Shown here in pieces: positions 1-64,000 of a stretch of DNA of 64,000 nt. A model generated the notes under the pieces. The model worked only from the letters and a program-made list of their open reading frames with translations, was not told the DNA's origin and ran no database searches. Both the position numbers and the translations under genes were made by a program. The DNA lies in assembly GCA_023213315.1 (NCBI GenBank), contig JAKCPI010005554.1:1-64000 (forward strand). Direction: 5' to 3'. Within the stretch, counting starts at the first letter, position 1, and every line of letters begins with the position of its first letter. This DNA comes from Euborellia annulipes (Eukaryota > Arthropoda > Insecta > Dermaptera > Anisolabididae).

Positions 1-300
1 GCTACGCCGCTGGTCACTAGTCATACAAAAAATTAAAAAATTGAGATGTAAACAATGTGAAATTTCTCTTGCATTTCCGAGTCATCACGTTTTAAGGCCT
101 GTATCCTTGGCTGCCTAGTGCCTAGTCTTAGAGATAGGGCCGCCGAGAGAGAGGGGCAGAGGAGATAAATGGACCGGACCTTTTGTACTTCGCCCTCCTA
201 ATGAAAAAAATATTTTCATAAATATTGTTTTCCTCTGAAGCAAATATTATTATTTGATTATTAGCTGAACTTTGGCTGTTTCTGCTAAATAATTTTTTTT
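1..300. other. AT-rich non-coding DNA
   Basis: No gene is visible. The first 12 bases (GCTACGCCGCTG) resemble the right end of a hAT-type inverted repeat, as seen intact at 49705-49716, so the window may open at the edge of an element that lies to its left. Confidence 0.3.
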
Positions 301-313
301 TTTTTAAATTTCA

Positions 314-411
314 TTCAAGGTCTTTTTCGGCATCGAAGGCCATTTAGACCCCTTCTCTATTTATTTCAATTGTAATGGTAGCCAAACTAATTGAAATAAA
401 TAGCAAATAAT
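314..411 (-). repeat. SINE 3' tail (same family as 10030-10190)
   Basis: Reading the minus strand, it carries an ATTTCAATT palindromic tract followed by GCCGAAAAAGACCTT. The same tail follows the tRNA-like head at 10030 and recurs at 18045-18135. Only the tail is present, as expected of a 5'-truncated retroposed copy. Confidence 0.45.
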
Positions 412-790
412 TAAATATATTTAGATACAAAATTTTAATTTTTTTTCTGAGGGTGCATATTATTATCAAAGCTCTCGGTATCCCTGTTTAAAGAGATCTA
501 TTCAAATAATATTATTTTAAATAGATATAGAGTGAATTAACAACACTGGCCTTTTTTTATTTTGTTATCTTTAAAATGTCAACTTACAATTTATTGGATA
601 TTAAAAAAATATTTTTCACTGTTTCGAATAAGATTTCAATAACAGACAAATGTAAACGGAGATTATAAGATGATAGAAATAAAATTATCAAAAAGAAAAC
701 ATCGCGCGAAGGATGACAGGCAGGGGACACTTTTAAGACAGACAAATGAATTTTTCCTTCCAAAATATTAATATTTTTTTAATTATATGT

Positions 791-1073
791 ATCTCAGCCA
801 AAAACATCGGAGATGCAAAAAGGGGCGCCTCGCATTATTTTTGCCTAGCGTCGAGGTGAAATCAAAAAAATGCGCCTCGCTTTTCTGATTTATATAAAAG
901 CTAGGAAATATTTTCACTTAAATAAAACCCCTACAGAATTTTATTTGTTTCATATATCCTCGCTTTTATATAAATCAGAAAAGCGAGGCGCATTTTTTTG
1001 ATTTCACCTCGACGCTAGGCAAAAATAATGCGAGGCGCTCCCTTTTTGCATCTCCGATGTTTTTGGCTGAGAT
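791..1073. repeat. Long near-perfect inverted repeat (foldback element)
   Basis: Arms at about 791-907 and 953-1073 are almost exact reverse complements around a spacer of about 45 bp. Each arm carries ATCGGAGATGCAAAAAG and GAGGTGAAATC. A diverged copy of one arm is split by a hAT insertion at 48880-50130, which shows this is a dispersed family. No coding frame is present. The family could be a MITE or the inverted ends of a larger element. Confidence 0.7.
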
Positions 1074-1190
1074 TTCACTTCTTTTTGTGAAATATTACAT
1101 GAAAATATTATTTATTAATTTTTGTTTATTAAATATTAAGTTATCCCATGAATAGATCTTTTAATATGCATTCCAAACAGTAAAAAATAA

Positions 1191-1877
1191 ATACATCGTT
1201 TGGTATCCATTCGAAACGATAAACATAGGATTTCACCAAATTTTATAAAATTTTAGGTTTTTTATTTTTGTTATGTTGGTAGAATGTAAATACATCGTTT
1301 GGTATCCATTCGAAACGATAAACATAGGATTTTACCAAATTTTATAAAATTTTAGGTTTTTTATTTTTGTTATGTTGGTAGAATGTAAATACATCGTTTG
1401 GTATCCATTCGAAACGATAAACATAGAATTTTACCAAATTTTATAAAATTTTAGGTTTTTTATTTTTGTTATGTTGATAGAATGTAAATACATCGTTTGG
1501 TATCCATTCGAAACGATAAACATAGGATTTTACCAAATTTTATAAAATTTTAGGTTTTTTATTTTTGTTATGTTGGTAGATTGTAAATACATCGTTTGGT
1601 ATCCATTCGAAACGATAAACATAGGATTTTACCAAATTTTATAAAATTTTAGGTTTTTTATTTTTGTTATGTTGGTAGATTGTAAATACTTCGTTTGGTA
1701 TTCATTCGAAACGATAAACATAGGATTTCACCAAATTTTATAAAATTTTAGGTTTTTTATTTTTGTTATGTTGGTAGAATGTAAATACTTCGTTTGGTAT
1801 TCATTCGAAACGATAAACATAGGATTTCACCAAATTTTATAAAATTTTAGGTTTTTTATTTTTGTTATGTTGGTAGC
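1191..1877. repeat. 99-bp tandem repeat, about 6.9 copies
   Basis: The motif ATACATCGTTTGG or its variant recurs with starts at 1191, 1290, 1389, 1488, 1587, 1686 and 1785, exactly 99 bp apart. Units differ by a few substitutions, and the last two share a block of changes (TACTTCG, TATTCAT). Each unit holds a short dyad, ATCGTTT and AAACGAT, separated by 12 bp. The unit is AT-rich and not coding. It is a minisatellite. Confidence 0.9.
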
Positions 1878-1983
1878 ACTCCTTCTTATCACGTTAATCT
1901 ATTTCTATCTGAATGGATCTATCCTAAAAAATTTTTGTTCCATTAGGGATGAAAATTACTAATAATAATATATATGTTCCTAG

Positions 1984-2470
1984 ATGACGTCATCAGGGAG
2001 CAAAATAGTTAGAATTGTCTTTTCGCCATGTTAAAGATAGGACAAATTTGAAATTTTGAATACCTCTCAAAAAGTCACTTTTGATCCAAAATGAAATTTT
2101 ATATCAAAGGTATCGGGTTTTTGATAGTATCTATTTGTATTTTAAATTTCATCCAAATCGGTCCAGCAGGGAAACCTGTAGCTTTGTCTAAAAATTTGAA
2201 AATTGAAGAAAAGAATGAAAAAAAAGGAAAAATAAGAGACTAACTTTTGACCTTCCGAAATCGGCAAAATCTCAACTTTGAGCCTCTGCCATTCTTTTTG
2301 GCACCGGAATTTTTTTTTGAATTCGTGCTCAAAATAATCCTTATTTATTCTAGTTTAATATAAAAAAAATTTGGCTCCGATATCTTAAAAACTTTTTGAG
2401 ATATTCGCCCAGAAAGAGAAAAGTTTCTCAAAAAAATTTTTTCACGTCCCTATCTTTTATTAAGGATTTA
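1984..2470 (+). repeat. Dispersed repeat family, copy 1
   Basis: The tract from GATGACGTCATCAGGG to a segment ending in GAGATATTCG reappears in reverse orientation at 47890-48660. Shared stretches are the TTTGATAGTATCTATTTG block and the CCTGTAGCTTTG block. No ends, target duplication or protein frame were recognised. Confidence 0.6.
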
Positions 2471-3080
2471 AAATCATTCTTGATAATATAGTCTAGGGAC
2501 GACTCGTCCATCTAAATGCAATGGGCCATTGACATCTATTGGAATATCAACTAAATGGTAGTATTAAGAGTTTCTTTGCTTTTTTTTTTTTTTTATATGC
2601 TGGGGGGGGGGGGTCCCCCCCCTCCTTTTATCAGTAATATTTAAATTTAAAATAAAAATAATTTTATAAAATATACTGGTCCAAGAAATTATAGTACTAA
2701 TAGATAAAAAAATATTAATAATTTTATATAACTAGCTATTTTATTTTATTAAAATCAAATATATTTTAAAAATTTTAATATTTTAAAATTATTATTCACA
2801 TAACAAATAAAAAGCGCTTGTGTTATATTGTTTGTAAAATATTTGAACTAATTTAAAAGATGAAAAAATATTTTCTGAAGACGGGTGACGTTCAGTCCTC
2901 GAAACGTCGACAAGGAGAAATTAAAATCAAAACTATATTAAATTTTGTATTACCCCCAAATTTCTTGAAAAGTAATTAAAATTTATTTAAATTAGAATTA
3001 AAGTAAAATAATAATTTAATTATAATTTTTATTTGAACTCAAAAAAAATCACAGGAAATTTAAATTAGAAAAAAAAGCGA
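2471..3080. other. AT-rich tract with a G/C homopolymer palindrome
   Basis: It holds a G-tract directly followed by a C-tract at about 2602-2622 and the hammerhead-like motif at 2871-2911. Nothing else is recognised. Confidence 0.4.
2871..2911 (+). ncRNA. Hammerhead-like motif (weak copy)
   Basis: CTGAAGA at 2875-2881 is followed by one extra C, a weak stem II (GGG with CCTC), GAAAC at 2901-2905 and GTC. Flanks give only about two stem I pairs, so this copy is probably decayed. It is listed because its core matches the better copies elsewhere in the window. Confidence 0.25.
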
Positions 3081-3430
3081 CTTGCCATGTTTGAAGTTGT
3101 TGGGTGGAAGTGGCAACCAAAAAGAAGTTGGAGATGGTCTTCTGGAGTACCGGAGACACCGAGCGGTGAACAGAACACACCCCCTGTATATATAGTACAG
3201 GGTGGCCCGCGACTGCGCACTCACCGAGCCTTTGCAATCTGCTTTACAAATTTACAGCGGTTATTATTTTTTTGGAATCATCATCGGCTATGCTTCTCTT
3301 CTCCACAAAGTTAGCGCGCTTTGCGACGTCCGGAGCGAAAAATAGCGTCTGAATATTTATAGAATATAGTCATTGAATGCATAATCGTTGTTTCGTTATT
3401 CGATTATGAACATAACTGGAGGCGAGGGGT
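3081..3430. other. GC-richer unrecognised block
   Basis: Base composition rises sharply against the flanks, and short frames of 62-75 codons are open on both strands. No domain or splice pattern is convincing. It could be a decayed repeat with former coding content or a regulatory island. Confidence 0.25.
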
Positions 3431-4270
3431 TCGTCCTATTTCCCAATGACCTCCTTTCCATTATATCTTTAAAAAAAAAATATTATTATATTTGATAAAT
3501 TATTTTATATTGAAATATATTCAACTTCGATTTAATTATAGCACCCGGTATAGTTGTTAATATTTATTTACCCTTACATTTTACATCAATACTGGTGGTG
3601 CACATTTGAAATAGCATCCTAAATACTTGCATATCGTGAGACAAAAGAATCACTAGTCGGGCGTTGACTAGAAGCCAATCAAGAAAATTTATCGTGTTTT
3701 GAAAATATTTAAAATTTTCAATGTGTTTTAGAATTTTTTGAAACATGTTGAGTTGTCTTTAATTAGTGTCATACGTACCTTTGTTTATTTTGCAATATAG
3801 CGTTATTCAAACTTGATATTTGTCGAGTAGGTTTATTTCATTTTAAAAGACACCAGTCAGCAGTGGCGAGGGAAGCAAATGAAAGCAAAATTTATTTATT
3901 CCTGTATATGTATGTATTTATAATATATATAAATTATTCACTTATTATCCCTTTAGAACTTTTTACACATTAAAAAAAATTTTTTCCAAATCTTATGAAA
4001 TGTTGTATTTATTTAGGTTTCTTTATTCTGTATAAAATATTCAAATATTAGATTAAAATTTTGAAAAATAACCATAGTTTATTTCGAGCAGTCAACATTT
4101 AAAATTACAAGTGAAAACGCAAGTGGTCAAGTTTGGTACTAAGGTGCTATGGGAAACTAAATATATCTCTACACAAAAAATCTGCTCTGCGACAAGTCAC
4201 ACCAGATTTTTATAGTTAATTTGTACTGTTAATTACTAACTAACTTGCTCACACCTTAAATATATTAAAA
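3431..4270. other. AT-rich non-coding DNA with repeat fragments
   Basis: A fragment at about 4105-4165 (GCAAGTGGTCAAGTTTGG) and the half-hairpin at 4178-4215 ending in CACACCAGATTTTT belong to the dispersed family seen in full at 12.4 kb and 41.0 kb. Nothing else is recognised. Confidence 0.5.
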
Positions 4271-4637
4271 CAGTGCCGTAACAATGGTATGAAGCGCCTT
4301 TGGCAAGTGTCTAACTTGCGCCCCCCCCCCCATAATCCAGTGTTTCCTAACTTTTTTTGGACCAAGTTCCTTTTAAAGTTATTGTGCTTCTATAAACACA
4401 TTTTGTAAAATATATAAAATGATATTTCAAATTCTAAATTGCCCCCTCCCCTGAATAAGGGCTGATCTAATTGTAGGAGGCCATTTCCCCTCTCCCAGTA
4501 GCGCCTCACTGATTAAAATGTTTGTAAATAAAAACCTCGTGCAGCCCACAACTAGGTCGGTCCCCTTTGTTTTGAGCCCCCAGCCTAGTTGCGCCTGTGG
4601 CGGGCGCCTGTTTTGCCACGCCCTCGTTACGGCCCTG
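4271..4637. mobile_element. hAT-type MITE, 367 bp
   Basis: The ends are CAGTGCCGTAAC and GTTACGGCCCTG. An exact 8-bp target duplication, TATTAAAA, flanks it at 4263-4270 and 4638-4645, which is the hAT hallmark. A C homopolymer lies near the left end. There is no transposase frame, so it is non-autonomous. Confidence 0.9.
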
Positions 4638-6566
4638 TATTAAAATATGAGTAAACTCAATTTATTTTGTAAGATTATCACTGTATTCATCCAGGCTCGG
4701 ACCCGAAAAGTTTGAGGGAAGGTCGACATTTTTTTTTTTAATTAACCAATTCAGATCAATAATTATTATATATTATCCCTGGCAATAAAAGGTTAAAATA
4801 AAAGATATTATAATAGGCGTAAAATTTTAATATTATTGAGTAAGTATCTAGATTAGGGTGTCTGGGAAGAGGAGCTCTAGACCCCCCCCCCCCCCCCGTA
4901 AGGCCGCGCATGAGATTTTTATTTTTTTGGTTAATCAGGCTTCCTTGTATTTTTATTAGTTTTAAGACGAATATAACGATTTATACTTTCAATTATAAAC
5001 TTATTAATCAATATGTCCATTTTTTATTAACATATAACATATTGAAATTCTTTCCCGTTAGAACTTTGAGAAGATTAATACTATTCAAATTTCTAGATTC
5101 CTGTAGAATTATAGATATAAATGGCTTGGGACTTGGATAAAGGAAATGAAGACGAGTATATAAGATACTGTTTTGATGAAGATAGTACAAAGAATTGTTT
5201 ATAATCAAAAATTATTTCTTTAAAGGTTTGATAAAATCTTTCATGATTTTTTTCCCATACCAAAACCAAAACTAATAATATAGGTCATTCACGCATTAAA
5301 AAATTAATATTTTATAAACAAGAAAGAAAGTCGAGAGTGAGAGAAACATGGAGACATTGGAATAAAAAGATATGTGAGACTCGTCTTCAAGTCCAAGTAG
5401 ACAGGAAGGAGTCCCCTCCCCCCAATGGGGGGGGGGGGCTCTAAACATTCTTCTTTTAGTTCATATAGCTCGTTGCTACACGAACCAATCTACAGAAATA
5501 TTCTAGTCAAGGAATAGCATTCCTCGTAAATAGATCATCATTGTGAAGAGGTGTGATGTGTTCCGGAAAATATTTGAAACGAGCAAAAAAAAAAAATATT
5601 AATTACATCATTTCCTCTAATTAATATTTGATAAAAAACAAATTAAATATGAAGAATCAATGTATTTTTATTATAAAAGAATAAGAAAATTTTTTTCATT
5701 AAACAATAATAATATAATTAATTAATTAACAATAATAATGGATAACTTGTCATAGCAAACAATTGCTGACAAAATCAAATTTTATTTTAAAAAAAGTTTC
5801 AAGATTTGCTTTTATTTTCGACAGTTAACTCTAGAAAACTATTTTAAAAAAATAGAATATAATATAAAATAGAATATAGAAAAGAAAAAAATAGAATATA
5901 ATATAAACAAACTAAATATATAATATAATAAAACAAAATTCAAATTAACACTGGTAAATCAAAGTTTTATATTAAATATTTTTTATCTTAATCAGTAAAA
6001 TAATTTTTAATATAAAATAGTATTAAATTATTTCTATGATTTTTTGATCTATAAATTTAAGATTAGTATGAGGTTTTTGGTAATGCAAGATCTGCTTACT
6101 ATCTGATTGATTTATATCTATCAACACCAGGCTATCGCAGATTTAAAATACGAAAATAAAATTAAAAAAAAAATGAAAAGAAGTAAAAATATTAATAGAA
6201 GTTTTAGTATATATAAAAGCAAGGTGAGGGAGGGGACTATAGAGTGGCGAAATTTAAAATGATTAAAACCACTCAAACCTCTCTTCACAAAAAAAATAAA
6301 ATTCTACGGTACTCAAGGCTCAAATTGTCCTGAGCTTTGAAATTTCAATTGTCTCATAGTTTTTTAAAATAATATATTTAAAAAGGGTTTAATTAAAATT
6401 AGAACCGTTTGATTTTTACAAATAATTCGGGTGATAAATAAAAATGTCAAAATATTTGAAGAGTACAATCAAACAAGTAAAAATATGCGATTTATAACTA
6501 AATTTCAAATGTATATTTAGAAGAAAATGGACACTGAGAAATATCATCTAATCATCTGATATATGA
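4638..6566. other. AT-rich non-coding DNA
   Basis: C- and G-homopolymers at 4881-4897 and 5424-5438 hint at decayed hAT elements. Short open frames near 4910-5208 look like chance frames. No gene is supported. Confidence 0.4.
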
Positions 6567-6815
6567 ACACTAGGTTATGTGTTTCAAGGGTTTTTATTAA
6601 TTAAAATTAAAATTAAATTAACTTAATACGTATTTCGACATTACTGTCATCATCAGAAGTGGTTTTCTAAAATGAATATAATAATATTGGTATTGTCGAA
6701 ATACGTATTAAGTGTTAATTTTAATTAATAGAAAACTTTGAAACACATAACCTAGTGTATTTTGCCTTTCATATAAACATAATGTTTCAACTTGAGCCTA
6801 CGGTAGAAAGTTTAA
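6567..6815. mobile_element. Inverted-arm element with hammerhead-like core (family A)
   Basis: The left arm starts ACACTAGGTTATGTG and the right arm mirrors it, ending CATAACCTAGTGT at 6758. Sequence after it to about 6815 is shared with other copies. The left arm contains an almost complete hammerhead-like fold, and the right arm keeps only the CGAAATACGTATT part. Related copies are at 54.9, 56.9 and 61.3 kb. No target duplication was found. Confidence 0.65.
6621..6660 (-). ncRNA. Hammerhead-like ribozyme candidate (family A)
   Basis: On the minus strand from 6660: ACUU, CUGAUGA (6656-6650), an extra U (6649), GACA-GUAA-UGUC stem-loop II, GAAA (6636-6633), UACGUAU, then U and AAGU. Stem I is ACUU with AAGU (4 bp). 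Stem II is 4 perfect pairs. Stem III is 3 pairs (A-U, U-A, A-U) closed by a 2-nt CG loop. The predicted cleavage site follows U6625. The only departure from the type I consensus is the U before stem II. At 40 nt it is the most compact copy in the window. Confidence 0.55.
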
Positions 6816-7157
6816 ATCTAATATTAGGGTGATGTTTTGAAAATATTTTAAAATTTATACTATGGAAATCAATGAGTTTAAAAATAAAATTTCGAAAATT
6901 CTCCAAGTGTACCATTTTCACCTATATATCAGTGAATATAATGAAAATGAAGATGATACATGAGTTCCCTTCACCTTGGATGATAAAATATTTAAAAGAC
7001 TGCCAAGCAGTAATTAATAATCTCTCAGTTAGCGTTATTTTTGTCATTATGTTTGAGAAAGAGAAAGAGAGAGATGAGATGAGAGGGAATATATTTAGTA
7101 AACCTGGGTGAGGAAAGAGGAATTGGTTTGCGTTGCGTCACTCAGAGGATGCTCAGC

Positions 7158-7643
7158 TCAGTTGAGGCATTCGAGATCTAAGTGTAAGAGTGTGCCTTGC
7201 AGAGCTTCTAAAATCCTCTTCTGCACAAGCGCCTTAACTGGACCAGCCAATAAACCGTTCAGTTGTGTGATGAACCGAGGGGTTTGCATTTTAATATTCA
7301 GCTTGGCGTTATCCATATGCCTAAAAACAACGTAATCAATTTCAAAGTAACAGTTGGCGCTTCTAGGCTCCCGCCATTTGATCAGAACTTCGAGCATGTT
7401 GAGAGGCGCAGTGATCAATAAATTATCCATAGATGTTTGAGATTCTACATAAAATAACTTGTCAAAATGCACGTTGATTTCATGAACAAAGAGCCAAGCA
7501 CTCAGCACTAAATCATCGTCGAGCTCTGCTAAGGTGATAGAGCCTATCCTTATTAATCCAAAAGGTTCCAGAGTGCCATTCAGAGCTTTCGCATTTACTA
7601 CTCTATTCTCTAACTTGAGACCGAAATCAACCAACTTTTCCTT
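7158..7643 (-). CDS. Exon 4 (last) of the group-7-like gene
   Basis: The acceptor is TTGCAG before AAG GAA AAG. The exon encodes 161 residues, from KEKLVDFG to LHLDLECLN, then stop. It forms the second lipid-binding-like half, with a conserved-looking LNGLLAGPVKALVQ helix near the C-terminus and one sequon (NGT). Confidence 0.8.
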   Translation of the reverse strand, partial: KEKLVDFGLKLENRVVNAKALNGTLEPFGLIRIGSITLAELDDDLVLSAWLFVHEINVHFDKLFYVESQTSMDNLLITAPLNMLEVLIKWREPRSANCYFEIDYVVFRHMDNAKLNIKMQTPRFITQLNGLLAGPVKALVQKRILEALQGTLLHLDLECLN

Positions 7644-10600
7644 CTGCAACACAAAAAAAAATTCCAAATGATATTAATAATATAAAATATAAGGGTAGGT
7701 TTGTAGACAACTAACTAATAATAATAAAAATTTTGTTATTAAATACGGATAAATTTTTAATTTGATTATATTTAATAAAAAATTTTTCTCCACGGACATA
7801 GATACCGAATATAATAAAAATTCTTTCCAGCTTCTTTTAAACAACAAAATCAAGTATTTATCCAGAGTGAATAAATCAAACAAAGTGAAAGACAGTGGAC
7901 CACATGGTTGACAGAATCATCTCAGGTTAGGTTCAAGTGGCTGTTCTCAGAAAACACATGCCTTTAAGGCACTTTCATGTATATTCTCTAAAAACAGGCG
8001 TTAAAATTTAAAATAAACAAATGGGTGTTAAAAAGTAATTTTAAAAACAATCAGCGTTAAAAAAATGCTATTCACTTCCTTGCCTCAAATAGCTATTCTG
8101 TAAACAAAAATTTAAAGCCGAAGAGTTAACATTTAGTAAATAGTGTTAAAAATTATTGCCATGTCTAGAGGGTGCCTTTAATATTTTAACGTCGTGTTTA
8201 AAATAAACATGGCGTCCTTAACCTAAAAAGTAAGGTTATGTTTTTGATAGCTTTGAAATAAAAGCAACAAGTTAACATCGCTTTTAAAATTTTGTTTAGA
8301 GAATAGCATTTTTTTAACGCTGATTGTTTCTACATTAATTTTTAACACCCATTTGTTTATTTTAAATTTTAACGCCTGTTTTTAGAGAATAGACCTGTTT
8401 GTGAGATTATCTCCAACTTACATTACCTACCTCAGGAAGAAACATTGACAATTTTTTACGGCAAGCGGGATTTGAACCCGAACTGTTTTTTTCAAAAAAT
8501 TTGTAATAATTTGTATTAAAATTTAATTTAAATACTGATGTATACCTACATGTTATTTATATATTTAATATTTATGTTTATTTTTATATTGAAACTTGAC
8601 AACTAGTTAATAAACATTTAAATTTCTTATTAAATCTATTATATATATCTATTATATTTCATATTAAATCTATTATTATTATTTCAAGGAGCAGTGGCTG
8701 AATCATTAATAACGAGGAGACCAAGGCAGCCGAAAGCAAATAAAGAAAAAATATTCTTCTTTTTCCGCTTTATTTAATACAAATGTCGACGTTTCGGCCG
8801 ATTCTTCCGGCCTTCATCAGGACAAATGTTATGTTACCTCAAGCTTAGAGGGGCTCTTGGCAACTCCTGACCTTCTGACATTCGTCAGATAGCATGACTT
8901 CTGGTCAAGAGTGATCTAAGCTCGAAACAAACATTGCATATATCCTGATGAAGGCCGGAAGAATCGGCCGAAACGTCGACATTTGTATTAAATAAAGCTG
9001 AAAAAGAAGAATATTTTTTTTTATTTACTTTCGGCTGCCTTATTTTTTCTCATTATTAAATATATTATATAAACATTAAATTTTTCTCGATACATTTTTT
9101 TTTAATCATTAATTTTTTGAACATTTTCGAAATTTTTAACAAAACTAATTGGAAAGTAGAGCTAGATAATATAAATATATTTGTTTAAAAAAAAAATGAT
9201 TTAATTTACCTTGAACATTTTAATTTCTTTTTCAAATGAGTTCATGAACATGTCTCCAAAATATTCCAAAGATGTCAAAAAACCATTTTTATAATTAATA
9301 TAATGATGCAAATACTGATAAGGAATTATTTCTGACAAAGACAATGTATCAAGAGCTTTATTCAAATAATCTAATAAGAAATTGTTCATTTGATAGACGA
9401 ATTCACTGAAGAAAGTCTCTGCGAGGGAGCCTCGAATCGACTCAGTTGTGTAGCTATCATTGACGAACTTTTTTCCGATATAGTAGCTGACATTCGCCCT
9501 TACCTGGAAAAGAAAATTCAAAAAGAATAAACTATAAAAATTTTTCATAGACACATCTATTTTATTATACATATCAACGTATGTCATGCGTATGAAAATA
9601 AATAAAAATTTATTGAAAAAATTAACAATTTGAATAAATTTTACAAATAGTTTTCAAAATTCATTAAAATCCTTAATCAAAATATAATTATATTTTAGTG
9701 CAGCATTTCCCAAATTTTTTTGACAGCGGCCCGGTACGAGTTTTTAAATTTTTCGAAACCCATCTTATAAAAAAAAAAAATTTATTTACAAACAAATTTT
9801 ATTTTTTAATAAAAATCAAGTTTATTTCATACATTTTGCAAAATTTTTCTACGATCCGGTGCAGGGTCACGATCCCCACTTTGGGAAACTCTGTTTTAGC
9901 CTATTTAATTAAAGTTAAATAATTTTCGAGATCTATATATTGCATTTGAATAAGATATTAATATTCAAAAAAAAAAAAAAAAAAAACATTTCTAAATTTT
10001 TAATTAAAGGTGAATTTAAAAAATTGGTCCCTGGCCTATGGCTCAGAGGTAGAGAATTGGCTTCTGATTCCAAAGGTCGAATGTTCGCATCCTGTCCTAG
10101 GAGAAAAAATTTATTTCAATTGAATAGGATACCATTCAATTGAAATAAATTACCTCAGATGCCGAAAAAGACCTTAAACATCTTTCTTTTTCAAAATCTT
10201 GGGAGGGGGGTAAATGTTCCCTTCCCTCCCCACAACTTAATTTACTGATCAGGCGTCATTTTTTTTTTTTTTTAAATGAACTCTAAATCTATCTAATAAT
10301 AGACTTTTTCTTTTAAATTTGAAATGGAGGCCCAAAGACATGAAACCAAGCAGAAAGAACAGGAGTAAGAGAAAAATAAAAGGATTATTTTAAAATTTAT
10401 AAGTTAACTTCTTTCTTTCCTTTTTTCATTGTATTTTATTTGCGAACAGTTCTTATTTTTTTTTTTTTTTATAAATTAATTAATATCTAATAAAATTTAG
10501 AAAAATGATCATCGTACCAAGAGGCAAGACCTTTACCTCTGCCCACAACCATAGGCGCCGGAACTGGGGGGGGGGGGGCAAGGGTACATGCCCCCCCCCC

Positions 10601-11470
10601 TGGCATCCTCTAGGAGGGGGCAGGGGGGCAAAATTTCTTCTTTTATTTTATTTATTTTTAAAAATGATACATTTTTACTTTTGAAAAATAAAATCTAATT
10701 TAAAAAAAATTAAAAGAGTAAGAAATTCATTTTTTTCCAAAAATTTTTTATAAAATCACTACCAAATTTTTTAAAATTTTATTTTATTAAAATTGTGATT
10801 TTATTTAAAATTTTTAAACTTTTATAGTAGATTTGTTTTTGATTTGTACTATTTGAACATATTAAATTATTTTAATTTTCTAAAAAAAATTTTTTTGCCC
10901 CCCCCCCCCTGATTCAAATTCGTTCCGGCGCCCCTGCCTACAACCCAGGAACAAATCTACATCTTAAAATTGTATTGTATATAAATTATAAGGAAATACC
11001 TCTTCTGGTTTATATTCGAAATTGGCATGATTAGCAATGAATTTGTCATTCTCGAATTGGAAGCCAAAAATCCCGGAGACGACGAGATCAATGAGTTCCA
11101 AAGTCAAATTACCAACGTGACTTTCTCCATATTGGCCATATAAAATTATCTTGGTTTTGGCTGTTCGCAGCATCAGGTTGAATAAATAGAAATCCACCTG
11201 AAAGCCAGCCTGGATCAAGGAATAAGGGTCCAGATGTACTGAGATGTTGCTTAGCCTCTCCCCGGTGCCTTCAACATCAGTGTTGAAGAAGATATTATCT
11301 AAATGGATGTCCCCTTGGTAGGAGTTGATTTCGAGGCGCTGTTGAACTGCTTTGATAAATTTATATTCGCTCTTTCTCATAAAATAAAATAAAGAATTGG
11401 GTAGGGCAGGCGTAAGCGGCCTCGACCAGCAGCAGAGAGGTGCTAGCAGAACCAGTAGGAAGCGATACAT
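7158..11470 (-). CDS. Secreted two-half group-7-allergen-like (TULIP-type) protein
   Basis: Exons are 11486-11000 (initiator ATG at 11470), 9503-9210 and 7643-7158. All have AG/GT borders and phase-0 junctions, giving 416 aa before the TAA stop. Residues 1-16 or so form a signal peptide (MYRFLLVLLAPLCCWS). The mature chain has two similar halves: amphipathic strand-rich segments followed by a helix-rich stretch. This is the layout of the mite group 7 allergen, takeout and JH-binding family of lipid-binding folds. Five N-glycosylation sequons (NIS, NLT, NVS, NDS, NGT) fit secretion. Single-domain group 7 proteins are near 200 aa, so 416 aa suggests a tandem form. The family call rests on overall pattern, not a signature motif. 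The ligand is unknown. No clear poly(A) signal follows the stop. Confidence 0.7.
7982..8391. mobile_element. Foldback/MITE in intron 3
   Basis: Arms of about 90 bp start TATTCTCTAAAAACAGGCG on the left and end with its reverse complement on the right (8299-8391). Sequence between is AT-rich without a frame. Target duplications are not clear. It lies in the intron between the exons ending at 9210 and starting at 7643. Confidence 0.7.
8457..8490 (-). repeat. tRNA-like 3' remnant
   Basis: The minus strand reads CGGGTTCAAATCCCG, a perfect T-arm with a B-box-like core, followed by CTTGCCGT. No D-arm or anticodon arm lies upstream, so it is a tRNA or SINE fragment rather than a working tRNA gene. 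Confidence 0.4.
8779..8829 (-). ncRNA. Hammerhead-like ribozyme candidate (family E, left arm)
   Basis: Minus strand: CUGAUGA (8820-8814), an extra A, then GGCCG pairs CGGCC (5 bp), GAAAC (8795-8791) and GUC (8790-8788). Stem I pairs GACA with UGUC, then after a 2-nt internal loop UGU with ACA. The stem III bases ACGU are palindromic with no loop, so stem III could form only between two molecules. Confidence 0.5.
8941..8984 (+). ncRNA. Hammerhead-like motif (family E, right arm)
   Basis: It has the same core as the left-arm copy: CTGATGA 8945-8951, an extra A, the 5-bp stem II, GAAAC 8970-8974, GTC. Stem I is weaker (G-C, A-U, then a mismatch), so this copy has probably lost function first. 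Confidence 0.4.
9210..9503 (-). CDS. Exon 3 of the group-7-like gene
   Basis: The acceptor is TTTCCAG before GTAAGGGCG and the donor is CAAG/GTAAAT. The exon encodes 98 residues (VRANVSYYIGKK to FEKEIKMFK), mostly helical by appearance, with sequons NVS and NDS. It closes the first half and leads into the second. Confidence 0.8.
9701..9893. mobile_element. hAT-type MITE, 193 bp
   Basis: The ends are CAGCATTTCCCAAA and TTTGGGAAACTCTG, the common CAGTGGTTCCCAAA type. Flanks TTTTAGTG and TTTTAGCC match in 6 of 8 positions, a decayed target duplication. It sits in the intron between exons 2 and 3 of the group-7-like gene. Confidence 0.7.
10030..10190 (+). repeat. tRNA-derived SINE
   Basis: The head has an A-box-like TGGCTCAGAGGTAGAG and a B-box-like ATGTTCGCATCC at tRNA spacing, so internal pol III promotion is plausible. 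The tail has a palindromic TTTCAATTG tract and ends GCCGAAAAAGACCTT. Tail-only copies lie at 314-411 and 18045-18135. Confidence 0.65.
10550..10936. mobile_element. hAT-type MITE, 387 bp (family with 48090-48475)
   Basis: The ends are CATAGGCGCCGGAAC and GTTCCGGCGCCCCTG, with flanks CCCACAAC and CCTACAAC (7 of 8). Long G and C homopolymers lie just inside each end. A 386-bp copy of the same family, in the other orientation, is at 48090-48475. Confidence 0.85.
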
Positions 11471-11486
11471 GTTGCAAGCTGAATAT
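11000..11486 (-). CDS. Exon 2 of the group-7-like gene (signal peptide)
   Basis: The acceptor TTTTTTTTTAG precedes ATATTCAGC and the donor is GAAGAG/GTATTT. It carries 16 nt before the ATG at 11470, then 157 codons including the signal peptide and the first strand-rich segment (NIS and NLT sequons). The 16-nt leader has no stop and is in frame with an ATG in the proposed upstream exon. Confidence 0.8.
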
Positions 11487-11951
11487 CTAAAAAAAAAATA
11501 TTTTTCAAATAAAAAAAGTCTCTTTTAATTTTAAGTAGTCTGTTTCGACAAAAAAGTTATCACTAAATTATATATCAAATAGAAACATCATCAGGTCGAT
11601 AGAATTTAAGAAAATATTTTCAAATAAAAACTGCTACAAATAAATAAAAATATTTAATTATTATTCATACCCTCTAAATTCTGTCATTTTATTTTAAAAT
11701 GATTAATGAATGATGCAGGCTCATCTTATACAAATGAATTTCTTTCATTTCTATATTTTTAAATTTATTATTGTATAAAATTTTCGCTGAAAGATATTAT
11801 ATAAATCTAATTTAAAAATGCAAAAAGTATTTTGTAAAAAAATTATAACTATCTGCATATTTTTAAGGAGTGTTGCCATAAAAAACCAAGATAATATAAA
11901 ATTAGAGCCGCTTTAGAGAACATTTTCTATTAAAGTTTTATTTTCTCTATA

Positions 11952-12163
11952 AAGGGGCGGATTAAAGGGCGATCGCCCCCCCCCCCCGAGAAGAAATTCA
12001 AAAAGTTATAAAAACTTGTATTCTAAAGAAATTATGATTTCCGCTCTTTAATTTCAATTGAATTTGTTACCAATCAATTTAAATAAATAAGACGACAAAA
12101 TCATTAAATAAAAAAAAAAAAAACGCCCCCCCCCCCCGACAAAATTGCATTAATCCGCCCCTG
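11952..12163. mobile_element. hAT-type MITE, 212 bp
   Basis: The inverted ends are AAGGGGCGGATTAA and TTAATCCGCCCCTG, with an exact 8-bp duplication TCTCTATA at 11944-11951 and 12164-12171. C homopolymers lie at both subterminal positions. It is inside intron 1 of the group-7-like gene. Confidence 0.9.
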
Positions 12164-12409
12164 TCTCTATAGCTCTAAGATCTGACTTAATTGGGCGAAA
12201 GTAATGGCCTTTTTAGAATCAGCGCTACCCAAATACCCAGGAATAGCTTCAAATACTCGGTCAACAAAGTCTCTGTTCCCCTGTGATATTCTCCACGAGG
12301 TCGTCTTTTATATATTTTTAAAGGGAGGTGGATATAAAAAAGAAGAAATTGATTTGAAGTCTATTAGAAAATATATTTCTTTTTGTTAAATATTATATTT
12401 AAAATGAAA

Positions 12410-13020
12410 AAAATCTGGTGTGACATGCACAGAACACAACTTTCGATTACCGAAGGTAAGAGAAAGTTGTGTGCTATGCTAGTCACACCAGATTTTTTGT
12501 GTCAAGATATATATCTAGTTTCAGCCAATATATTAGAATTCAAGATGTCAAATTTATAAACACGGGAAAATATTTGTATGGCAACCATTGCCCCTATCTT
12601 TCCTATGAAGTACAAGAGTAAAGTGGCCTTCAAACAATTTTGAGAGCAAAATGAGAATATACATTTTAAAAAGCATCTAAAAACTAATTGATTTTTGAAT
12701 TTTAATTAAAATCGTTATAGCGAATTTTGAGAAAATCGAAAAAAACTGAAAAAGTACATCAGTAAAGAATTAGTACTTTTTGGCTTATTTTGTTTAAAAG
12801 CTTATTTTCACACCTCACGAGGCTACCTAACTTAAATATAAAATTTCAACCTCCTAGCTCAATTCCTTCATTCTTTAAATTGAACACAGACAGACACACA
12901 CACACACACAGACAGACCACGTTGCGAAAACCACTTTTTTGGATTCAATGGACCTCAAAACGTGTATATCCATCAAAATCTCGACATCGAATTTTTGACA
13001 TGAATCCTATACTTTCTCTA
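12410..13020 (+). repeat. Hairpin-headed dispersed repeat (family L), copy 1
   Basis: It opens with an imperfect palindrome at 12412-12497 bounded by ATCTGGTGTGAC and its complement. A body follows that ends near ATACTTTCTCT at 13020, with a CA/GACA microsatellite at 12888-12917. Other copies are at 40978-42005 (plus), 39731-40060 and 42852-43170 (minus), with fragments at 4.1 and 43.5 kb. No protein is encoded. Confidence 0.75.
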
Positions 13021-13239
13021 AATAAAAAAAAAAAAAATTATTTCCAAATTCGATTAAAAAAGAATAAAAAATTTTACTATATGAATAGGCTAATGAGGTT
13101 TTGTTTGGTTTATTTTTAAAAACCCAAAATCTTGTATTATTTTTTCATCAATTAAATTAAAAAAAAAAATAATAATAATACAAATTAAGACAGTTTAATA
13201 AACACACTTCATAGTTAGAAAAAATTTGTCACGACTTAC

Positions 13240-13330
13240 TTTTTCATTTTGTTGCTGCTGCTGTGGTCCACTCGTTACTCCTTGAAAACACCTGACTAAA
13301 TGACGCTTAACCACTTGACTAAACTACTTA
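13240..13330 (-). other. Probable 5' exon of the group-7-like gene
   Basis: On the minus strand, AACAAAATGAAAAA is followed at once by a consensus donor, GTAAGT (13239-13234). Joined to the acceptor at 11486, the ATG at 13247-13245 reads MKKYSACN and continues in frame into MYRFLL. Both ATGs have A at position -3. If used, the upstream start lengthens the protein by 8 residues and adds two lysines to the signal-peptide n-region. The 5' limit is not defined by sequence. Confidence 0.5.
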
Positions 13331-13340
13331 GGTCAGGTTT

Positions 13341-14150
13341 GCATAAAGTGACCCTTTCTCCCTTCCACTAGGCGCTCTCTTTTGTCTCTTTCGTTTTGAA
13401 AGGCGCCTTTTGTCCCTTAAATTTTTGGTTTTTCCCGAGACCAATAGAACAGGTGTCAACGTATTTAGACAACACTCATTCTTAGAAATCAGTTATTTCC
13501 CCTGACCATAAATTAAATGAGCTTTTTAGTTGACTTTAGAAACTTCCGCTATTATATTTGTTCTCACTAAAGTGATGAGAAATATTTTTTCTTTACCCTA
13601 TTTTAAATTTCCCATAATGAGAGAATAATTTCAGGCGAAATTCAAACAGGGGGACTGAGATGGATTAGACGATTTTTAAAATCAGGGAGACTTGAAAACA
13701 TGCCTGGTGGAAATTTAAGAATTTTTTTTTTTTTTCAAATTATCAAGTATTGATTTATTTGTGTGAAATAAATATTATTTTAATAATTAATATGTTATGT
13801 CTGGTATGCGGAATTTTTTTTGGGGAGAGGCATGGTTGTATCCAGCTTAAAACAGGAGGGGAGGGCAAATTCAATCTCTATCATGGAGCAGGGAACTCCC
13901 CTGATAGAGGATGTTAAATTTTTTTTTTAAAGTAAACACAAATAATTTTTTTTTCATTTTATTATCTAATACTAATAATTTGATAACATCACAGTAGTGA
14001 TCTAAATTGTTCTAATATTCTCACAGATGGCGTGAATTTTTCAGTTTTTTATTTATATTTTTTTTTGTTATTTCAAGTTTGGAAAGGGGGCTGCTGCCTT
14101 CCCTTGACCTGGATGGGGGGAGGGGGAGAGATGTTTGTATATTCCAGACA
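13341..14150. other. Intergenic AT-rich DNA upstream of the group-7-like gene
   Basis: It includes the presumed promoter side of that gene (about 13260-13400), which is less AT-rich. I see no TATA box at a fixed distance. G-rich patches at 13850 and 14110 may be decayed hAT ends. Confidence 0.35.
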
Positions 14151-14162
14151 ATTACCTCCCAC

Positions 14163-14684
14163 CAAGTGCTGATACAAGGGGGGTAATTACCCCCCCCCCC
14201 CTCCCGAGAAAAATTTTTTTTCTTGGAAATTAAATTTTATTTTTAATATAAAATTTCCATGTCCTTCCATTATATATATATAATTCATTGTATTGTTGAA
14301 TTTATATATAAAAATAATCGTATATTATAACGATAAACTATATAGTTTTTTAAAAATTTATAATAAATGTTTGTATAATTTTCTCTTAATCGTAGGCCCT
14401 GAAGATGATTGGATTCCGATCGAAACTTGTTAACAGTCGGCCACACTGAAAAACTAAAAATAAAATTAAATTATTTTTTAATTGAAATTTTATTTAAACA
14501 TATATATTATATATGCATCAAATAGCTTGACCTTCACCATCAAGTTAGTCCTATTCCTTCAAACTTATCAAGTAAATATAAAATTTTAATTACCGAAAGT
14601 AAGAGAAAATTGTGTGTTGTACGACCAGTCACACCAAATTACCTCCCCCCCTCTCCGCGAAAAACTCCTCTGGATTCGCCCTTG
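14163..14684. mobile_element. Degenerate hAT-type MITE
   Basis: The left end CAAGTGCTGATACAAGG and right end CTGGATTCGCCCTTG match the CAAGGGCGGATACAG ends of the elements at 37262 and 48916. GGTAATTACC and a C homopolymer follow the left end. Flanking 8-mers agree poorly (4 of 8). It encloses the hammerhead-like motif at 14395-14442. Confidence 0.55.
14395..14442 (+). ncRNA. Hammerhead-like ribozyme candidate, all three stems present
   Basis: Order: GGCC (14395-14398), CUGAAGA (14399-14405), an extra U, GAUUGG-AUU-CCGAUC stem II (6 bp with one G-U), GAAA (14422-14425), stem III CU(U)GU-UA-ACAG with U4 bulged, cleavage triplet GUC (14436-14438), GGCC (14439-14442). Stem I is GGCC with GGCC, 4 G-C pairs. 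This is the best monomeric fold in the window. The unpaired U between CUGAAGA and stem II is the only break from the consensus core CUGANGA/GAAA. Confidence 0.55.
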
Positions 14685-17600
14685 CCCTCCTTAATAAAAT
14701 TTTATTTCTAACAATTTAACACTAAAATTAACGTATTTACTAAAATATTTAATTCATTTACTAAACTCATCTTTAGTTAAGTCCCTTTAAGAGAAAATAA
14801 AAAAAAGGAGGAAGTAGCACTTGGGATTTTGAAATAAAATTAATTATTCAGTCACAATTTGTTTATTTTAACTTGAAACATTTTCCAAAACTAAACGTAA
14901 TCCCCATTTACTACCAAATATCTTTTTTACATCAGACGGTCAATCATTTGTTTTTTTTTTTTTTTTTCTAAAATATAGGCTCTAAAATATTAAGAGATTG
15001 CAATTAGTTTCCTTTTAAGCACCCTTGCCATCAGATGACAATAAGGGTCAATTAAATTTTTATTTCTTTTAACCCTGTTATGGAAAGAAATTTGTATTTC
15101 ACACATTTCAACTTCTGATTATTTCTTTTTTTTTTTTTAATTATAAATTTAGCCGTACAGTAGAACTTTGCAGATAACATCTAAAATATTGACAATAAAT
15201 TTAATATAATAGTCGAATATCAGCTATTATTTTCATAAATATGGTTAAGTCTTATTATAGATTGTTTTTACATTATAATTTTTTTTTTTTTATATTTTCG
15301 TGAGGTACAATTTACTAAATGCCTAATAAAAATATTAACGACACATTTTGCATCTTGGGTTTTCAATTTGTGATATCATCTAAAAAAAAATGTTAGATAT
15401 TTTAAATTATCATTTAGTATCTGTTGTATTTATAATATATTAACTCTAAATAAATAAAGATACATACAATTTACAATAACACTCAACACATCCTAAATGA
15501 CGCCTTTCGGGCTAAATAATTTACAATTTATTTTTTTAAATATTTACTTTTTAAATGACTTAATATATACATGAAATGAGAGCTTCATCACAAGCTAAAA
15601 GCATAGAGATTTAAATAATAAATATATTCAAGGGTGTTTTTTTCTGTAAATATTTTAAAAGATTAAAACACATTTAACAGCCAAGTAAATAAAGAATAAC
15701 ATTTTTTTTGTAAAAAAAGAAATCATTATAAAGATAGATATTGTCTGTAGTTTTTTTTATTTATGAGGTAGAAGTTTTTATTTTTCAAAAATAACAAAAA
15801 TTATTTTTTTTTATTCATGTATAATAGTGGAAATTTTTAAACATTATTAATAAAAATAATTGCGGATAAAAATGACAATAATAAATAATAAGAAAATCGT
15901 TGTCTCTATTCATTCTACAGGCTCGGTTTAAAAAGTTTATTTTGATAAATAAAAATTTAATAATAAAATAAGCCTGGCAGTGATATAGGGTTAATAAAAA
16001 AATGATTGTTGTTGTCCTAAAAAATAATATTTATCATCATTTCTATTTTTTATATTATGAAAAAATATATTTTTTTTCCCTGTATTTTTTCAGAAAGTGA
16101 TATGATATATGAAATGACTGTATATACTTCGAAAATCATTAAAAGTAGCTTATCGTTATTTGGCTGTCTATCTCCTATTTAATAGTTAGAGACAGATTTC
16201 TTTTTAGCACAATTCTATTGGAAAGTGAACCCTTGGAGAATTAAAATAGCTAGGAACCAGCTTGGATAGTTATAGAAATTCAAGTGAGGTAGCTATAAAA
16301 TGTAAACTTAATGTCGAAAAAAAAAACAATGAAAATGCGGCTCTGAGCCATTTTGTGCCATTATTTAAAAAAATAATTGATAAAAAAATTTTATCTTGGT
16401 GAATAAATGTTAACTCTATCAAATACATTCATTCAAAAAATAAGTCATGAGTTTTAGAGGAATGCATAATCAAGCGTAAATAGAATGGATATTTAAATTA
16501 TTATAAAATTCAAAACAAATTCACTTCTGAATAATTGGGGGCTTTATATTTATTTTAGGAACATAAAATCAGAATTGCACTTTATATTATAGGAACTAAA
16601 CACAATTTAAAATTAGATCAAAAAAAGAGATTAAAATCGTCAAATTTGGCTTCTCTGGCACTTTTAGATAAATAAAAAAATAAATATAAAATAATTTAAA
16701 AAAAAAATACTGAAAAACAAATTATATATTAATATGTTTGCCCTTGGAAATAATAATAAACAATCAGATCTCGATAAGTCAAATTTCAAGTATAAACGCC
16801 ATTGTGAATCGTGAATTGAAACATGGCTTCTTTATCAATACTCTCGGTTTGACTTATAGAGATCTAGTTTTATAATATATATATATATATATAAATAATA
16901 TAAAATAAACTATCTTTAAAATAACGATAGAAATTTATAAAAATAAACTAAAATATATATTGTTTTTAGTGGCCTTTTAATAATACTGTCCATGTAATAA
17001 ATAATAATCTAAGTATAAAATGTAACTTAAATAATCGTTTATGTAAAATAAATAGGAAGAAATATATATATACATAGTAGGCGAGAGAAGAGTAAGATGA
17101 AGTACGCAAGGAAAATAATTTTTTTTAAACTATTTTGAATTCTAGAGCCACATTTTGCTGTTTTCCTCATTCGTTATGATATAAATTTTTATCCAATACC
17201 AAATATGATTATAAAATTTTTAAATTAAAATTTATTTTATAAATTCCGCAAATTCGTCATCTTATCTGGGCGAGGGAAATGACGAACCATTAGTAGATAT
17301 AAAAAGTATTTAAGGATCGATAAATTCGAAAAACTCTATCGAATTATATAACAATATGACAATCAGAAGCCCTGAGACTGTCGTATCACTAAGAAATAAA
17401 AAATGACGCTAATTCTCCGAACAAGTAAGTTGTAGGCTTCTATCTAAATCTATTTTTTATTTACCTATTATCTTCTATCTAAACCAAAGTATTTATTATT
17501 CGTCATCTTACCCTTCTCTCTCCTAAATATAAATATATATATTTATTTATATTTTTATTTTTATATTACATTTTATAACGAGATGAAAATGAATCCACAA

Positions 17601-18044
17601 TATATTCACAACCTAATATTGTTTCAAAACTACAATCATTACAATAAATTCATCAAATATGCCATTCACCAAGATATTGTACAAAGATAATAATTTTGAT
17701 ATCTATTTTTAATTAAAGGAACATATCGTTCTTTAAAAACAAAAACTTGTAAAATTAGTTTAGATCAAATTCATCAATATAAAATGTACTGCGAGTTTAA
17801 AGCATTAAGTATAATACAAGCTTGAAATCTTATCAAATAAATAATAAATTCTAAAAAAATGAAAGACAATAACAATAGCAATACTAAAAAGATTTAATAT
17901 AATAACGATAATAGAAGCATTGATGTTTGTAACAATTTTTATTATTAGAGAATGGCAATATATTGAAAATTAAAAAATAAAAAATCACATATAATTTGAA
18001 AATTATTAATACTGTAATTTGAAAATTATTAATACTGAATTTAA

Positions 18045-18135
18045 ATAGAAGGGTCTTTTCAGCATCTGAGGCCATTTTAGTCCCCGTCTCTATTTATTCC
18101 AATTGATAAATTAAATCACTATCAGCGGCTATCGG
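18045..18135 (-). repeat. SINE 3' tail (family of 10030-10190)
   Basis: It shares the ATGCTGAAAAGACC-like end and the CAATTGGAATAAATAG palindromic tract with the other two copies. The tRNA-like head is missing. Confidence 0.4.
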
Positions 18136-20106
18136 CGCCAACTTAATTAAAAAGTAGTTATAAATTTGTATACTGTTTTTGCATATATTTTATACAATTC
18201 GCATAAAAAATAAATAAAAAGGCGTCATTTATGAGCCACGTGCTTGACAATTCATTTTTACTGAGATCATGGGCGAATTACGCCTTCCCCCGGAGGGTTA
18301 CGCACCTGTACATTTCTATGTACTTGATGGTTTGCAAATATATAATCTATATATTGCCATTCTTGATAAACTCATACAGAAATGTTTTAATAAAAAATAT
18401 TTTTTTTTTCCAATGTTTATTTTTTTGTGCAAACGTAAGATAAAATTTAACGATACTAATAGCATTTAAGCTTAAAGAACTCTCCCCGATTTATAATATT
18501 CTAATCTTTGCATCCGTCCTGATATAATTAAACATTTTATCAGAAGTTGAGAATTTCTATTACATTTTAATTAATTCATTGTTCTACAAAAAAAAAAAAA
18601 AAATAAATAAATAAATAAAAACAAACAAACATTAATTGTATGTTATTTGAAAAAATTCATTTTGATTATATTCATATTATTGTGTAAATAAATAAATAAT
18701 TTAAATTTTTATCTAAACATAATTTTTCTTTTGTGAAAAAATATATACACTAAAATATAAATTTTTTGCTCATATTTAATTTACAAGGACAATAAATATA
18801 GAATATTATTAAAGTTATTCATTATTCGTTATTGAAAAAAAAATATTTTTTATTAACATTTTCATTAAATTTTAAGTTTAATAAACAAATAAATATCTAA
18901 CGAAAATTAAACTTATTTCCTTAATTAAAATAATACTGTTTTTGTAATGATGTAACTTAAAAGAATCTAAGCTACGGGTAGATATATCACACATCTCTAA
19001 AGATTATCCAAAAGTGCATATAATAATACTGAATAACTTGAATAACTTTTGAACTGTAAAGAAATTTATATTCAATTTTTCAAATACACACAATTATTTA
19101 TAGACCTATATAAATATTAATAAAACTTGCATGCCCTTATGGAAGCCTGAATGTGTTAATTCTATACAGTTCCTATAATTTCGTCTAACTAATATGATGT
19201 GTCATTACACTTGCATCAAGTGTTATATTTATTTTTTATATTTTTTTTATTTTATTTTTATTTTTTGAAAATCCTTGTCCCAGAATTTGGAACTATTACC
19301 CTGCAATTATTTATGGAGAATTGAAAATATAATCTTTGATATCATTGATAAATTATACTATTTATATAAATATATATAAATATTTTTATTTTTTTTTTTA
19401 ATAATTCTCTTGTTTGGTTTCATTGAGATACAAAATTGAAAAAACTATGTCTTTGACCAAATTTATCCATAAGGATTATGTCAAAAACAAATTTTATCAG
19501 ATGAAAAAAGCAAACTTTAATGATACTCGTGTATTTAGGTATCATAGTTTTTTTCTTCAATTTTTTTGCAAGTGAAACGGAATAAAAAAATAAAAACTAA
19601 AGAATGCGCGTTTAATGCTTATACTACAGTATATATATTTATATCAACTAAAAAAAGTATATATTTTTTGTCTCACCATTCTTTAACATTTTTTTTTTTA
19701 TTTTTTTGAAAACTTGTTCAGTCTTCTTTCAAAGTGTGTAAAAACTATCAATTATCTATCACAAAAGCATCCATACAGAGAGAAAACCTTGCTTGTGAAA
19801 ATTATCCTGTTTTTTTTTTTAATAATTAATTTGGGGTCAAAATCTTAAAATGTTAGCGATTATCTTTTTTTTAAATAGGTTTAGATACCCAGTAATGGTA
19901 ACTAACAAAAATGGTAAAAAAAATTTTATTAAGCTCATTTCTTTTCAATTCCGTCATCCCTTATAAAAAATTTTTTTGTTTATTTTTACGAAGTTTTAAT
20001 AAAAGTAACAATTGTTTTTAATGAATGAAATCTGCCCGTGAAGTGTTTTTTTTTTTTTTTTTTTTTTGAATGATTTTAATTACTTTAAATCAAATTATTT
20101 AATATC

Positions 20107-20312
20107 GTGGCTCTCAATCTGTGGTAACTCAGGTTAAAGTTAATGTTAAGTTAACGTTTCGTTAGTATATAAATAATAAATAAATAAAAAATTAAATAAT
20201 ACTGAAATGTAGGTATTGAAACTAAATTTTGAATTTGGATTATATAGGCCTATAAATTAATTTTGTTGTTCCCTAAAGGCATACATTATGAAAATGTTGA
20301 GAACCACTGCTT
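20107..20312. mobile_element. Decayed hAT-type MITE
   Basis: GTGGCTCTCAATCTGTGG at the left and TGTTGAGAACCACTG at the right are inverted ends of the CAGTGGTTCTCAA type. Target duplications are not conserved (4 of 8 at best). Confidence 0.5.
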
Positions 20313-23300
20313 AAAGGTTGTCTGTCCATTACTAGGTAAAGTACCTGTTATAAATAAATCATGTCGCTTGAATAAATTAGAAAATAAATAAAATTTTAAA
20401 CTTTTTTAAAGGGAAATTTAACAAGAAATATGAGCTTTTATTATATTATGGGGGGGGGGGGCTAGGCCAGTTTTTTTTTTTTTGTTATAGGAGAAATGGT
20501 GGGAGCACTTTGAGACACATTCTACACGGCTGTGAAATCATTTTTATCATTATATTTTTTTTTTAAAAACCATACCAATTTAGTAAAGAAATCAATTTAA
20601 AAATTTTGTTTTAGGGAAGTTTAAGACCAGTGACGCAGCATTTCAAATCTTTTGGGGGCTTATAATTTAAATAGACTATATAATTTTTTTAAATAAATCG
20701 TTTGAAAAAAATTAAAATTTTTTCTGATGGCAAAGCAACCCAAACCCCCACCTTGAGAAGAAATTAGGAAACTAGGGCTACTCTAAAAAAAAATTTGTCT
20801 CCTGGAGTATCCATAAATATAAAAAAATTATTTATTCTTATATATGATAGTAATTTTATTTTTGGTAAGCAAAATTATGAAGATGAGAATGGTAAAAAAT
20901 ATCACCTATTATTTTTTAGAAAAAAAAATTAGTCAAGCGCTCGCCCCCGCCCCCAAATTTTGAATCCTACTGACAAATATCAATCTATCTATGACAAAGA
21001 GCTAACATAATTCTCTGGATGACAATAAATATATTAATATTTAATTGTGCCCGAGTCTCAAATTGTCACACTTTCCCCTATTAATTAAATAAATCGTCAA
21101 TATTTGCCAAGTCTTAGTAAAAAATAAATAAAATAAATGAAAATTGGTTCAATAGTTTCTTTCATTTCTCATGTAAATATATTTTATTTAAGTTATTTAA
21201 TATAATGGACAAAAGTAGGCATTTTAAATTTGTATTATTTTTTTGGGGGAAATCTTTTTAAATATATGTAAATATATTGTCATTAAAATCATTTATACTC
21301 TATTAAAATTGTAGAAGTATATATTATATATATATATTTATATGTAAGCAATATATAATTTTTATTTCATTCTTTGTAAAAATATTCAACCAAAGAGAAA
21401 TAAATGATTGAGTAACAATATATAAAGTAGTTCATAAAAAATTTGCGGAATTTAACTTGGCAAAATTTTAAAAACCATAATTTTGACGATTTATCAACAT
21501 TCTTGTAAAATTCTGTCAATATTGTGTAACATTTATTATTTATTATGAATATACGTTTAAAAAGCTTATCACAAGAGAGTTAAAAATTAAATATAACCTG
21601 TTTTCTATATATTTCTATAAACCTGTTAAATTAATCTGGATAAATAAGTTTATATATACAAATATATATATATATAGACTTTAAAGTATAAAATGCCAAC
21701 TAATCATTTGATTAAACAGGAACTAATGCATAGAAATCTTTATCAATCTATTTTCTTTACCATCAGTGCTATTTTTTAAGAAAAATTTTGTTTTAATTAA
21801 GTCAAAAACAATAATTTTTTTAAAAGCAAAATAAAATAAAAAACTATCTTTTTTACAATTCATAGATACGCTAATTGAAATTTCGATGATCTAGACAGGG
21901 CCCTGAACCCGAGATAAAAATAAAAATTTTGGATCTTTTCTTATATCCTTACATATTAATATAATTCTTATATAAGCCCGAGTCTAGAAGTCAAATGAAC
22001 TAGAATAAATGAATTTTTTTTTTTCATTATCTATATAAATTTAGAATTTAGTGATTGGACCATGGACTCCGGGGCATCTGCTCCATTTGTCCTGGTGATA
22101 AAAAAAATTTCAAATTCTAGATTGGGTATAAATTCTAAACCAAGGGTGCCCGATTCTCTCGCTACTTTTTGAAGCTATCTTAATACCAAATTGATTAAAT
22201 TTTAAATTGTAATAAATTAAAATAAGATAAAGTGTGGGATATTTTTATACTAAATAATAATTAACTAAAGGTGCCAATTGATGTGTTTTTTTTTCTAAAG
22301 ATCCTATATTCATTTCATTATATGACCCATTTTCAAAATACGTAAAATTTAATAATAAATTAATTAATTATTCTATTCATTGTGAACTAAAATAAATTTC
22401 AGAATGCTATATTATTAAGCATGTCTGCTTAGATAGAATTACTAACACTTATGCTGACACACGTATTCAATCATCTGTATCACAACTAGAACTGCACAGT
22501 TTGTCCTTAACATACTACTTAAAATTTGTTTTTGAATTTACTCTTTTTTTCTAACCATGAATTCGTTATAACATCAATTTACAGTTTTTCTTCCATAGCT
22601 TAGTAGCAAACTTTATATAAAATTTGAAAATCATATATGATTGTGTTCATATAACTATAAAACAACTATGATGAACTATGTAGTTAAAACTTAAAAATTA
22701 TTATGTTTTATTTGGTATAAACATCTGCAGGAACTGTTGTATATGAAAGTAACTTAAGTAGGATGTTATAATTATACCATTCATTAAAATATAAATATAC
22801 TTGTGGTACATTGGCATTCGAAGTCAGTCTTGTAAAAGTAAAAAATAAGATAAAGTTGGAAACTGTTTTTCTCCAACTTCCCTATGTAAACTTAGGAAGC
22901 ACAATATAACATATCCCCTATTGTTGGGTTAACAAAGATGAGATTTCATACAAATAATTACATAAAACAACATGTATTTATCTGAAAACTTATAGCATCG
23001 GAAACATATTTTGTATGAACTCCCACCTTACATCACAATACTTTTAATTAGCTAGTTAATGCTCCCATTCAGTTTACTTTTCTACCAGCACCCTTTAACT
23101 TAACCATCACAAATAGTGTATTTATATTTATTCTGGTAAAGATGACATGTCTGTTGCAGAGAAATTCCATTTCGAATATGTAAAAATATTTCATTTTAAT
23201 TTCGTATCTATATACATACATTTAAACATATATGTATATCTAAGGTAATATATTTATATATATATATGTATCAGTTTAATTGAATAAACTCATTAAATGA

Positions 23301-23318
23301 ATTCATTATATATCAGTA

Positions 23319-23324
23319 TTTATT
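23319..23324 (-). terminator. Candidate poly(A) signal for ribbon
   Basis: AATAAA on the minus strand lies about 107 nt past the stop codon. It is the nearest canonical hexamer, but further ones exist downstream, so the true 3' end may be more distal. Confidence 0.35.
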
Positions 23325-23430
23325 GAATGATTTAAAAAAGATATCTTCTATTATATAACGTTATGAATTCAAAACGGATAATTCTCTAACAACATTTAAA
23401 ATATGATGATAAAAAATTATTCTCCAGAAA

Positions 23431-24092
23431 TTAATTTTGTCCATTTTGTTCAATAAATAGAGACTGATCGTCTCTAGAATGAACCAAAGGAGAGGAAACA
23501 TTATCCTCTTCAATTGAACTATTGTTGTTATCACGAGATTTTGTCCCACTGCTCTTATGCTCATCTTCTTTACTAGAAATTTCCAGAGGTAAGGGTAAAG
23601 TTGGCGGAAAGAGTTCTCGGTTCTTTTCAGATTGGGGTAACAAGTGTATCATGCTAACAGGAACCGGAAATGACGCGGCAAAATCAGGATAAAAGCTGGC
23701 AGCTGAATAAGGATTAAATCCTGCTCCAACAGAAATGAGATCATGCTCAGGTGGGACTGAATCCTCTTGAAGATTTGACTTACCAGTTGCGTTGTTATTA
23801 TTATTATTGTTATTCGGTGATGGGACCATTGGTCCAAGTCCTAATAACTCCAAAGGTCCGCCAGGGCTTCCAAGGCAGTCTTTTTTCAGTTGCTCTAACT
23901 TTAAAGATTTTCCGTACTTCCCTCTTACATACATTAAAAGGCTATTGTAAGGAATTCCGAAAATTCTAGAAGCTTGAGATGTAGTCATTTTCTTATTCCA
24001 AACATGTTGTAATGCCTCCGTAAGTTCCGCATTGGTCCAAGATCTCGGAGGGCCTCCTCTAGGAGCACTATGCTGCCCTTTAGGTCTTCCCA
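23431..24092 (-). CDS. rib: ribbon exon 8: Pipsqueak HTH and C-terminus
   Basis: The acceptor TTTTAG is followed by TGGGAAGACC. Joined to the preceding A it makes ATG, so the Met that opens GRPKGQHSAPRGGPP is internal, not a start. The HTH follows directly. A run of eight Asn (GTTATTATTATT on the plus strand) and an acidic/Ser-rich tail lead to the stop at 23431. Confidence 0.9.
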
Positions 24093-27000
24093 CTAAAATA
24101 AAGAATTTTCATTTAGTGAAATATTTAAAAATGACAATAATAAATAATAAGAAATAAATAAAGAAAAATGATATTGCCTTTTGTCTTACTTTTTCTCTTG
24201 CCCATTATTATATGATTATCTGATCTATGATGTTCAGGTGTTTCAGGTAATAATGGGGTTCTACAACTTTCCATTCCAGGAAAAAACCCCAAAGGGGAAT
24301 CTAGAGAAAAAACTGAAAATTCCATTGTTTAGTAAGGATTAATTGACTGTATTATAATAAATATAATGTTTATTTATTTTTACCATGGGGTGGTGTTAAT
24401 GAAAGAGCAGAAACAGATGGAAGAAGAGGAAATGTTGAACTGTCCAAAGATGACTCCTAAAATGAAATAAAAAATAAATAAATAGAAGAGAAAATAAATC
24501 AAGTTAATTGATAAATTTAATTTTAATAAATCATAACTAACTGGAGGAGGAGGCGGTAAGCTTAGAGATTCAAGGCTATTGCAAAATTCTATTCTTTCTC
24601 TTTCTCTTTCTCTCTCTCGTTCTCTTTCTCGTTCTTTCTCCTTATCCCTTTCTCTTTCCTTTTCTCTTTCCCTGTGTTCTCGTTCAGGAGAAAGTGCTTC
24701 GACGCCTGAAGTTGTTTCTGTAGTCATTTGATGTTGATGTTCCTCTGTTTCTAATTTCAAGAGAGGATGTGGTGAAGGGATGGTTGTCTGAGATGGAGCT
24801 GGAGGTAAATTAGGTAAAATGCTTGGTTGGATAATAGGAGATTCTTGTCTTGAAGTCTTTTTCATGGATAAATTTTCAGCAGTTTCTACTGGAGGTGAAA
24901 CAGGTGGTTTTGATAAATCTTGAGGAATACAAAGATCTCCTGATCTCCGTCTGGGACGGGCCTGAAAATAATATTATATTAGTTGCTTTTTGAGGTTGTG
25001 GCTGTGATGTGATTATACTGGAGAATTGGAGATATCAGCCAAATTGGGATTGTCCAGGTTAATAAAACTTCCAGAATTAGCCTGGACAATCCCAATTTGG
25101 CTGATATCTCCATTTCTCCACTATAATAATATTATATTATTATTATTTAATGATTTAATACAATTGATTCATCAAAAAAAAAGTTTTATCAATTTTAGAA
25201 AAAATAAAAATTTAATATTTTGGACTAAATATTTTTAATATGGAAGAATAGACTAATTAATTAAAATTAGGCATTTTTCTATTAATTAACCAGCCATTTT
25301 TGATAGTATTTTTTACGGAGATTAAAATTTTTAATGAATTATAATTATAAATTTTTTTCAAACAATTTCTATTATATCGTTGATTTTAAAGAAAATTTTT
25401 TTTTTATATACCCGTAAATTAGTATTTTAAAATTTGTTATAATTTAGGTCATATCATATATAAGTTCTTAAACTAACTTCGGAGTTATTAAGGATTCGTT
25501 GAGGTATCCTACTCTAGCGTCCCAATTGTTTTATCATATTATAGGAAATAAAAATTTTAGAATATCAAAATATATATTTTTTATTTTAACAAGAGAGTAT
25601 ACAATCGTAGTATAAATTAGAAACAAAAGTAAATAAATTTTTTTTTAATATAGAAAATTTTTTTTACATAAATTAAATATACAGAACCTGGCAAGAAAAT
25701 TTTGAACACCGGGAGGTTATCTCCTCTCACTCTGTATTGAATAGTTTTTTCTTTTTTCTAAAGAAAATCAGAAAATCAATTCATTTAGGGCCATATGCAA
25801 GCACGCATTTTTACTTTTTATAATACTAACTGTGCCGACTGCCTTTTATTTTAATGTTAAATTTTTTTATCAATTGGCAATTATATTACGTACACAGCTT
25901 GCAACCGCAAGACATGCATTCAGCATTGGTCGCGAATTTATAACATTTTATGTGGTGAAAGGGTGAAGTGAGTTTTATAATTGTTAAGTACTCATGTTTA
26001 TTTATTTTATCCTGTTAAATTATTTGTGAATGTATGTTTTTAGCTATCCTCTGAGGATATGGAGCTTTTATGCCCCCGAAATATTCGGAATTTCCAAATT
26101 AAATTTTAATTTTGCCAAAAAATAGCAATCGTTTTATTTTATTTCAATTAAACCTATAATTGGGAACACCACACCTTTATATCTATTTTTGTTTACATAA
26201 TATAAATTATATCTATATTGATATATTAAAATAAAAGTGAGAGACCAAAGTTTTTCTTGGGAATTACCTGTTTCCTTCGTGGTTGAGGAGAGGTGGGCGG
26301 CGGTGGAGGGTTTTCAGAAAAATTAAGTTGTATGCTTGGCAATCGAACAGGATGTTCAAAACCTGAACCTGGGGAGGGCGAAAAAGGCGAAAGAATTGGA
26401 GCCGCTTCTTTCACAGAAGAAAACATCCTTCCGGAAGAATACACTCCAAGACTGGACAGAGGAGGTGGCGAGTAGGACACTTGCGTGGCAGAAGTCACAG
26501 GAACAGCGGCTTCCTTCTCCGAAAGAACTTGTTCGGTGTGTGCCAACCCCCGCACCTGGAAAATCATATCAAAATTGAAAATCAAATACCTTCATTGTTA
26601 AAAATTTGAAATTGAGAGATCGAAAAGTCGTTTTTGGGCCCAGGCTACATCCAAAAGTGACCTTTCTTCGGTTTAATTAATTGCAGTCCATTATTGGTCC
26701 AGTAATATATCACTCAATAATGGAATTATTTCATTAATCTAAGATGAGTAAATAAAATATTTCAACAAGTCACCTGTAGAGATTCTGCAGCCTTGATGAG
26801 AGATGCGATTTGTTCCTGAGCGATACTGATTTCTCCTTTATACATGAAGTCAATAATTGCTTGAACTTCCCAGCCCCGTAAATCTTTTAGGACGATTACT
26901 GGATGCTTGCATGGATTTTCCGAAAATATGCGTTGAAAATAAGGGCTAAAACCAAAAATAATTATTATTAATTTAAAATTATATATGACATTAAAAATGT

Positions 27001-30000
27001 TGTATTTTTGTATTACTAATAATAATTAAGATCTAGAAAAATTATTTTTTCTAATAGACTTGTTTGACTAATTAAGTGTATTATCTTCTATTATAATAAA
27101 AGAATAGAACTTTTCGGTGAGCGCACTGAGTAATTTATAAGGATCCAAAATTTGTATTTTACCAAAATATATAAAGGGAGCCTTTATTCTCCTTTTTAAA
27201 ATAATGAAGTTGCCAGAAGGTTTCTTATATTTAAAATTGTAAGATTATATACATTGGAATTTTAAATATGAGGGCTCTAATAAATGTTAAATAGAAATAA
27301 TTGATTTTTAAATAAAGAACGAACCAAACATAGTTATAGTACAATAGTTGTATGAACATAAAACAATCTATTTAATCAGGTAAATTAAATTAAATACACA
27401 AAGTTATATTTTTCAATATATTATTTATTATATACACTGAGTGTCAAAATACGTATAAACTGTTTAACCATTAAATAATATATTGAAAAATATAGGCCTA
27501 ATTAATTTAATTTACCTGATTAAATCATAATCTTTCAATTAGAGCCGACGGTTCTCAGTTTAAATTTAATATAACAAAATTAAGATCAGAACAACCTTAT
27601 GGGATAGAATATTACAAATTTTTCAGTGCTTCTATTTAATGTTATTGTCAAAATAATATCAATAATACTTATAAATAAATAATTATTCAATATGGAATCT
27701 TTTTTCAAAGTTTTACTTTTTTTGCTCATGAAACTCATCAATTAATTTAACAAAATTAATTTGTTTTGTAAATTTTTATTTGATTAAAAAGATTTTCATA
27801 ATTTTTCTTGAGCTAAATTTGTTTTATAATTCATAGTTTTTATTTTTATTTTTTTATTTGGCAATTTATTAATTTTCATTTTCAATGCCGCACACTTGTC
27901 TCGTCCCTAAATATTACATATTTCTAAATGAAAATTTTATATAATAGAATTTTTAGAATTTACTAAATTTCAATTTTTTGAGAATTGTTTTAAAATATTT
28001 TTCACTCATATGCTATAGAAAAAGACACAACTTTTGTAATTTAAGGGCGGGTTTCAATTTTCCCCTCCAGGCTCCTAAATAAATTATTTGAATTTGAATA
28101 TTTAAAATTTCTGAAACTTTTTTATTTTAATATTATACGATCAATCTTAAAAATTTATAAGTACATTTTTCAAATTAGAGTATATGTTTTATTTGAAAGA
28201 AGGAGGGTGAGCAAAATCTTTGGAGGGCACCAAACTATCCCATGAATTATCACAATTGGGCATAGGCATACATTAAAATAATAATTATCACTCAAAGGAC
28301 ATCTTTGAAACAAAACAGCAGCAAAGGGATATATATTAAATACGAAAAATATTGCATCTATAATTTAGCCATTAGTTTTAATTTTTTTAGGACTTAGGTA
28401 TATACATGTTGTAATTTCAGATATTTGGGTAAGTAAGGGGAGGATAATTTCACCCCTAGGTATCAACCATAGTGTGTTTTTTTAGAAGAGCCTCTTGAAC
28501 CTAATCTATCCTATGTGTACTTTCTCAAATTACGAGAGTTCCTTCATAGGTACCACAAGTCCTAAGACATTGAAAGGATAAAGAACTCGGAGTTAAAAGA
28601 AACAAAACACATGAAAAAAAATCATCCCTCCTCCTAAATAGGATTCTTGGAGGATTTTTTTATTGAAAAATATTTATTGTAAATTTAATTTTTATAAATG
28701 AAATTTGTTTTTGTCTTCGAGAGAAGAGCTCGCCTCTTTTGGACCAATATTTGTTAGAGAATTTTATCTTTTACAAATATTAGTTTATTCTTTGTATTAA
28801 TAATTATATACAGCTTTGGTGGAAAGTATTAGGCACCGGACAATTTCTTGTATATTTTAAAGAATATAAAAAAAATTTTGGAAATTAAATTTATTAATAA
28901 TATAAAATTTTAATATTTAAGAATTAAAAATGTAATGCACACTTTATATTCCTAATACTAATACCAAAACTGTATTTATTTATTATTAACTTATATAAAA
29001 ATCTTCCCCGAAATTACTACTAATATTAAATACTTATTTTAATTAGATTAGATACTTTTTTTTATTTAAAAAGAATAAAAATATTTTAAAGAAAATAATG
29101 AATGAATATTGTTTATTAGTATAATTAAAAATAGAAAAATGTTAAACTTTTAACTATAGTCAAATACAAGGCTATTATTGGTTTATTAAATTTCATTTTT
29201 CAGTCATGGAAGAGGCTAATAATATATAAAAATAAATTACAATTTCATCCTTACTAATTCAAAATCTACTTTTGTATTTTATTTTGCTTAAGAGTATTTT
29301 TCTACGTGGAACGTGTCTTTGCCATAAAAAGACATTATATATCAAGCAGTTTTTAATTTATAATCATTCTAATACGCATATTGAATTAAATTAAGCTTAT
29401 ATAAAAGTTTTTTTTTTTTTAATTTGTTACTTATTTCACATTTAAAAGTTTTCCTGTATTCTTTATAATTATTACATAAATATATGATATTGGAAATAAA
29501 TCTTGTACAATAATCAGAAAAAAAATCTTTAGTTTTAAATAGTAAATCTAATTTTAGTGAGCGAGGTCTACCTGATCAGGTAGGACATGAAAGACGCGTA
29601 GGACACGAAGGACGCGGCAGGGCGAAGAGCCCACAAGGTGCACGCAAGGGCCAAGAGAGTGCGCGCCTGTGCCTAAGACGCGCCCTTCGGCAATTCGGCC
29701 CTTTCAGCCTTTCAGGCTCTTTTGCCCTTATCCTTATCACTTATCACTTGTCAATCCTCTCTTATCAAGTCCTCCTGAAGCTTGATAATCCTTTTATTTC
29801 GTACATTTTCTTTCATTCCATCACAAAATCTTTTCCTATAATATCATTGTATTTGGTGCAACAAACAGTAAATTTTATTTAACAAAATTTGATCTAGAAA
29901 AACTAAATAATTACAATGAAACAAATTACTATTTTCTAATTACAAACCTATTTAGAGTTACTTCAATCAAACAAAAACATTTAATAAAACAATATAATAA

Positions 30001-30601
30001 GGACGAGACTTTCTTGAGTAGTTGACAAAAAAAAAAATTTCAAAAATGTATAAAATTAACTATTTTTTATTTCATGTGAATGGTATTATTTAGGAGAAAG
30101 TGGAGGAAGAATAAGAGAAAATTGTTTTCTAAATTTTTTTTTTTAATTTTATTGTTAAGAATTCTTAGGGTGATTTTCAAAAAAAAAAAAAAAAAAAAAT
30201 AGTTTGAATTAAAATTTTAAAAGTAAAATGATAATTTTTCACATTTATACAATATGTACATAAAATTGAAATAATTTGCTCACTTAGAAAAATTACATTT
30301 CTGCCCAGATGTTTGGTTTATTTGCACTGTCAAACATGAAAGTACTTAGATGTTGTGATTTTCCGAATGGGTAAACAGTCATTATTGATATATACATACA
30401 TAACACGTTATTTTAAAATAAGTTTTTCTTTTACCTGCAGGCGGAGAGGACGACTTTATGAGCACGAACAGATGACTCTTCGCAGACGAGAGTGACATCG
30501 ACCAGCGACTCGTTCTGCAGAAGAGTATCGAAGGCGTGTAAAATATGATTCTGGTGGTTATTCCACCGCAGACTATAATGTGGTGTCTCCATCGCTTTCA
30601 T
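23431..30601 (-). CDS. rib: BTB-Pipsqueak transcription factor, ribbon-like
   Basis: Coding exons are 30601-30435, 26945-26774, 26555-26268, 24961-24542, 24456-24384, 24312-24190 and 24092-23431. They sum to 1905 nt, 634 aa plus stop, with every junction AG/GT and in frame. Residues about 7-115 are a BTB dimerisation domain (HYSLRWNNHQ, LVDVTLVCE, RAHKVVLSAC, FMYKGEIS, ESLQVRGL). The middle is Pro/Ser-rich with ARPRRRSGDL and an Arg-Glu run. A Pipsqueak helix-turn-helix near the start of the last exon (WTNAELTEAL, TTSQASRIFGIPYNSLL, RGKYGKSLKL) should bind DNA. Family members are nuclear regulators; ribbon acts in Drosophila epithelial and tracheal morphogenesis. The BTB and HTH types and the length fit ribbon (661 aa in fly, from memory) better than bric-a-brac. 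The first ATG (30601) has weak context. The second (30592, GCGATGG) is stronger and would give 631 aa. Confidence 0.85.
24190..24312 (-). CDS. rib: ribbon exon 7, with two in-frame acceptors
   Basis: It ends MGKRK plus A|GTAAGA and encodes SPLGFFPGMESCRTPLLPET. Two AG acceptors 12 nt apart (start 24312 or 24300) keep the frame and differ by four residues (VFSL). Sequence alone does not say which is used. Confidence 0.8.
24384..24456 (-). CDS. rib: ribbon exon 6: short Ser/Leu/Pro exon
   Basis: 73 nt (TTTTAG/GAGTCA to CCATG/GTAAAA) encoding ESSLDSSTFPLL and then SVSALSLTPPH. It ends in phase 1. It is too short to stand out by frame length; splice sites and frame continuity define it. Confidence 0.8.
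24542..24961 (-). CDS. rib: ribbon exon 5: ARPRRRS motif and Arg-Glu repeat
   Basis: 140 codons between TTTTCAG/GCCCGT and CCTCCA/GTTAGT. It begins ARPRRRSGDLCIPQDLSKPP, a basic segment of nuclear-localisation type. About 40 residues near its end are almost only R, E, K and D, encoded by a (TCTCTT)n-like tract at about 24592-24675, so this stretch should vary in length between individuals. It ends in SLSLPPPPP. Confidence 0.85.
25019..25120. repeat. 40-bp near-perfect hairpin in ribbon intron 5
   Basis: Arms 25019-25058 and 25081-25120 are complementary at 39 of 40 positions around a 22-nt loop. Each arm includes GATATCAGCCAAATTGGG. In the pre-mRNA this would form a strong stem-loop. It may be a tiny foldback element or a precursor of small RNA. 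Confidence 0.75.
26048..26092 (+). ncRNA. Hammerhead-like motif (weak) in a ribbon intron
   Basis: CTGAGGA 26051-26057, a G/C stem II with a mismatch (GGAGC with GCCCCC), GAAA 26078-26081, palindromic AUAU, then U. Stem I shows about three pairs after an offset. It lies antisense to ribbon. Confidence 0.25.
26268..26555 (-). CDS. rib: ribbon exon 4: linker
   Basis: 96 codons, phase 0 at both ends (TTCCAG/GTGCGG and AAACAG/GTAATT). The sequence is Ser/Pro-rich with few charged blocks and no domain, ending in PPPPPTSPQPRRKQ. It probably forms a disordered linker. Confidence 0.85.
26774..26945 (-). CDS. rib: ribbon exon 3: second half of BTB
   Basis: 172 nt between TTTTAG and CAG/GTGACT. It reads SPYFQRIFSENPCKHPVIV, then LKDLRGWEVQAIIDFMYKG and SLIKAAESLQ. 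The ESLQ ending followed by VRGL in the next exon is the usual BTB exit in this family. Confidence 0.9.
27373..27527. mobile_element. Foldback element in ribbon intron 2
   Basis: TAATCAGGTAAATTAAATTAA and TATATTTTTCAATATATTA at the left are mirrored at the right (27474-27527). Arms are about 55-60 bp with a short gap. No frame is present. Confidence 0.65.
27528..29555. other. AT-rich interior of ribbon intron 2
   Basis: No exon, element end or structure was recognised in this 2 kb. Confidence 0.4.
29560..29775. promoter_or_regulatory. GC-rich intronic block with GATA cluster and dyad
   Basis: A perfect 16-bp palindrome, CTACCTGATCAGGTAG, at 29568-29583 contains CAGGTAG on both strands, the sequence known as the Zelda/TAGteam site in Drosophila. 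Four TTATC (GATA) sites fall at 29728, 29734, 29741 and 29762. The block is sharply GC-richer than the intron around it. Enhancer function is inference. Confidence 0.4.
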
Positions 30602-30627
30602 CAAGGAGGGGGGAGGGGGCCTTAGAT
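30435..30627 (-). CDS. rib: ribbon exon 2: start codon and first half of BTB
   Basis: The acceptor CTTGCAG (30629-30628) is followed by a 26-nt pyrimidine-rich leader, then ATG at 30601. The exon encodes through LSAC, and its donor CTGCAG/GTAAAA splits a Ser codon (AG|C). Confidence 0.85.
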
Positions 30628-30733
30628 CTGCAAGCGAAAAAAGACAAAAAACGTCACGCGAGAACTCAAAGAAAACAAAAAAAGTTTCAGTGAGGGAATT
30701 GGGTAAGAGCGTGTGAGGCAAACACACACTGAC

Positions 30734-31032
30734 CTTTTTTAAATAAATGGTTTGGAATATATCACAGACGGAGTGTCGGGAGAAGCTGTCACGGCATGAC
30801 TCCATGAGGAGATGGCACACATGAGGGACCGTTGCCGAGGACGTGTTCCTTGCACTGCAGGCCACGGGAAACTCGCGACCCGAGTCCAAGACGGTTGAAA
30901 GTGCGCATGAAACGGAAAGGGAGGGAGCAACAAGAGGAACAAGAAGAAGGGAGGCACCAACACAGACACAAGACACACGCGCACTAACTACTACAACCCG
31001 GTACCGGCAACCGGCAAACGACTGATCCAACT
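30734..31032 (-). promoter_or_regulatory. rib: ribbon promoter and 5' UTR exon
   Basis: Two arthropod initiator motifs TCAGT lie at 31034-31030 and 31025-31021 on the minus strand. A DPE-like GGTAC lies at about +28 of the first. The transcribed region is GC-rich and ends at donor AAAAAAG/GTCAGT (30734), giving a 106-nt intron before the coding exon. No TATA box is seen. Several ATGs in this leader could act as short upstream frames. Confidence 0.5.
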
Positions 31033-32580
31033 GATCTTCAAACGGTCACTTCACTTGCTGATTAGCCTACGCTCAAAGATCATCTCCTTAGAGTAGAGAG
31101 ATCAATATTCGACTGGTCTGGTCGTCATTCCGTCACCCCGAACCTGGTAAGACTGAGCGGACCAACTAAGAAGGCAGTAGAAAGACCTGCGGCCTTCGCA
31201 AGGCGAGGGATTCCCCCGCCCTCACCTCGCATTCGCACCGCCTTCTTTCAACTCCACTTCCACCTCGACTTCTTACTCCTATCTCCGTCTAAAGCGCATC
31301 TATCTCCGAATGCAATTGTTCATAAACTTAGTCTACTTTTTCTGTTAGAGACTCTCGCACTCTCGGAAGAAGTTTTAACTTTAACAGGATGCTAGTTTTT
31401 TTTAGCTTAAGGTTATTGACTGGTATTTAGGAAAAGGCACCAACATTTATTATATAGAGTGTCAAGAAAATTTTAAATTGACATTGTAATAATATTGGTG
31501 AATCCGTATATACTGCTAGATATACATAATTAAAAAATTATGTACATATTTTTTTTTTTAATTTTATTTAATATTTTTCTTTTTTAATGCATATTTACAG
31601 AAATCCTGGACATTTCAATGTTTTTATTTCATATTTATACTCTTAACAGCAAAAAAACCGGACAAATTTATTTTAGTATATATTTATAAAATTGTATTTT
31701 AAATTTAATTTTTTAAAACTTACTTTATAAAAAAAATTGAAAATATAAATATTTTGGCGATATTTCTTTCCCCTTTCTTCTCCAAATATTGACCCAAAAT
31801 AAAGAAATACTCTCTCCAAAATAAAATTCTCTTAATAAAATTGAGAGAAGCTGTTATAATTAATTTCATCTCCTCCTAAAAGACTTAAAATATTGAACAT
31901 GATGAGAGGAACCAACAATATTACGACCAACATTCATAAATAACATACGATTTTAAGTACTTTCGGATTGATTTTTAATTATTTTATTAAATATTAATAG
32001 CAGAAAAATTTATTAATTTTTGGATAAGTATAATTAATCTTTCTGAAACACAGTTATGTATGGATGTCGTCAGTTAACAATAAGTCACTAAATCTCAAAT
32101 CAATCAATCTATTACTATTAGATCTCCCAGTTGGGTCTCTCCCTCTACTTTTATTTATTTTTTCCCCTTTTCTTCCTGGTTGCATGTGCCAATGGTCATC
32201 ACCTTATTATCCATTCAAAAAAATAAATCAAAAATGATCAAGCACGGGTTCACAATAATTATACAACAGATAAAAAATAACACATATACGTAGTTCACAA
32301 TATTAAATTTAATTAATTAATATAAATAAATATAGGACATGCTGAATACAAATCGGCAGACTCCCGGCGGAAAATATTAATTGTTTATTATATAAAAATG
32401 TGCCCGGTTTCTTTTGGCTGCTAAGTGTATTTTTTTTTGTCTATAAATTCGGTCATTAGTTATAATAAATATTTTTTAGATTTTTTTTTTTAATGAATGG
32501 ATGCATAAGGTCCTAAGACATATGATGACTATTGTCATATGCGTCTAAGAAAAGCATGTGAAAAAATTAATAAGAGGGGA
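31033..32580. other. Upstream region of ribbon
   Basis: The first 300 bp are GC-rich and probably proximal promoter. Beyond about 31.4 kb the sequence is AT-rich with no recognised element. Confidence 0.4.
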
Positions 32581-32713
32581 GATCTAATGTATGATTGCTG
32601 TTTCGGGCATCGGTTGAAGAATTCTCTGGTTCTTTTCAAAAACAAAAAAATAAAATTGCAAAATAACACCAATTTCTGAATTCTGAAATTCACTGGTTAC
32701 TGGTTTCAGAGAG

Positions 32714-33015
32714 GGATTTAACTGGAGAAATAAAACAGCAAAAAATTTTTCAGGAATCGCCTTATACCATATATTTGCAAATTTCGGCCGGCCTAACGTC
32801 TGGCCATCTTCAGTGCAGGATATAGTTCTTTGGCGATCCTTCGTCTGATGTCTTAAATTTTTGCATGAAGAGAGGAGGGGAAGACGAGCAATCAAGTGTT
32901 CGTTCGCGATTCGTGAATAGCCGAAGAACTATAGCCTGCACTGAAGATGGCCAAAATATATGGTATAAGGCGATTCCTGAAATTTTTTTGCTGTTTTATT
33001 TCTCCCGTTAAATCA
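32714..33015. mobile_element. Inverted-arm element with hammerhead-like core (family J)
   Basis: Arms at about 32714-32837 and 32921-33015 share GAGAAATAAAACAGCAAAAA, TGCAGGATATAG and the hammerhead-like core. The right copy has lost stem II (GATGGCCAAAATATATGG). The arms face outward. No target duplication was found. Confidence 0.6.
32767..32818 (-). ncRNA. Hammerhead-like ribozyme candidate (family J)
   Basis: CUGAAGA (32813-32807), an extra U, GGCC with GGCC stem II, GAAA (32785-32782). A perfect 4-bp stem III follows (A-U plus three U-A pairs) with a 2-nt GC loop, and the cleavage position is A32772. Stem I is poor in this copy. Confidence 0.4.
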
Positions 33016-34382
33016 TTTATTAATTATTTTCCATTCCAAAATATTATAGGCCTTTCAATTTGAGATTTTAAGAATTTGGAAAAGATAAGAAGAAATGATT
33101 GTGATGTTATCAAAACGTAAATATTTTCTAAAAATCTCATGTTTATTAGTAAACAAGGTTTATTTATACACCATCAAAAGAAGGGGAGGGAGGGACTTAT
33201 ATGTTATTCTTTGCGACCTGGTACATCTTTATTCTATAGTTCTTTTATTCTGTTTAAATACAGTAAAGGAGTTGGAACGGAGGCAAGCGTACATTGCCTC
33301 CCCCCTTGAATAATTTTTCAGAGGAAAGCAGGGGGGTCAAGCCAAAGCCAGAATCTTATATATATAGTTATATAGTTCTGGGTAGATAAAATTGGAAAAA
33401 CTACAAAAGTACATCCGTGAAGAGCTAGTACCCGAACTTTCCCAAAGACGGAGGCCAAGAGCAATTTCATATTGGTACCGGAAAAAGTATATATTTAAAA
33501 TTTGAAAAAATTACCATCCACCAAGGGGGGGGGGGGGCAAATGTTTGTTTTGACTATCGGATAACGAGTCAATCCATTCGAGCTTAGTAATTATTAATTA
33601 TTAACCTTAAACTTTCTTAAACTCTTATTGTTGCCACCCTCTAATGATAAAAATTTTACACGGTTTTTGCAGTACAAAGTGCAAATCGATCAAGTTTTAG
33701 AGAGGTTTATAGACATATTTTTTTCTCTACATTTTGCCCAATCAGGGGCGTGGCCTTAAGGGATGAAATGAATATGAGTTGCACCTCTCAGCCCACCTCT
33801 AATAAGATCTCTTTTTTAAAGTCAATATTTTGTGATAATTTAAGAGTTATTATTGTCTTATAATTTGGTAGTTTCGTTCCTGGCACGAATTTCTAAAACG
33901 CTCTTCTGATTATAAAAAAAAAAAACTCTTTTAATTTTGAGAAAGCCACATGACTTTAGGAAAAGATGCAGAAAATAATTTTTTCTTGGAAAGGGGGGGG
34001 GGGGATCCCATCTAAGTGGAGCAATACCCTCTAAAAAATATATTTTACATTTTTTTGTCTGTTTCCGTGTTCATGAGGAATTTTCTCCTGGCTTTGGTTG
34101 GTAATGGGGGTGGAGGGCAATTGTACTCCCTTCCGTGAGTCCTTCCCTGCATGTCTCTAAGTAATTTATTTATGTTGTGTATTTTTAAACAATATCTGCT
34201 TATGAAAAAAATTACTTGAATATCCTTAGATGAAGAGTTATATTTTAATTATAAGGGAATCGCCAATTTCTCTATTATCAAGAGAAAGAGAAACTTTTAT
34301 ACTTCGGTATTATGGCCATAGCCAAAGGAGATTAACTCGTCCCCTTCTCTGAAATTCAAAAAGAAAAAATAATTAAATAAAT
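33016..34382. other. AT-rich DNA with G homopolymers
   Basis: G-tracts at 33523-33537 and 33996-34004 and a CAGGGGCGTGGCC motif near 33744 suggest decayed hAT copies. No gene or intact element is supported. Confidence 0.35.
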
Positions 34383-34390
34383 AAAAATAT

Positions 34391-34982
34391 CAGGGGCCTG
34401 AATAACACCCCCGCAGAGCCCGGAATGAGGGGCGCAGCAGGGCAGGGGCGCATAAAAAATATTATATATAAAGAATTAAAAAAATAAAATTTATTAAACA
34501 CATTATCATCAAAATAAATTTTACAATTCATTAAGATATCTTAATAAAATTGTTTCATAAATAAAATTGTTCAACAGTGAATTTTTTTCTGGGGTAGCTA
34601 TTCTTGAGTATACGGGTACCAATGATTCTAAAAATGCCATCAGTTTTGCCCCATCAGGCATAGTTTTAGAAATATAAAGAAAAATAAATTTTAATGGAAA
34701 AATTGTTCTCAAGTGGATCTAATTTTGATTTTTTTTTTTTAAATCGAATTTTTTCAGTTTTCTTTATCTTTGGACAGTCTTAAAAAATTTTTACCAAATC
34801 TTACTTCAAAAATCGTGTATTTACGATATTCTGAGTTCTTTAATTTTCCAAAAATTCTATATCACCAATTTTTAATTTTTTTTTTTTTTTTTTTTGGGGG
34901 GGGGAGAGGCGACTAGGACGACCACGACATTCTTGTACCTGCGGGGGGGGGGGCGATAAATGTATCAATAATTACGCCTCTG
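34391..34982. mobile_element. hAT-type non-autonomous element, 592 bp
   Basis: The ends CAGGGGCCTGAATAA and ATAATTACGCCTCTG are flanked by an exact 8-bp duplication AAAAATAT (34383-34390 and 34983-34990). G homopolymers lie near the right end. A 63-codon frame inside is not recognisable as transposase. Confidence 0.85.
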
Positions 34983-34994
34983 AAAAATATATTG

Positions 34995-35517
34995 TTATTA
35001 TGGGAATTTTTAATTATAGAACACATTTTGTTATTAATTATTTATTAAAAATATAAATACTGTACAACGTTTCGACTACTTATTCTGCAGACGTTTTCAA
35101 GTAATGTACGCTTGATCAGATTCAAGCGAACTACCCTCTAAGGTTTGATTATTGTATTAGGCCTATATTTATGGAATAATTTAATAATATTATTTTATTG
35201 CATCTTTGTCAAATATCATATTAAAAAAACTTATTTTAATAATCATGCTTTTTATGTAAACACTTGATTTAATGAGTGTCTAACTTCATGGGTATGATTG
35301 TATATAGTGCTAACTTCACATAGGTGTCCCTTAGAGGTTAGTTTGCCTGAATCGGAGCAAGCGCACAGTACTCGAAAAAGACTGCAGAATAAATAGTATA
35401 GTAGAATAGTTACAGTATTTATATTTTTAATAAATAATTAATAAAAATTTGACTTATAATTAACTACTCTTCTAATAAGAATAATACAAACCAAAAAAGT
35501 TTTAATAAACATATTCG
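34995..35517. mobile_element. Penelope-like inverted-arm element (family H)
   Basis: An exact 14-bp target duplication TGAAAAATATATTG lies at 34981-34994 and 35518-35531. Inverted arms carry TTAATAAATAATTAATA and the hammerhead-like core near their inner ends. Beyond the right arm is an extension of about 35 nt with AATAATACAAACCA, which recurs beside the copy at 63.5 kb. Long variable duplications, inverted arms and a one-sided extension are typical of Penelope-like elements. No reverse transcriptase is present. Confidence 0.6.
35063..35103 (-). ncRNA. Hammerhead-like motif (family H)
   Basis: Core UUGAAAA (35100-35094) stands in for CUGANGA, then one extra C. Stem II GUCUGC with GUAGUC has five pairs and one mismatch. 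GAAAC is at 35073-35069, then GUU. Stem I is GUA with UAC. ACGU is palindromic, so stem III would need a dimer. Confidence 0.35.
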
Positions 35518-35531
35518 TGAAAAATATATTG

Positions 35532-36677
35532 ATGTGGAGGGGGAGGGGGCGGGGTGGGAGGGAATCGCTAAGGAGGTACAAACCCCTCCCCCCACTCTGC
35601 AAAATTACTGCTTGATATTATTTATTTTTCCTAATTAATTTAATTAATCAAGAGTGAAAAACTTTTTTTTTAATTATTTATTATTTTGACAAAAAGTTTG
35701 ATTAATTATACTAATCGTAGCAAAATTAAGGATCTAATAATTCAATTTTCAGATGGTGATTAAAAATAACAAATATTTTTTCTAATAAATAGTAGAAATT
35801 AAGAAAAAAGTTTTTTCATGCTTGAATAATTATACTAATTGATGCAAAATTATTAAATATTTCCTCCATTTTATGAACTTGGACTTGGCTTTAATATATT
35901 ATTAGACAACAAAATAACATGTAAAACACTTTGTAGTACATACGTCTAAGATGGAGAGAGTGCCCGTTGTATAATTATAAACTATATTATGTTTCTTAAT
36001 TAATGTAAAAGAGCTATTTTATGATTAAAGAAGAGGTTTACTAATCACTATGATAAAAGTATAATTGATAATGCTTTCATTTACTTTTAGAAGTCATTAC
36101 AAATTTTCTGGTACTTATTCCCTAAGTTTGTTCAAAAGAGAAAAATGTCCCTAAAACTTTTAAGATCTCCTTTTATTTCCCATTCAACAGGATTTTTGTC
36201 TTCTTTGAAGATCGAGCTTTTAGTTTGAAGGGAGGGGCTTTGTATATACTGTAGAAAAGAAACAAAAGTAAAAAATGCCAAGAAGGGGTGGGGGTGGAGT
36301 TTAATGTGGCCATGATTATCGAGAATAAATTTTCTTAAATTTTAATATCACAAAATATTTATTAAATTAATCTTTTTGGATAATACATAAATGTTTATAG
36401 ATTTTCATTTAGCAAACAACTACCGATGCATTAAGATTAAATAAACAAAGATTTTAAGGAATGTTTATGATAAAAATAAACAAGTTGAGATATGACAAAA
36501 CTCTATTGGTTCAATTGTTTTAATTAATTCTATTTATTTTGTATTGTTTTCATTTCTAATCTCAAGTTGAGAATTAAAAAAAAAAAAGGTAACAACCTAA
36601 TTAATATTTTTTATACTCTTTAAATATTCCATGTTAAACAAATTATTGTAGAATTAGGTCCATTTAACCAAACAGAA
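35532..36677. other. AT-rich intergenic DNA
   Basis: Nothing beyond short G-rich patches at 35535-35560 and 36230-36300 is recognised. Confidence 0.4.
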
Positions 36678-37261
36678 TGATTTTTATAAATGTCGATGAG
36701 AGAAGTGGCTGTTAAATAAAAGGGGAGGATGTCAGCCAAACACAAGAGCCTCCATCGAATGGAAATCCCACGTTTCGGCTTTAATTAAATCACATCATCA
36801 ATTCTTATGAGTGGAAACGAGTATAAATAAAAAATTTTTACAAATGTTGTTAAAACCAATTGTAATATTATGGGGCGTATGGATTATTATCTGATGAAGG
36901 TGAGTCAACACATATAAATGTCTGGTGGCAGAGAAATATTATATAAAAACCCTATGGACAAAGGGCGCTTAACTACCATACTTAAGCATATAGGACCTGA
37001 TCCTCAGATATAAATATTATAATTGATAAATTGTTTTTTAACATCATTTGATATTATAAATTAATTAAATTAGAATATGATCATTTGAAAATAAAAAATA
37101 TATATTCTCAAAGAGGTCAAGTGCACGCTTTTGAGATTTACGCTTTATTAATATGTATTATAGATCAATGTTCTTAGCGAGATTTGTTTCTCTAAATATT
37201 TATATTATATTGATTGTATTTTGATAAAATTTTTTATATATATTTGAGAGCATACAAGAAC

Positions 37262-37517
37262 CAAGGGGGGATACAGGGGGTGGTAAATGGGGTAATTACC
37301 TCCTCCTCGAGATTTGAAAAAATACTTTTTTTTGAAATAAAATTTTTTTTTTTTTAAAATTTTTAAAAAATTTTTTAAAAAATTTTTTTTTTTTTTTTTT
37401 TTTTTTAAAATTTTAGAAAGTGCGTTTTTTTTAAATAAATAAAAAAAAAAAATTTTTGGGTGTGGGAAAACACACAAAATTACCCCCCTCCGAAAAACAC
37501 CGCTGGATCCGCCCTTG
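37262..37517. mobile_element. hAT-type MITE nested in family G, 256 bp
   Basis: The ends are CAAGGGGGGATACAG and CTGGATCCGCCCTTG, with flanks ACAAGAAC and TCAAGAAC (7 of 8). The interior is dominated by A and T homopolymers. Confidence 0.85.
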
Positions 37518-37965
37518 TCAAGAACTTATGTACACTGAGCCCCAAAGTTAAGTTCCACTCATGGGTTTTCTACTTGTGATTATTTCATTGATTTTATAAA
37601 AGAAAATGAAAAACTTTATTGGAAATTTTCTAGGTTTGAACCATGAAAGTTTCCATTAAAAAATATATAATATTTTTTAAAAACAATGAAATAATATCAA
37701 GTAGAAAACGCATGGGTGGGACGTAATATTGTCCCTCACTGTACATATCATCGTTCTATAATATAAAGCTCTAGCAAATAATTTCCATTATGTTCCTGTT
37801 TACAACTCCCTCACGCTGATTGGTCAGAGACAGAGCAAGTTGAGTCAGAGAGGGAAATTTAAAATTTCCAAACAGTGAGCAAGAATAAATTAGAAGACTG
37901 ACCATATTGTAAGACATTATTTTTATGTTGTATTATAATTTTTATTTTTGCTCATTTCAGCTCAT

Positions 37966-38011
37966 AAGAACTGATGATGGCGTTATTTAATTAAAGCCGA
38001 AACGTTTTCTT
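37966..38011 (+). ncRNA. Hammerhead-like ribozyme candidate (family G, right arm)
   Basis: AAGAA (37966-37970), CUGAUGA (37971-37977), an extra U, GGC...GCC stem II (continued by U-A pairs after one mismatch), GAAAC (37999-38003), GUU, UUCUU. Stem I is AAGAA with UUCUU, 5 bp. ACGU leaves no hairpin loop for stem III. The left-arm copy (about 36769-36815, minus) has UUGAUGA and GUG and looks inactive. Confidence 0.45.
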
Positions 38012-38090
38012 TTATTGGGATTTTCATTTGGTAGAAGCTATCCTGTTTGGCTGACATCCTCTCCTTTTATTAATCTGATTTTTATAAATG

Positions 38091-39530
38091 CATACCTTCA
38101 TGGACAATAATATAGCTAAAATAATGCAAAATTTGTTTTTATGTAAACGAAAATAAATATTTTAGAAATGGGTTTATATATTTTCTAGGAGGTTTGCGCG
38201 ATTAGGTTTATGAGAAGGTCGGTTGAGTCGCGTTGTTTGTTGAGATTTACTCGACGTTTCGGCTCTTCTTTTGAGCCATTTTCAAGAGTATTGGGCCAGG
38301 AGGGGGTGGGTTTGTTTTCGGGGTCGCAGTCTTGCTGGTGTCATCGGGTGCTGGATTTGCCTTTGAGATCCAGGAACAGCTAATAGTAGATCCGGTCTTT
38401 AATGGCCAAATTATTTTCACAGATATTCAAAAAATACTTTTAGGTTTATTTGTAGTGGTTTTTCTGGTGTTTTAGCAGGATGGAACGTTGGAGAGGAGTC
38501 AAACTTCTCATTTCTTTTTCGGGTTAACGACGGATGCATCCCTTTTGTTTCGGCCTTCTTTTAGTAAGTTCCTGCAATTCAAGATATCTGAATATCAAAC
38601 AACTATAATATAAAATACTTATATTATATAGGCCTACAGAAAAGCTTTTGAGAAAAACCAACGCGAGGAAAATTATTATCGAATTTCTTAACTTAATTGA
38701 TTAATTCAAAGATTCTTCAGGTTTGTTAATTAAACAGAAAAGAAAAATTTAATTTAATTAATTCTACATAAAATAAAATTCTAAGGAGAGTTTTTGAATT
38801 CGAATCTATGTTTCGTATTTCCATTTAATTAATAAATTATAGAAAAGTTTATTTTATTAGTAATTTTCCTAGTTGAGTAGTAATAAATAATAATACTTCT
38901 CTTAACCTTGAGTTTAGTGATTCATCATTTACATATAGATACTTTTTTTTATTTTTTAATGGAGAAACGCTAAGTTAAGATACAATGTAAAGTCGAAGAG
39001 GAGCTAAAGAAATCGATCTCAAAAAGAAGGTTTCAGTTCTCATTACACCCTCTCCTACGACACACCACCTCCCTTAAATATAATTTCTTTACTCGAATGG
39101 AGACGGGGAAAAGTGTCAAAAATGGATAATTTTTATATAGATAGGAAGCAGGTCTGATGAGGGAGAAAAAAAGCAGGAGAGACAAGTACTGGAGTAAACG
39201 TAATAAAGCGAAAACCTTTTTTTTTTTTATAAAAGTAATACACATCTTGGAAAAAAATGTTTAACCTTGGAATATTAGCACGTTTTAAGATCTCCTGTTA
39301 CTGAAAAAGTGACCTCATTGATGTGTGTCTGTTTGCCTCTCTCTCTTTTCTTAATGTCTGCGGGTTTTGAAGCTAAAAATGCGCGTCAAACAATTCATTA
39401 CAAATTATATTTATATGTATTGAGTGGAGTGATGCCGAAAAAGTAAGTCAGGGTGGATTTATTCTAGGGTCTACAGTATAATGTAGAAATATAATTAAAT
39501 TATTTTTGCAATATTATTCGGGGTAGGCGC
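38091..39530. other. Intergenic DNA, partly GC-richer
   Basis: A GC-richer part at 38195-38400 holds the motif at 38248-38290 and is otherwise unrecognised. The remainder is AT-rich; a poly(T)-containing frame near 39033 is a chance frame. Confidence 0.35.
38248..38290 (-). ncRNA. Hammerhead-like motif with 5-bp stems I and II
   Basis: UACUC (38290-38286), UUGAAAA (38285-38279) in place of CUGANGA, an extra U, GGCUC with GAGCC stem II (5 bp, 7-nt loop), GAAAC (38260-38256), GUC, GAGUA (38252-38248). Stem I is UACUC with GAGUA. Both stems are perfect although the core strand has diverged, so pairing is kept better than the catalytic bases. Confidence 0.4.
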
Positions 39531-39595
39531 TAGTTTAAACATAAATAATTTAACAATAGTTAAATGTAAACACACTGGGTTTAGTTTAAAAAAAG

Positions 39596-39641
39596 AAGTT
39601 TTATGTACATTTCGATGTTAAAACATAATCATCAGAACCTT
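39596..39641 (-). ncRNA. Hammerhead-like ribozyme candidate (family C, left arm)
   Basis: CUGAUGA (39635-39629), an extra U, stem II AUGUU-UU-AACAU (5 bp after one mismatch), GAAA (39613-39610). Stem III is A-U, U-A and G-C with a 2-nt UA loop, and cleavage is after A39602. Stem I AAGGUU with AAACUU has five of six pairs. All three helices can form in a monomer. Confidence 0.5.
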
Positions 39642-39665
39642 ATTACAAATAATGTAATGTAATAA

Positions 39666-39713
39666 GGTTCTGATGATGATGTTTTAACATCGAAAAGTAT
39701 ATTATACCTAAAT
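39666..39713 (+). ncRNA. Hammerhead-like motif (family C, right arm)
   Basis: CTGATGA 39670-39676, an extra T, a perfect 6-bp stem II GATGTT-TT-AACATC, GAAA 39692-39695. Stem III has four pairs (GTAT with ATAC) but a mismatch next to the core. Stem I has two or three pairs. Confidence 0.4.
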
Positions 39714-39730
39714 AAAACTTCCTTTTAAGA

Positions 39731-40060
39731 GAAAGTATTGGATTCATGTCAAAAATGTTGAGATTTTGATAGAAATGAGGTTCCCAGAGTCCATAAAAGT
39801 GGGTCCCGCAAAATGGTCTCTGTGTGTGTGTGTGTTCAATTTAAAGCACGAAGGAATTGAGCTAAGAAGTTGAAATTTTATATCTAAGTTAGGGACCACT
39901 TTGAGGCGTGAAAATAAGCTTTTGAACAAAATCCGTCAAAGAGTACTAGTATATACCGATGTACTTTTTCAGTTTTTTTTATTTTTTCGAAATTCGCTAT
40001 AACCATTTTGATTAAAAATCAATTATTTAGATGCTCTTAAAAGCCTCAAAATGGTTTTAA
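39731..40060 (-). repeat. Family L repeat, minus copy
   Basis: It begins GAGAAAGTATTGGATTCATG and contains the (TG)n microsatellite and the AAATTCGCTATAACC block. These are reverse complements of the body at 12.6-13.0 kb. The hairpin head is absent. Confidence 0.65.
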
Positions 40061-40069
40061 ACACTCTTT

Positions 40070-40320
40070 CAGTGGCGTCATTTGTGGGGAGGGGGGGCAG
40101 GGGGGTCATTGCCTCCCCCCCCCCCCAAGGGCTCTGAAAATTTTATATTATTCTAGATAAAATCTTTCAAAATTTATCTACGAGTATATAAACTGTAGAG
40201 AATTAAACAATTAATTAAATTAAATATCTTTTGGCTCAACTTGAGTACATATTTGTAAGTAAATTTTAAGAAAAAAAATGTTTGCCCCCCCCCCAAGAAA
40301 AAGTTGAAATGACGCCACTG
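40070..40320. mobile_element. hAT-type MITE, 251 bp
   Basis: Ends CAGTGGCGTCATTT and AAATGACGCCACTG are near-exact inverted repeats, with an exact 8-bp duplication CACTCTTT at 40062-40069 and 40321-40328. G and C homopolymers are subterminal. It interrupts the family L copy that precedes it. Confidence 0.95.
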
Positions 40321-40339
40321 CACTCTTTACTCTTGTACT

Positions 40340-40970
40340 TCTAATGTTGTTTACTTTTAACTATTGTTAAATTATTTTAATTTTTTAAGAAGCACAAGCC
40401 TTATAAGTGGGAAAAGACTCGTATGAAAAAAAGAGAAATAATCCCACTCTTCTAGCGACTTTTGAAGTTTTGGATTTGTTTTTTTTTTTTTTTTTTTTAT
40501 AAATAAAATAGGAATGAAAGACCTGGCAATGCGGGAAGTCTCACGATTAAAGGAATTCATCGAGCTATCTTGAGGGCTGCTATGCAAGAAACACTTCAAT
40601 TATTTTTGACATTTAATACACTACGTCGCTGGGTACATGCAAGGCTCTATCCAAAGTCTCAAGATAATGTGAATCCCCTGATCAAATCTTAAAACAACCT
40701 GAACAGTGCGAAGTAATTAATAATTAAATAAATAAATTACAATTAATTTGGTTGAGGTATCAATAAATAATTTATAATCTATTATTATAAATAAAATATT
40801 TTATTCATTATAATTTAAATTAATTCATTGGAAGGTATCCAGAGCCGTATTTTCTTGTTTGCGTGTTGTAAGAGTGAACGAGGGTGAGGAGAGGAATGTT
40901 CTATCAAAAGAGAAAGAGAACTGCTAAAGGTCCTTTATACAATATTTTATAAAATAAAGCTTTATTATAA
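40340..40970. other. AT-rich DNA with poly(T)
   Basis: It contains a long T-tract at about 40480-40499 and an unrecognised segment around 40500-40700. A 75-codon minus-strand frame there is broken by the T-tract and shows no domain. Confidence 0.3.
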
Positions 40971-40977
40971 TAAAAAT

Positions 40978-42005
40978 AAATCTGGTGTGACTGGCGCACA
41001 GCTCTTACCCTTTGGTAAGAGAAAGTTGTGTACCGTGCATGTCACACCAGATTTTTTGTTTTTAGTTTCCGGCGATATATTAGAAATTTATAAACATAAA
41101 AAATTTATATTTTTTATTAATTAATTAGATTGAAAAAAATTAATTAGATTATATTTTATATTTATATTTTGTTACTAAGGCAAACATTTCTCTTTCCTAT
41201 GACGTACAAGAGTAAAGCGTGCTTCAAACAATTTTGAGAGCAAAATGAGAATATGCATTTTAAAGAGTATCTAAAAAATTATTGATTTTTGAATTTAAAT
41301 CAAGATTGTTAAAGTCAATTTTGAGAAAATCAAAAAAAGTGAAAAAGTAGTACTACACTGTAAAAAAAAATCTTAATTTTAGTGTTTTTGAATACTAAAT
41401 TTACAAATTTCCCTTGTAAATGATATCAACTATGCATTTATCTACTAAATTTACAAATGTATGCGTTCAAATATTTACAACAAACATTTTAAAATTACAA
41501 TTTTCTTCGAAAAATAGAGTATGTATTGTAATTTTACAAACATTGTATAGTATTTTTCGTTAAAAATTGTATTTTTTCTCGAAAGCAGTTTAGGAATTCT
41601 AAAATTATCACAAATTTACACTCTAATTTTCAAATGTCATTCTAAAATTACAATACATTTTCATTCTAATTTTCAAACGACTTTCGAAAATTACAATACA
41701 TTTGTAAATGGTTTTTGCAAAGATTACTAAATTTAGTATGTTTTTGTGTAGGAAATATGCTTCCTAAACAATTGTAAAATTACAAAATTTTTTTTTACAG
41801 TGTGGTAATTTTTGTCCGATTTTGTTCAAAAGCTCATTTTCACCTCTCGGCGAGGTGCCTAACTTAAATATAAAATTTTAACCTCGTAGCCTTCATGCTT
41901 TAAATTGAACATACAGTGGGACCCACTTTTTTGAACCTCAAAACATGTATTTCCATCAAAATCTCGACATCGAATTTTTAACATGAATCCAATACTTTCT
42001 CTCTA
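40978..42005 (+). repeat. Family L repeat, copy 2, with an insertion
   Basis: The hairpin head at 40981-41053 is bounded by ATCTGGTGTGAC and its complement, with a perfect inner stem CTCTTACC/GGTAAGAG. The body matches 12.5-13.0 kb and is split by an inverted-repeat element at 41356-41802. Confidence 0.75.
41356..41802. mobile_element. Inverted-terminal element in family L, 447 bp
   Basis: The ends CACTGTAAAAAAAAAT and ATTTTTTTTTACAGTG are inverted. The interior repeats AAATTACAA-type motifs many times. The break in the host repeat marks the insertion, but the duplicated target is short or unclear, so the superfamily is undetermined. Confidence 0.65.
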
Positions 42006-42499
42006 GATAGTGAATTAAATATATAGGTAAGAGGAAGTAAATATTCTTATGATTAACTAATGGACAATTAAGAAATTCATGGCCAAGATAAAATATTATA
42101 ATACATGTGTGAAAATATAAATTTATCCCAATTTCACATATAAACTCATATTTAATAATTATCCTGTATTTATGTCATTGTAAGAATGAGAGATAAGATT
42201 GGAAAAAGTCCTTGACCGTGTCTTTAAAGAAATAACTTTTATTTGTATTTCAAAAATAAATTGAATAAATAATTTCCTATTTGATGGGAACTTGGGTCAC
42301 ATTTTCAAATTGTACTAGAAGATGAACTAAAAAATAAAAAAGAAGAAAAAAAAAACAAAAGGAAAAAACTTGGTGGAATAAGAATGTAAAGGCAAAGGAA
42401 AGCAAGCGATTGGCATTGTCATGTAATCGGATTCATGGTTGATTTGAAGGAGAACGAAGCAACAACTGCTGAGAAAAAAAGAAGAAAAAAAAAGAAACA

Positions 42500-42780
42500 A
42501 ATGCCGGTCTTTCACGTGTCCAACACGGATATCTGCACGTGTTCATGTGTGTCCATGTGTGTCCGTGTGTGTTGATGATTCATGTCTGACCGCGGAAGCC
42601 GCAGCTGTTCGAATCTCTCGAGACGAGAATTCGAATCGAATCGAATCGAATCGACTCATATCATCGTCTAGTTCATTAACAAAAGTGACCAACCATGGTA
42701 TCATAAAGATACCTGGAGGGGAACAGGACTTCATAAACGCTCGCTATTATTCGATACTATCCTTAATTAATAGCTAAGCT
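42500..42780. other. GC-richer block with (TCGAA)n
   Basis: TGTGTGTCC repeats and a four-unit GAATC run at about 42630-42650 are embedded in unique-looking sequence. Short frames are open on both strands without a domain. It may be a regulatory island. Confidence 0.25.
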
Positions 42781-42851
42781 CATGCCTTTTGGTGTTCAAG
42801 AACAATTTAAAACAAAAAAAGCTTAGATAAATTTTTACTTTCTCTTATCTA

Positions 42852-43170
42852 TATGAGAAAGTATTGCGATCAAGTCAAAAATTCGAAGGAAATACACGTT
42901 TTGAGGTTCCGTTAGTCCAAAAAAAGTGGGTCCCGCAAATTTGTCTATGTGTGACGATTTGAAGCATGAAGGAGGTTGAAATTTTATATTTAGGTTAGGT
43001 AACCTCCCGGACAGTGAAATAACTTTACTAAATTACTTTTTTTAGTTTTTTCGAATTTCTCAAAATTCGGTGATTGATAAAATAAATCAACTATTTTGAG
43101 ATGCTCTTTAAAAAGTAGTATATAAATAAGTTTTTTCTTAAAAGGTGTTTGAAGTACACTTTATTCCCAA
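42852..43170 (-). repeat. Family L repeat, minus copy 2
   Basis: It contains GAGAAAGTATTGCGATC, GTGGGTCCCGCAAA and the GAAATTTTATATTTAGG block, reverse complement of the family body. Confidence 0.6.
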
Positions 43171-43189
43171 TGGAAGCATTTGTAGCTCA

Positions 43190-43560
43190 GTGCCTCAACA
43201 AAGGCGGAGCCCGAGGGGTTTTTCGGAGGGGGGATCTGGGGTGCTCGTCACCCCACATTATTTTTTTTAATTTTGAAATATAAAAACAACCTTTTTTACT
43301 TTTGGAAAAAAAAATAAAAATAAAATTTTTAATTTATAATTTTTATTTTTAAAATTTAAAAATAAAATTTTTTAAAAAGTTTTTTTTTTTTTTTGGGGTT
43401 TCTTTTCCCCCTCCCCCTCCCCTCCCCTTCTAAGAAATGCAAGTGGTCAAGTTTGGAACTAAGCTGCTATGGGAAATTAAATATAACTGGTATCTCGATA
43501 ACAAAAAATCTGGTGTGACACCGTTGCTGTGCTGTGCGTTAGGACACACAACATTTTTTT
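43190..43560. repeat. Decayed element ends and a family L head
   Basis: CAAAGGCGGAGCCCGAGG near 43198 and a C-rich tract near 43407 look like a worn hAT copy. From 43435 the family L start (GCAAGTGGTCAAGTTTGG) and half of its hairpin (ATCTGGTGTGACACC) appear. Confidence 0.45.
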
Positions 43561-43995
43561 AAATTTTATATAAAAATAGACTTAAATTTTATTTTTGCCA
43601 AATTATAATTGCAAAACAAAATTTTAAATTTAATTTAAACAATTTCCACCCAGACCTTTCCAGTGGTACCAACCAAGATTTTCAAAAATCGGAGATTTCG
43701 AAAGAAAAAACCCGGAGATTCCAAAAATTTTCTATTCAAAATTCATATCATTTTACAAATTTTTTTTTTAAAGTAAATTTTACCTTAATTACTTAAATGA
43801 CTCCATTTTTTTCTATGCGAAACTCATTTGACATCATTACATTTCACACATAGACGCTTTCAATCTTGGTCGGCGGTGAGGGCTGTTCACACACTGTAAA
43901 GATAATATAATTGTCTAATTTATAAATACTATGACAATATATGTATATTTTCGTTGTGTACAATAAAAAATATTCATCTATCATTCAACAATTAA

Positions 43996-44040
43996 TTCGT
44001 CCTGAAGATGGGAGCGATGCGTTCCCGAAACGTCGACGAA
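43996..44040 (+). ncRNA. Hammerhead-like ribozyme candidate with 6-bp stems I and II
   Basis: UUCGUC (43996-44001), CUGAAGA (44002-44008), an extra U, GGGAGC-GAUGC-GUUCCC stem II (6 pairs, one G-U), GAAAC (44027-44031), GUC (44032-44034), GACGAA (44035-44040). Stem I UUCGUC with GACGAA is perfect. Stem III would be the palindromic ACGU, loopless in a monomer, so activity would need a dimer. Confidence 0.5.
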
Positions 44041-44489
44041 ATAATATAAAGGTTTTTTTTTCCCGCGGCCCTCCCCACTGAGGGCGTTTTTTTATCATCA
44101 CCACAACACACTTCTTCTTTTCCTTCATTTTATAATTAATTATTATTATATTTTAATATAAAAATAAAAAAAAAAAAACACTTTTATAAAAAAAGAACAT
44201 ATTGAATATAAATGCAACACACGAGTAGGGGAGCCTGGGGTCAAATGTAACAAAATTGAGTTTTTTTATATTGTCGATCCATTTGTATCATGGAAATTAA
44301 GATTTCACAGGAAAATATTCATTTCTTTGCAATGATACATACAAGTTCTATTTTAGCGAGGTTACCCTTTTGTAAATTATATTCACATTTAAAACTATCA
44401 TTGCACAGAGTTACATTTGACCCCCATGTATGGGGCAATTGTAACATACAAAAGGGACAATTGTAACACTAATATATTCATAACAAATA

Positions 44490-46071
44490 GGGTGGGTGTA
44501 CCAGTGCCAAACCAGGCACCAGTAGTAGACCATTTCAAACTTCAAACCGAAATATTAACCATCTGTTGAATTCTCAGCCACTTTTTTTACTTTTGGTAGG
44601 ACTGCTGTACTTCTACCAATCATGTAATCATAGATACAAGTGATGTATACGCCAATTACATCATTAAAACTCACATAATCCGAAACGACAATCGTTCACT
44701 TCGTTCCTGGCGGCCATTTTAATAAGCAACGTGTATAACGCTAAGTTTTTTTAATCTTTTTAAATGTTTGTTTATTTCAATCATTGCAATCTATTTTCGA
44801 ATTAACTACATAGTATAATACATATATTAATAATATTTAATAATATTATGTCTTATTTCATTAGAAAATGCTAATTTAAATCAATGGTTGTCATTGGTAA
44901 ACTAATGGAACACGAATTCAATGATGTTCCAGTAATATTCCATTTTGTCTACAACTCGTGATTAAGCTTTTTGATAATTTTTTTCTTTTATCTTTTACAT
45001 TTGTATTTACTTTATACACTGAATACATTATTATAATAAACTACTGAAAAAATTACAAAGTTCCAGTTGTAGACCAGTGGTTTATTACTGGTAACATCTA
45101 CACTATGAATTTGTTCCAGTAATTCACCACCTACATTTTTTTACAAACACAATGCCACCATAAAGAACGTTTTTCAAATATGGAGGAACACGTCATAAAA
45201 ACGAGAGACGAGATAAGCAAAGGCGCAAAAATTAGAGAAACATGCCTAAAATATAATTTTCCCTACACAACTCTCATAAATAAAATGAAAATGAAGATCC
45301 CTGTACAGAGAAAAATGGGACCTCTCACTATATTGGCCAAGTAAGAAGAATCCTTGCTTAAAACTTGAATAATAGTGATGGCAAAAAAAAGAATTTGCAC
45401 TCAATAAAGAAATGGTAGTTGTTGACACAGTTAAAAAAATTGTAATTGAACAGAAACGACCAAATCTCTTTAAAGATAATATACCGGGCAGAAAATGGTT
45501 TTCCAGTTTTTTAAATCCAGATATAGTTGCACGTCACGCTGAATCTATCAACATTTCTAGAAGTCTGGTAACAGAAACTGCTTTGAGAAAGTGGCATGCA
45601 AATTTAAAGTATTAATAAAGAATGGAGCATTGGTAAAAGTCAGAAAAGAGATGGATGAAATCAAAAGTTTTTTTACGGGCTTTGTAGCATAAGTATTAGA
45701 TGAAACTTGTAGAATGATGAAAATTTGTGATGATTACTAATACAAAAACTTGTTATTATTAATAATAAAATTATTCTTCATTAAAAGAATTCGTTTTATT
45801 TACTGGTTTACTATTGGTACAATATCTGGTATATTACTGGTACAATCTGGTCAACCTTAGGAACATTGCGACTTTCCACATTCATTATTAAATAAAAAAA
45901 ACTTAATAGCTATTAAGAAAATTTGAATAGGCTACACGATTCTATGGTAGATAAAGAGTACGTTGATTTTTTTTTTTGCAATGATTGTCTCAATAATTGA
46001 GTCACATTATCAAAATTTGTTTCAAAATTTCTGCTAATTGGTTTGTTACTGGTGCACTCACCCTACTAATC
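44490..46071. mobile_element. Nested pogo/Tigger-type element with broken transposase
   Basis: The left end GGGTGGGTGTACCAGTGCC and right end GTTACTGGTGCACTCACCC are inverted, with TA on both sides. Between them lies a decayed transposase N-terminus (45180-45660). It inserted after the outer element was in place. Confidence 0.75.
45180..45660 (+). pseudogene. pogo/Tigger-type transposase N-terminus, broken
   Basis: The first frame, 45180-45344, reads a Psq/CENP-B-like helix-turn-helix (IRETCLKYNFPYTTLINKM) and stops at TAA. The second, about 45397-45615, reads the next segment (PNLFKDNIPGRKWFSSFL, ESINISRSLVTETALRKW), typical of the second HTH of Tigger or jerky transposases. A frame break, the stop at 45342 and the missing DDE catalytic part make it non-functional. 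Confidence 0.75.
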
Positions 46072-46743
46072 TCAAATGTAAAATCAGATAGTAAACATTA
46101 TTTATTAGGATATCACTTAACAGGATGTAATGAAAAAATATACTCAAAAATAATAATAATTGATTTTTTATGACACTTAAATTTTTTGTACTTTATAAAT
46201 GAAATTTGTTCGCGATTTAAACAAATAATATGCATAATATTATAGAGATAGATTATAATATTAGTCTAAAATTATTGCAGGTACATCATGATGTCTGAAA
46301 TAATCCCAAATAGAAACAAAACCATTGATTAAAACAATAAATTGTCACTTGAGTTCTAATCAGAAAGAGAGTTATAAAGCTCCATTTTAGATTGAAAACT
46401 CAATACCTCAGATGGAACTAAAAAAATGCAAATATTAAGCTATACCAGTTAAAACTACAATAAACAAAGTACATATGAGAATTATCGTTAAACAAAAACT
46501 TCTTACTCCTGGAAAAGAAAACTTTTCAGAAAATAGATGTTTACTATTTAACAGGCAAAAGACTTTTAGCTCTCCAGTACAAACAACTGAAAACTGGAAG
46601 CCATGCTTCTTTATTCTGGCATTGCTCAGGAGACGGTCCTTGAGGATACTGCCAAATTCGACCAAATTTTGTAAATATATTTTCAGAGAAATTTGGAAAG
46701 TTAAAGTGACCCATGTTACTTTTGACCCCAGGCTCCCCCACAT

Positions 46744-47610
46744 AGAATGAATTTATTCTATCAATATTATTTGGCAAATCCTATGATTTATTTAGAATAT
46801 AAATCTAAATAAGAAATCCATGAAATGGATGGCTTCACGGATGATTTTTGTCCAATAAAATATTTATTAAAGTTTTATTATTTAATTAGAAGCATAACAG
46901 TTAAGTTCTATGTTATGACTTTCCTTCATACAATTCAGGTCGTTATTTTTAAAAAATTAAGTCAATCTAGTTGAACTGCTCTCTTAATATCATATTTATT
47001 TATTTTTTTATTTATTTATTTATTTTTTTTTTTTTGGAATTTTCAAACGGTTCAAGTTCTTCTCAGTTCTTTTATGTCGAATCGTTCATCCAACTCCTCA
47101 ATTTTTTTCTCATCTCTCTTTTTATTTCAAAGAGAAAATATCGCTTGATTGAAAAAGTAAACCAGATAATAATAACAAACTACTCCATCCTTACAAAGAA
47201 ATCACATATTACTAATTTAGCGTAAAATTGATTCATTTCATTTAGAATTTGTTTACGAGCAGACACTTGTCTTGATGTTTTTAGAGGACCTTCAATTTGA
47301 ATTCAAAAGATGGAAGGGTTTCCGGCGAGAAAGGAAGTGAGATTTTTTCATATAAAAGAATAGAAGATTCTTAAAAAAAAGTCTATATTAAGTATGAAAC
47401 AAAAGTGCTCGTTTAATGACTTTGGCCTGTGCTAACTATTTCTAGTATTTCGAGAAAAGCATTGCGATCGTTTCCATATTTCTATTATTTTTATCCTTAG
47501 TATTTGACAAAGCCGCGGAACTAATTATAATTATGAATATTTTTTCTCATTATATTATTTGATGTTCTTTAATAGAATATATATTCCAGAAGCAGATGGC
47601 ATAAATTAAC
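46744..47610. other. AT-rich intergenic DNA
   Basis: Nothing supported; a T-rich frame near 46971-47225 is low complexity. Confidence 0.4.
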
Positions 47611-47614
47611 TCTT

Positions 47615-47700
47615 AAAATTCTGATGTGAACTATCACATCACAAAACATTTTCAAACATGCCTCGGTAAGAGAAAGTAATGTGATTTGATGACACTCCAT
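47615..47700 (+). repeat. Diverged family L hairpin head
   Basis: TCTGATGTGAACTATCACATC, then GGTAAGAGAAAGTAATGTG, recalls the palindromic head at 12.41 and 40.98 kb, with the outer arms changed. Confidence 0.4.
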
Positions 47701-47889
47701 GTTTTTTTTACATATATTTTATCTGTTCGATATAATTAAACACCATAGTAAAGCTACCAATTTTTTCATTCATTTAGGGGTATTTAATTTAAATTGACAA
47801 CTAAATTTTGTTTAAAAAACATAGTCTTTAACGTGAGTTATCAGAAAATATTTTAAATTCTTAATAAAAGATCAGGAATGTGAAAAATT

Positions 47890-48660
47890 ATTTACTTTTC
47901 ATTTTCCCATGAATATTTCAAAAACTATTTAAGATATCGATTGCAAATTTTTTTTATAAAAAACTAGAATGAATAAGGATTATTTAGAGCAGAATTTCAA
48001 AAACTATACTCATCCGAAAAAAGAATTATACAAGGCCAAAAGTTTTCTTTTCTTTTGTCTTCTCAGATTCTTAAATATTTGGGCAAAGCCAGGGGCGCCG
48101 GAACGAATTTGAATCAGGGGGGGGCAAAAAATTCTTTTTAGAAAATTAAAATAATTTAATATGTTCAAATAGTATAAAACAAAAACAAATCTACTATAAA
48201 ACTTTAAAAATTTTAAATAAAATCACAATTTTAATAAAATTAAAATTTTAAAAAATTTGGTAGTGATTTTATCAAAAAAATTTGGAAAAAATGAATTTCT
48301 TACTCTTTTAATTTTTTTTAATTTATAAGATTATATTTTTCAAAAGTAAAAATATATCATTTTTAAAAATAAATGAAATAAAAGAAGACATATTGCCCCC
48401 CTCTGCCCCCCCCCCCCTATAGGATGCCAGGGGGGCAATGTACCCCTTGCCCCCCCCCCAGTTCCGACGCCTATGGGCAAAGCTACAGATTTCCCTGCTG
48501 AGCCGATTTTGATGAACACACAAATAGATACTATCAAAAACATGATATCTTTGATAAAAGTTAGTTTGGAGTAATAGTGTAACCATCCAAATTTTGCTCC
48601 TGGCGAAAAGTCGAATTTCGGACCGTGATGACGTCATTTATAGTTTATTAATATTAGTAT
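47890..48660 (-). repeat. Dispersed repeat family, copy 2 (of 1984-2470)
   Basis: Reverse complement of the repeat at 1984-2470, ending GTGATGACGTCAT, and interrupted by the hAT MITE at 48090-48475. The interruption gives an independent check of the insertion borders. Confidence 0.65.
48090..48475. mobile_element. hAT-type MITE, 386 bp
   Basis: Ends CAGGGGCGCCGGAAC and GTTCCGACGCCTATG with an exact 8-bp duplication GGCAAAGC (48082-48089 and 48476-48483). G and C homopolymers are inside both ends. It is the opposite-orientation sibling of 10550-10936. Confidence 0.95.
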
Positions 48661-49024
48661 TTTTCATTCCCATTGTAATGAAATTTACTAGAATGGTTTC
48701 ATTTACACATAAAAAAATTAACATGAAAAAGAATAAGAGTTCTCAAAATCAAAAAAGCCCTAATTTTTTTTAAATTTTATTAAAATCTGTTTATCATTTT
48801 GAAAGGATAATAAAAGAACTATTCAACATAGTTCACACAATGTTAATTTCACAAAAAGGAGTGAAATCTCATCTAAAAAGATCGGAGATGCAAAAAGTTT
48901 TACTTTTGCCCAGAGCAAGAGCGGATCCAGAGAAGTTTCTCGGAGAGAGGGGAGAGGGAGAAGTGGTGTGACTCGTAGCACACAAATTTTTCTTACTTTC
49001 GGTAATTTAAAGGTGCATTCTCTA

Positions 49025-49716
49025 CAGTGGAGTAGCGTGGACTAATATAGACGTGAGCGAAGTCGCATCAGCGAGGCTCCTTTTCTTTCGTTCCCAATAA
49101 ATATATCTTACCAAACATGCTTTGACACGACATACCTACTATGATAGTAAAAAAAAAATAAATGCGCTGTGGGAGAATATAGAAAAGCATATAGATTTGT
49201 AAAAAGGTTCTATTTTGTAACTTGAGTGATTTAATTTTTTACATAAGTAATGTCGTTCGGCTTTTTTCCATTTATTTATAATAATAATTTTTGAAGCTAA
49301 ATCTGCTTCGGTTGAGAGTATTGCTAAACCAGACAGTCGGTCCTGCTTCATATTGTTTCTTAAGTAGTTTTTAATAATACTTTAGTATTTTTTAGTTTAG
49401 TTTAGTAGTAATAATTTAGTAGTTTAACTTAGAAAAACTTCTTTCTGCCGAAGTTGTACTTACAGGCATAGTCAACATAATTCTAATAGCAATGTAAACA
49501 TTTGTATGAAGGATGCTTGTAAAGAAACGTTTTGCAAAGCTAAGCTGTGTTGCCAGTCTGTGACGAGTGTGGCCAATAATTTTTAAGTTTATATTTAATT
49601 TAAAAATAAACGGGAATTTTAAGCCTGATGGCATCGCATTTAAAGAGGCCTCGCGAGGCACCTTCAAGTGAAGCCGAGGGCAGGGCCCACTTCGCCCACG
49701 CCTAGCTACGCCACTG
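49025..49716. mobile_element. hAT-type element (inner) with transposase remnant
   Basis: Ends CAGTGGAGTAGCGTGG and CTAGCTACGCCACTG, with flanking 8-mers ATTCTCTA and ATTCTGTA (7 of 8). It carries the C-terminal part of a hAT transposase on the minus strand. It is nested in the outer hAT, which is itself nested in a foldback repeat. Confidence 0.85.
49230..49610 (-). pseudogene. hAT transposase C-terminal (dimerisation) fragment
   Basis: The minus strand reads NVYIAIRIMLTMPVSTTSAE followed by RSFSKLN. This is the hallmark of the hAT C-terminal dimerisation domain (TxxSAERxFS). After about 50 nt of inserted AT-rich sequence it resumes as KQDRLSGLAILSTEADLAS, the usual continuation. The N-terminal BED zinc finger and catalytic region are missing, so it is dead. 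Confidence 0.8.
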
Positions 49717-50140
49717 ATTCTGTACTTTTTTACCAGATTACATATACAGATCAAATTTTTTATTAATTTTGAAAATTGTATATTAAAAATAAGTGAGAAT
49801 TTTAAATTATTAAATTTTTATTAAAATAATATTTTATTTCCAAAAAAATATTTTTCTCAAATCTCGGGGAGGGGGTAATTACCCCTTTACCTCCCCCTGT
49901 ATCCGCCCTTGGCCCAGAGTTGGGTGAAATCAAAAAAACACGCCTCAAATTTTATAAAAGCGAGGAAATTTTTGCACATAAATTTTTTATAATTAGTGAC
50001 AAATATTCTTTTTAAAAAATTAATCGAGACGTATTTTTTTATTTCACTTCTTCGACTCTGGTCAAAAGTAATGCAAGACTAATTTTTTTTCATTCAGGCT
50101 TTGAGGCGGGCCGGGCTGGTTTTACTTGGTAGCATCTCTA

Positions 50141-53100
50141 ATTTTCAATGCCAAATACATAGAATGAAAAGTTATTTTTTGAATTAACAATCACCGCTTT
50201 TGATAAGAAAAAGATTGCAACTTTTAACATATTAGAGATCTTGAAGCAAGGTAACATTTTAAGTTTAATTGGATAATAACGCAATGTTACTCTACTATCT
50301 TTAATTCAATTCTCTAAGGAGAAGTAAATTAAAATCTCAAAGCATAATGAAAAAGAAATTTATTTACTAAAAGCTTACTAATAACAGCGAGATGCTATAT
50401 TTAGTAAATAGGAAGAAAAAAAAGAGTGCTTTTAACATTTTTTTAACAAAGAAGAATTTTTTATAAGAAAAAAAAATCCAAAGACAACTTTTTTCTAATT
50501 TCAGAATTAAAACTAAGACAGAAGTAAATCTAAAGTCTACTTGAAATATAAGAGAGAAGAAAGGCTTCCAAAAACACAATTGGACCAATATTTTTATTTT
50601 AATTTAAAAAAGGATATTAGGGACAATGAAGAGTAACTTCCCAAAAAAAGTTCATTAATTTTTTATAAGTCAACTTCTTTTTTTATTGATTCTTAACTAA
50701 GCGCAAGAATTAATTATAAATTATATAAATCGATTAAATGGGAAAAATCCCGAAAAATTTAATTTATAGCTTTAAATAAAAATAAATTTATAAAGTATAT
50801 GCACCTGAAAATGAAGCGGAAATTAAAATTTATAATTAAGAACGCAATGGCTAACTATCGCCATTTGATTGAAATTTCACTATTGACCCTCAACTGAAAT
50901 CATTCATGTTGAAAGAGAAAGTTCGGGAAATAAATGCAAAAATCGTTTAGATTAAATACAAGATGTACAGTATATAAAATTGCATCTAACGGATTTTATT
51001 TGATAATAAAAAAATTCTCTGTTTCTGTCATTTAAGACAAACCTTTCTTCAAAAGTAATAATAATAATAAAATTCACTCTTATAATTTGAAAAAAAAGAG
51101 GCAGCCAAAATTTCCTTCTCTTTTCATTATAGACCAGGGGTTCCGAATAATTTTTAGTTGGTTCCATCTGCAGGGTTGAACATTTCTATTTTTTCTATTC
51201 AAGCCTTGCTGAATAATAATTTCATGAATTAATTTTGATTTAAATGTAAATTGGTATAAGACCCCTAGATTCATGCTTAAGTCGCTTTGACCTTGTCAGG
51301 AGCTCCTAAGTCCAAAAGAAACCAAAAAGACGAAGGCAGCCATTTTACAAGTCTCTTTCCTGAATGTTTTTTCAAAAAATTCAAGGAGGAAAATTTATCC
51401 GGTACAAATTAAAATAAAGTAAAAGCAAAGTGATTTATGCAACCTGACAACGTTAAAATTTTCAGTCATATGATTTAGTGTTCCGTAAACATCCAAAAAA
51501 TTTTCAAAAAGCTGCACTGCTTTTTTTAAGTGATGAAAAATAGAATTTTTTTTTTTAACAAATTAATACGATATCAGTTTTTTTTTCGCATTAAAAATTG
51601 TCGAAAAAATTAACTTATTCAGATTTTTTTTTTTGTTCAAAGATAAAAAAAAATTTTCTCCAATTTGTCGTTTTGTTATTATTCATTTTCGCCATTTAAA
51701 GTTCGTTTTAAATAATATTTTTTTGCTAAATGATCCTATAAGCCATGTGGAATTCATTAGTTTTCCCCAACCACTTCTATTTTTAAAATTTCAAAAAATT
51801 TTTGTCGAAAATATTTATTAATAAATTGAAAATAAAAGACAAATTCTGATTTTCTTTCCAAATTTACAAAATTCTATGGATATTTCGGTCGCATCACACA
51901 TCCTCAAGACTAAAAATACATTAACAGAGCAAGGCTAGTTAATAATAAAGTACATAATATATTAATTATAATTCTTATAGGTCATCAAAAATAAACAACA
52001 ATTTACTCACAATTTAAAGCTGGAAAACGTCACAAAATAAAATGAAACTGCTCGGCTTATCAGATACAAAATTTTTTCAAAAATAAATTTATATCCGCTA
52101 GCAGTCAGCTTCCAAGATCAAAAGGAGATAATCTCTTTTTATTTATAGATGGATTTGATAATATAAAATTAATTAAAAATTCTTAAGAAAGAAACAAATG
52201 CTTCCCTTCTCCATCTTCTATTTTATTTCCAATATAAACAAAATAAAATTTGTTATGCCATTTTTTTTCAATATCTTTTAATTTCTTAATTTTTCTTACT
52301 TTCTTTAAAAATCATTTAGTGTTTTCAAATTAAATTTTCTAAGGCCCTACTTTTTAACTTTTTCATTGCATTTTAGAGATTCGCCTCAAAACCGTTCATA
52401 CCATTTTGTACTTTTTTATTTTTATCCCAACAATTTGACTAAAATTTTAACAAAATTTAGAAAATTAACTTTTGTTTCTCCATCAGAGAAATTTTTTTTT
52501 TTTAAATAATATATTTTGTTATTTCTAAAATTATTAAATTCAATTCAAACGTTTAAGATGGCCCGTCGGCTTGTAAATTTGTCGAAGCCATTCATTAATT
52601 CCGTAAGGACAATTTTAGTCATTTTTGACCCCCCTACCCCCATGTAAGTATACATAAGATTTCTTGAACCCCCCCCTCCCCTTTCTTACGTAAGACTTTA
52701 TCTCGTTCTTCTAAATAATAAAATGTTTTTTTCAATAAGCAATAATAATTATTAAAATAGAATTTAAATTACATTGTACACTATAAAATAAAGGAAACTA
52801 TTGGGAATCCAAAATGAAATTAGATTCTTTGTATTGAATTTTGATTCAAAAAGTATTACGTAAGAATAAGTTTTACGACCCCTACATAAGGACATGTAGA
52901 GATTTTCTTAACCCCCCTCCCCCTCAAGACCCTTACGTAATTAATAAATGGCCCCAAAAGAGATAGAAAAAATCAGAAGCGTATAGAAAATTTTGTCCGG
53001 GAAGCAAAATTTATATCCTCTAAGGTCGGTTCTTGAACTTTCCAATTTTTTTCTATCTTTAATAATTTCAACATAAACTCTTAGCATTTATTGGCTTGAT

Positions 53101-54171
53101 TATTTAAGCTAATGAAATCCACTTGCTCTGTCCAGGAATTGAACCTAAATTACTTTGCATTACTCCATTATCCCAAAAATAACTTCGAATAAGATAGTAA
53201 AACTTAATTTAAGTTTATATTTTCATAATTTCTCTAACCGGACTGTGGAGAAACGAACAGGAAATGAGGTTTTTGACCAATTTATTTTTTCTTTTCGCTT
53301 TTTTTTTTTTTTTGATATCTGCTTGGTAAAGATGACGTATTTTAACTCTGCTAATTTTGTCATAAAATAGTAAAAATTTTAATACTAATTGTTTATTCTC
53401 TAAGAGTGTAAGCTAATAATAGCCACTTAAAATATCTAACTTAGCTCACTTAGTAGCTAGAAATGTTTTTAACATTTCATCTTCCATCCAAATAACCATT
53501 CAAAGTTGAAATGAACTAAAACCACAAAGCAACGTGTATTTTAAGTGTCTGCTACTGGAGGTACGCCATATATTTCAAATTATAGCATAAAAAACTTGTA
53601 TCATTTGCTTCTCTATCATTAGTAGAAAAGTTGTTTTACGTTTCGCGGAGCCAAAGACCGCATCGCAAGTGCAATATAATCATAATGAAAAAGTTGTTTT
53701 GATTCTTTTTCAATTAATTGATTCTTTTAACGAATTTAGAAGAAATCTTTAAGCTCGCTCGTTCTAAAGTTCATTTGTTATGCATTATGTTTTTAACAGA
53801 AGATTTTTTTTTTTATATTTCCCATAATTTAAACATAACTTTTTCATGTTATTTTTCTTAATAATTATACTGAGTAACAGAGTGTTGAACCTGTTATTAT
53901 TATTATTATATATATAACCCCAAATATCTGTCATTTTGAACAAAATTTCAAGCCTAGAGAAATTATTGAAAGATTTTTTAGAGGAAGGATTTTTTTTTAT
54001 AACTATTCTAATAACATAATTTAGTAATAAAATTTTATTTGACTTTTGAAATGATTGTAATTTAAATTCAGCTTGTGTCAAAAATTATTAATATATGTAG
54101 TTGTGCAAGAAAGTGAGAGATCTCTTTAGTATAAATTCAATAAAGTTAATCTTCTGACAATAAAATAAATA
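50141..54171. other. AT-rich intergenic DNA, repeat-poor
   Basis: Four kb with no recognised gene or element. C-rich patches at 52620-52680 and 52905-52925 and a weak hammerhead-like trace near 51873-51912 (minus; UUGAGGA, CCGAAAUAUC) are the only features noted. Confidence 0.4.
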
Positions 54172-54415
54172 CAGTAGAGTCTAGTCTAGCTAATCCGGAA
54201 TAAACGGGACCGGATTCCAAAAATGCCCAATTACCCCAAACATTTAATATAATGAAAAATTACATATTTATCTCTTGAAAAAATTTCTAATGCCACTTTG
54301 TTTTCTTACATTACCCCGTTTTTTTTGCTGCACTATCCCGAAGAAGTGACTTTTCAACACGCCGGATTAGCCGGTATGCCGGAGTATCGAAGTCCGGATT
54401 TGCAAGACTCTACTG
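54172..54415. mobile_element. pogo/Tigger-type MITE, 244 bp
   Basis: Ends CAGTAGAGTCTAGTCTAGC and the inverted CAAGACTCTACTG lie between TA dinucleotides (54170-54171 and 54416-54417). CCGGA motifs occur at both subterminal positions. It is non-coding. Confidence 0.85.
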
Positions 54416-54849
54416 TAGGACTGAAGTTATAATTAACGCCTCACACAAAATAAATAATTTGTTATGATTATTAATGACTTGTAAGTGAAATTCACTGTTT
54501 ATACATAGAAAAAAAAAATTTGTAATCTTATCAAAAAAGAATCCTATCAAAATGACAAGAGGTCTTTTCAATTCTACTAGATTAATATACGTAAGAAAAT
54601 GGCGATTTTAAAAATAAATACCTAAAAAACGACTCATATTAACAAAGCAGCTAGAGCCTGAGTTTAAATCTCTCCGTAATTTTTTTTCTTCATTTGACAT
54701 GATTCCACACCAAAATGACAAAATATCCCTTTAAAATGATAAGAAATCCTATAAATTTTATTTTGAAAAGTTTTCACATCAAAATGAAACAAAACTGCTA
54801 AATTGAAACAAAACTGCTCTGGCGCATTTTTGTAATTTATTAATTAATA

Positions 54850-55105
54850 ATAAATTAAAATTAAATATACAAATTAAACACTAGATTATTTGTTTCAAAG
54901 GTTTTATTATTTAAAAATTAACACTTGATACGTATTTCGACAATTCTTTGTCATAATCAGAGGTGATTACATTCTGATGATGACAAGTAATTATCAAAAT
55001 AAGTACCTTTAAAAAAACCTTTAAAAGTGTTTAATTTGTAAATTTAATTTTAATTTACAAAATGTTTCAACAATAACTTACTGTTGAAAGTTTAAATTTA
55101 TTTAA
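54850..55105. mobile_element. Inverted-arm element with hammerhead-like core (family A)
   Basis: The left arm (AAATTAAACACTAGATTATTTG) and right arm (AAAAGTGTTTAATTTG) mirror each other around two CTGAT cores. The right side continues into the TGTTTCAAC...GAAAGTTTAAAT block shared with 6780 and 61265. Confidence 0.6.
54922..54965 (-). ncRNA. Hammerhead-like motif (family A copy)
   Basis: CUGAUUA (54960-54954; G8 changed to U), an extra U, a perfect 5-bp stem II GACAA-AGAA-UUGUC, GAAA, stem III AUA-CG-UAU, cleavage position C. Stem I has four of five pairs. Compared with 6621-6660, stem II has gained a pair and stem III is unchanged, but a catalytic G is lost. Confidence 0.35.
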
Positions 55106-55204
55106 TAATAATAATTAATTAATTTTTTTTCTGTGTAAAAATAATATATTCATTTTATTATATTTTTATTTATTTACTAATAATAAATATTTAAAACATT
55201 AAAT

Positions 55205-55340
55205 TCAGGAGGTGGAAGTGGAGATCCTGGGTTCGGTTCCCGGGGGCCACGGGCTTGACCCCTCAACAAAATAAACTCACAAACTTATCAAGTCCGATTC
55301 GAGATTTTCATTGAATATTAATATCTTATTCAAATATATA
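55205..55340 (+). repeat. tRNA-like SINE fragment
   Basis: ATCCTGGGTTCGGTTCCCGG has a B-box-like core (GGTTCGGTTCC) in a partial T-arm, followed by a CA-ending segment and an AT-rich tail. The A-box side is not clear. Confidence 0.4.
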
Positions 55341-56880
55341 GATCTCGAAAATTTTTTAAATTATTTATTTTTTTGAATAGAATAACAATTAAATTTAATT
55401 TGCCAAATATAATTATTAAATATAAATAATTCATCATATTTTGTTATATAAAAATATTTTTTTACTGAAATAGAAAATTATCAAATAATAAAGAAACTCA
55501 TCTCGATTGACAGAATAGCTACGTTATCACTTTTTTGCATCAACATTACAATCAAATGGAAATTGAATGCTGTCAATTCGATTAATTTGACTTTTTAATA
55601 GATAGTCAAAGTGAAAATAATATAGTTTAAGAAGCGGAGGGCCGAAGGTTCGATCTGTCTGTCTGTCTCTTCCGTTCTGCTCTAATAGCAGCAAAGCAGC
55701 TTCTTCTTGAACGTCCCAGGTTCGAATCCCGCCACGGTCTCTGCAGTCTCTTTTTGTTCGATTCGTTTCGCAAGCTAATCACGGTGGTTGGCTCTCTTGG
55801 ACCGCTAAACCAATCAAGCGTACCGAAAAACTCTGGGCAAGGGCAAAAACGCAACTGAAAGTACAACACACCTACCTATGCCAGTAAACGAGCTCGTTCT
55901 AATAGCAATTCAAGTCCCGTTAACTAATTAGATTTGCCAATCAATTATGAAAAACCAAAGACAGAAGATATTTTAACGGGTAAGCTGGCTTGACGCAGAA
56001 TAAATCACTCGCTGGTTCCTCCAATCCCAGCTTACAAATGGCCCAGGATATTTTAAATATACGCCATCAAAACTTTATCAGGCAACTTGGCCCAAATATT
56101 GATAAATACTTGTTTAAATCCAGGTATGTCTCGGTATTTCTCTTTCAAGTTGATTTGTTGAAGTTCTCTTCTCCCTCCACCGAGGAATTTACAACTTAAT
56201 AGAATTGTGTAGTTTAAGTTTCATAATATACACAACTCAAAATGAGTTTGAACCAAGTCCATTTATAAAGTTTGTATAATAATACCTTTCATTTTGTATT
56301 GATAATTAGAATAAACCCATCTAAATAGATTCACCCTGTCTTTGGGAAGATTTTTAACCAACTTCCTATTTAGAAATTATTGTAGAAATGTTTTACTAAA
56401 AGTTTTTAAGATATATATTTTTTAACTGTTAAGATCGAACAACTTTTAAAAAAATATCAAACGAATTGAATTTGGAATATCTCGCTTTAGAAATCACAAA
56501 AAAAAAAAACAAAACAAAGAATTGACTAATCGTTGGCAATTTCTGGTAGTCGACGCAGATACATCTTTACGACACAGCACAATTTAGTAAGAGGCTCATT
56601 TCTTGCCTATGGATTACGCAGTTGCAGTTGCCTTATAATCTCTTGGAATCCGATGTGTATTCTTTACAACTTACATCATTATTGATTTGCAACATTTATT
56701 TGATTTAAAAAAAAAAAAAAATCATTAGTGAAGAAGATAGAATTTTGTTTTAAGATTCCAAATAATAGATTTTTAAATTAAATAAATAAAAAATTTTTAA
56801 TCCATTTGTTTGTAATATTTTCTACTTTTAATTAAAATAAATAAATATTGTTATTTTATTAAAAAAAAATCAGGAGAAAT
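55340..56880. other. Intergenic DNA around a tRNA-like repeat
   Basis: Apart from 55635-55870 nothing is recognised. A 69-codon frame at 55990 has no domain and no splice context. Confidence 0.35.
55635..55870 (+). repeat. tRNA-like GC-richer repeat
   Basis: CCCAGGTTCGAATCCCG contains a perfect pol III B box (GGTTCGAATCC). A T-G/T-C run (CTGTCTGTCTGTC) precedes it. The sequence is GC-richer than its surroundings and reads as part of a SINE. No cloverleaf could be completed. Confidence 0.4.
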
Positions 56881-56884
56881 TAAA

Positions 56885-57055
56885 AACACTAGGTTTAAAG
56901 TTTCAATGAATTATAAATAAAAAATAACTTTTCAACACTTAATTTCGACAGTCATGTCATTTTCAGAATTCTGAAATTACAACAAGTATCAACAAATAAA
57001 AAATTAATTTTTTTATTAATCATTGTACTTATGACCTAGTGTTTGTAATTTCTTC
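56885..57055. mobile_element. Family A element, decayed
   Basis: AACACTAGGTTTAAAGTTTC at the left and GACCTAGTGTTTG at the right are the family A arms. The left arm keeps CUGAAAA, an extra U, GACA-UGAC-UGUC and GAAA (56966-56943, minus), but stem III is deleted. Confidence 0.5.
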
Positions 57056-57236
57056 TATATAGGGGAAAGAGAGGTAATAATTATTGTGCATTTTTCAAGG
57101 TAATATGAGTATGAAAAAATATAAGGAAAAAATATTACACTCTACTCTCTGGTTTACCAAAAAACAAATTAAATATATTTTAAATTTTTTTATTTTATTT
57201 TAAATGAATAATTAATTATATTTTGAAGTAATGGTA

Positions 57237-57414
57237 TAGTCGTGGCCACAAGTGCCTTGTGTACTCGAGAGCCTTGAGCTTAGGCAACCAAAATGCTTAA
57301 AAGTAGCTTCAGTTGAATTAAAAAAAGATTATTTATTTATTTTAAAATATTGGTTTGGTTGTCTAAACTCAAGGCTCCACTCTCGAGCACATCAGGCACT
57401 TGTAGCGTCGACTG
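57237..57414. mobile_element. TA-flanked MITE, 178 bp
   Basis: The left end TAGTCGTGGCCACAAGTGCC and the inverted right end CACTTGTAGCGTCGACTG share CAAGTGCC and CTCGAGAG. TA lies on both sides (57235-57236, 57415-57416). Confidence 0.7.
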
Positions 57415-57709
57415 TACATGAGAAATATTGATAAAACCACTCCCAGACACATCATTCCAGACGGCAATTAATTAACCTCAAAATACAACACAATTTTGAA
57501 TTTTTTTTGCAATTATATTATTTTTACCTACATAATTGACAAAGTTAAAAATCACATCTAATTAATAACACACAACATACTAACACATTAATTGATGAAC
57601 GTTTATCAAGAATCGAGGTGTAATGTGTGATAGCTCTAATCCTTAGATGCAATTAATATTAAAAAATTAAATTTTTATCAAAGAGGGATTCTATTTTATT
57701 TTACCAATC

Positions 57710-57948
57710 TACTTCTTCTTCTGTCTCGCCTATTCCCGCGATGCGGGGTCGTCGGACCTCACTATTTCCCTCCAACCCTATCAAGCGTTTTTGCGACCGG
57801 AAGAAATAGGATAGGCCGGCCCGTCGTACGTTCTGACGCCTTTTGAAAAGAGGAAGGAAGAGACAGACATAGAAAGAACTGAAGGACTGGCTGTCTCAGC
57901 TCGGGCAGCTCGTGGTCGCCATCCACAAACCCACAAGGTGTGGGCCCC
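57710..57948 (+). mobile_element. Retroposed GC-rich insertion with long target duplication
   Basis: GAGGGATT plus TATTTTATTTTACCAAT precedes it and GAGGGATTATTTTATTTTACC follows it, a duplication of about 22-24 bp with a 2-nt difference. Such length fits target-primed reverse transcription, not a cut-and-paste element. The insert begins CTTCTTCTTCTGTC and has no recognised tRNA head or frame. Confidence 0.6.
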
Positions 57949-58638
57949 TGAGGGATTATTTTATTTTACCAATAACTTTACCAATAACCCAATCTTTTCT
58001 AATTAATTCTTAAAATCATCAAGTTGAAAATGATACATTTTAATTTAAACTCTATTTTGTAGGCTGAATGGGAGAAAACATACCATCTACTACATAATTT
58101 TTTATTATTCTTATTAGGCTCATCAAAAACCCATATGAAGTTAAAAGAACAAATCAAACTTTTTAGGGTCTAGCAAAAAAGAAGTCTAAACAGACAGCGA
58201 AGTTTCAAATTTTTATTCATATAATTTAGAAAGAACATAAATAAAAATAAAACAAAGCTAATTCTATAAAAAAAAGCTGCATTCCGTATATTTCCAAGGC
58301 AGTGAAAGAGCTTTCACTCATCAGCGGCCAACTCTCCTAAAACCATATAAACTTACCTTTCATTTGAGTGGATCTGTGATTGACTCAGTCACCGAGGACC
58401 GACTGACAAAATCAGGAATATATTTCTTTTATTTACCAAAATGATATTTTGTTTTCTTACTCAATAATATTAAAATTAAAAGCTTATAATCATTTTTTTC
58501 TTGTTTGGGAGGTGTATGTACTTGATAATATTCAGCTTACAAAGAACTAGATTTTTTTTATTTATTAAATAATATGATATCTCCATTATGAAGAAAGATG
58601 ATTAGAGAGATAAGAATAAATTTTATAATTAACTAATA

Positions 58639-58885
58639 CATGGGCGTAGCCAGGGGAGGCAGGGGGTCATTGCCCCCTGGCTTGTCCTAAAAATTAAAAA
58701 AACAAACAAACAAATATATTTTTCACATTGGGAATTTTTTTTTAACGCCACAATCCACTACATTAATTTAATTTTTTTATCTAAATAAATAATTAATAAT
58801 CTATGTATCTATTAATTGCAACCCCCCCCCCCCGCCCTAACGAGAGGTTGGCCCCCCTCCTACAAGATGTCTGGCTACGCCCATG
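58639..58885. mobile_element. hAT-type MITE, 247 bp
   Basis: Ends CATGGGCGTAGCCAG and CTGGCTACGCCCATG are exact inverted repeats, with an exact 8-bp duplication AACTAATA at 58631-58638 and 58886-58893. G/C tracts are subterminal. It is the least decayed hAT end pair in the window. Confidence 0.95.
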
Positions 58886-59689
58886 AACTAATAAGACATT
58901 ATATAAAGAGATATTTTAAAATTACAAGAAGTTAACTTGATTTTTAATTTAGATTATCTTTTTGCGTATAATTTTTGTAAAAAATGAAAATAATAGATTA
59001 TATAAATTTGTTTTATGTTAATAGATCATAAAAAGACGTTTCTGTTATATTTATTTATGGCCCATCCCTTTTCAATTCGGGCCTCCTTCGCCCCTGCCAA
59101 TACGACCAAACATGTCGCTAAGTTTAATGGTAGTCTACGTCTTCTTTTGAAGGCGCCCTCAAACTCCAGACTCTTTTATTTGAGGGTAGTATATAAATAA
59201 CAGGCCAACTGTAATTTTAGTGCCGGACTATTTTGAGCTATTTTTGGATAATACCATCAGTTTTACCCCATCAGCTCTAGTTTTAGAGATATTTCAAAAA
59301 TTAAATTTTAATAAAAAATGTGCTCTAATTTTGAATTTTTTTTAAGGCGTTACCATTTAAAAATATCCAGATAGTTGAAATGTATAGAAAATTTCTCTAT
59401 ATCTCTAAAACACAAAACTGATGATAATTTTGGAATCAGCGCTACTCATAAATTTCAATGCACCGAAAATTTTATTGCTCGGTGTATTAAATATCAAGAA
59501 AATGAATAAAACTTTAATAATTTTCTATTTCTTTTCTAAAATCTTGATTTTCAGCCCGTCCTATATTTATTTATATGAAATTAAATACAATTAGGTATTG
59601 ATTTATTTTTATTTATTGTTTTCTATCACATCTCTATTGATAAAAAACATTTTAAATTTAAACAGTATTTTGATTAACAATTTCCTTCT

Positions 59690-60000
59690 CTGTTGAAGAA
59701 GCTTGCCGATGGTCTGATTTGTCACAGAGTGAATTATTTATTGCGCAGGTGGCTGGTCAGCGGACGATTCCTTAACGAAAGCGAGAGAACGTCTTGGTCT
59801 TGGCGGCTGTCTATTTGCATGGAAGGAATAATTCAGGGGGCAGCCCTCCTCAAGTCCCTAAAACCCCCCTGGTGTCCTCCCCGCCTCACCCCAGGCCCTT
59901 CCCTCGTAGACTCGCTCATTTCCTTGCAAGTAACCCTCGAGTAAATCTCGGCCCGCGCCCCTCGCGGCCCTTCGTCATTAACCGATCCTCAAACTAAAGC
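59690..60000. other. GC-rich island, possible exon or enhancer
   Basis: About 310 bp of much higher GC content than the flanks, without repeat signatures. It contains a POU octamer ATTTGCAT (59812-59819) and TTTATTG (59737-59743). An 83-codon and a 67-codon frame are open but show no domain and unusual composition. Both a non-coding exon of a neighbouring gene and a conserved enhancer are possible. Confidence 0.3.
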
Positions 60001-60359
60001 TATCGATTTTCTCCATTTAAGCCTTCATATGTGATGAGCAATGTGATGAATAAGCATAATGCATGCCCTTGGACTTGTTCAATACATGCACTCAAACACA
60101 AAAATAAACTAAAAATTTCAACATTGTATGCAGGCACATTTACATGTGCTCTCATCTTAATAAAAGAAAAAATAATTTTATCTTTTTAGTCTTCAGTTTG
60201 TTGGCTAAATTAAAAATCTCACTCATTTTTTTTTTCTTTTAAATAAAAATATATTCTTGTTTTACTATACAGGCTTATAGAAAGATAAATAAACTATTTA
60301 TCAAATGACAAAAATGACGATTTGCTTTAAAAAAAAGTAAAACTTAATTTAATTGCGAC

Positions 60360-60522
60360 TTAGTAGAGTCCGCCCGCCGCGAAAACGTGAATGTCCCCCC
60401 AGGGGGTAGGAAGTTTTGCCCAATCAAATACAAGCTCATTTCGCAAATTTGCTATCTTAAAAGATATATTGACTGGTCTATTTGAGCGTTGATTGAAAAA
60501 AAAATTCATCTTCTTTTTTAAA
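60360..60522 (+). repeat. tRNA-derived SINE, degraded copy
   Basis: The tRNA-like head (GTCCGCCCGCCGCGAAAACG, CCCCCAGGGGGT) and body ending GATATATTGACTGG match the better copy at 61015-61182 in inverse orientation. Confidence 0.6.
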
Positions 60523-60741
60523 ACGAAGCTCTACTTAGTTAATTGCTCTAGTTCAATAGTAATTTGTTATTTGTATTTAATTTTTATTATATTAACTATA
60601 TATGATATATAAACTAGAATATCAATAAACAAACTCCCTCCCCCTTCTCCTGGATATATTTCTTTAGACGCTCATAGGAATAATCTAATATCAAACTAAA
60701 TACAAGAAATATATGAAAAATTTTAAATGATATATGCTATG

Positions 60742-60988
60742 AATATATGGACCCTGTTATGCATTAGTGTGTCAAGCCAAAAAATTAAAAATTGAGTTAA
60801 GCACGGAATATTGTTTCAAAGTATTGTTTATGAAATATGTCCTAAAAAAATTTATATTTAATGTTATTTGCACAATTGACAAAAAAAATTATATATAATC
60901 CAATGAAAACAAAAAACTTTAATGTTAATTTTCTCAAAACTCGGTAGCTGGCGCTTGACACACTAATGCGTAACAGGGTCCATATATT
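60742..60988. mobile_element. MITE with 36-bp inverted ends
   Basis: AATATATGGACCCTGTTA...GTGTGTCAAGC at 60742-60777 is the reverse complement of 60953-60988 with one mismatch. The ends are rich in TA, so a TA target (Tc1/mariner or pogo type) is likely but not provable. Confidence 0.8.
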
Positions 60989-61014
60989 ATATAAACTAGG
61001 TAGTGCCTTGTTTT

Positions 61015-61182
61015 TAAAAAGATGGAATTTTTACAATCAATGTTCATTAGCCAGTCAATATATCGTTTAAGATAGCAAGTTTGCGAGATGTTTGTTAAGA
61101 TTGGTCAAAATTGCACCCCCTGGAGTCGAACCAGGACCTCCACGCTTTCGCGGCGGGTGGACTACCCTTATCCTAGGGCGCC
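61015..61182 (-). repeat. tRNA-derived SINE with near-complete cloverleaf
   Basis: The head, 61182-61112, folds like a tRNA. Acceptor GCGCCC pairs GGGUGC. The D-arm is GGAU-GUCC with the A box TAGGATAAGGG. The anticodon arm CCGCC-GCGAAAG-CGTGG shows GAA in the anticodon position (Phe-like), but base 33 is C rather than U. The T-arm CCTGG-TTCGACT-CCAGG has a perfect B box. The non-tRNA body and the second copy at 60360 mark it as a SINE. Confidence 0.65.
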
Positions 61183-61259
61183 GGAAAGAATGGACAAATA
61201 AAATTTTGTCCTATTTTGCCTTGAGATTCGACTATTCGTGTTTTATTAATAAGATTTAA

Positions 61260-61400
61260 ACTTTCGACCGTTGGTTCTCGTTGAAACATTTTTTAAATTA
61301 AAATAAAATATACAAATAAAACACTAGGTTATTTGTTTTAAAGGTTTTTTTATTAAAAAATAACAACTAATAACTATTTTGACAAATACTTGTTCTCCTT
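61260..61400 (+). repeat. Family A fragment
   Basis: GTTGAAACATTTTTTAAATT and AACACTAGGTTATTTG match the outer arm of family A. The hammerhead-like core is reduced to TTTTGACAAATAC. Confidence 0.5.
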
Positions 61401-61572
61401 CACAAGAGAGAATACTCCCTAAATTTTATTAATACAGTAAATTTAAAAAGGCATAACATAAACTGCTTTGATTTTTCATTTGACCTTTTTCTATGGAGAA
61501 CTTAAAAAAAAGAAAAGGTTACCCCCTTAATTTTGTTCTGATTGAATTAGAACTTTTGTAATTTAATTTTAC

Positions 61573-61660
61573 ACTAGCCGCGGCGCCCGCCTTCGGTTTA
61601 AATCATCTTATGAAAGTAGTTTACTAAAATGCAATAGATCTTTAAAGATTTAAATCCATT
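61573..61660 (-). mobile_element. Possible Helitron 3' end
   Basis: The minus strand ends GGGCGCCGCGGCTAG, a GC-rich hairpin-like stretch directly before CTAG, as at Helitron 3' ends. The 5' end was not found in this orientation. Confidence 0.3.
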
Positions 61661-62880
61661 CATAGTATTCTAATTTAAACTAATCAACTACAGTTTAATG
61701 GTTCAAATATTGTCAGAAGGGAGCATTATCCAATTTATTGCAAGGGGCGTATATTATTTCTCCTCACCTAAAGATTTCAATTAAAAATGATTAAGGCAAA
61801 TAGACCTGGCCTATATAATAACTTATTATTTATTTATTCATTCTAGTACAACCTTCCACATAAATTATTGTACTAAAACGAATAAATAAATAAATATATA
61901 ATCACGTATTGGTTTAATAAAAAAAAAAATAATAATAATGCAGTACCTTTGAGATGCTCATCAGTCTAATAGTGAACCATTCTTGGGTTTTATTTTATTC
62001 ATTGTACATGAAAAAGTTTTGCTTTTGAAAAAATAAATTACAGAATGAAAAATAGAGGAAGCATGTAGTAGTAGCTACATACTAAAATAGTAGCTAAAAA
62101 AGTAACCAAAATTCTCAAACTACAAAACGAGAAGTTTCAAAAAAAGTTTTTTAATAGAGGATGTTTGTTATATGAGATGAGCGCTAAGTTTGCTTAGGAA
62201 CCAATTATGCTAGCCTAAATGTTATTATTAATTTCACAAGGAAAACTCTGATTATGTTAAACAACAAGAGCTGAATCGAAAACTTGCAGGCCTATTAGGA
62301 GAAATGAAAAGTTTGTTAAAAGAATAATTTCTTTTAAAATTATTAAATAATGTAATGACATAGTCAAGATTTTAATTATCGTCAAAAAAATGATCGAAGT
62401 CGAGTATCTTAGTACCTCTTTGGTCCTTCTTGAACCGGATTGTTTGGTTATGCGCGCGAAGGGCTCCAAGCCCAGCCCAGGCCTAATGTGCAATCAAGGG
62501 GGAGAAATCGTTTTGCAGGGGAAACTTTAATTTCACTTGAGACGTGAAGGGGTCGGCCCATTTTGCAGCACATGCAAGAAAGAGAGAGAAAAGTCACTAA
62601 TTAGAAAGAAAAAGGGGTTGTAGTAAAGAATCTAAGGAAAACAGAGCGAGGGTGCCTTGAGGGGAGACGATCATGATGAAATTGACAATGACAGAATGAA
62701 GTAAAAAAAATGAGAGAGAGAAAGAAAAAAATAAGTAACAGCAAAGTAAAATTAAGCAGAAAAGGGAAAGGCACTGCAAGGCTTTAAATTGTATTAATAA
62801 CTCATAAATAGTGATAGGCCAAAGGAGTTTTTTTTTTTTTTTTTTTTTTTTTAATGAAGGGGTGAGTGCCATTTTTCGCG
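61661..62880. other. AT-rich intergenic DNA
   Basis: It holds a somewhat GC-richer patch at 62400-62530, GA-rich tracts at 62575-62760 and a 25-nt or longer T-tract near 62828-62852. No gene is supported. Confidence 0.35.
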
Positions 62881-62884
62881 TCAA

Positions 62885-63127
62885 TCAATAATGGCCTTGC
62901 ATGTGATTCTCCTTAAGTTTCGAAACATGTGCGAAGAATATATCCCCTGTCTCCAGGCTGTTAATTTCCTCCTTCAAGTTCAGCTTCAACCCTTATCCCT
63001 CGCGTTCTTCGGGATGACAGACAATGCCTTTCTCAAGAGAAAACGCATAGACTGCACGATGAGTCCATTATTAACAAAAAGAGCTCCAAGAGCGCGGGAG
63101 GGGGAGGGGAGGGGGAGGGGAGCGTAA
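62885..63127. other. GC-richer block with a short frame
   Basis: A 78-codon plus-strand frame (62891-63127) shows no domain and ends in a (GGGGA)n purine tract. TCAATCAATAATGG at about 62881-62894 resembles a composite Hox/Exd site. It is more likely regulatory or a decayed repeat than a gene. Confidence 0.25.
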
Positions 63128-63281
63128 GATATTTTTTTCTCAAATCGAAAATGAAATAAAATACTACTGTCTTTATAGAGAATAAATACATTAACTTCTA
63201 CTTTTAGCAAAAATAATCAAGTGAATGTCTCAGCACAAAAAGAATGGCTTTTGTACTATTACATAATAATTTATATTTCAA

Positions 63282-63450
63282 TGTCTATATATAAAATTCG
63301 CTAATGTCTGTCTATAAAGCTCTATTTGGGCAACTTCAGAAACCAAATTTTATATGCTTAAAGAGAGCTTCTAGGGATTACAGGAAAATTATTTTCGTTG
63401 CGGAATTTTTATAACTTTTTGAGTTATTCATTGTTGACGATTTCTTCTAT
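63282..63450 (+). mobile_element. Possible Helitron 5' end
   Basis: TCTATATATAAAATTCGC followed by TAATGTCTGTCTATAAA resembles 5' ends of arthropod Helitrons, which begin with TC. The 3' end would lie beyond the window or be lost. Confidence 0.35.
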
Positions 63451-63519
63451 AGAAAATGTAAATATAAACATATAGGAAAAGAAATTTATGTATTCTTTGC
63501 AATATTAGTGAATGTTAAT

Positions 63520-63655
63520 GAAAATTATTATTATGGGAGTTTTTAATGTTGTATTAATTATTTATATTTTTAATAAATAATTAATACAAAATGTGCTCTA
63601 TAATTAAAAACTCCCATAATAATAATAATACAAACCACAAAAGCTAATGAAATTT
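63520..63655. mobile_element. Short family H inverted-arm element
   Basis: ATTATTATGGGAGTTTTTAAT and its complement flank TAATTATTTATATTTTTAA. The one-sided extension AATAATACAAACCAC after the right arm matches family H at 35.49 kb. TAATGAAAATT and TAATGAAATTT flank it as a probable target duplication of about 10 bp. Confidence 0.55.
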
Positions 63656-64000
63656 TTTTTATCAAGACCTATCTTCTTTTTTCACTTAAACTATTAAGAT
63701 GAATTTCTCTAATTTTAAAAGTTAACATTGAACTGTAAAGCAATTACAATAAGCATAATATTTTAAAATTAATAATTTATTACTAATTTTCAATGTATTC
63801 TATGTAAATTTTTAATCTCTAGTATATATTTTGTTCTTTGGCTTTAGTCAAATTTGCCTCTTATTTTAACCACTCTATAGTTCTGATAAGCTTACAATGA
63901 AGGATATGACAGATGAAAGAAACACAAGGAGGGAGAAAAAAAAACTCTCTTTAGATATTAAAATAGTAAAAGATAAGCAGAAAGTGAAATTATTCTTCAA
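63656..64000. other. AT-rich non-coding DNA
   Basis: Nothing recognised up to the end of the window. Confidence 0.4.

Follow-up and report, generated by a model that had tools for sequence, protein, structure and literature searches.

Hammerheads of Penelope-like elements (PLEs) have been described as minimal and as lacking an assigned role. Minimal type I hammerheads of PLEs and Terminons have been reported (Cervera and De la Pena 2014; Lunse, Weinberg and Breaker 2017), as related in the accessible text of PMC7761336, PMC7229834 and PMC6466107. According to the portions available of PMC11167929, the Anolis carolinensis Poseidon element PAc carries a hammerhead at its pseudo-LTR (pLTR), its ORF opens where stem II begins, 26 nt upstream of the cut site, and reverse transcription starts in an AC-rich stem-loop 111-118 nt in, a tail of 30-40 bp lying between two start sites. 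The same source describes a Poseidon protein which cleaves and extends both strands in vitro with two internal start sites, and an Anolis Poseidon hammerhead which cut only with protein, was dispensable for in vitro insertion and was represented by no reads beginning or ending at the site. For bdelloid Penelope, the accessible part of PMC3846280 describes inverted pLTRs, mostly head to head, with target-site duplications of 8-10 bp in several copies and an optional tail of ~31 bp on one inverted pLTR. Finally, the plus-strand hammerhead of chrysanthemum chlorotic mottle viroid (CChMVd) possesses an extra A10 which itself moderately reduces the trans-cleavage rate; replacing this A by U raises trans-cleavage, and replacing it by C or G strongly lowers it (PMC3705267, in the portion available).

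In the current work, the window (the whole 64-kb stretch of earwig DNA that was analysed) was searched for hammerheads, a sequence-only reading having claimed a hammerhead-like layout at at least ten loci. This layout is real: 11 matches to CTGANGA N{6,30} CGAAA were obtained, against a mean of 0.42 and a largest value of 2 in 100 dinucleotide shuffles, and a stem II of at least 3 bp is kept in ten of the 11, in each of which a single base separates A9 from stem II (designated +1). An equal-stringency scan for 0, 1 or 2 extra bases (exact core, stem II of at least 3 bp, GAAA) returned ten sites, all of them +1 and none +0 or +2, which comprise eight of the 12 earlier-listed loci, the decayed copy at 2875 and a minus-strand motif at 58324 that probably arose by chance. 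When one core mismatch was allowed and stem II alone was required, 15 +1 sites were found versus 6.4 expected (40 simulated sequences) and eight +0 sites versus 6.9, together with three +2 and four +3 sites; when a stem I of at least 3 bp was required in addition, the counts were six +1 sites versus 0.6 expected, one +0 site versus 0.45, and no +2 or +3 sites. The +1 contrast is weaker on stem II alone once a core mismatch is allowed, and is clear with stem I required.

A covariance model (R1) was built from 18 copies on other contigs, none from the window, which had been picked by a +1-U pattern and include relatives of the family at 43998. Run on the window with filters off, R1 yielded 17 matches at E values up to 5 and recovered seven of the 12 earlier-listed loci at E<0.03. 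A chance origin was rejected on the basis of the shuffles, the equal-stringency scans, the covariance-model matches and a reversed-pattern control of 0 (see below). The comparison with Rfam that the sequence-only reading had proposed came out negative, as the window gave no match to any Rfam hammerhead family with E values allowed up to 10, and further Rfam scans were also blank, one of them a weak result given that control genomes gave no match either.

Hammerheads of the +1 form with an extra U are located on the plus strand at 37967..38012 (stem I AAGAA/UUCUU, stem II GGC/GCC, stem III ACGU, site U^U; E 1e-12), 43998..44040 (stem I UUCGUC/GACGAA, stem II of 7 bp, stem III ACGU, site UC; E 4e-11) and 14395..14444 (stem I GGCC/GGCC, stem II GAUUGG/CCGAUC, near-palindromic stem III; E 0.02). 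The core of 43998..44040 is also present on contigs C15 and C16, and an AC-rich, tail-like stretch lies, by reading, 3' of this hammerhead. On the minus strand, an extra U is found at 32774..32817 (stem II GGCC/GGCC, palindromic stem III AUUUGCAAAU, stem I decayed; E 7e-6) and at 6619..6660 (stem I ACUU/AAGU, stem II GACA/UGUC, palindromic stem III AUACGUAU; E 0.83, below the model threshold and not significant), the latter being the complete arm of an inverted pair within an inverted-repeat element (6567..6758) whose right arm begins, by reading, within stem II. A second such element, identified at 8723..9041 by inverted-repeat search, contains two hammerheads with an extra A, namely 8782..8824 (left arm, minus strand; stem I UGUC/GACA, stem II GGCCG/CGGCC; E 7e-9) and 8941..8983 (right arm, plus strand; stem I mostly lost; E 7e-7), and its left arm runs on, outside the repeat, into a tail at approximately 8678-8704 (CAGCC opposite GGCTG). 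The minus-strand copy at 38247..38289 (stem I UACUC/GAGUA, stem II GGCUC/GAGCC, stem III ACGU; E 7e-8) has a UUGAAAA core, a compensating change from C3-G8 to U3-A8 with the stems intact.

The remaining copies are decaying or decayed. A fold-back comprises two decaying +1 hammerheads, a left arm at 39594..39640 (minus strand; palindromic stem III AUGUACAU, base 10.1 mutated; direct reading and inverted repeat) and a right arm at 39666..39705 (plus strand; stem II GAUGUU/AACAUC kept, stem III lost), and a decayed inverted pair at 54851..55057 consists of a minus arm at 54922 with G8 mutated and a plus arm at 54970. At 2871..2914 (plus strand), a copy outside the earlier list has an extra C and stem III ACGU. 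None of 2871, 39666 and 54970 is significant with R1 (E 0.16, 2.3 and 3.5, respectively), and 39596 and 35063 are absent from its 17 window matches; the latter locus, 35056..35101 (minus strand), is a UUGAAAA-type copy noted by direct reading only, with an unconvincing stem II.

The core consists of CUGANGA and GAAA with A15.1-U16.1 and a UH site, H17 at the cleavage site being C in 48, U in 11 and A in three of 62 copies in a scan that demanded the palindrome and a U-H site. Across 17 families, stem I is paired at 58 of 68 positions versus 30 with permuted partners, and stems I and II both covary between families, so the compensating stems that had been claimed are borne out; the stem I pairings quoted for them (GGCC/GGCC, UUCGUC/GACGAA etc.) were found in the window sequence. 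The same reading had called the repeats unrelated: the layout is indeed spread over many families, which are better seen as families of one superfamily. In most copies seen, stem III is a short palindrome rather than a hairpin, so that two copies would have to pair for this helix to form; as the search pattern itself contained ACGU, its pairing falls outside the covariation testing. By reading, stem III is a hairpin of 3 bp in one PLE family (L256, L260-L263).

Whereas the hammerhead consensus has stem II start immediately after A9, one extra base intervenes here. Across the genome (903 Mb), the core with an extra U was matched 22,925 times and with an extra A 7,808 times, versus 231 matches to a no-extra-base pattern that also catches an extra G, and a reversed-pattern control gave 0 for each of these three patterns; the preference at this position is therefore U > A >> G (C not counted). 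All 32 hammerheads missed by the +1-U pattern in the examined loci and the window are also +1 (U in 21, A in eight, C in two and G in one). Considering that the CChMVd hammerhead, which is natural and active, carries an extra base at this same place, the copies are to be regarded as a variant and can still be counted in the hammerhead class, and since the viroid A slows trans-cleavage moderately, the extra base need not be an improvement. Three-stem hammerheads with an extra U were also found in viral contigs of the IMG/VR collection: with near-matched patterns, three-stem copies make up ten of 16 distinct +1-U matches and 12 of 32 +0 matches, so both forms are common in viruses. An earlier viral-contig scan gave 80 +1 versus 25 +0 matches, a pattern-biased ratio that is not a rate. 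Among six viral loci compared with Rfam, only the copies with no extra base match, below the gathering score.

Among the first 100 places listed, 18 of 19 pairs of neighbouring units within 1 kb are arranged -/+ (outward), as are, by eye, all 13 pairs among 100 places listed for the extra-A pattern. The small direct tandem repeats of metazoan type I retrozymes, which carry canonical hammerheads and a stem III hairpin, are not the arrangement found, neighbours being almost always inverted; at C5140, three units spaced by 113 bp may form a direct array. A tail is present on exactly one arm in 17 of 19 inverted pairs as read by eye, an automatic stem score having chosen other pairings in several arms; of the other two, the L209 pair lacks a tail and that of L218 is ambiguous. 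A conserved hairpin has its loop ~90-110 nt downstream, and in this hairpin one arm stops and the other continues as the tail. The arms of L218, L220 and L226 are 97-98% identical, making these near-perfect palindromes throughout. With regard to target-site duplications, the mean shared word is 10.6 nt versus 6.0 nt (0 of 20,000 permutations as high), and duplications of at least 7 nt were seen in 15 of 17 pairs versus 29% of mismatched flanks, none being clear at L189 and L217; L223 and L224, both among these pairs, are probably one duplicated locus. The inverted-pair architecture, tail and hairpin, absent from the sequence-only reading, tie the repeats to a PLE insertion mechanism.

Coding frames adjoin the same motif. 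At L242, a single frame scores 29.0 bits with RVT_1, against a cut-off of 29.6, and 29.6 bits with GIY-YIG, against a cut-off of 22.6; its named relatives are insect proteins, one of them from D. virilis, in favour of an insect over the arbuscular fungus that base composition had initially suggested, and a hammerhead lies 418 nt past the frame on the same strand. L263 scored 35.5 bits for RVT_1, its GIY-YIG being detected in the genome search (31.3 bits) but absent from the Pfam scan at E 0.01, and L238 and L239 have GIY-YIG without RVT_1. A first scan placed a hammerhead, +1 in all cases, in the flanks of 13 of 29 non-UvrC GIY-YIG loci (downstream on the same strand in 11, upstream on the same strand in L247, and on the opposite strand only in L236); a looser flank scan added L242, L253, L257 and L258, and the remaining 12 show no flanking hammerhead in either scan.

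The guess that Penelope-like elements are involved is thus supported by RT/GIY-YIG frames beside hammerheads, inverted pairs, tails and target-site duplications. Judging from sequence, the loci very probably derive from the pLTRs of Penelope-like retrotransposons, and many are short and contain no coding frame. Every unit bears a minimal type I hammerhead in which an additional nucleotide, mostly U and otherwise A, separates A9 from the first stem II pair, and each outward-facing inverted pair represents one insertion with its target-site duplication. Following transcription, two units would join via their palindromic stem III into a double hammerhead that cuts after the UH site, processing the PLE RNA, the extra base presumably forming a bulge next to stem II that leaves the ribozyme active. 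Cleavage of both strands of AT-rich DNA by the element protein would be followed by reverse transcription from the two ends, each time starting within the hairpin loop, and the resulting cDNAs would come together in head-to-head orientation where the RNA 5' ends lie.

Part of this scheme could be replaced by self-primed reverse transcription on an antisense template, instead of priming from both DNA ends, as the source of the head-to-head pairs within PLEs. This is unlikely but a serious contender, as the inverted junction is palindromic, some pairs form near-perfect palindromes over their whole length and self-priming has been proposed for bdelloid Penelope (accessible part of PMC3846280); however, the two-strand activity and two internal start sites of the Poseidon protein predict two arms each ending at a start site, and the presence of a single tail in each pair agrees with separate priming of the two ends. 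The constant extra nucleotide, which the sequence-only reading had noted correctly, had been ascribed either to a variant class or to a shared decayed ancestor. One inherited insertion in a canonical ancestor would put the same extra base everywhere, and several window copies are decayed, but remnants whose structure is no longer selected would hardly differ in stems I and II among 17 families and pair far above permuted controls, nor include an intact copy with U3-A8; such an ancestor is therefore very improbable. The variant class is favoured on three counts: nearly all families have the extra base although their stems go on covarying; G is far rarer at this position than U or A, in line with the viroid biochemistry; and viral contigs contain three-stem hammerheads with such a base as well. 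Least probable of all is a MITE-like palindromic DNA transposon in which the motif is a protein-binding site rather than RNA: inverted repeats with target-site duplications would suit it, but the covarying strands of stem I lie on either side of the core in a single arm, the core constants are those of the hammerhead consensus, the tail is on one arm only, unlike symmetrical terminal inverted repeats, and RT/GIY-YIG frames adjoin the motif.

Returning to the PLE reading, the hammerheads are of a known ribozyme kind, the interesting parts being the near-constant extra base and the one-tail rule; the regularity of that base and its recurrence in viral sequence fragments look underappreciated. 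Searches forbidding an insertion after A9 will miss these copies. More tentatively, with prospects a little short of even, hammerheads whose A9 is obligatorily followed by one U (or A) ahead of stem II may form a coherent, very widespread core class of animal PLEs and IMG/VR viruses, mostly missed by consensus screens and Rfam because these demand stem II directly after A9, and in PLEs the U would also make an AUG (A9-U-G10.1) able to start an ORF, one base thereby coupling ribozyme core and translation start. At 44002 in the window this register reads AUG, with the cut site 27 nt downstream. An ORF start at the hammerhead AUG failed at L265, the sole 5' end read, where the extra base is A and the frame opens downstream of the hammerhead. 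More than 30,000 natural pattern matches, with a base preference agreeing with viroid kinetics, make the extra base directly testable as an adaptation, and the one-tail inverted pairs are a natural record of PLE insertion which allows tests of two-ended priming versus self-priming.

When compared with known systems, the window copies share fold and core letters with Rfam Hammerhead_1 (RF00163) and Hammerhead_HH9 (RF02275), whose models nevertheless give no match in the window. As far as described in the accessible text of PMC7761336, PMC7229834 and PMC6466107, PLE and Terminon hammerheads likewise have the type I order with a weak, missing or palindromic stem III, are dispersed in thousands in animal genomes and PLE pLTRs and are proposed to act as dimers; set against these descriptions, the present genome differs in that practically all copies have an extra U or A after A9. 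The 26-nt spacing of PAc (PMC11167929, portions available) is compatible with A9-U-G10.1 as AUG, although the PAc ORF starts at stem II and the only ORF whose start was read in this genome opens further downstream; against the PAc start site at 111-118 nt, the inverted pairs here, with the exception of L218, end 87-109 nt past the triplet matching A9-U-G10.1, and short non-coding copies are numerous. Bdelloid Penelope has inverted pLTRs, target-site duplications and one optional tail in common with this genome, but few copies, the word "hammerhead" being absent from the accessible part of PMC3846280, versus tens of thousands of motifs here. In CChMVd (De la Pena and Flores 2001; PMC3705267, portion available), the extra nucleotide occupies exactly the same place as here, but constitutes, in that single ribozyme, a deviation costing some speed, whereas in the earwig genome the extra base is the rule.

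The window contains 11 CTGANGA..CGAAA motifs against 0.42 expected, and a register scan which admitted 0, 1 or 2 extra bases between A9 and stem II on equal terms, and required 3 bp of stem II, left 10 sites, all with exactly one extra base (+1), while simulated sequence gave comparable counts whichever the register. When one core mismatch was tolerated and stem II alone demanded, the separation was weaker (+1, 15 vs 6.4 simulated; no extra base or +0, 8 vs 6.9), and the addition of a stem I requirement brought the +1 contrast back. The sequence-only reading had assigned a shared hammerhead-like layout to twelve window loci, seven of which were found at E<0.03 by a covariance model trained on 18 copies, all from other contigs and picked via the pattern with an extra U; those at 6619, 39666 and 54970 fell under the model's threshold, and those at 39596 and 35063 were absent from its match list. 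Inverted repeats with hammerhead arms are located at 6567-6758, 8723-9041, 39598-39707 and 54851-55057, the left arm on the minus strand and the right arm on the plus strand, as far as the arms are readable by eye. The minus-strand sites at 38285 and 35101 have UUGAAAA cores with U3-A8 in place of C3-G8, a swap reported to be active in other hammerheads (PMC3088659). At 1188-1876 of the window, a 99-bp unit is repeated seven times in tandem (98% matches).

In the 903-Mb assembly containing the window, the pattern CTGAWGA-T-GG..CC-GAAACGTY (extra U) has 22,925 exact matches, the same pattern with an extra A has 7,808, and the no-extra-base pattern CTGAWGA-GG..CC has 231, with 0 matches for each of the three in a reversed-pattern control. 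By eye, many of the no-extra-base matches listed look like members of these same families with an extra G, e.g. CTGAAGA-G-GGTTCAAACACGGAACC, and others look like genuine loss of the extra base, the ranking of the bases compared in these counts being U > A >> G. A scan in which the register and bases 3 and 8 were left free, performed on 301 kb made up of the window and of fetched sequence, mostly retrieved by the +1-U pattern itself, returned 33 matches, 33/33 being +1, with C3-G8 in 32 and U3-A8 in one (window 38285). Among sites outside that pattern with a stem II of at least 4 bp, in the fetched loci and the window, 32/32 are +1, the extra base being U in 21, A in 8, C in 2 and G in 1.

The covariation sample consisted of 58 distinct matches, from pattern-chosen loci plus the window, which were reduced to 17 families. 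In stem I, which lies outside the selection pattern, 58/68 positions are paired vs 30.0 with permuted partners (0/20,000 permutations as high), supporting the compensation between families that had been proposed for this stem, and the third and fourth pairs of stem II, likewise outside the pattern, are formed in 28/34 vs 14.9 permuted. A pair counter applied to the 17 family rows, in which 2 of the 8 pairs (GG/CC) are set by the search pattern, gave 88.2% paired cells vs 58.2% shuffled and 43 double-sided changes vs 13.5, and scored 0.717 vs 0.155 for covariation, a signal lost when partners were slid; the number of pairs altered on both sides showed no excess over shuffles in these rows (235/500). 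Stem III was ACGU in 55, AUAU in 3 and a longer palindrome in 4 of 62 +1 sites, where a palindrome was demanded by the scan and ACGU is a component of the search pattern. Pattern-free copies, by reading, contain ACGU, AUACGUAU, AUUUGCAAAU or ACUAUAGU; in the L256 family the stem is a 3-bp hairpin, and some copies have no clear stem III. A palindrome without a loop makes a helix possible between two copies and barely within one.

Neighbours less than 1 kb apart among the first 100 +1-U places listed are arranged -/+ in 18/19 cases and ++ in one, the other places being single by that pattern, and by eye the extra-A listing has -/+ in 13/13 neighbour pairs. The no-extra-base listing holds two -/+ pairs and one direct run, at G000:C5140:26561-26819, of three copies on one strand spaced by exactly 113 bp, a direct tandem array that is reminiscent, by analogy, of retrozymes. 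Self-comparison places the end of the inverted repeats at a constant distance outside the hammerhead (87-109 nt from the A9-N-G triplet in every pair except L218). TGGCTG (or TAGCTG, TTGCTG, GCTGG and mutated forms) lies about 20-30 nt inside that end, and its complement CAGCCA (CAGCTA, CAGCAA, CCAGC) immediately beyond it, on a single arm only. When the printed arms are read by eye, 17/19 pairs have this tail beyond the repeat on one arm and not on the other, L209 having none on either arm and L218 being unclear. The flanks of these 17 pairs share words of mean length 10.6 nt vs 6.0 for mismatched flanks, the word being at least 7 nt in 15/17 and shorter in L189 and L217. Because of the long shared flank words, each inverted pair is most simply a single insertion with target-site duplication. 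Loci L223 and L224 look like one locus, duplicated.

A Pfam GIY-YIG search of the genome gave at least 118 matches (150 of 710 candidates scored), from which 30 loci were taken. One of these, L235 (G000:C21118:23440-23664), is a UvrC gene with the full bacterial domain set, whose contig is judged from sequence to be bacterial, a symbiont or contaminant within the assembly; it was set aside. Hammerheads flank 13 of the 29 loci examined, several of these 13 belonging to one family as copies or as paired arms; all are +1 (U in 7, A in 6) and 11/13 lie downstream on the same strand. A looser scan added four further loci, L242, L253, L257 and L258. L257 and L258 represent a further +1 family (stem II GAUUCC..GGGGUC, AUAU replacing ACGU), adjoining GIY-YIG-like stretches that contain a stop. 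A Pfam domain scan of five frames (L242, L263, L238, L239 and L235) detected RVT_1, slightly below cut-off, and GIY-YIG in one frame of L242, 418 nt downstream of which lies a +1 hammerhead whose extra base is A; RVT_1 over cut-off in L263, whose GIY-YIG was detected in the genome search only; and GIY-YIG without RVT_1 in L238 and L239. The named relatives among the 120 matches listed for L242 are insect proteins, including one of 857 aa from Drosophila virilis (34% identity). Upstream of the L263 frame, by reading, a complete inverted hammerhead is joined to a plus arm cut off inside stem II. The earlier guess at Penelope-like elements (PLEs) is thus upheld by the hammerheads flanking 13/29 GIY-YIG loci and by the L242 frame.

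The pair architecture closely matches published anatomy: bdelloid Penelope has duplications of 8-10 bp and inverted pseudo-LTRs, mainly head to head, one of which may carry a tail (PMC3846280), and the Poseidon protein of Anolis cleaves both strands and extends them, with reverse transcription beginning 111-118 nt into the ORF, within an AC-rich stem-loop, and with the tail situated between two start sites (PMC11167929). Beyond the structure, covariation, insertion unit and connection to RT/GIY-YIG frames that the copies demonstrate, dimers would cleave after ACGUH, this cutting would process the PLE RNA, and target-primed synthesis would proceed from two ends. Dimeric cleavage has been reported for PLE hammerheads (Lunse 2017, via PMC6466107 and PMC7761336), and self-cleavage of one such hammerhead was observed earlier at 3-25 mM magnesium, according to PMC11167929. 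The normal in vitro insertion of Anolis Poseidon hammerhead mutants (PMC11167929) counts against cleavage being necessary, and the last step may instead be self-priming of reverse transcription on an antisense template, as proposed in PMC3846280, rather than target-primed synthesis.

Known alignments admit up to 1 or 2 inserted bases between CUGAnGA and the stems (PMC10085705), and a large screen discarded matches with core mutations or mispairing adjoining the core, of which many were in repeats (PMC3088659). In IMG/VR viral contigs, a pattern leaving the extra base free gave at least 94 distinct matches, 58 of the 94 listed having three stems (U in 56, A in 1, G in 1); +0 hammerheads are also common there (three stems in 12/32 matches). 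Type I hammerheads in which the base added after A9 is U were identified by script or reading in L002, L004, L005, L008, L010, L011, L014, L019, L020, L112, L126 and other viral loci, some a short distance upstream of a likely start codon, and in the 10 viral loci scanned with Rfam nothing reached the gathering score. Several hammerheads occur along the single viral contigs L114, L135, L142, L056 and L150, with adjacent +0 and +1 forms of similar stem I sequence in the first three.

Like these earwig copies, the CChMVd(+) viroid hammerhead has an additional base after A9, an A before G10.1 that moderately reduces trans-cleavage; replacing this A by U raises activity 3-4-fold, and replacing it by C or G impairs it strongly (PMC3705267), alongside the genome order U > A >> G. 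Because of this base preference in viroid and genome, and of the viral three-stem copies, the extra base is compatible with a hammerhead that is complete in other respects, and its identity looks selected. Ribozyme family and element family are both already known, and a class of their own for extra-base hammerheads is the bolder reading. We place the finding within known families because the literature searched, in which no statement of a constant extra base in PLE hammerheads was found, did not cover Cervera 2014 and Lunse 2017, and because the published register of Anolis Poseidon, in which the cut lies 26 nt beyond the AUG, would allow for an extra base.
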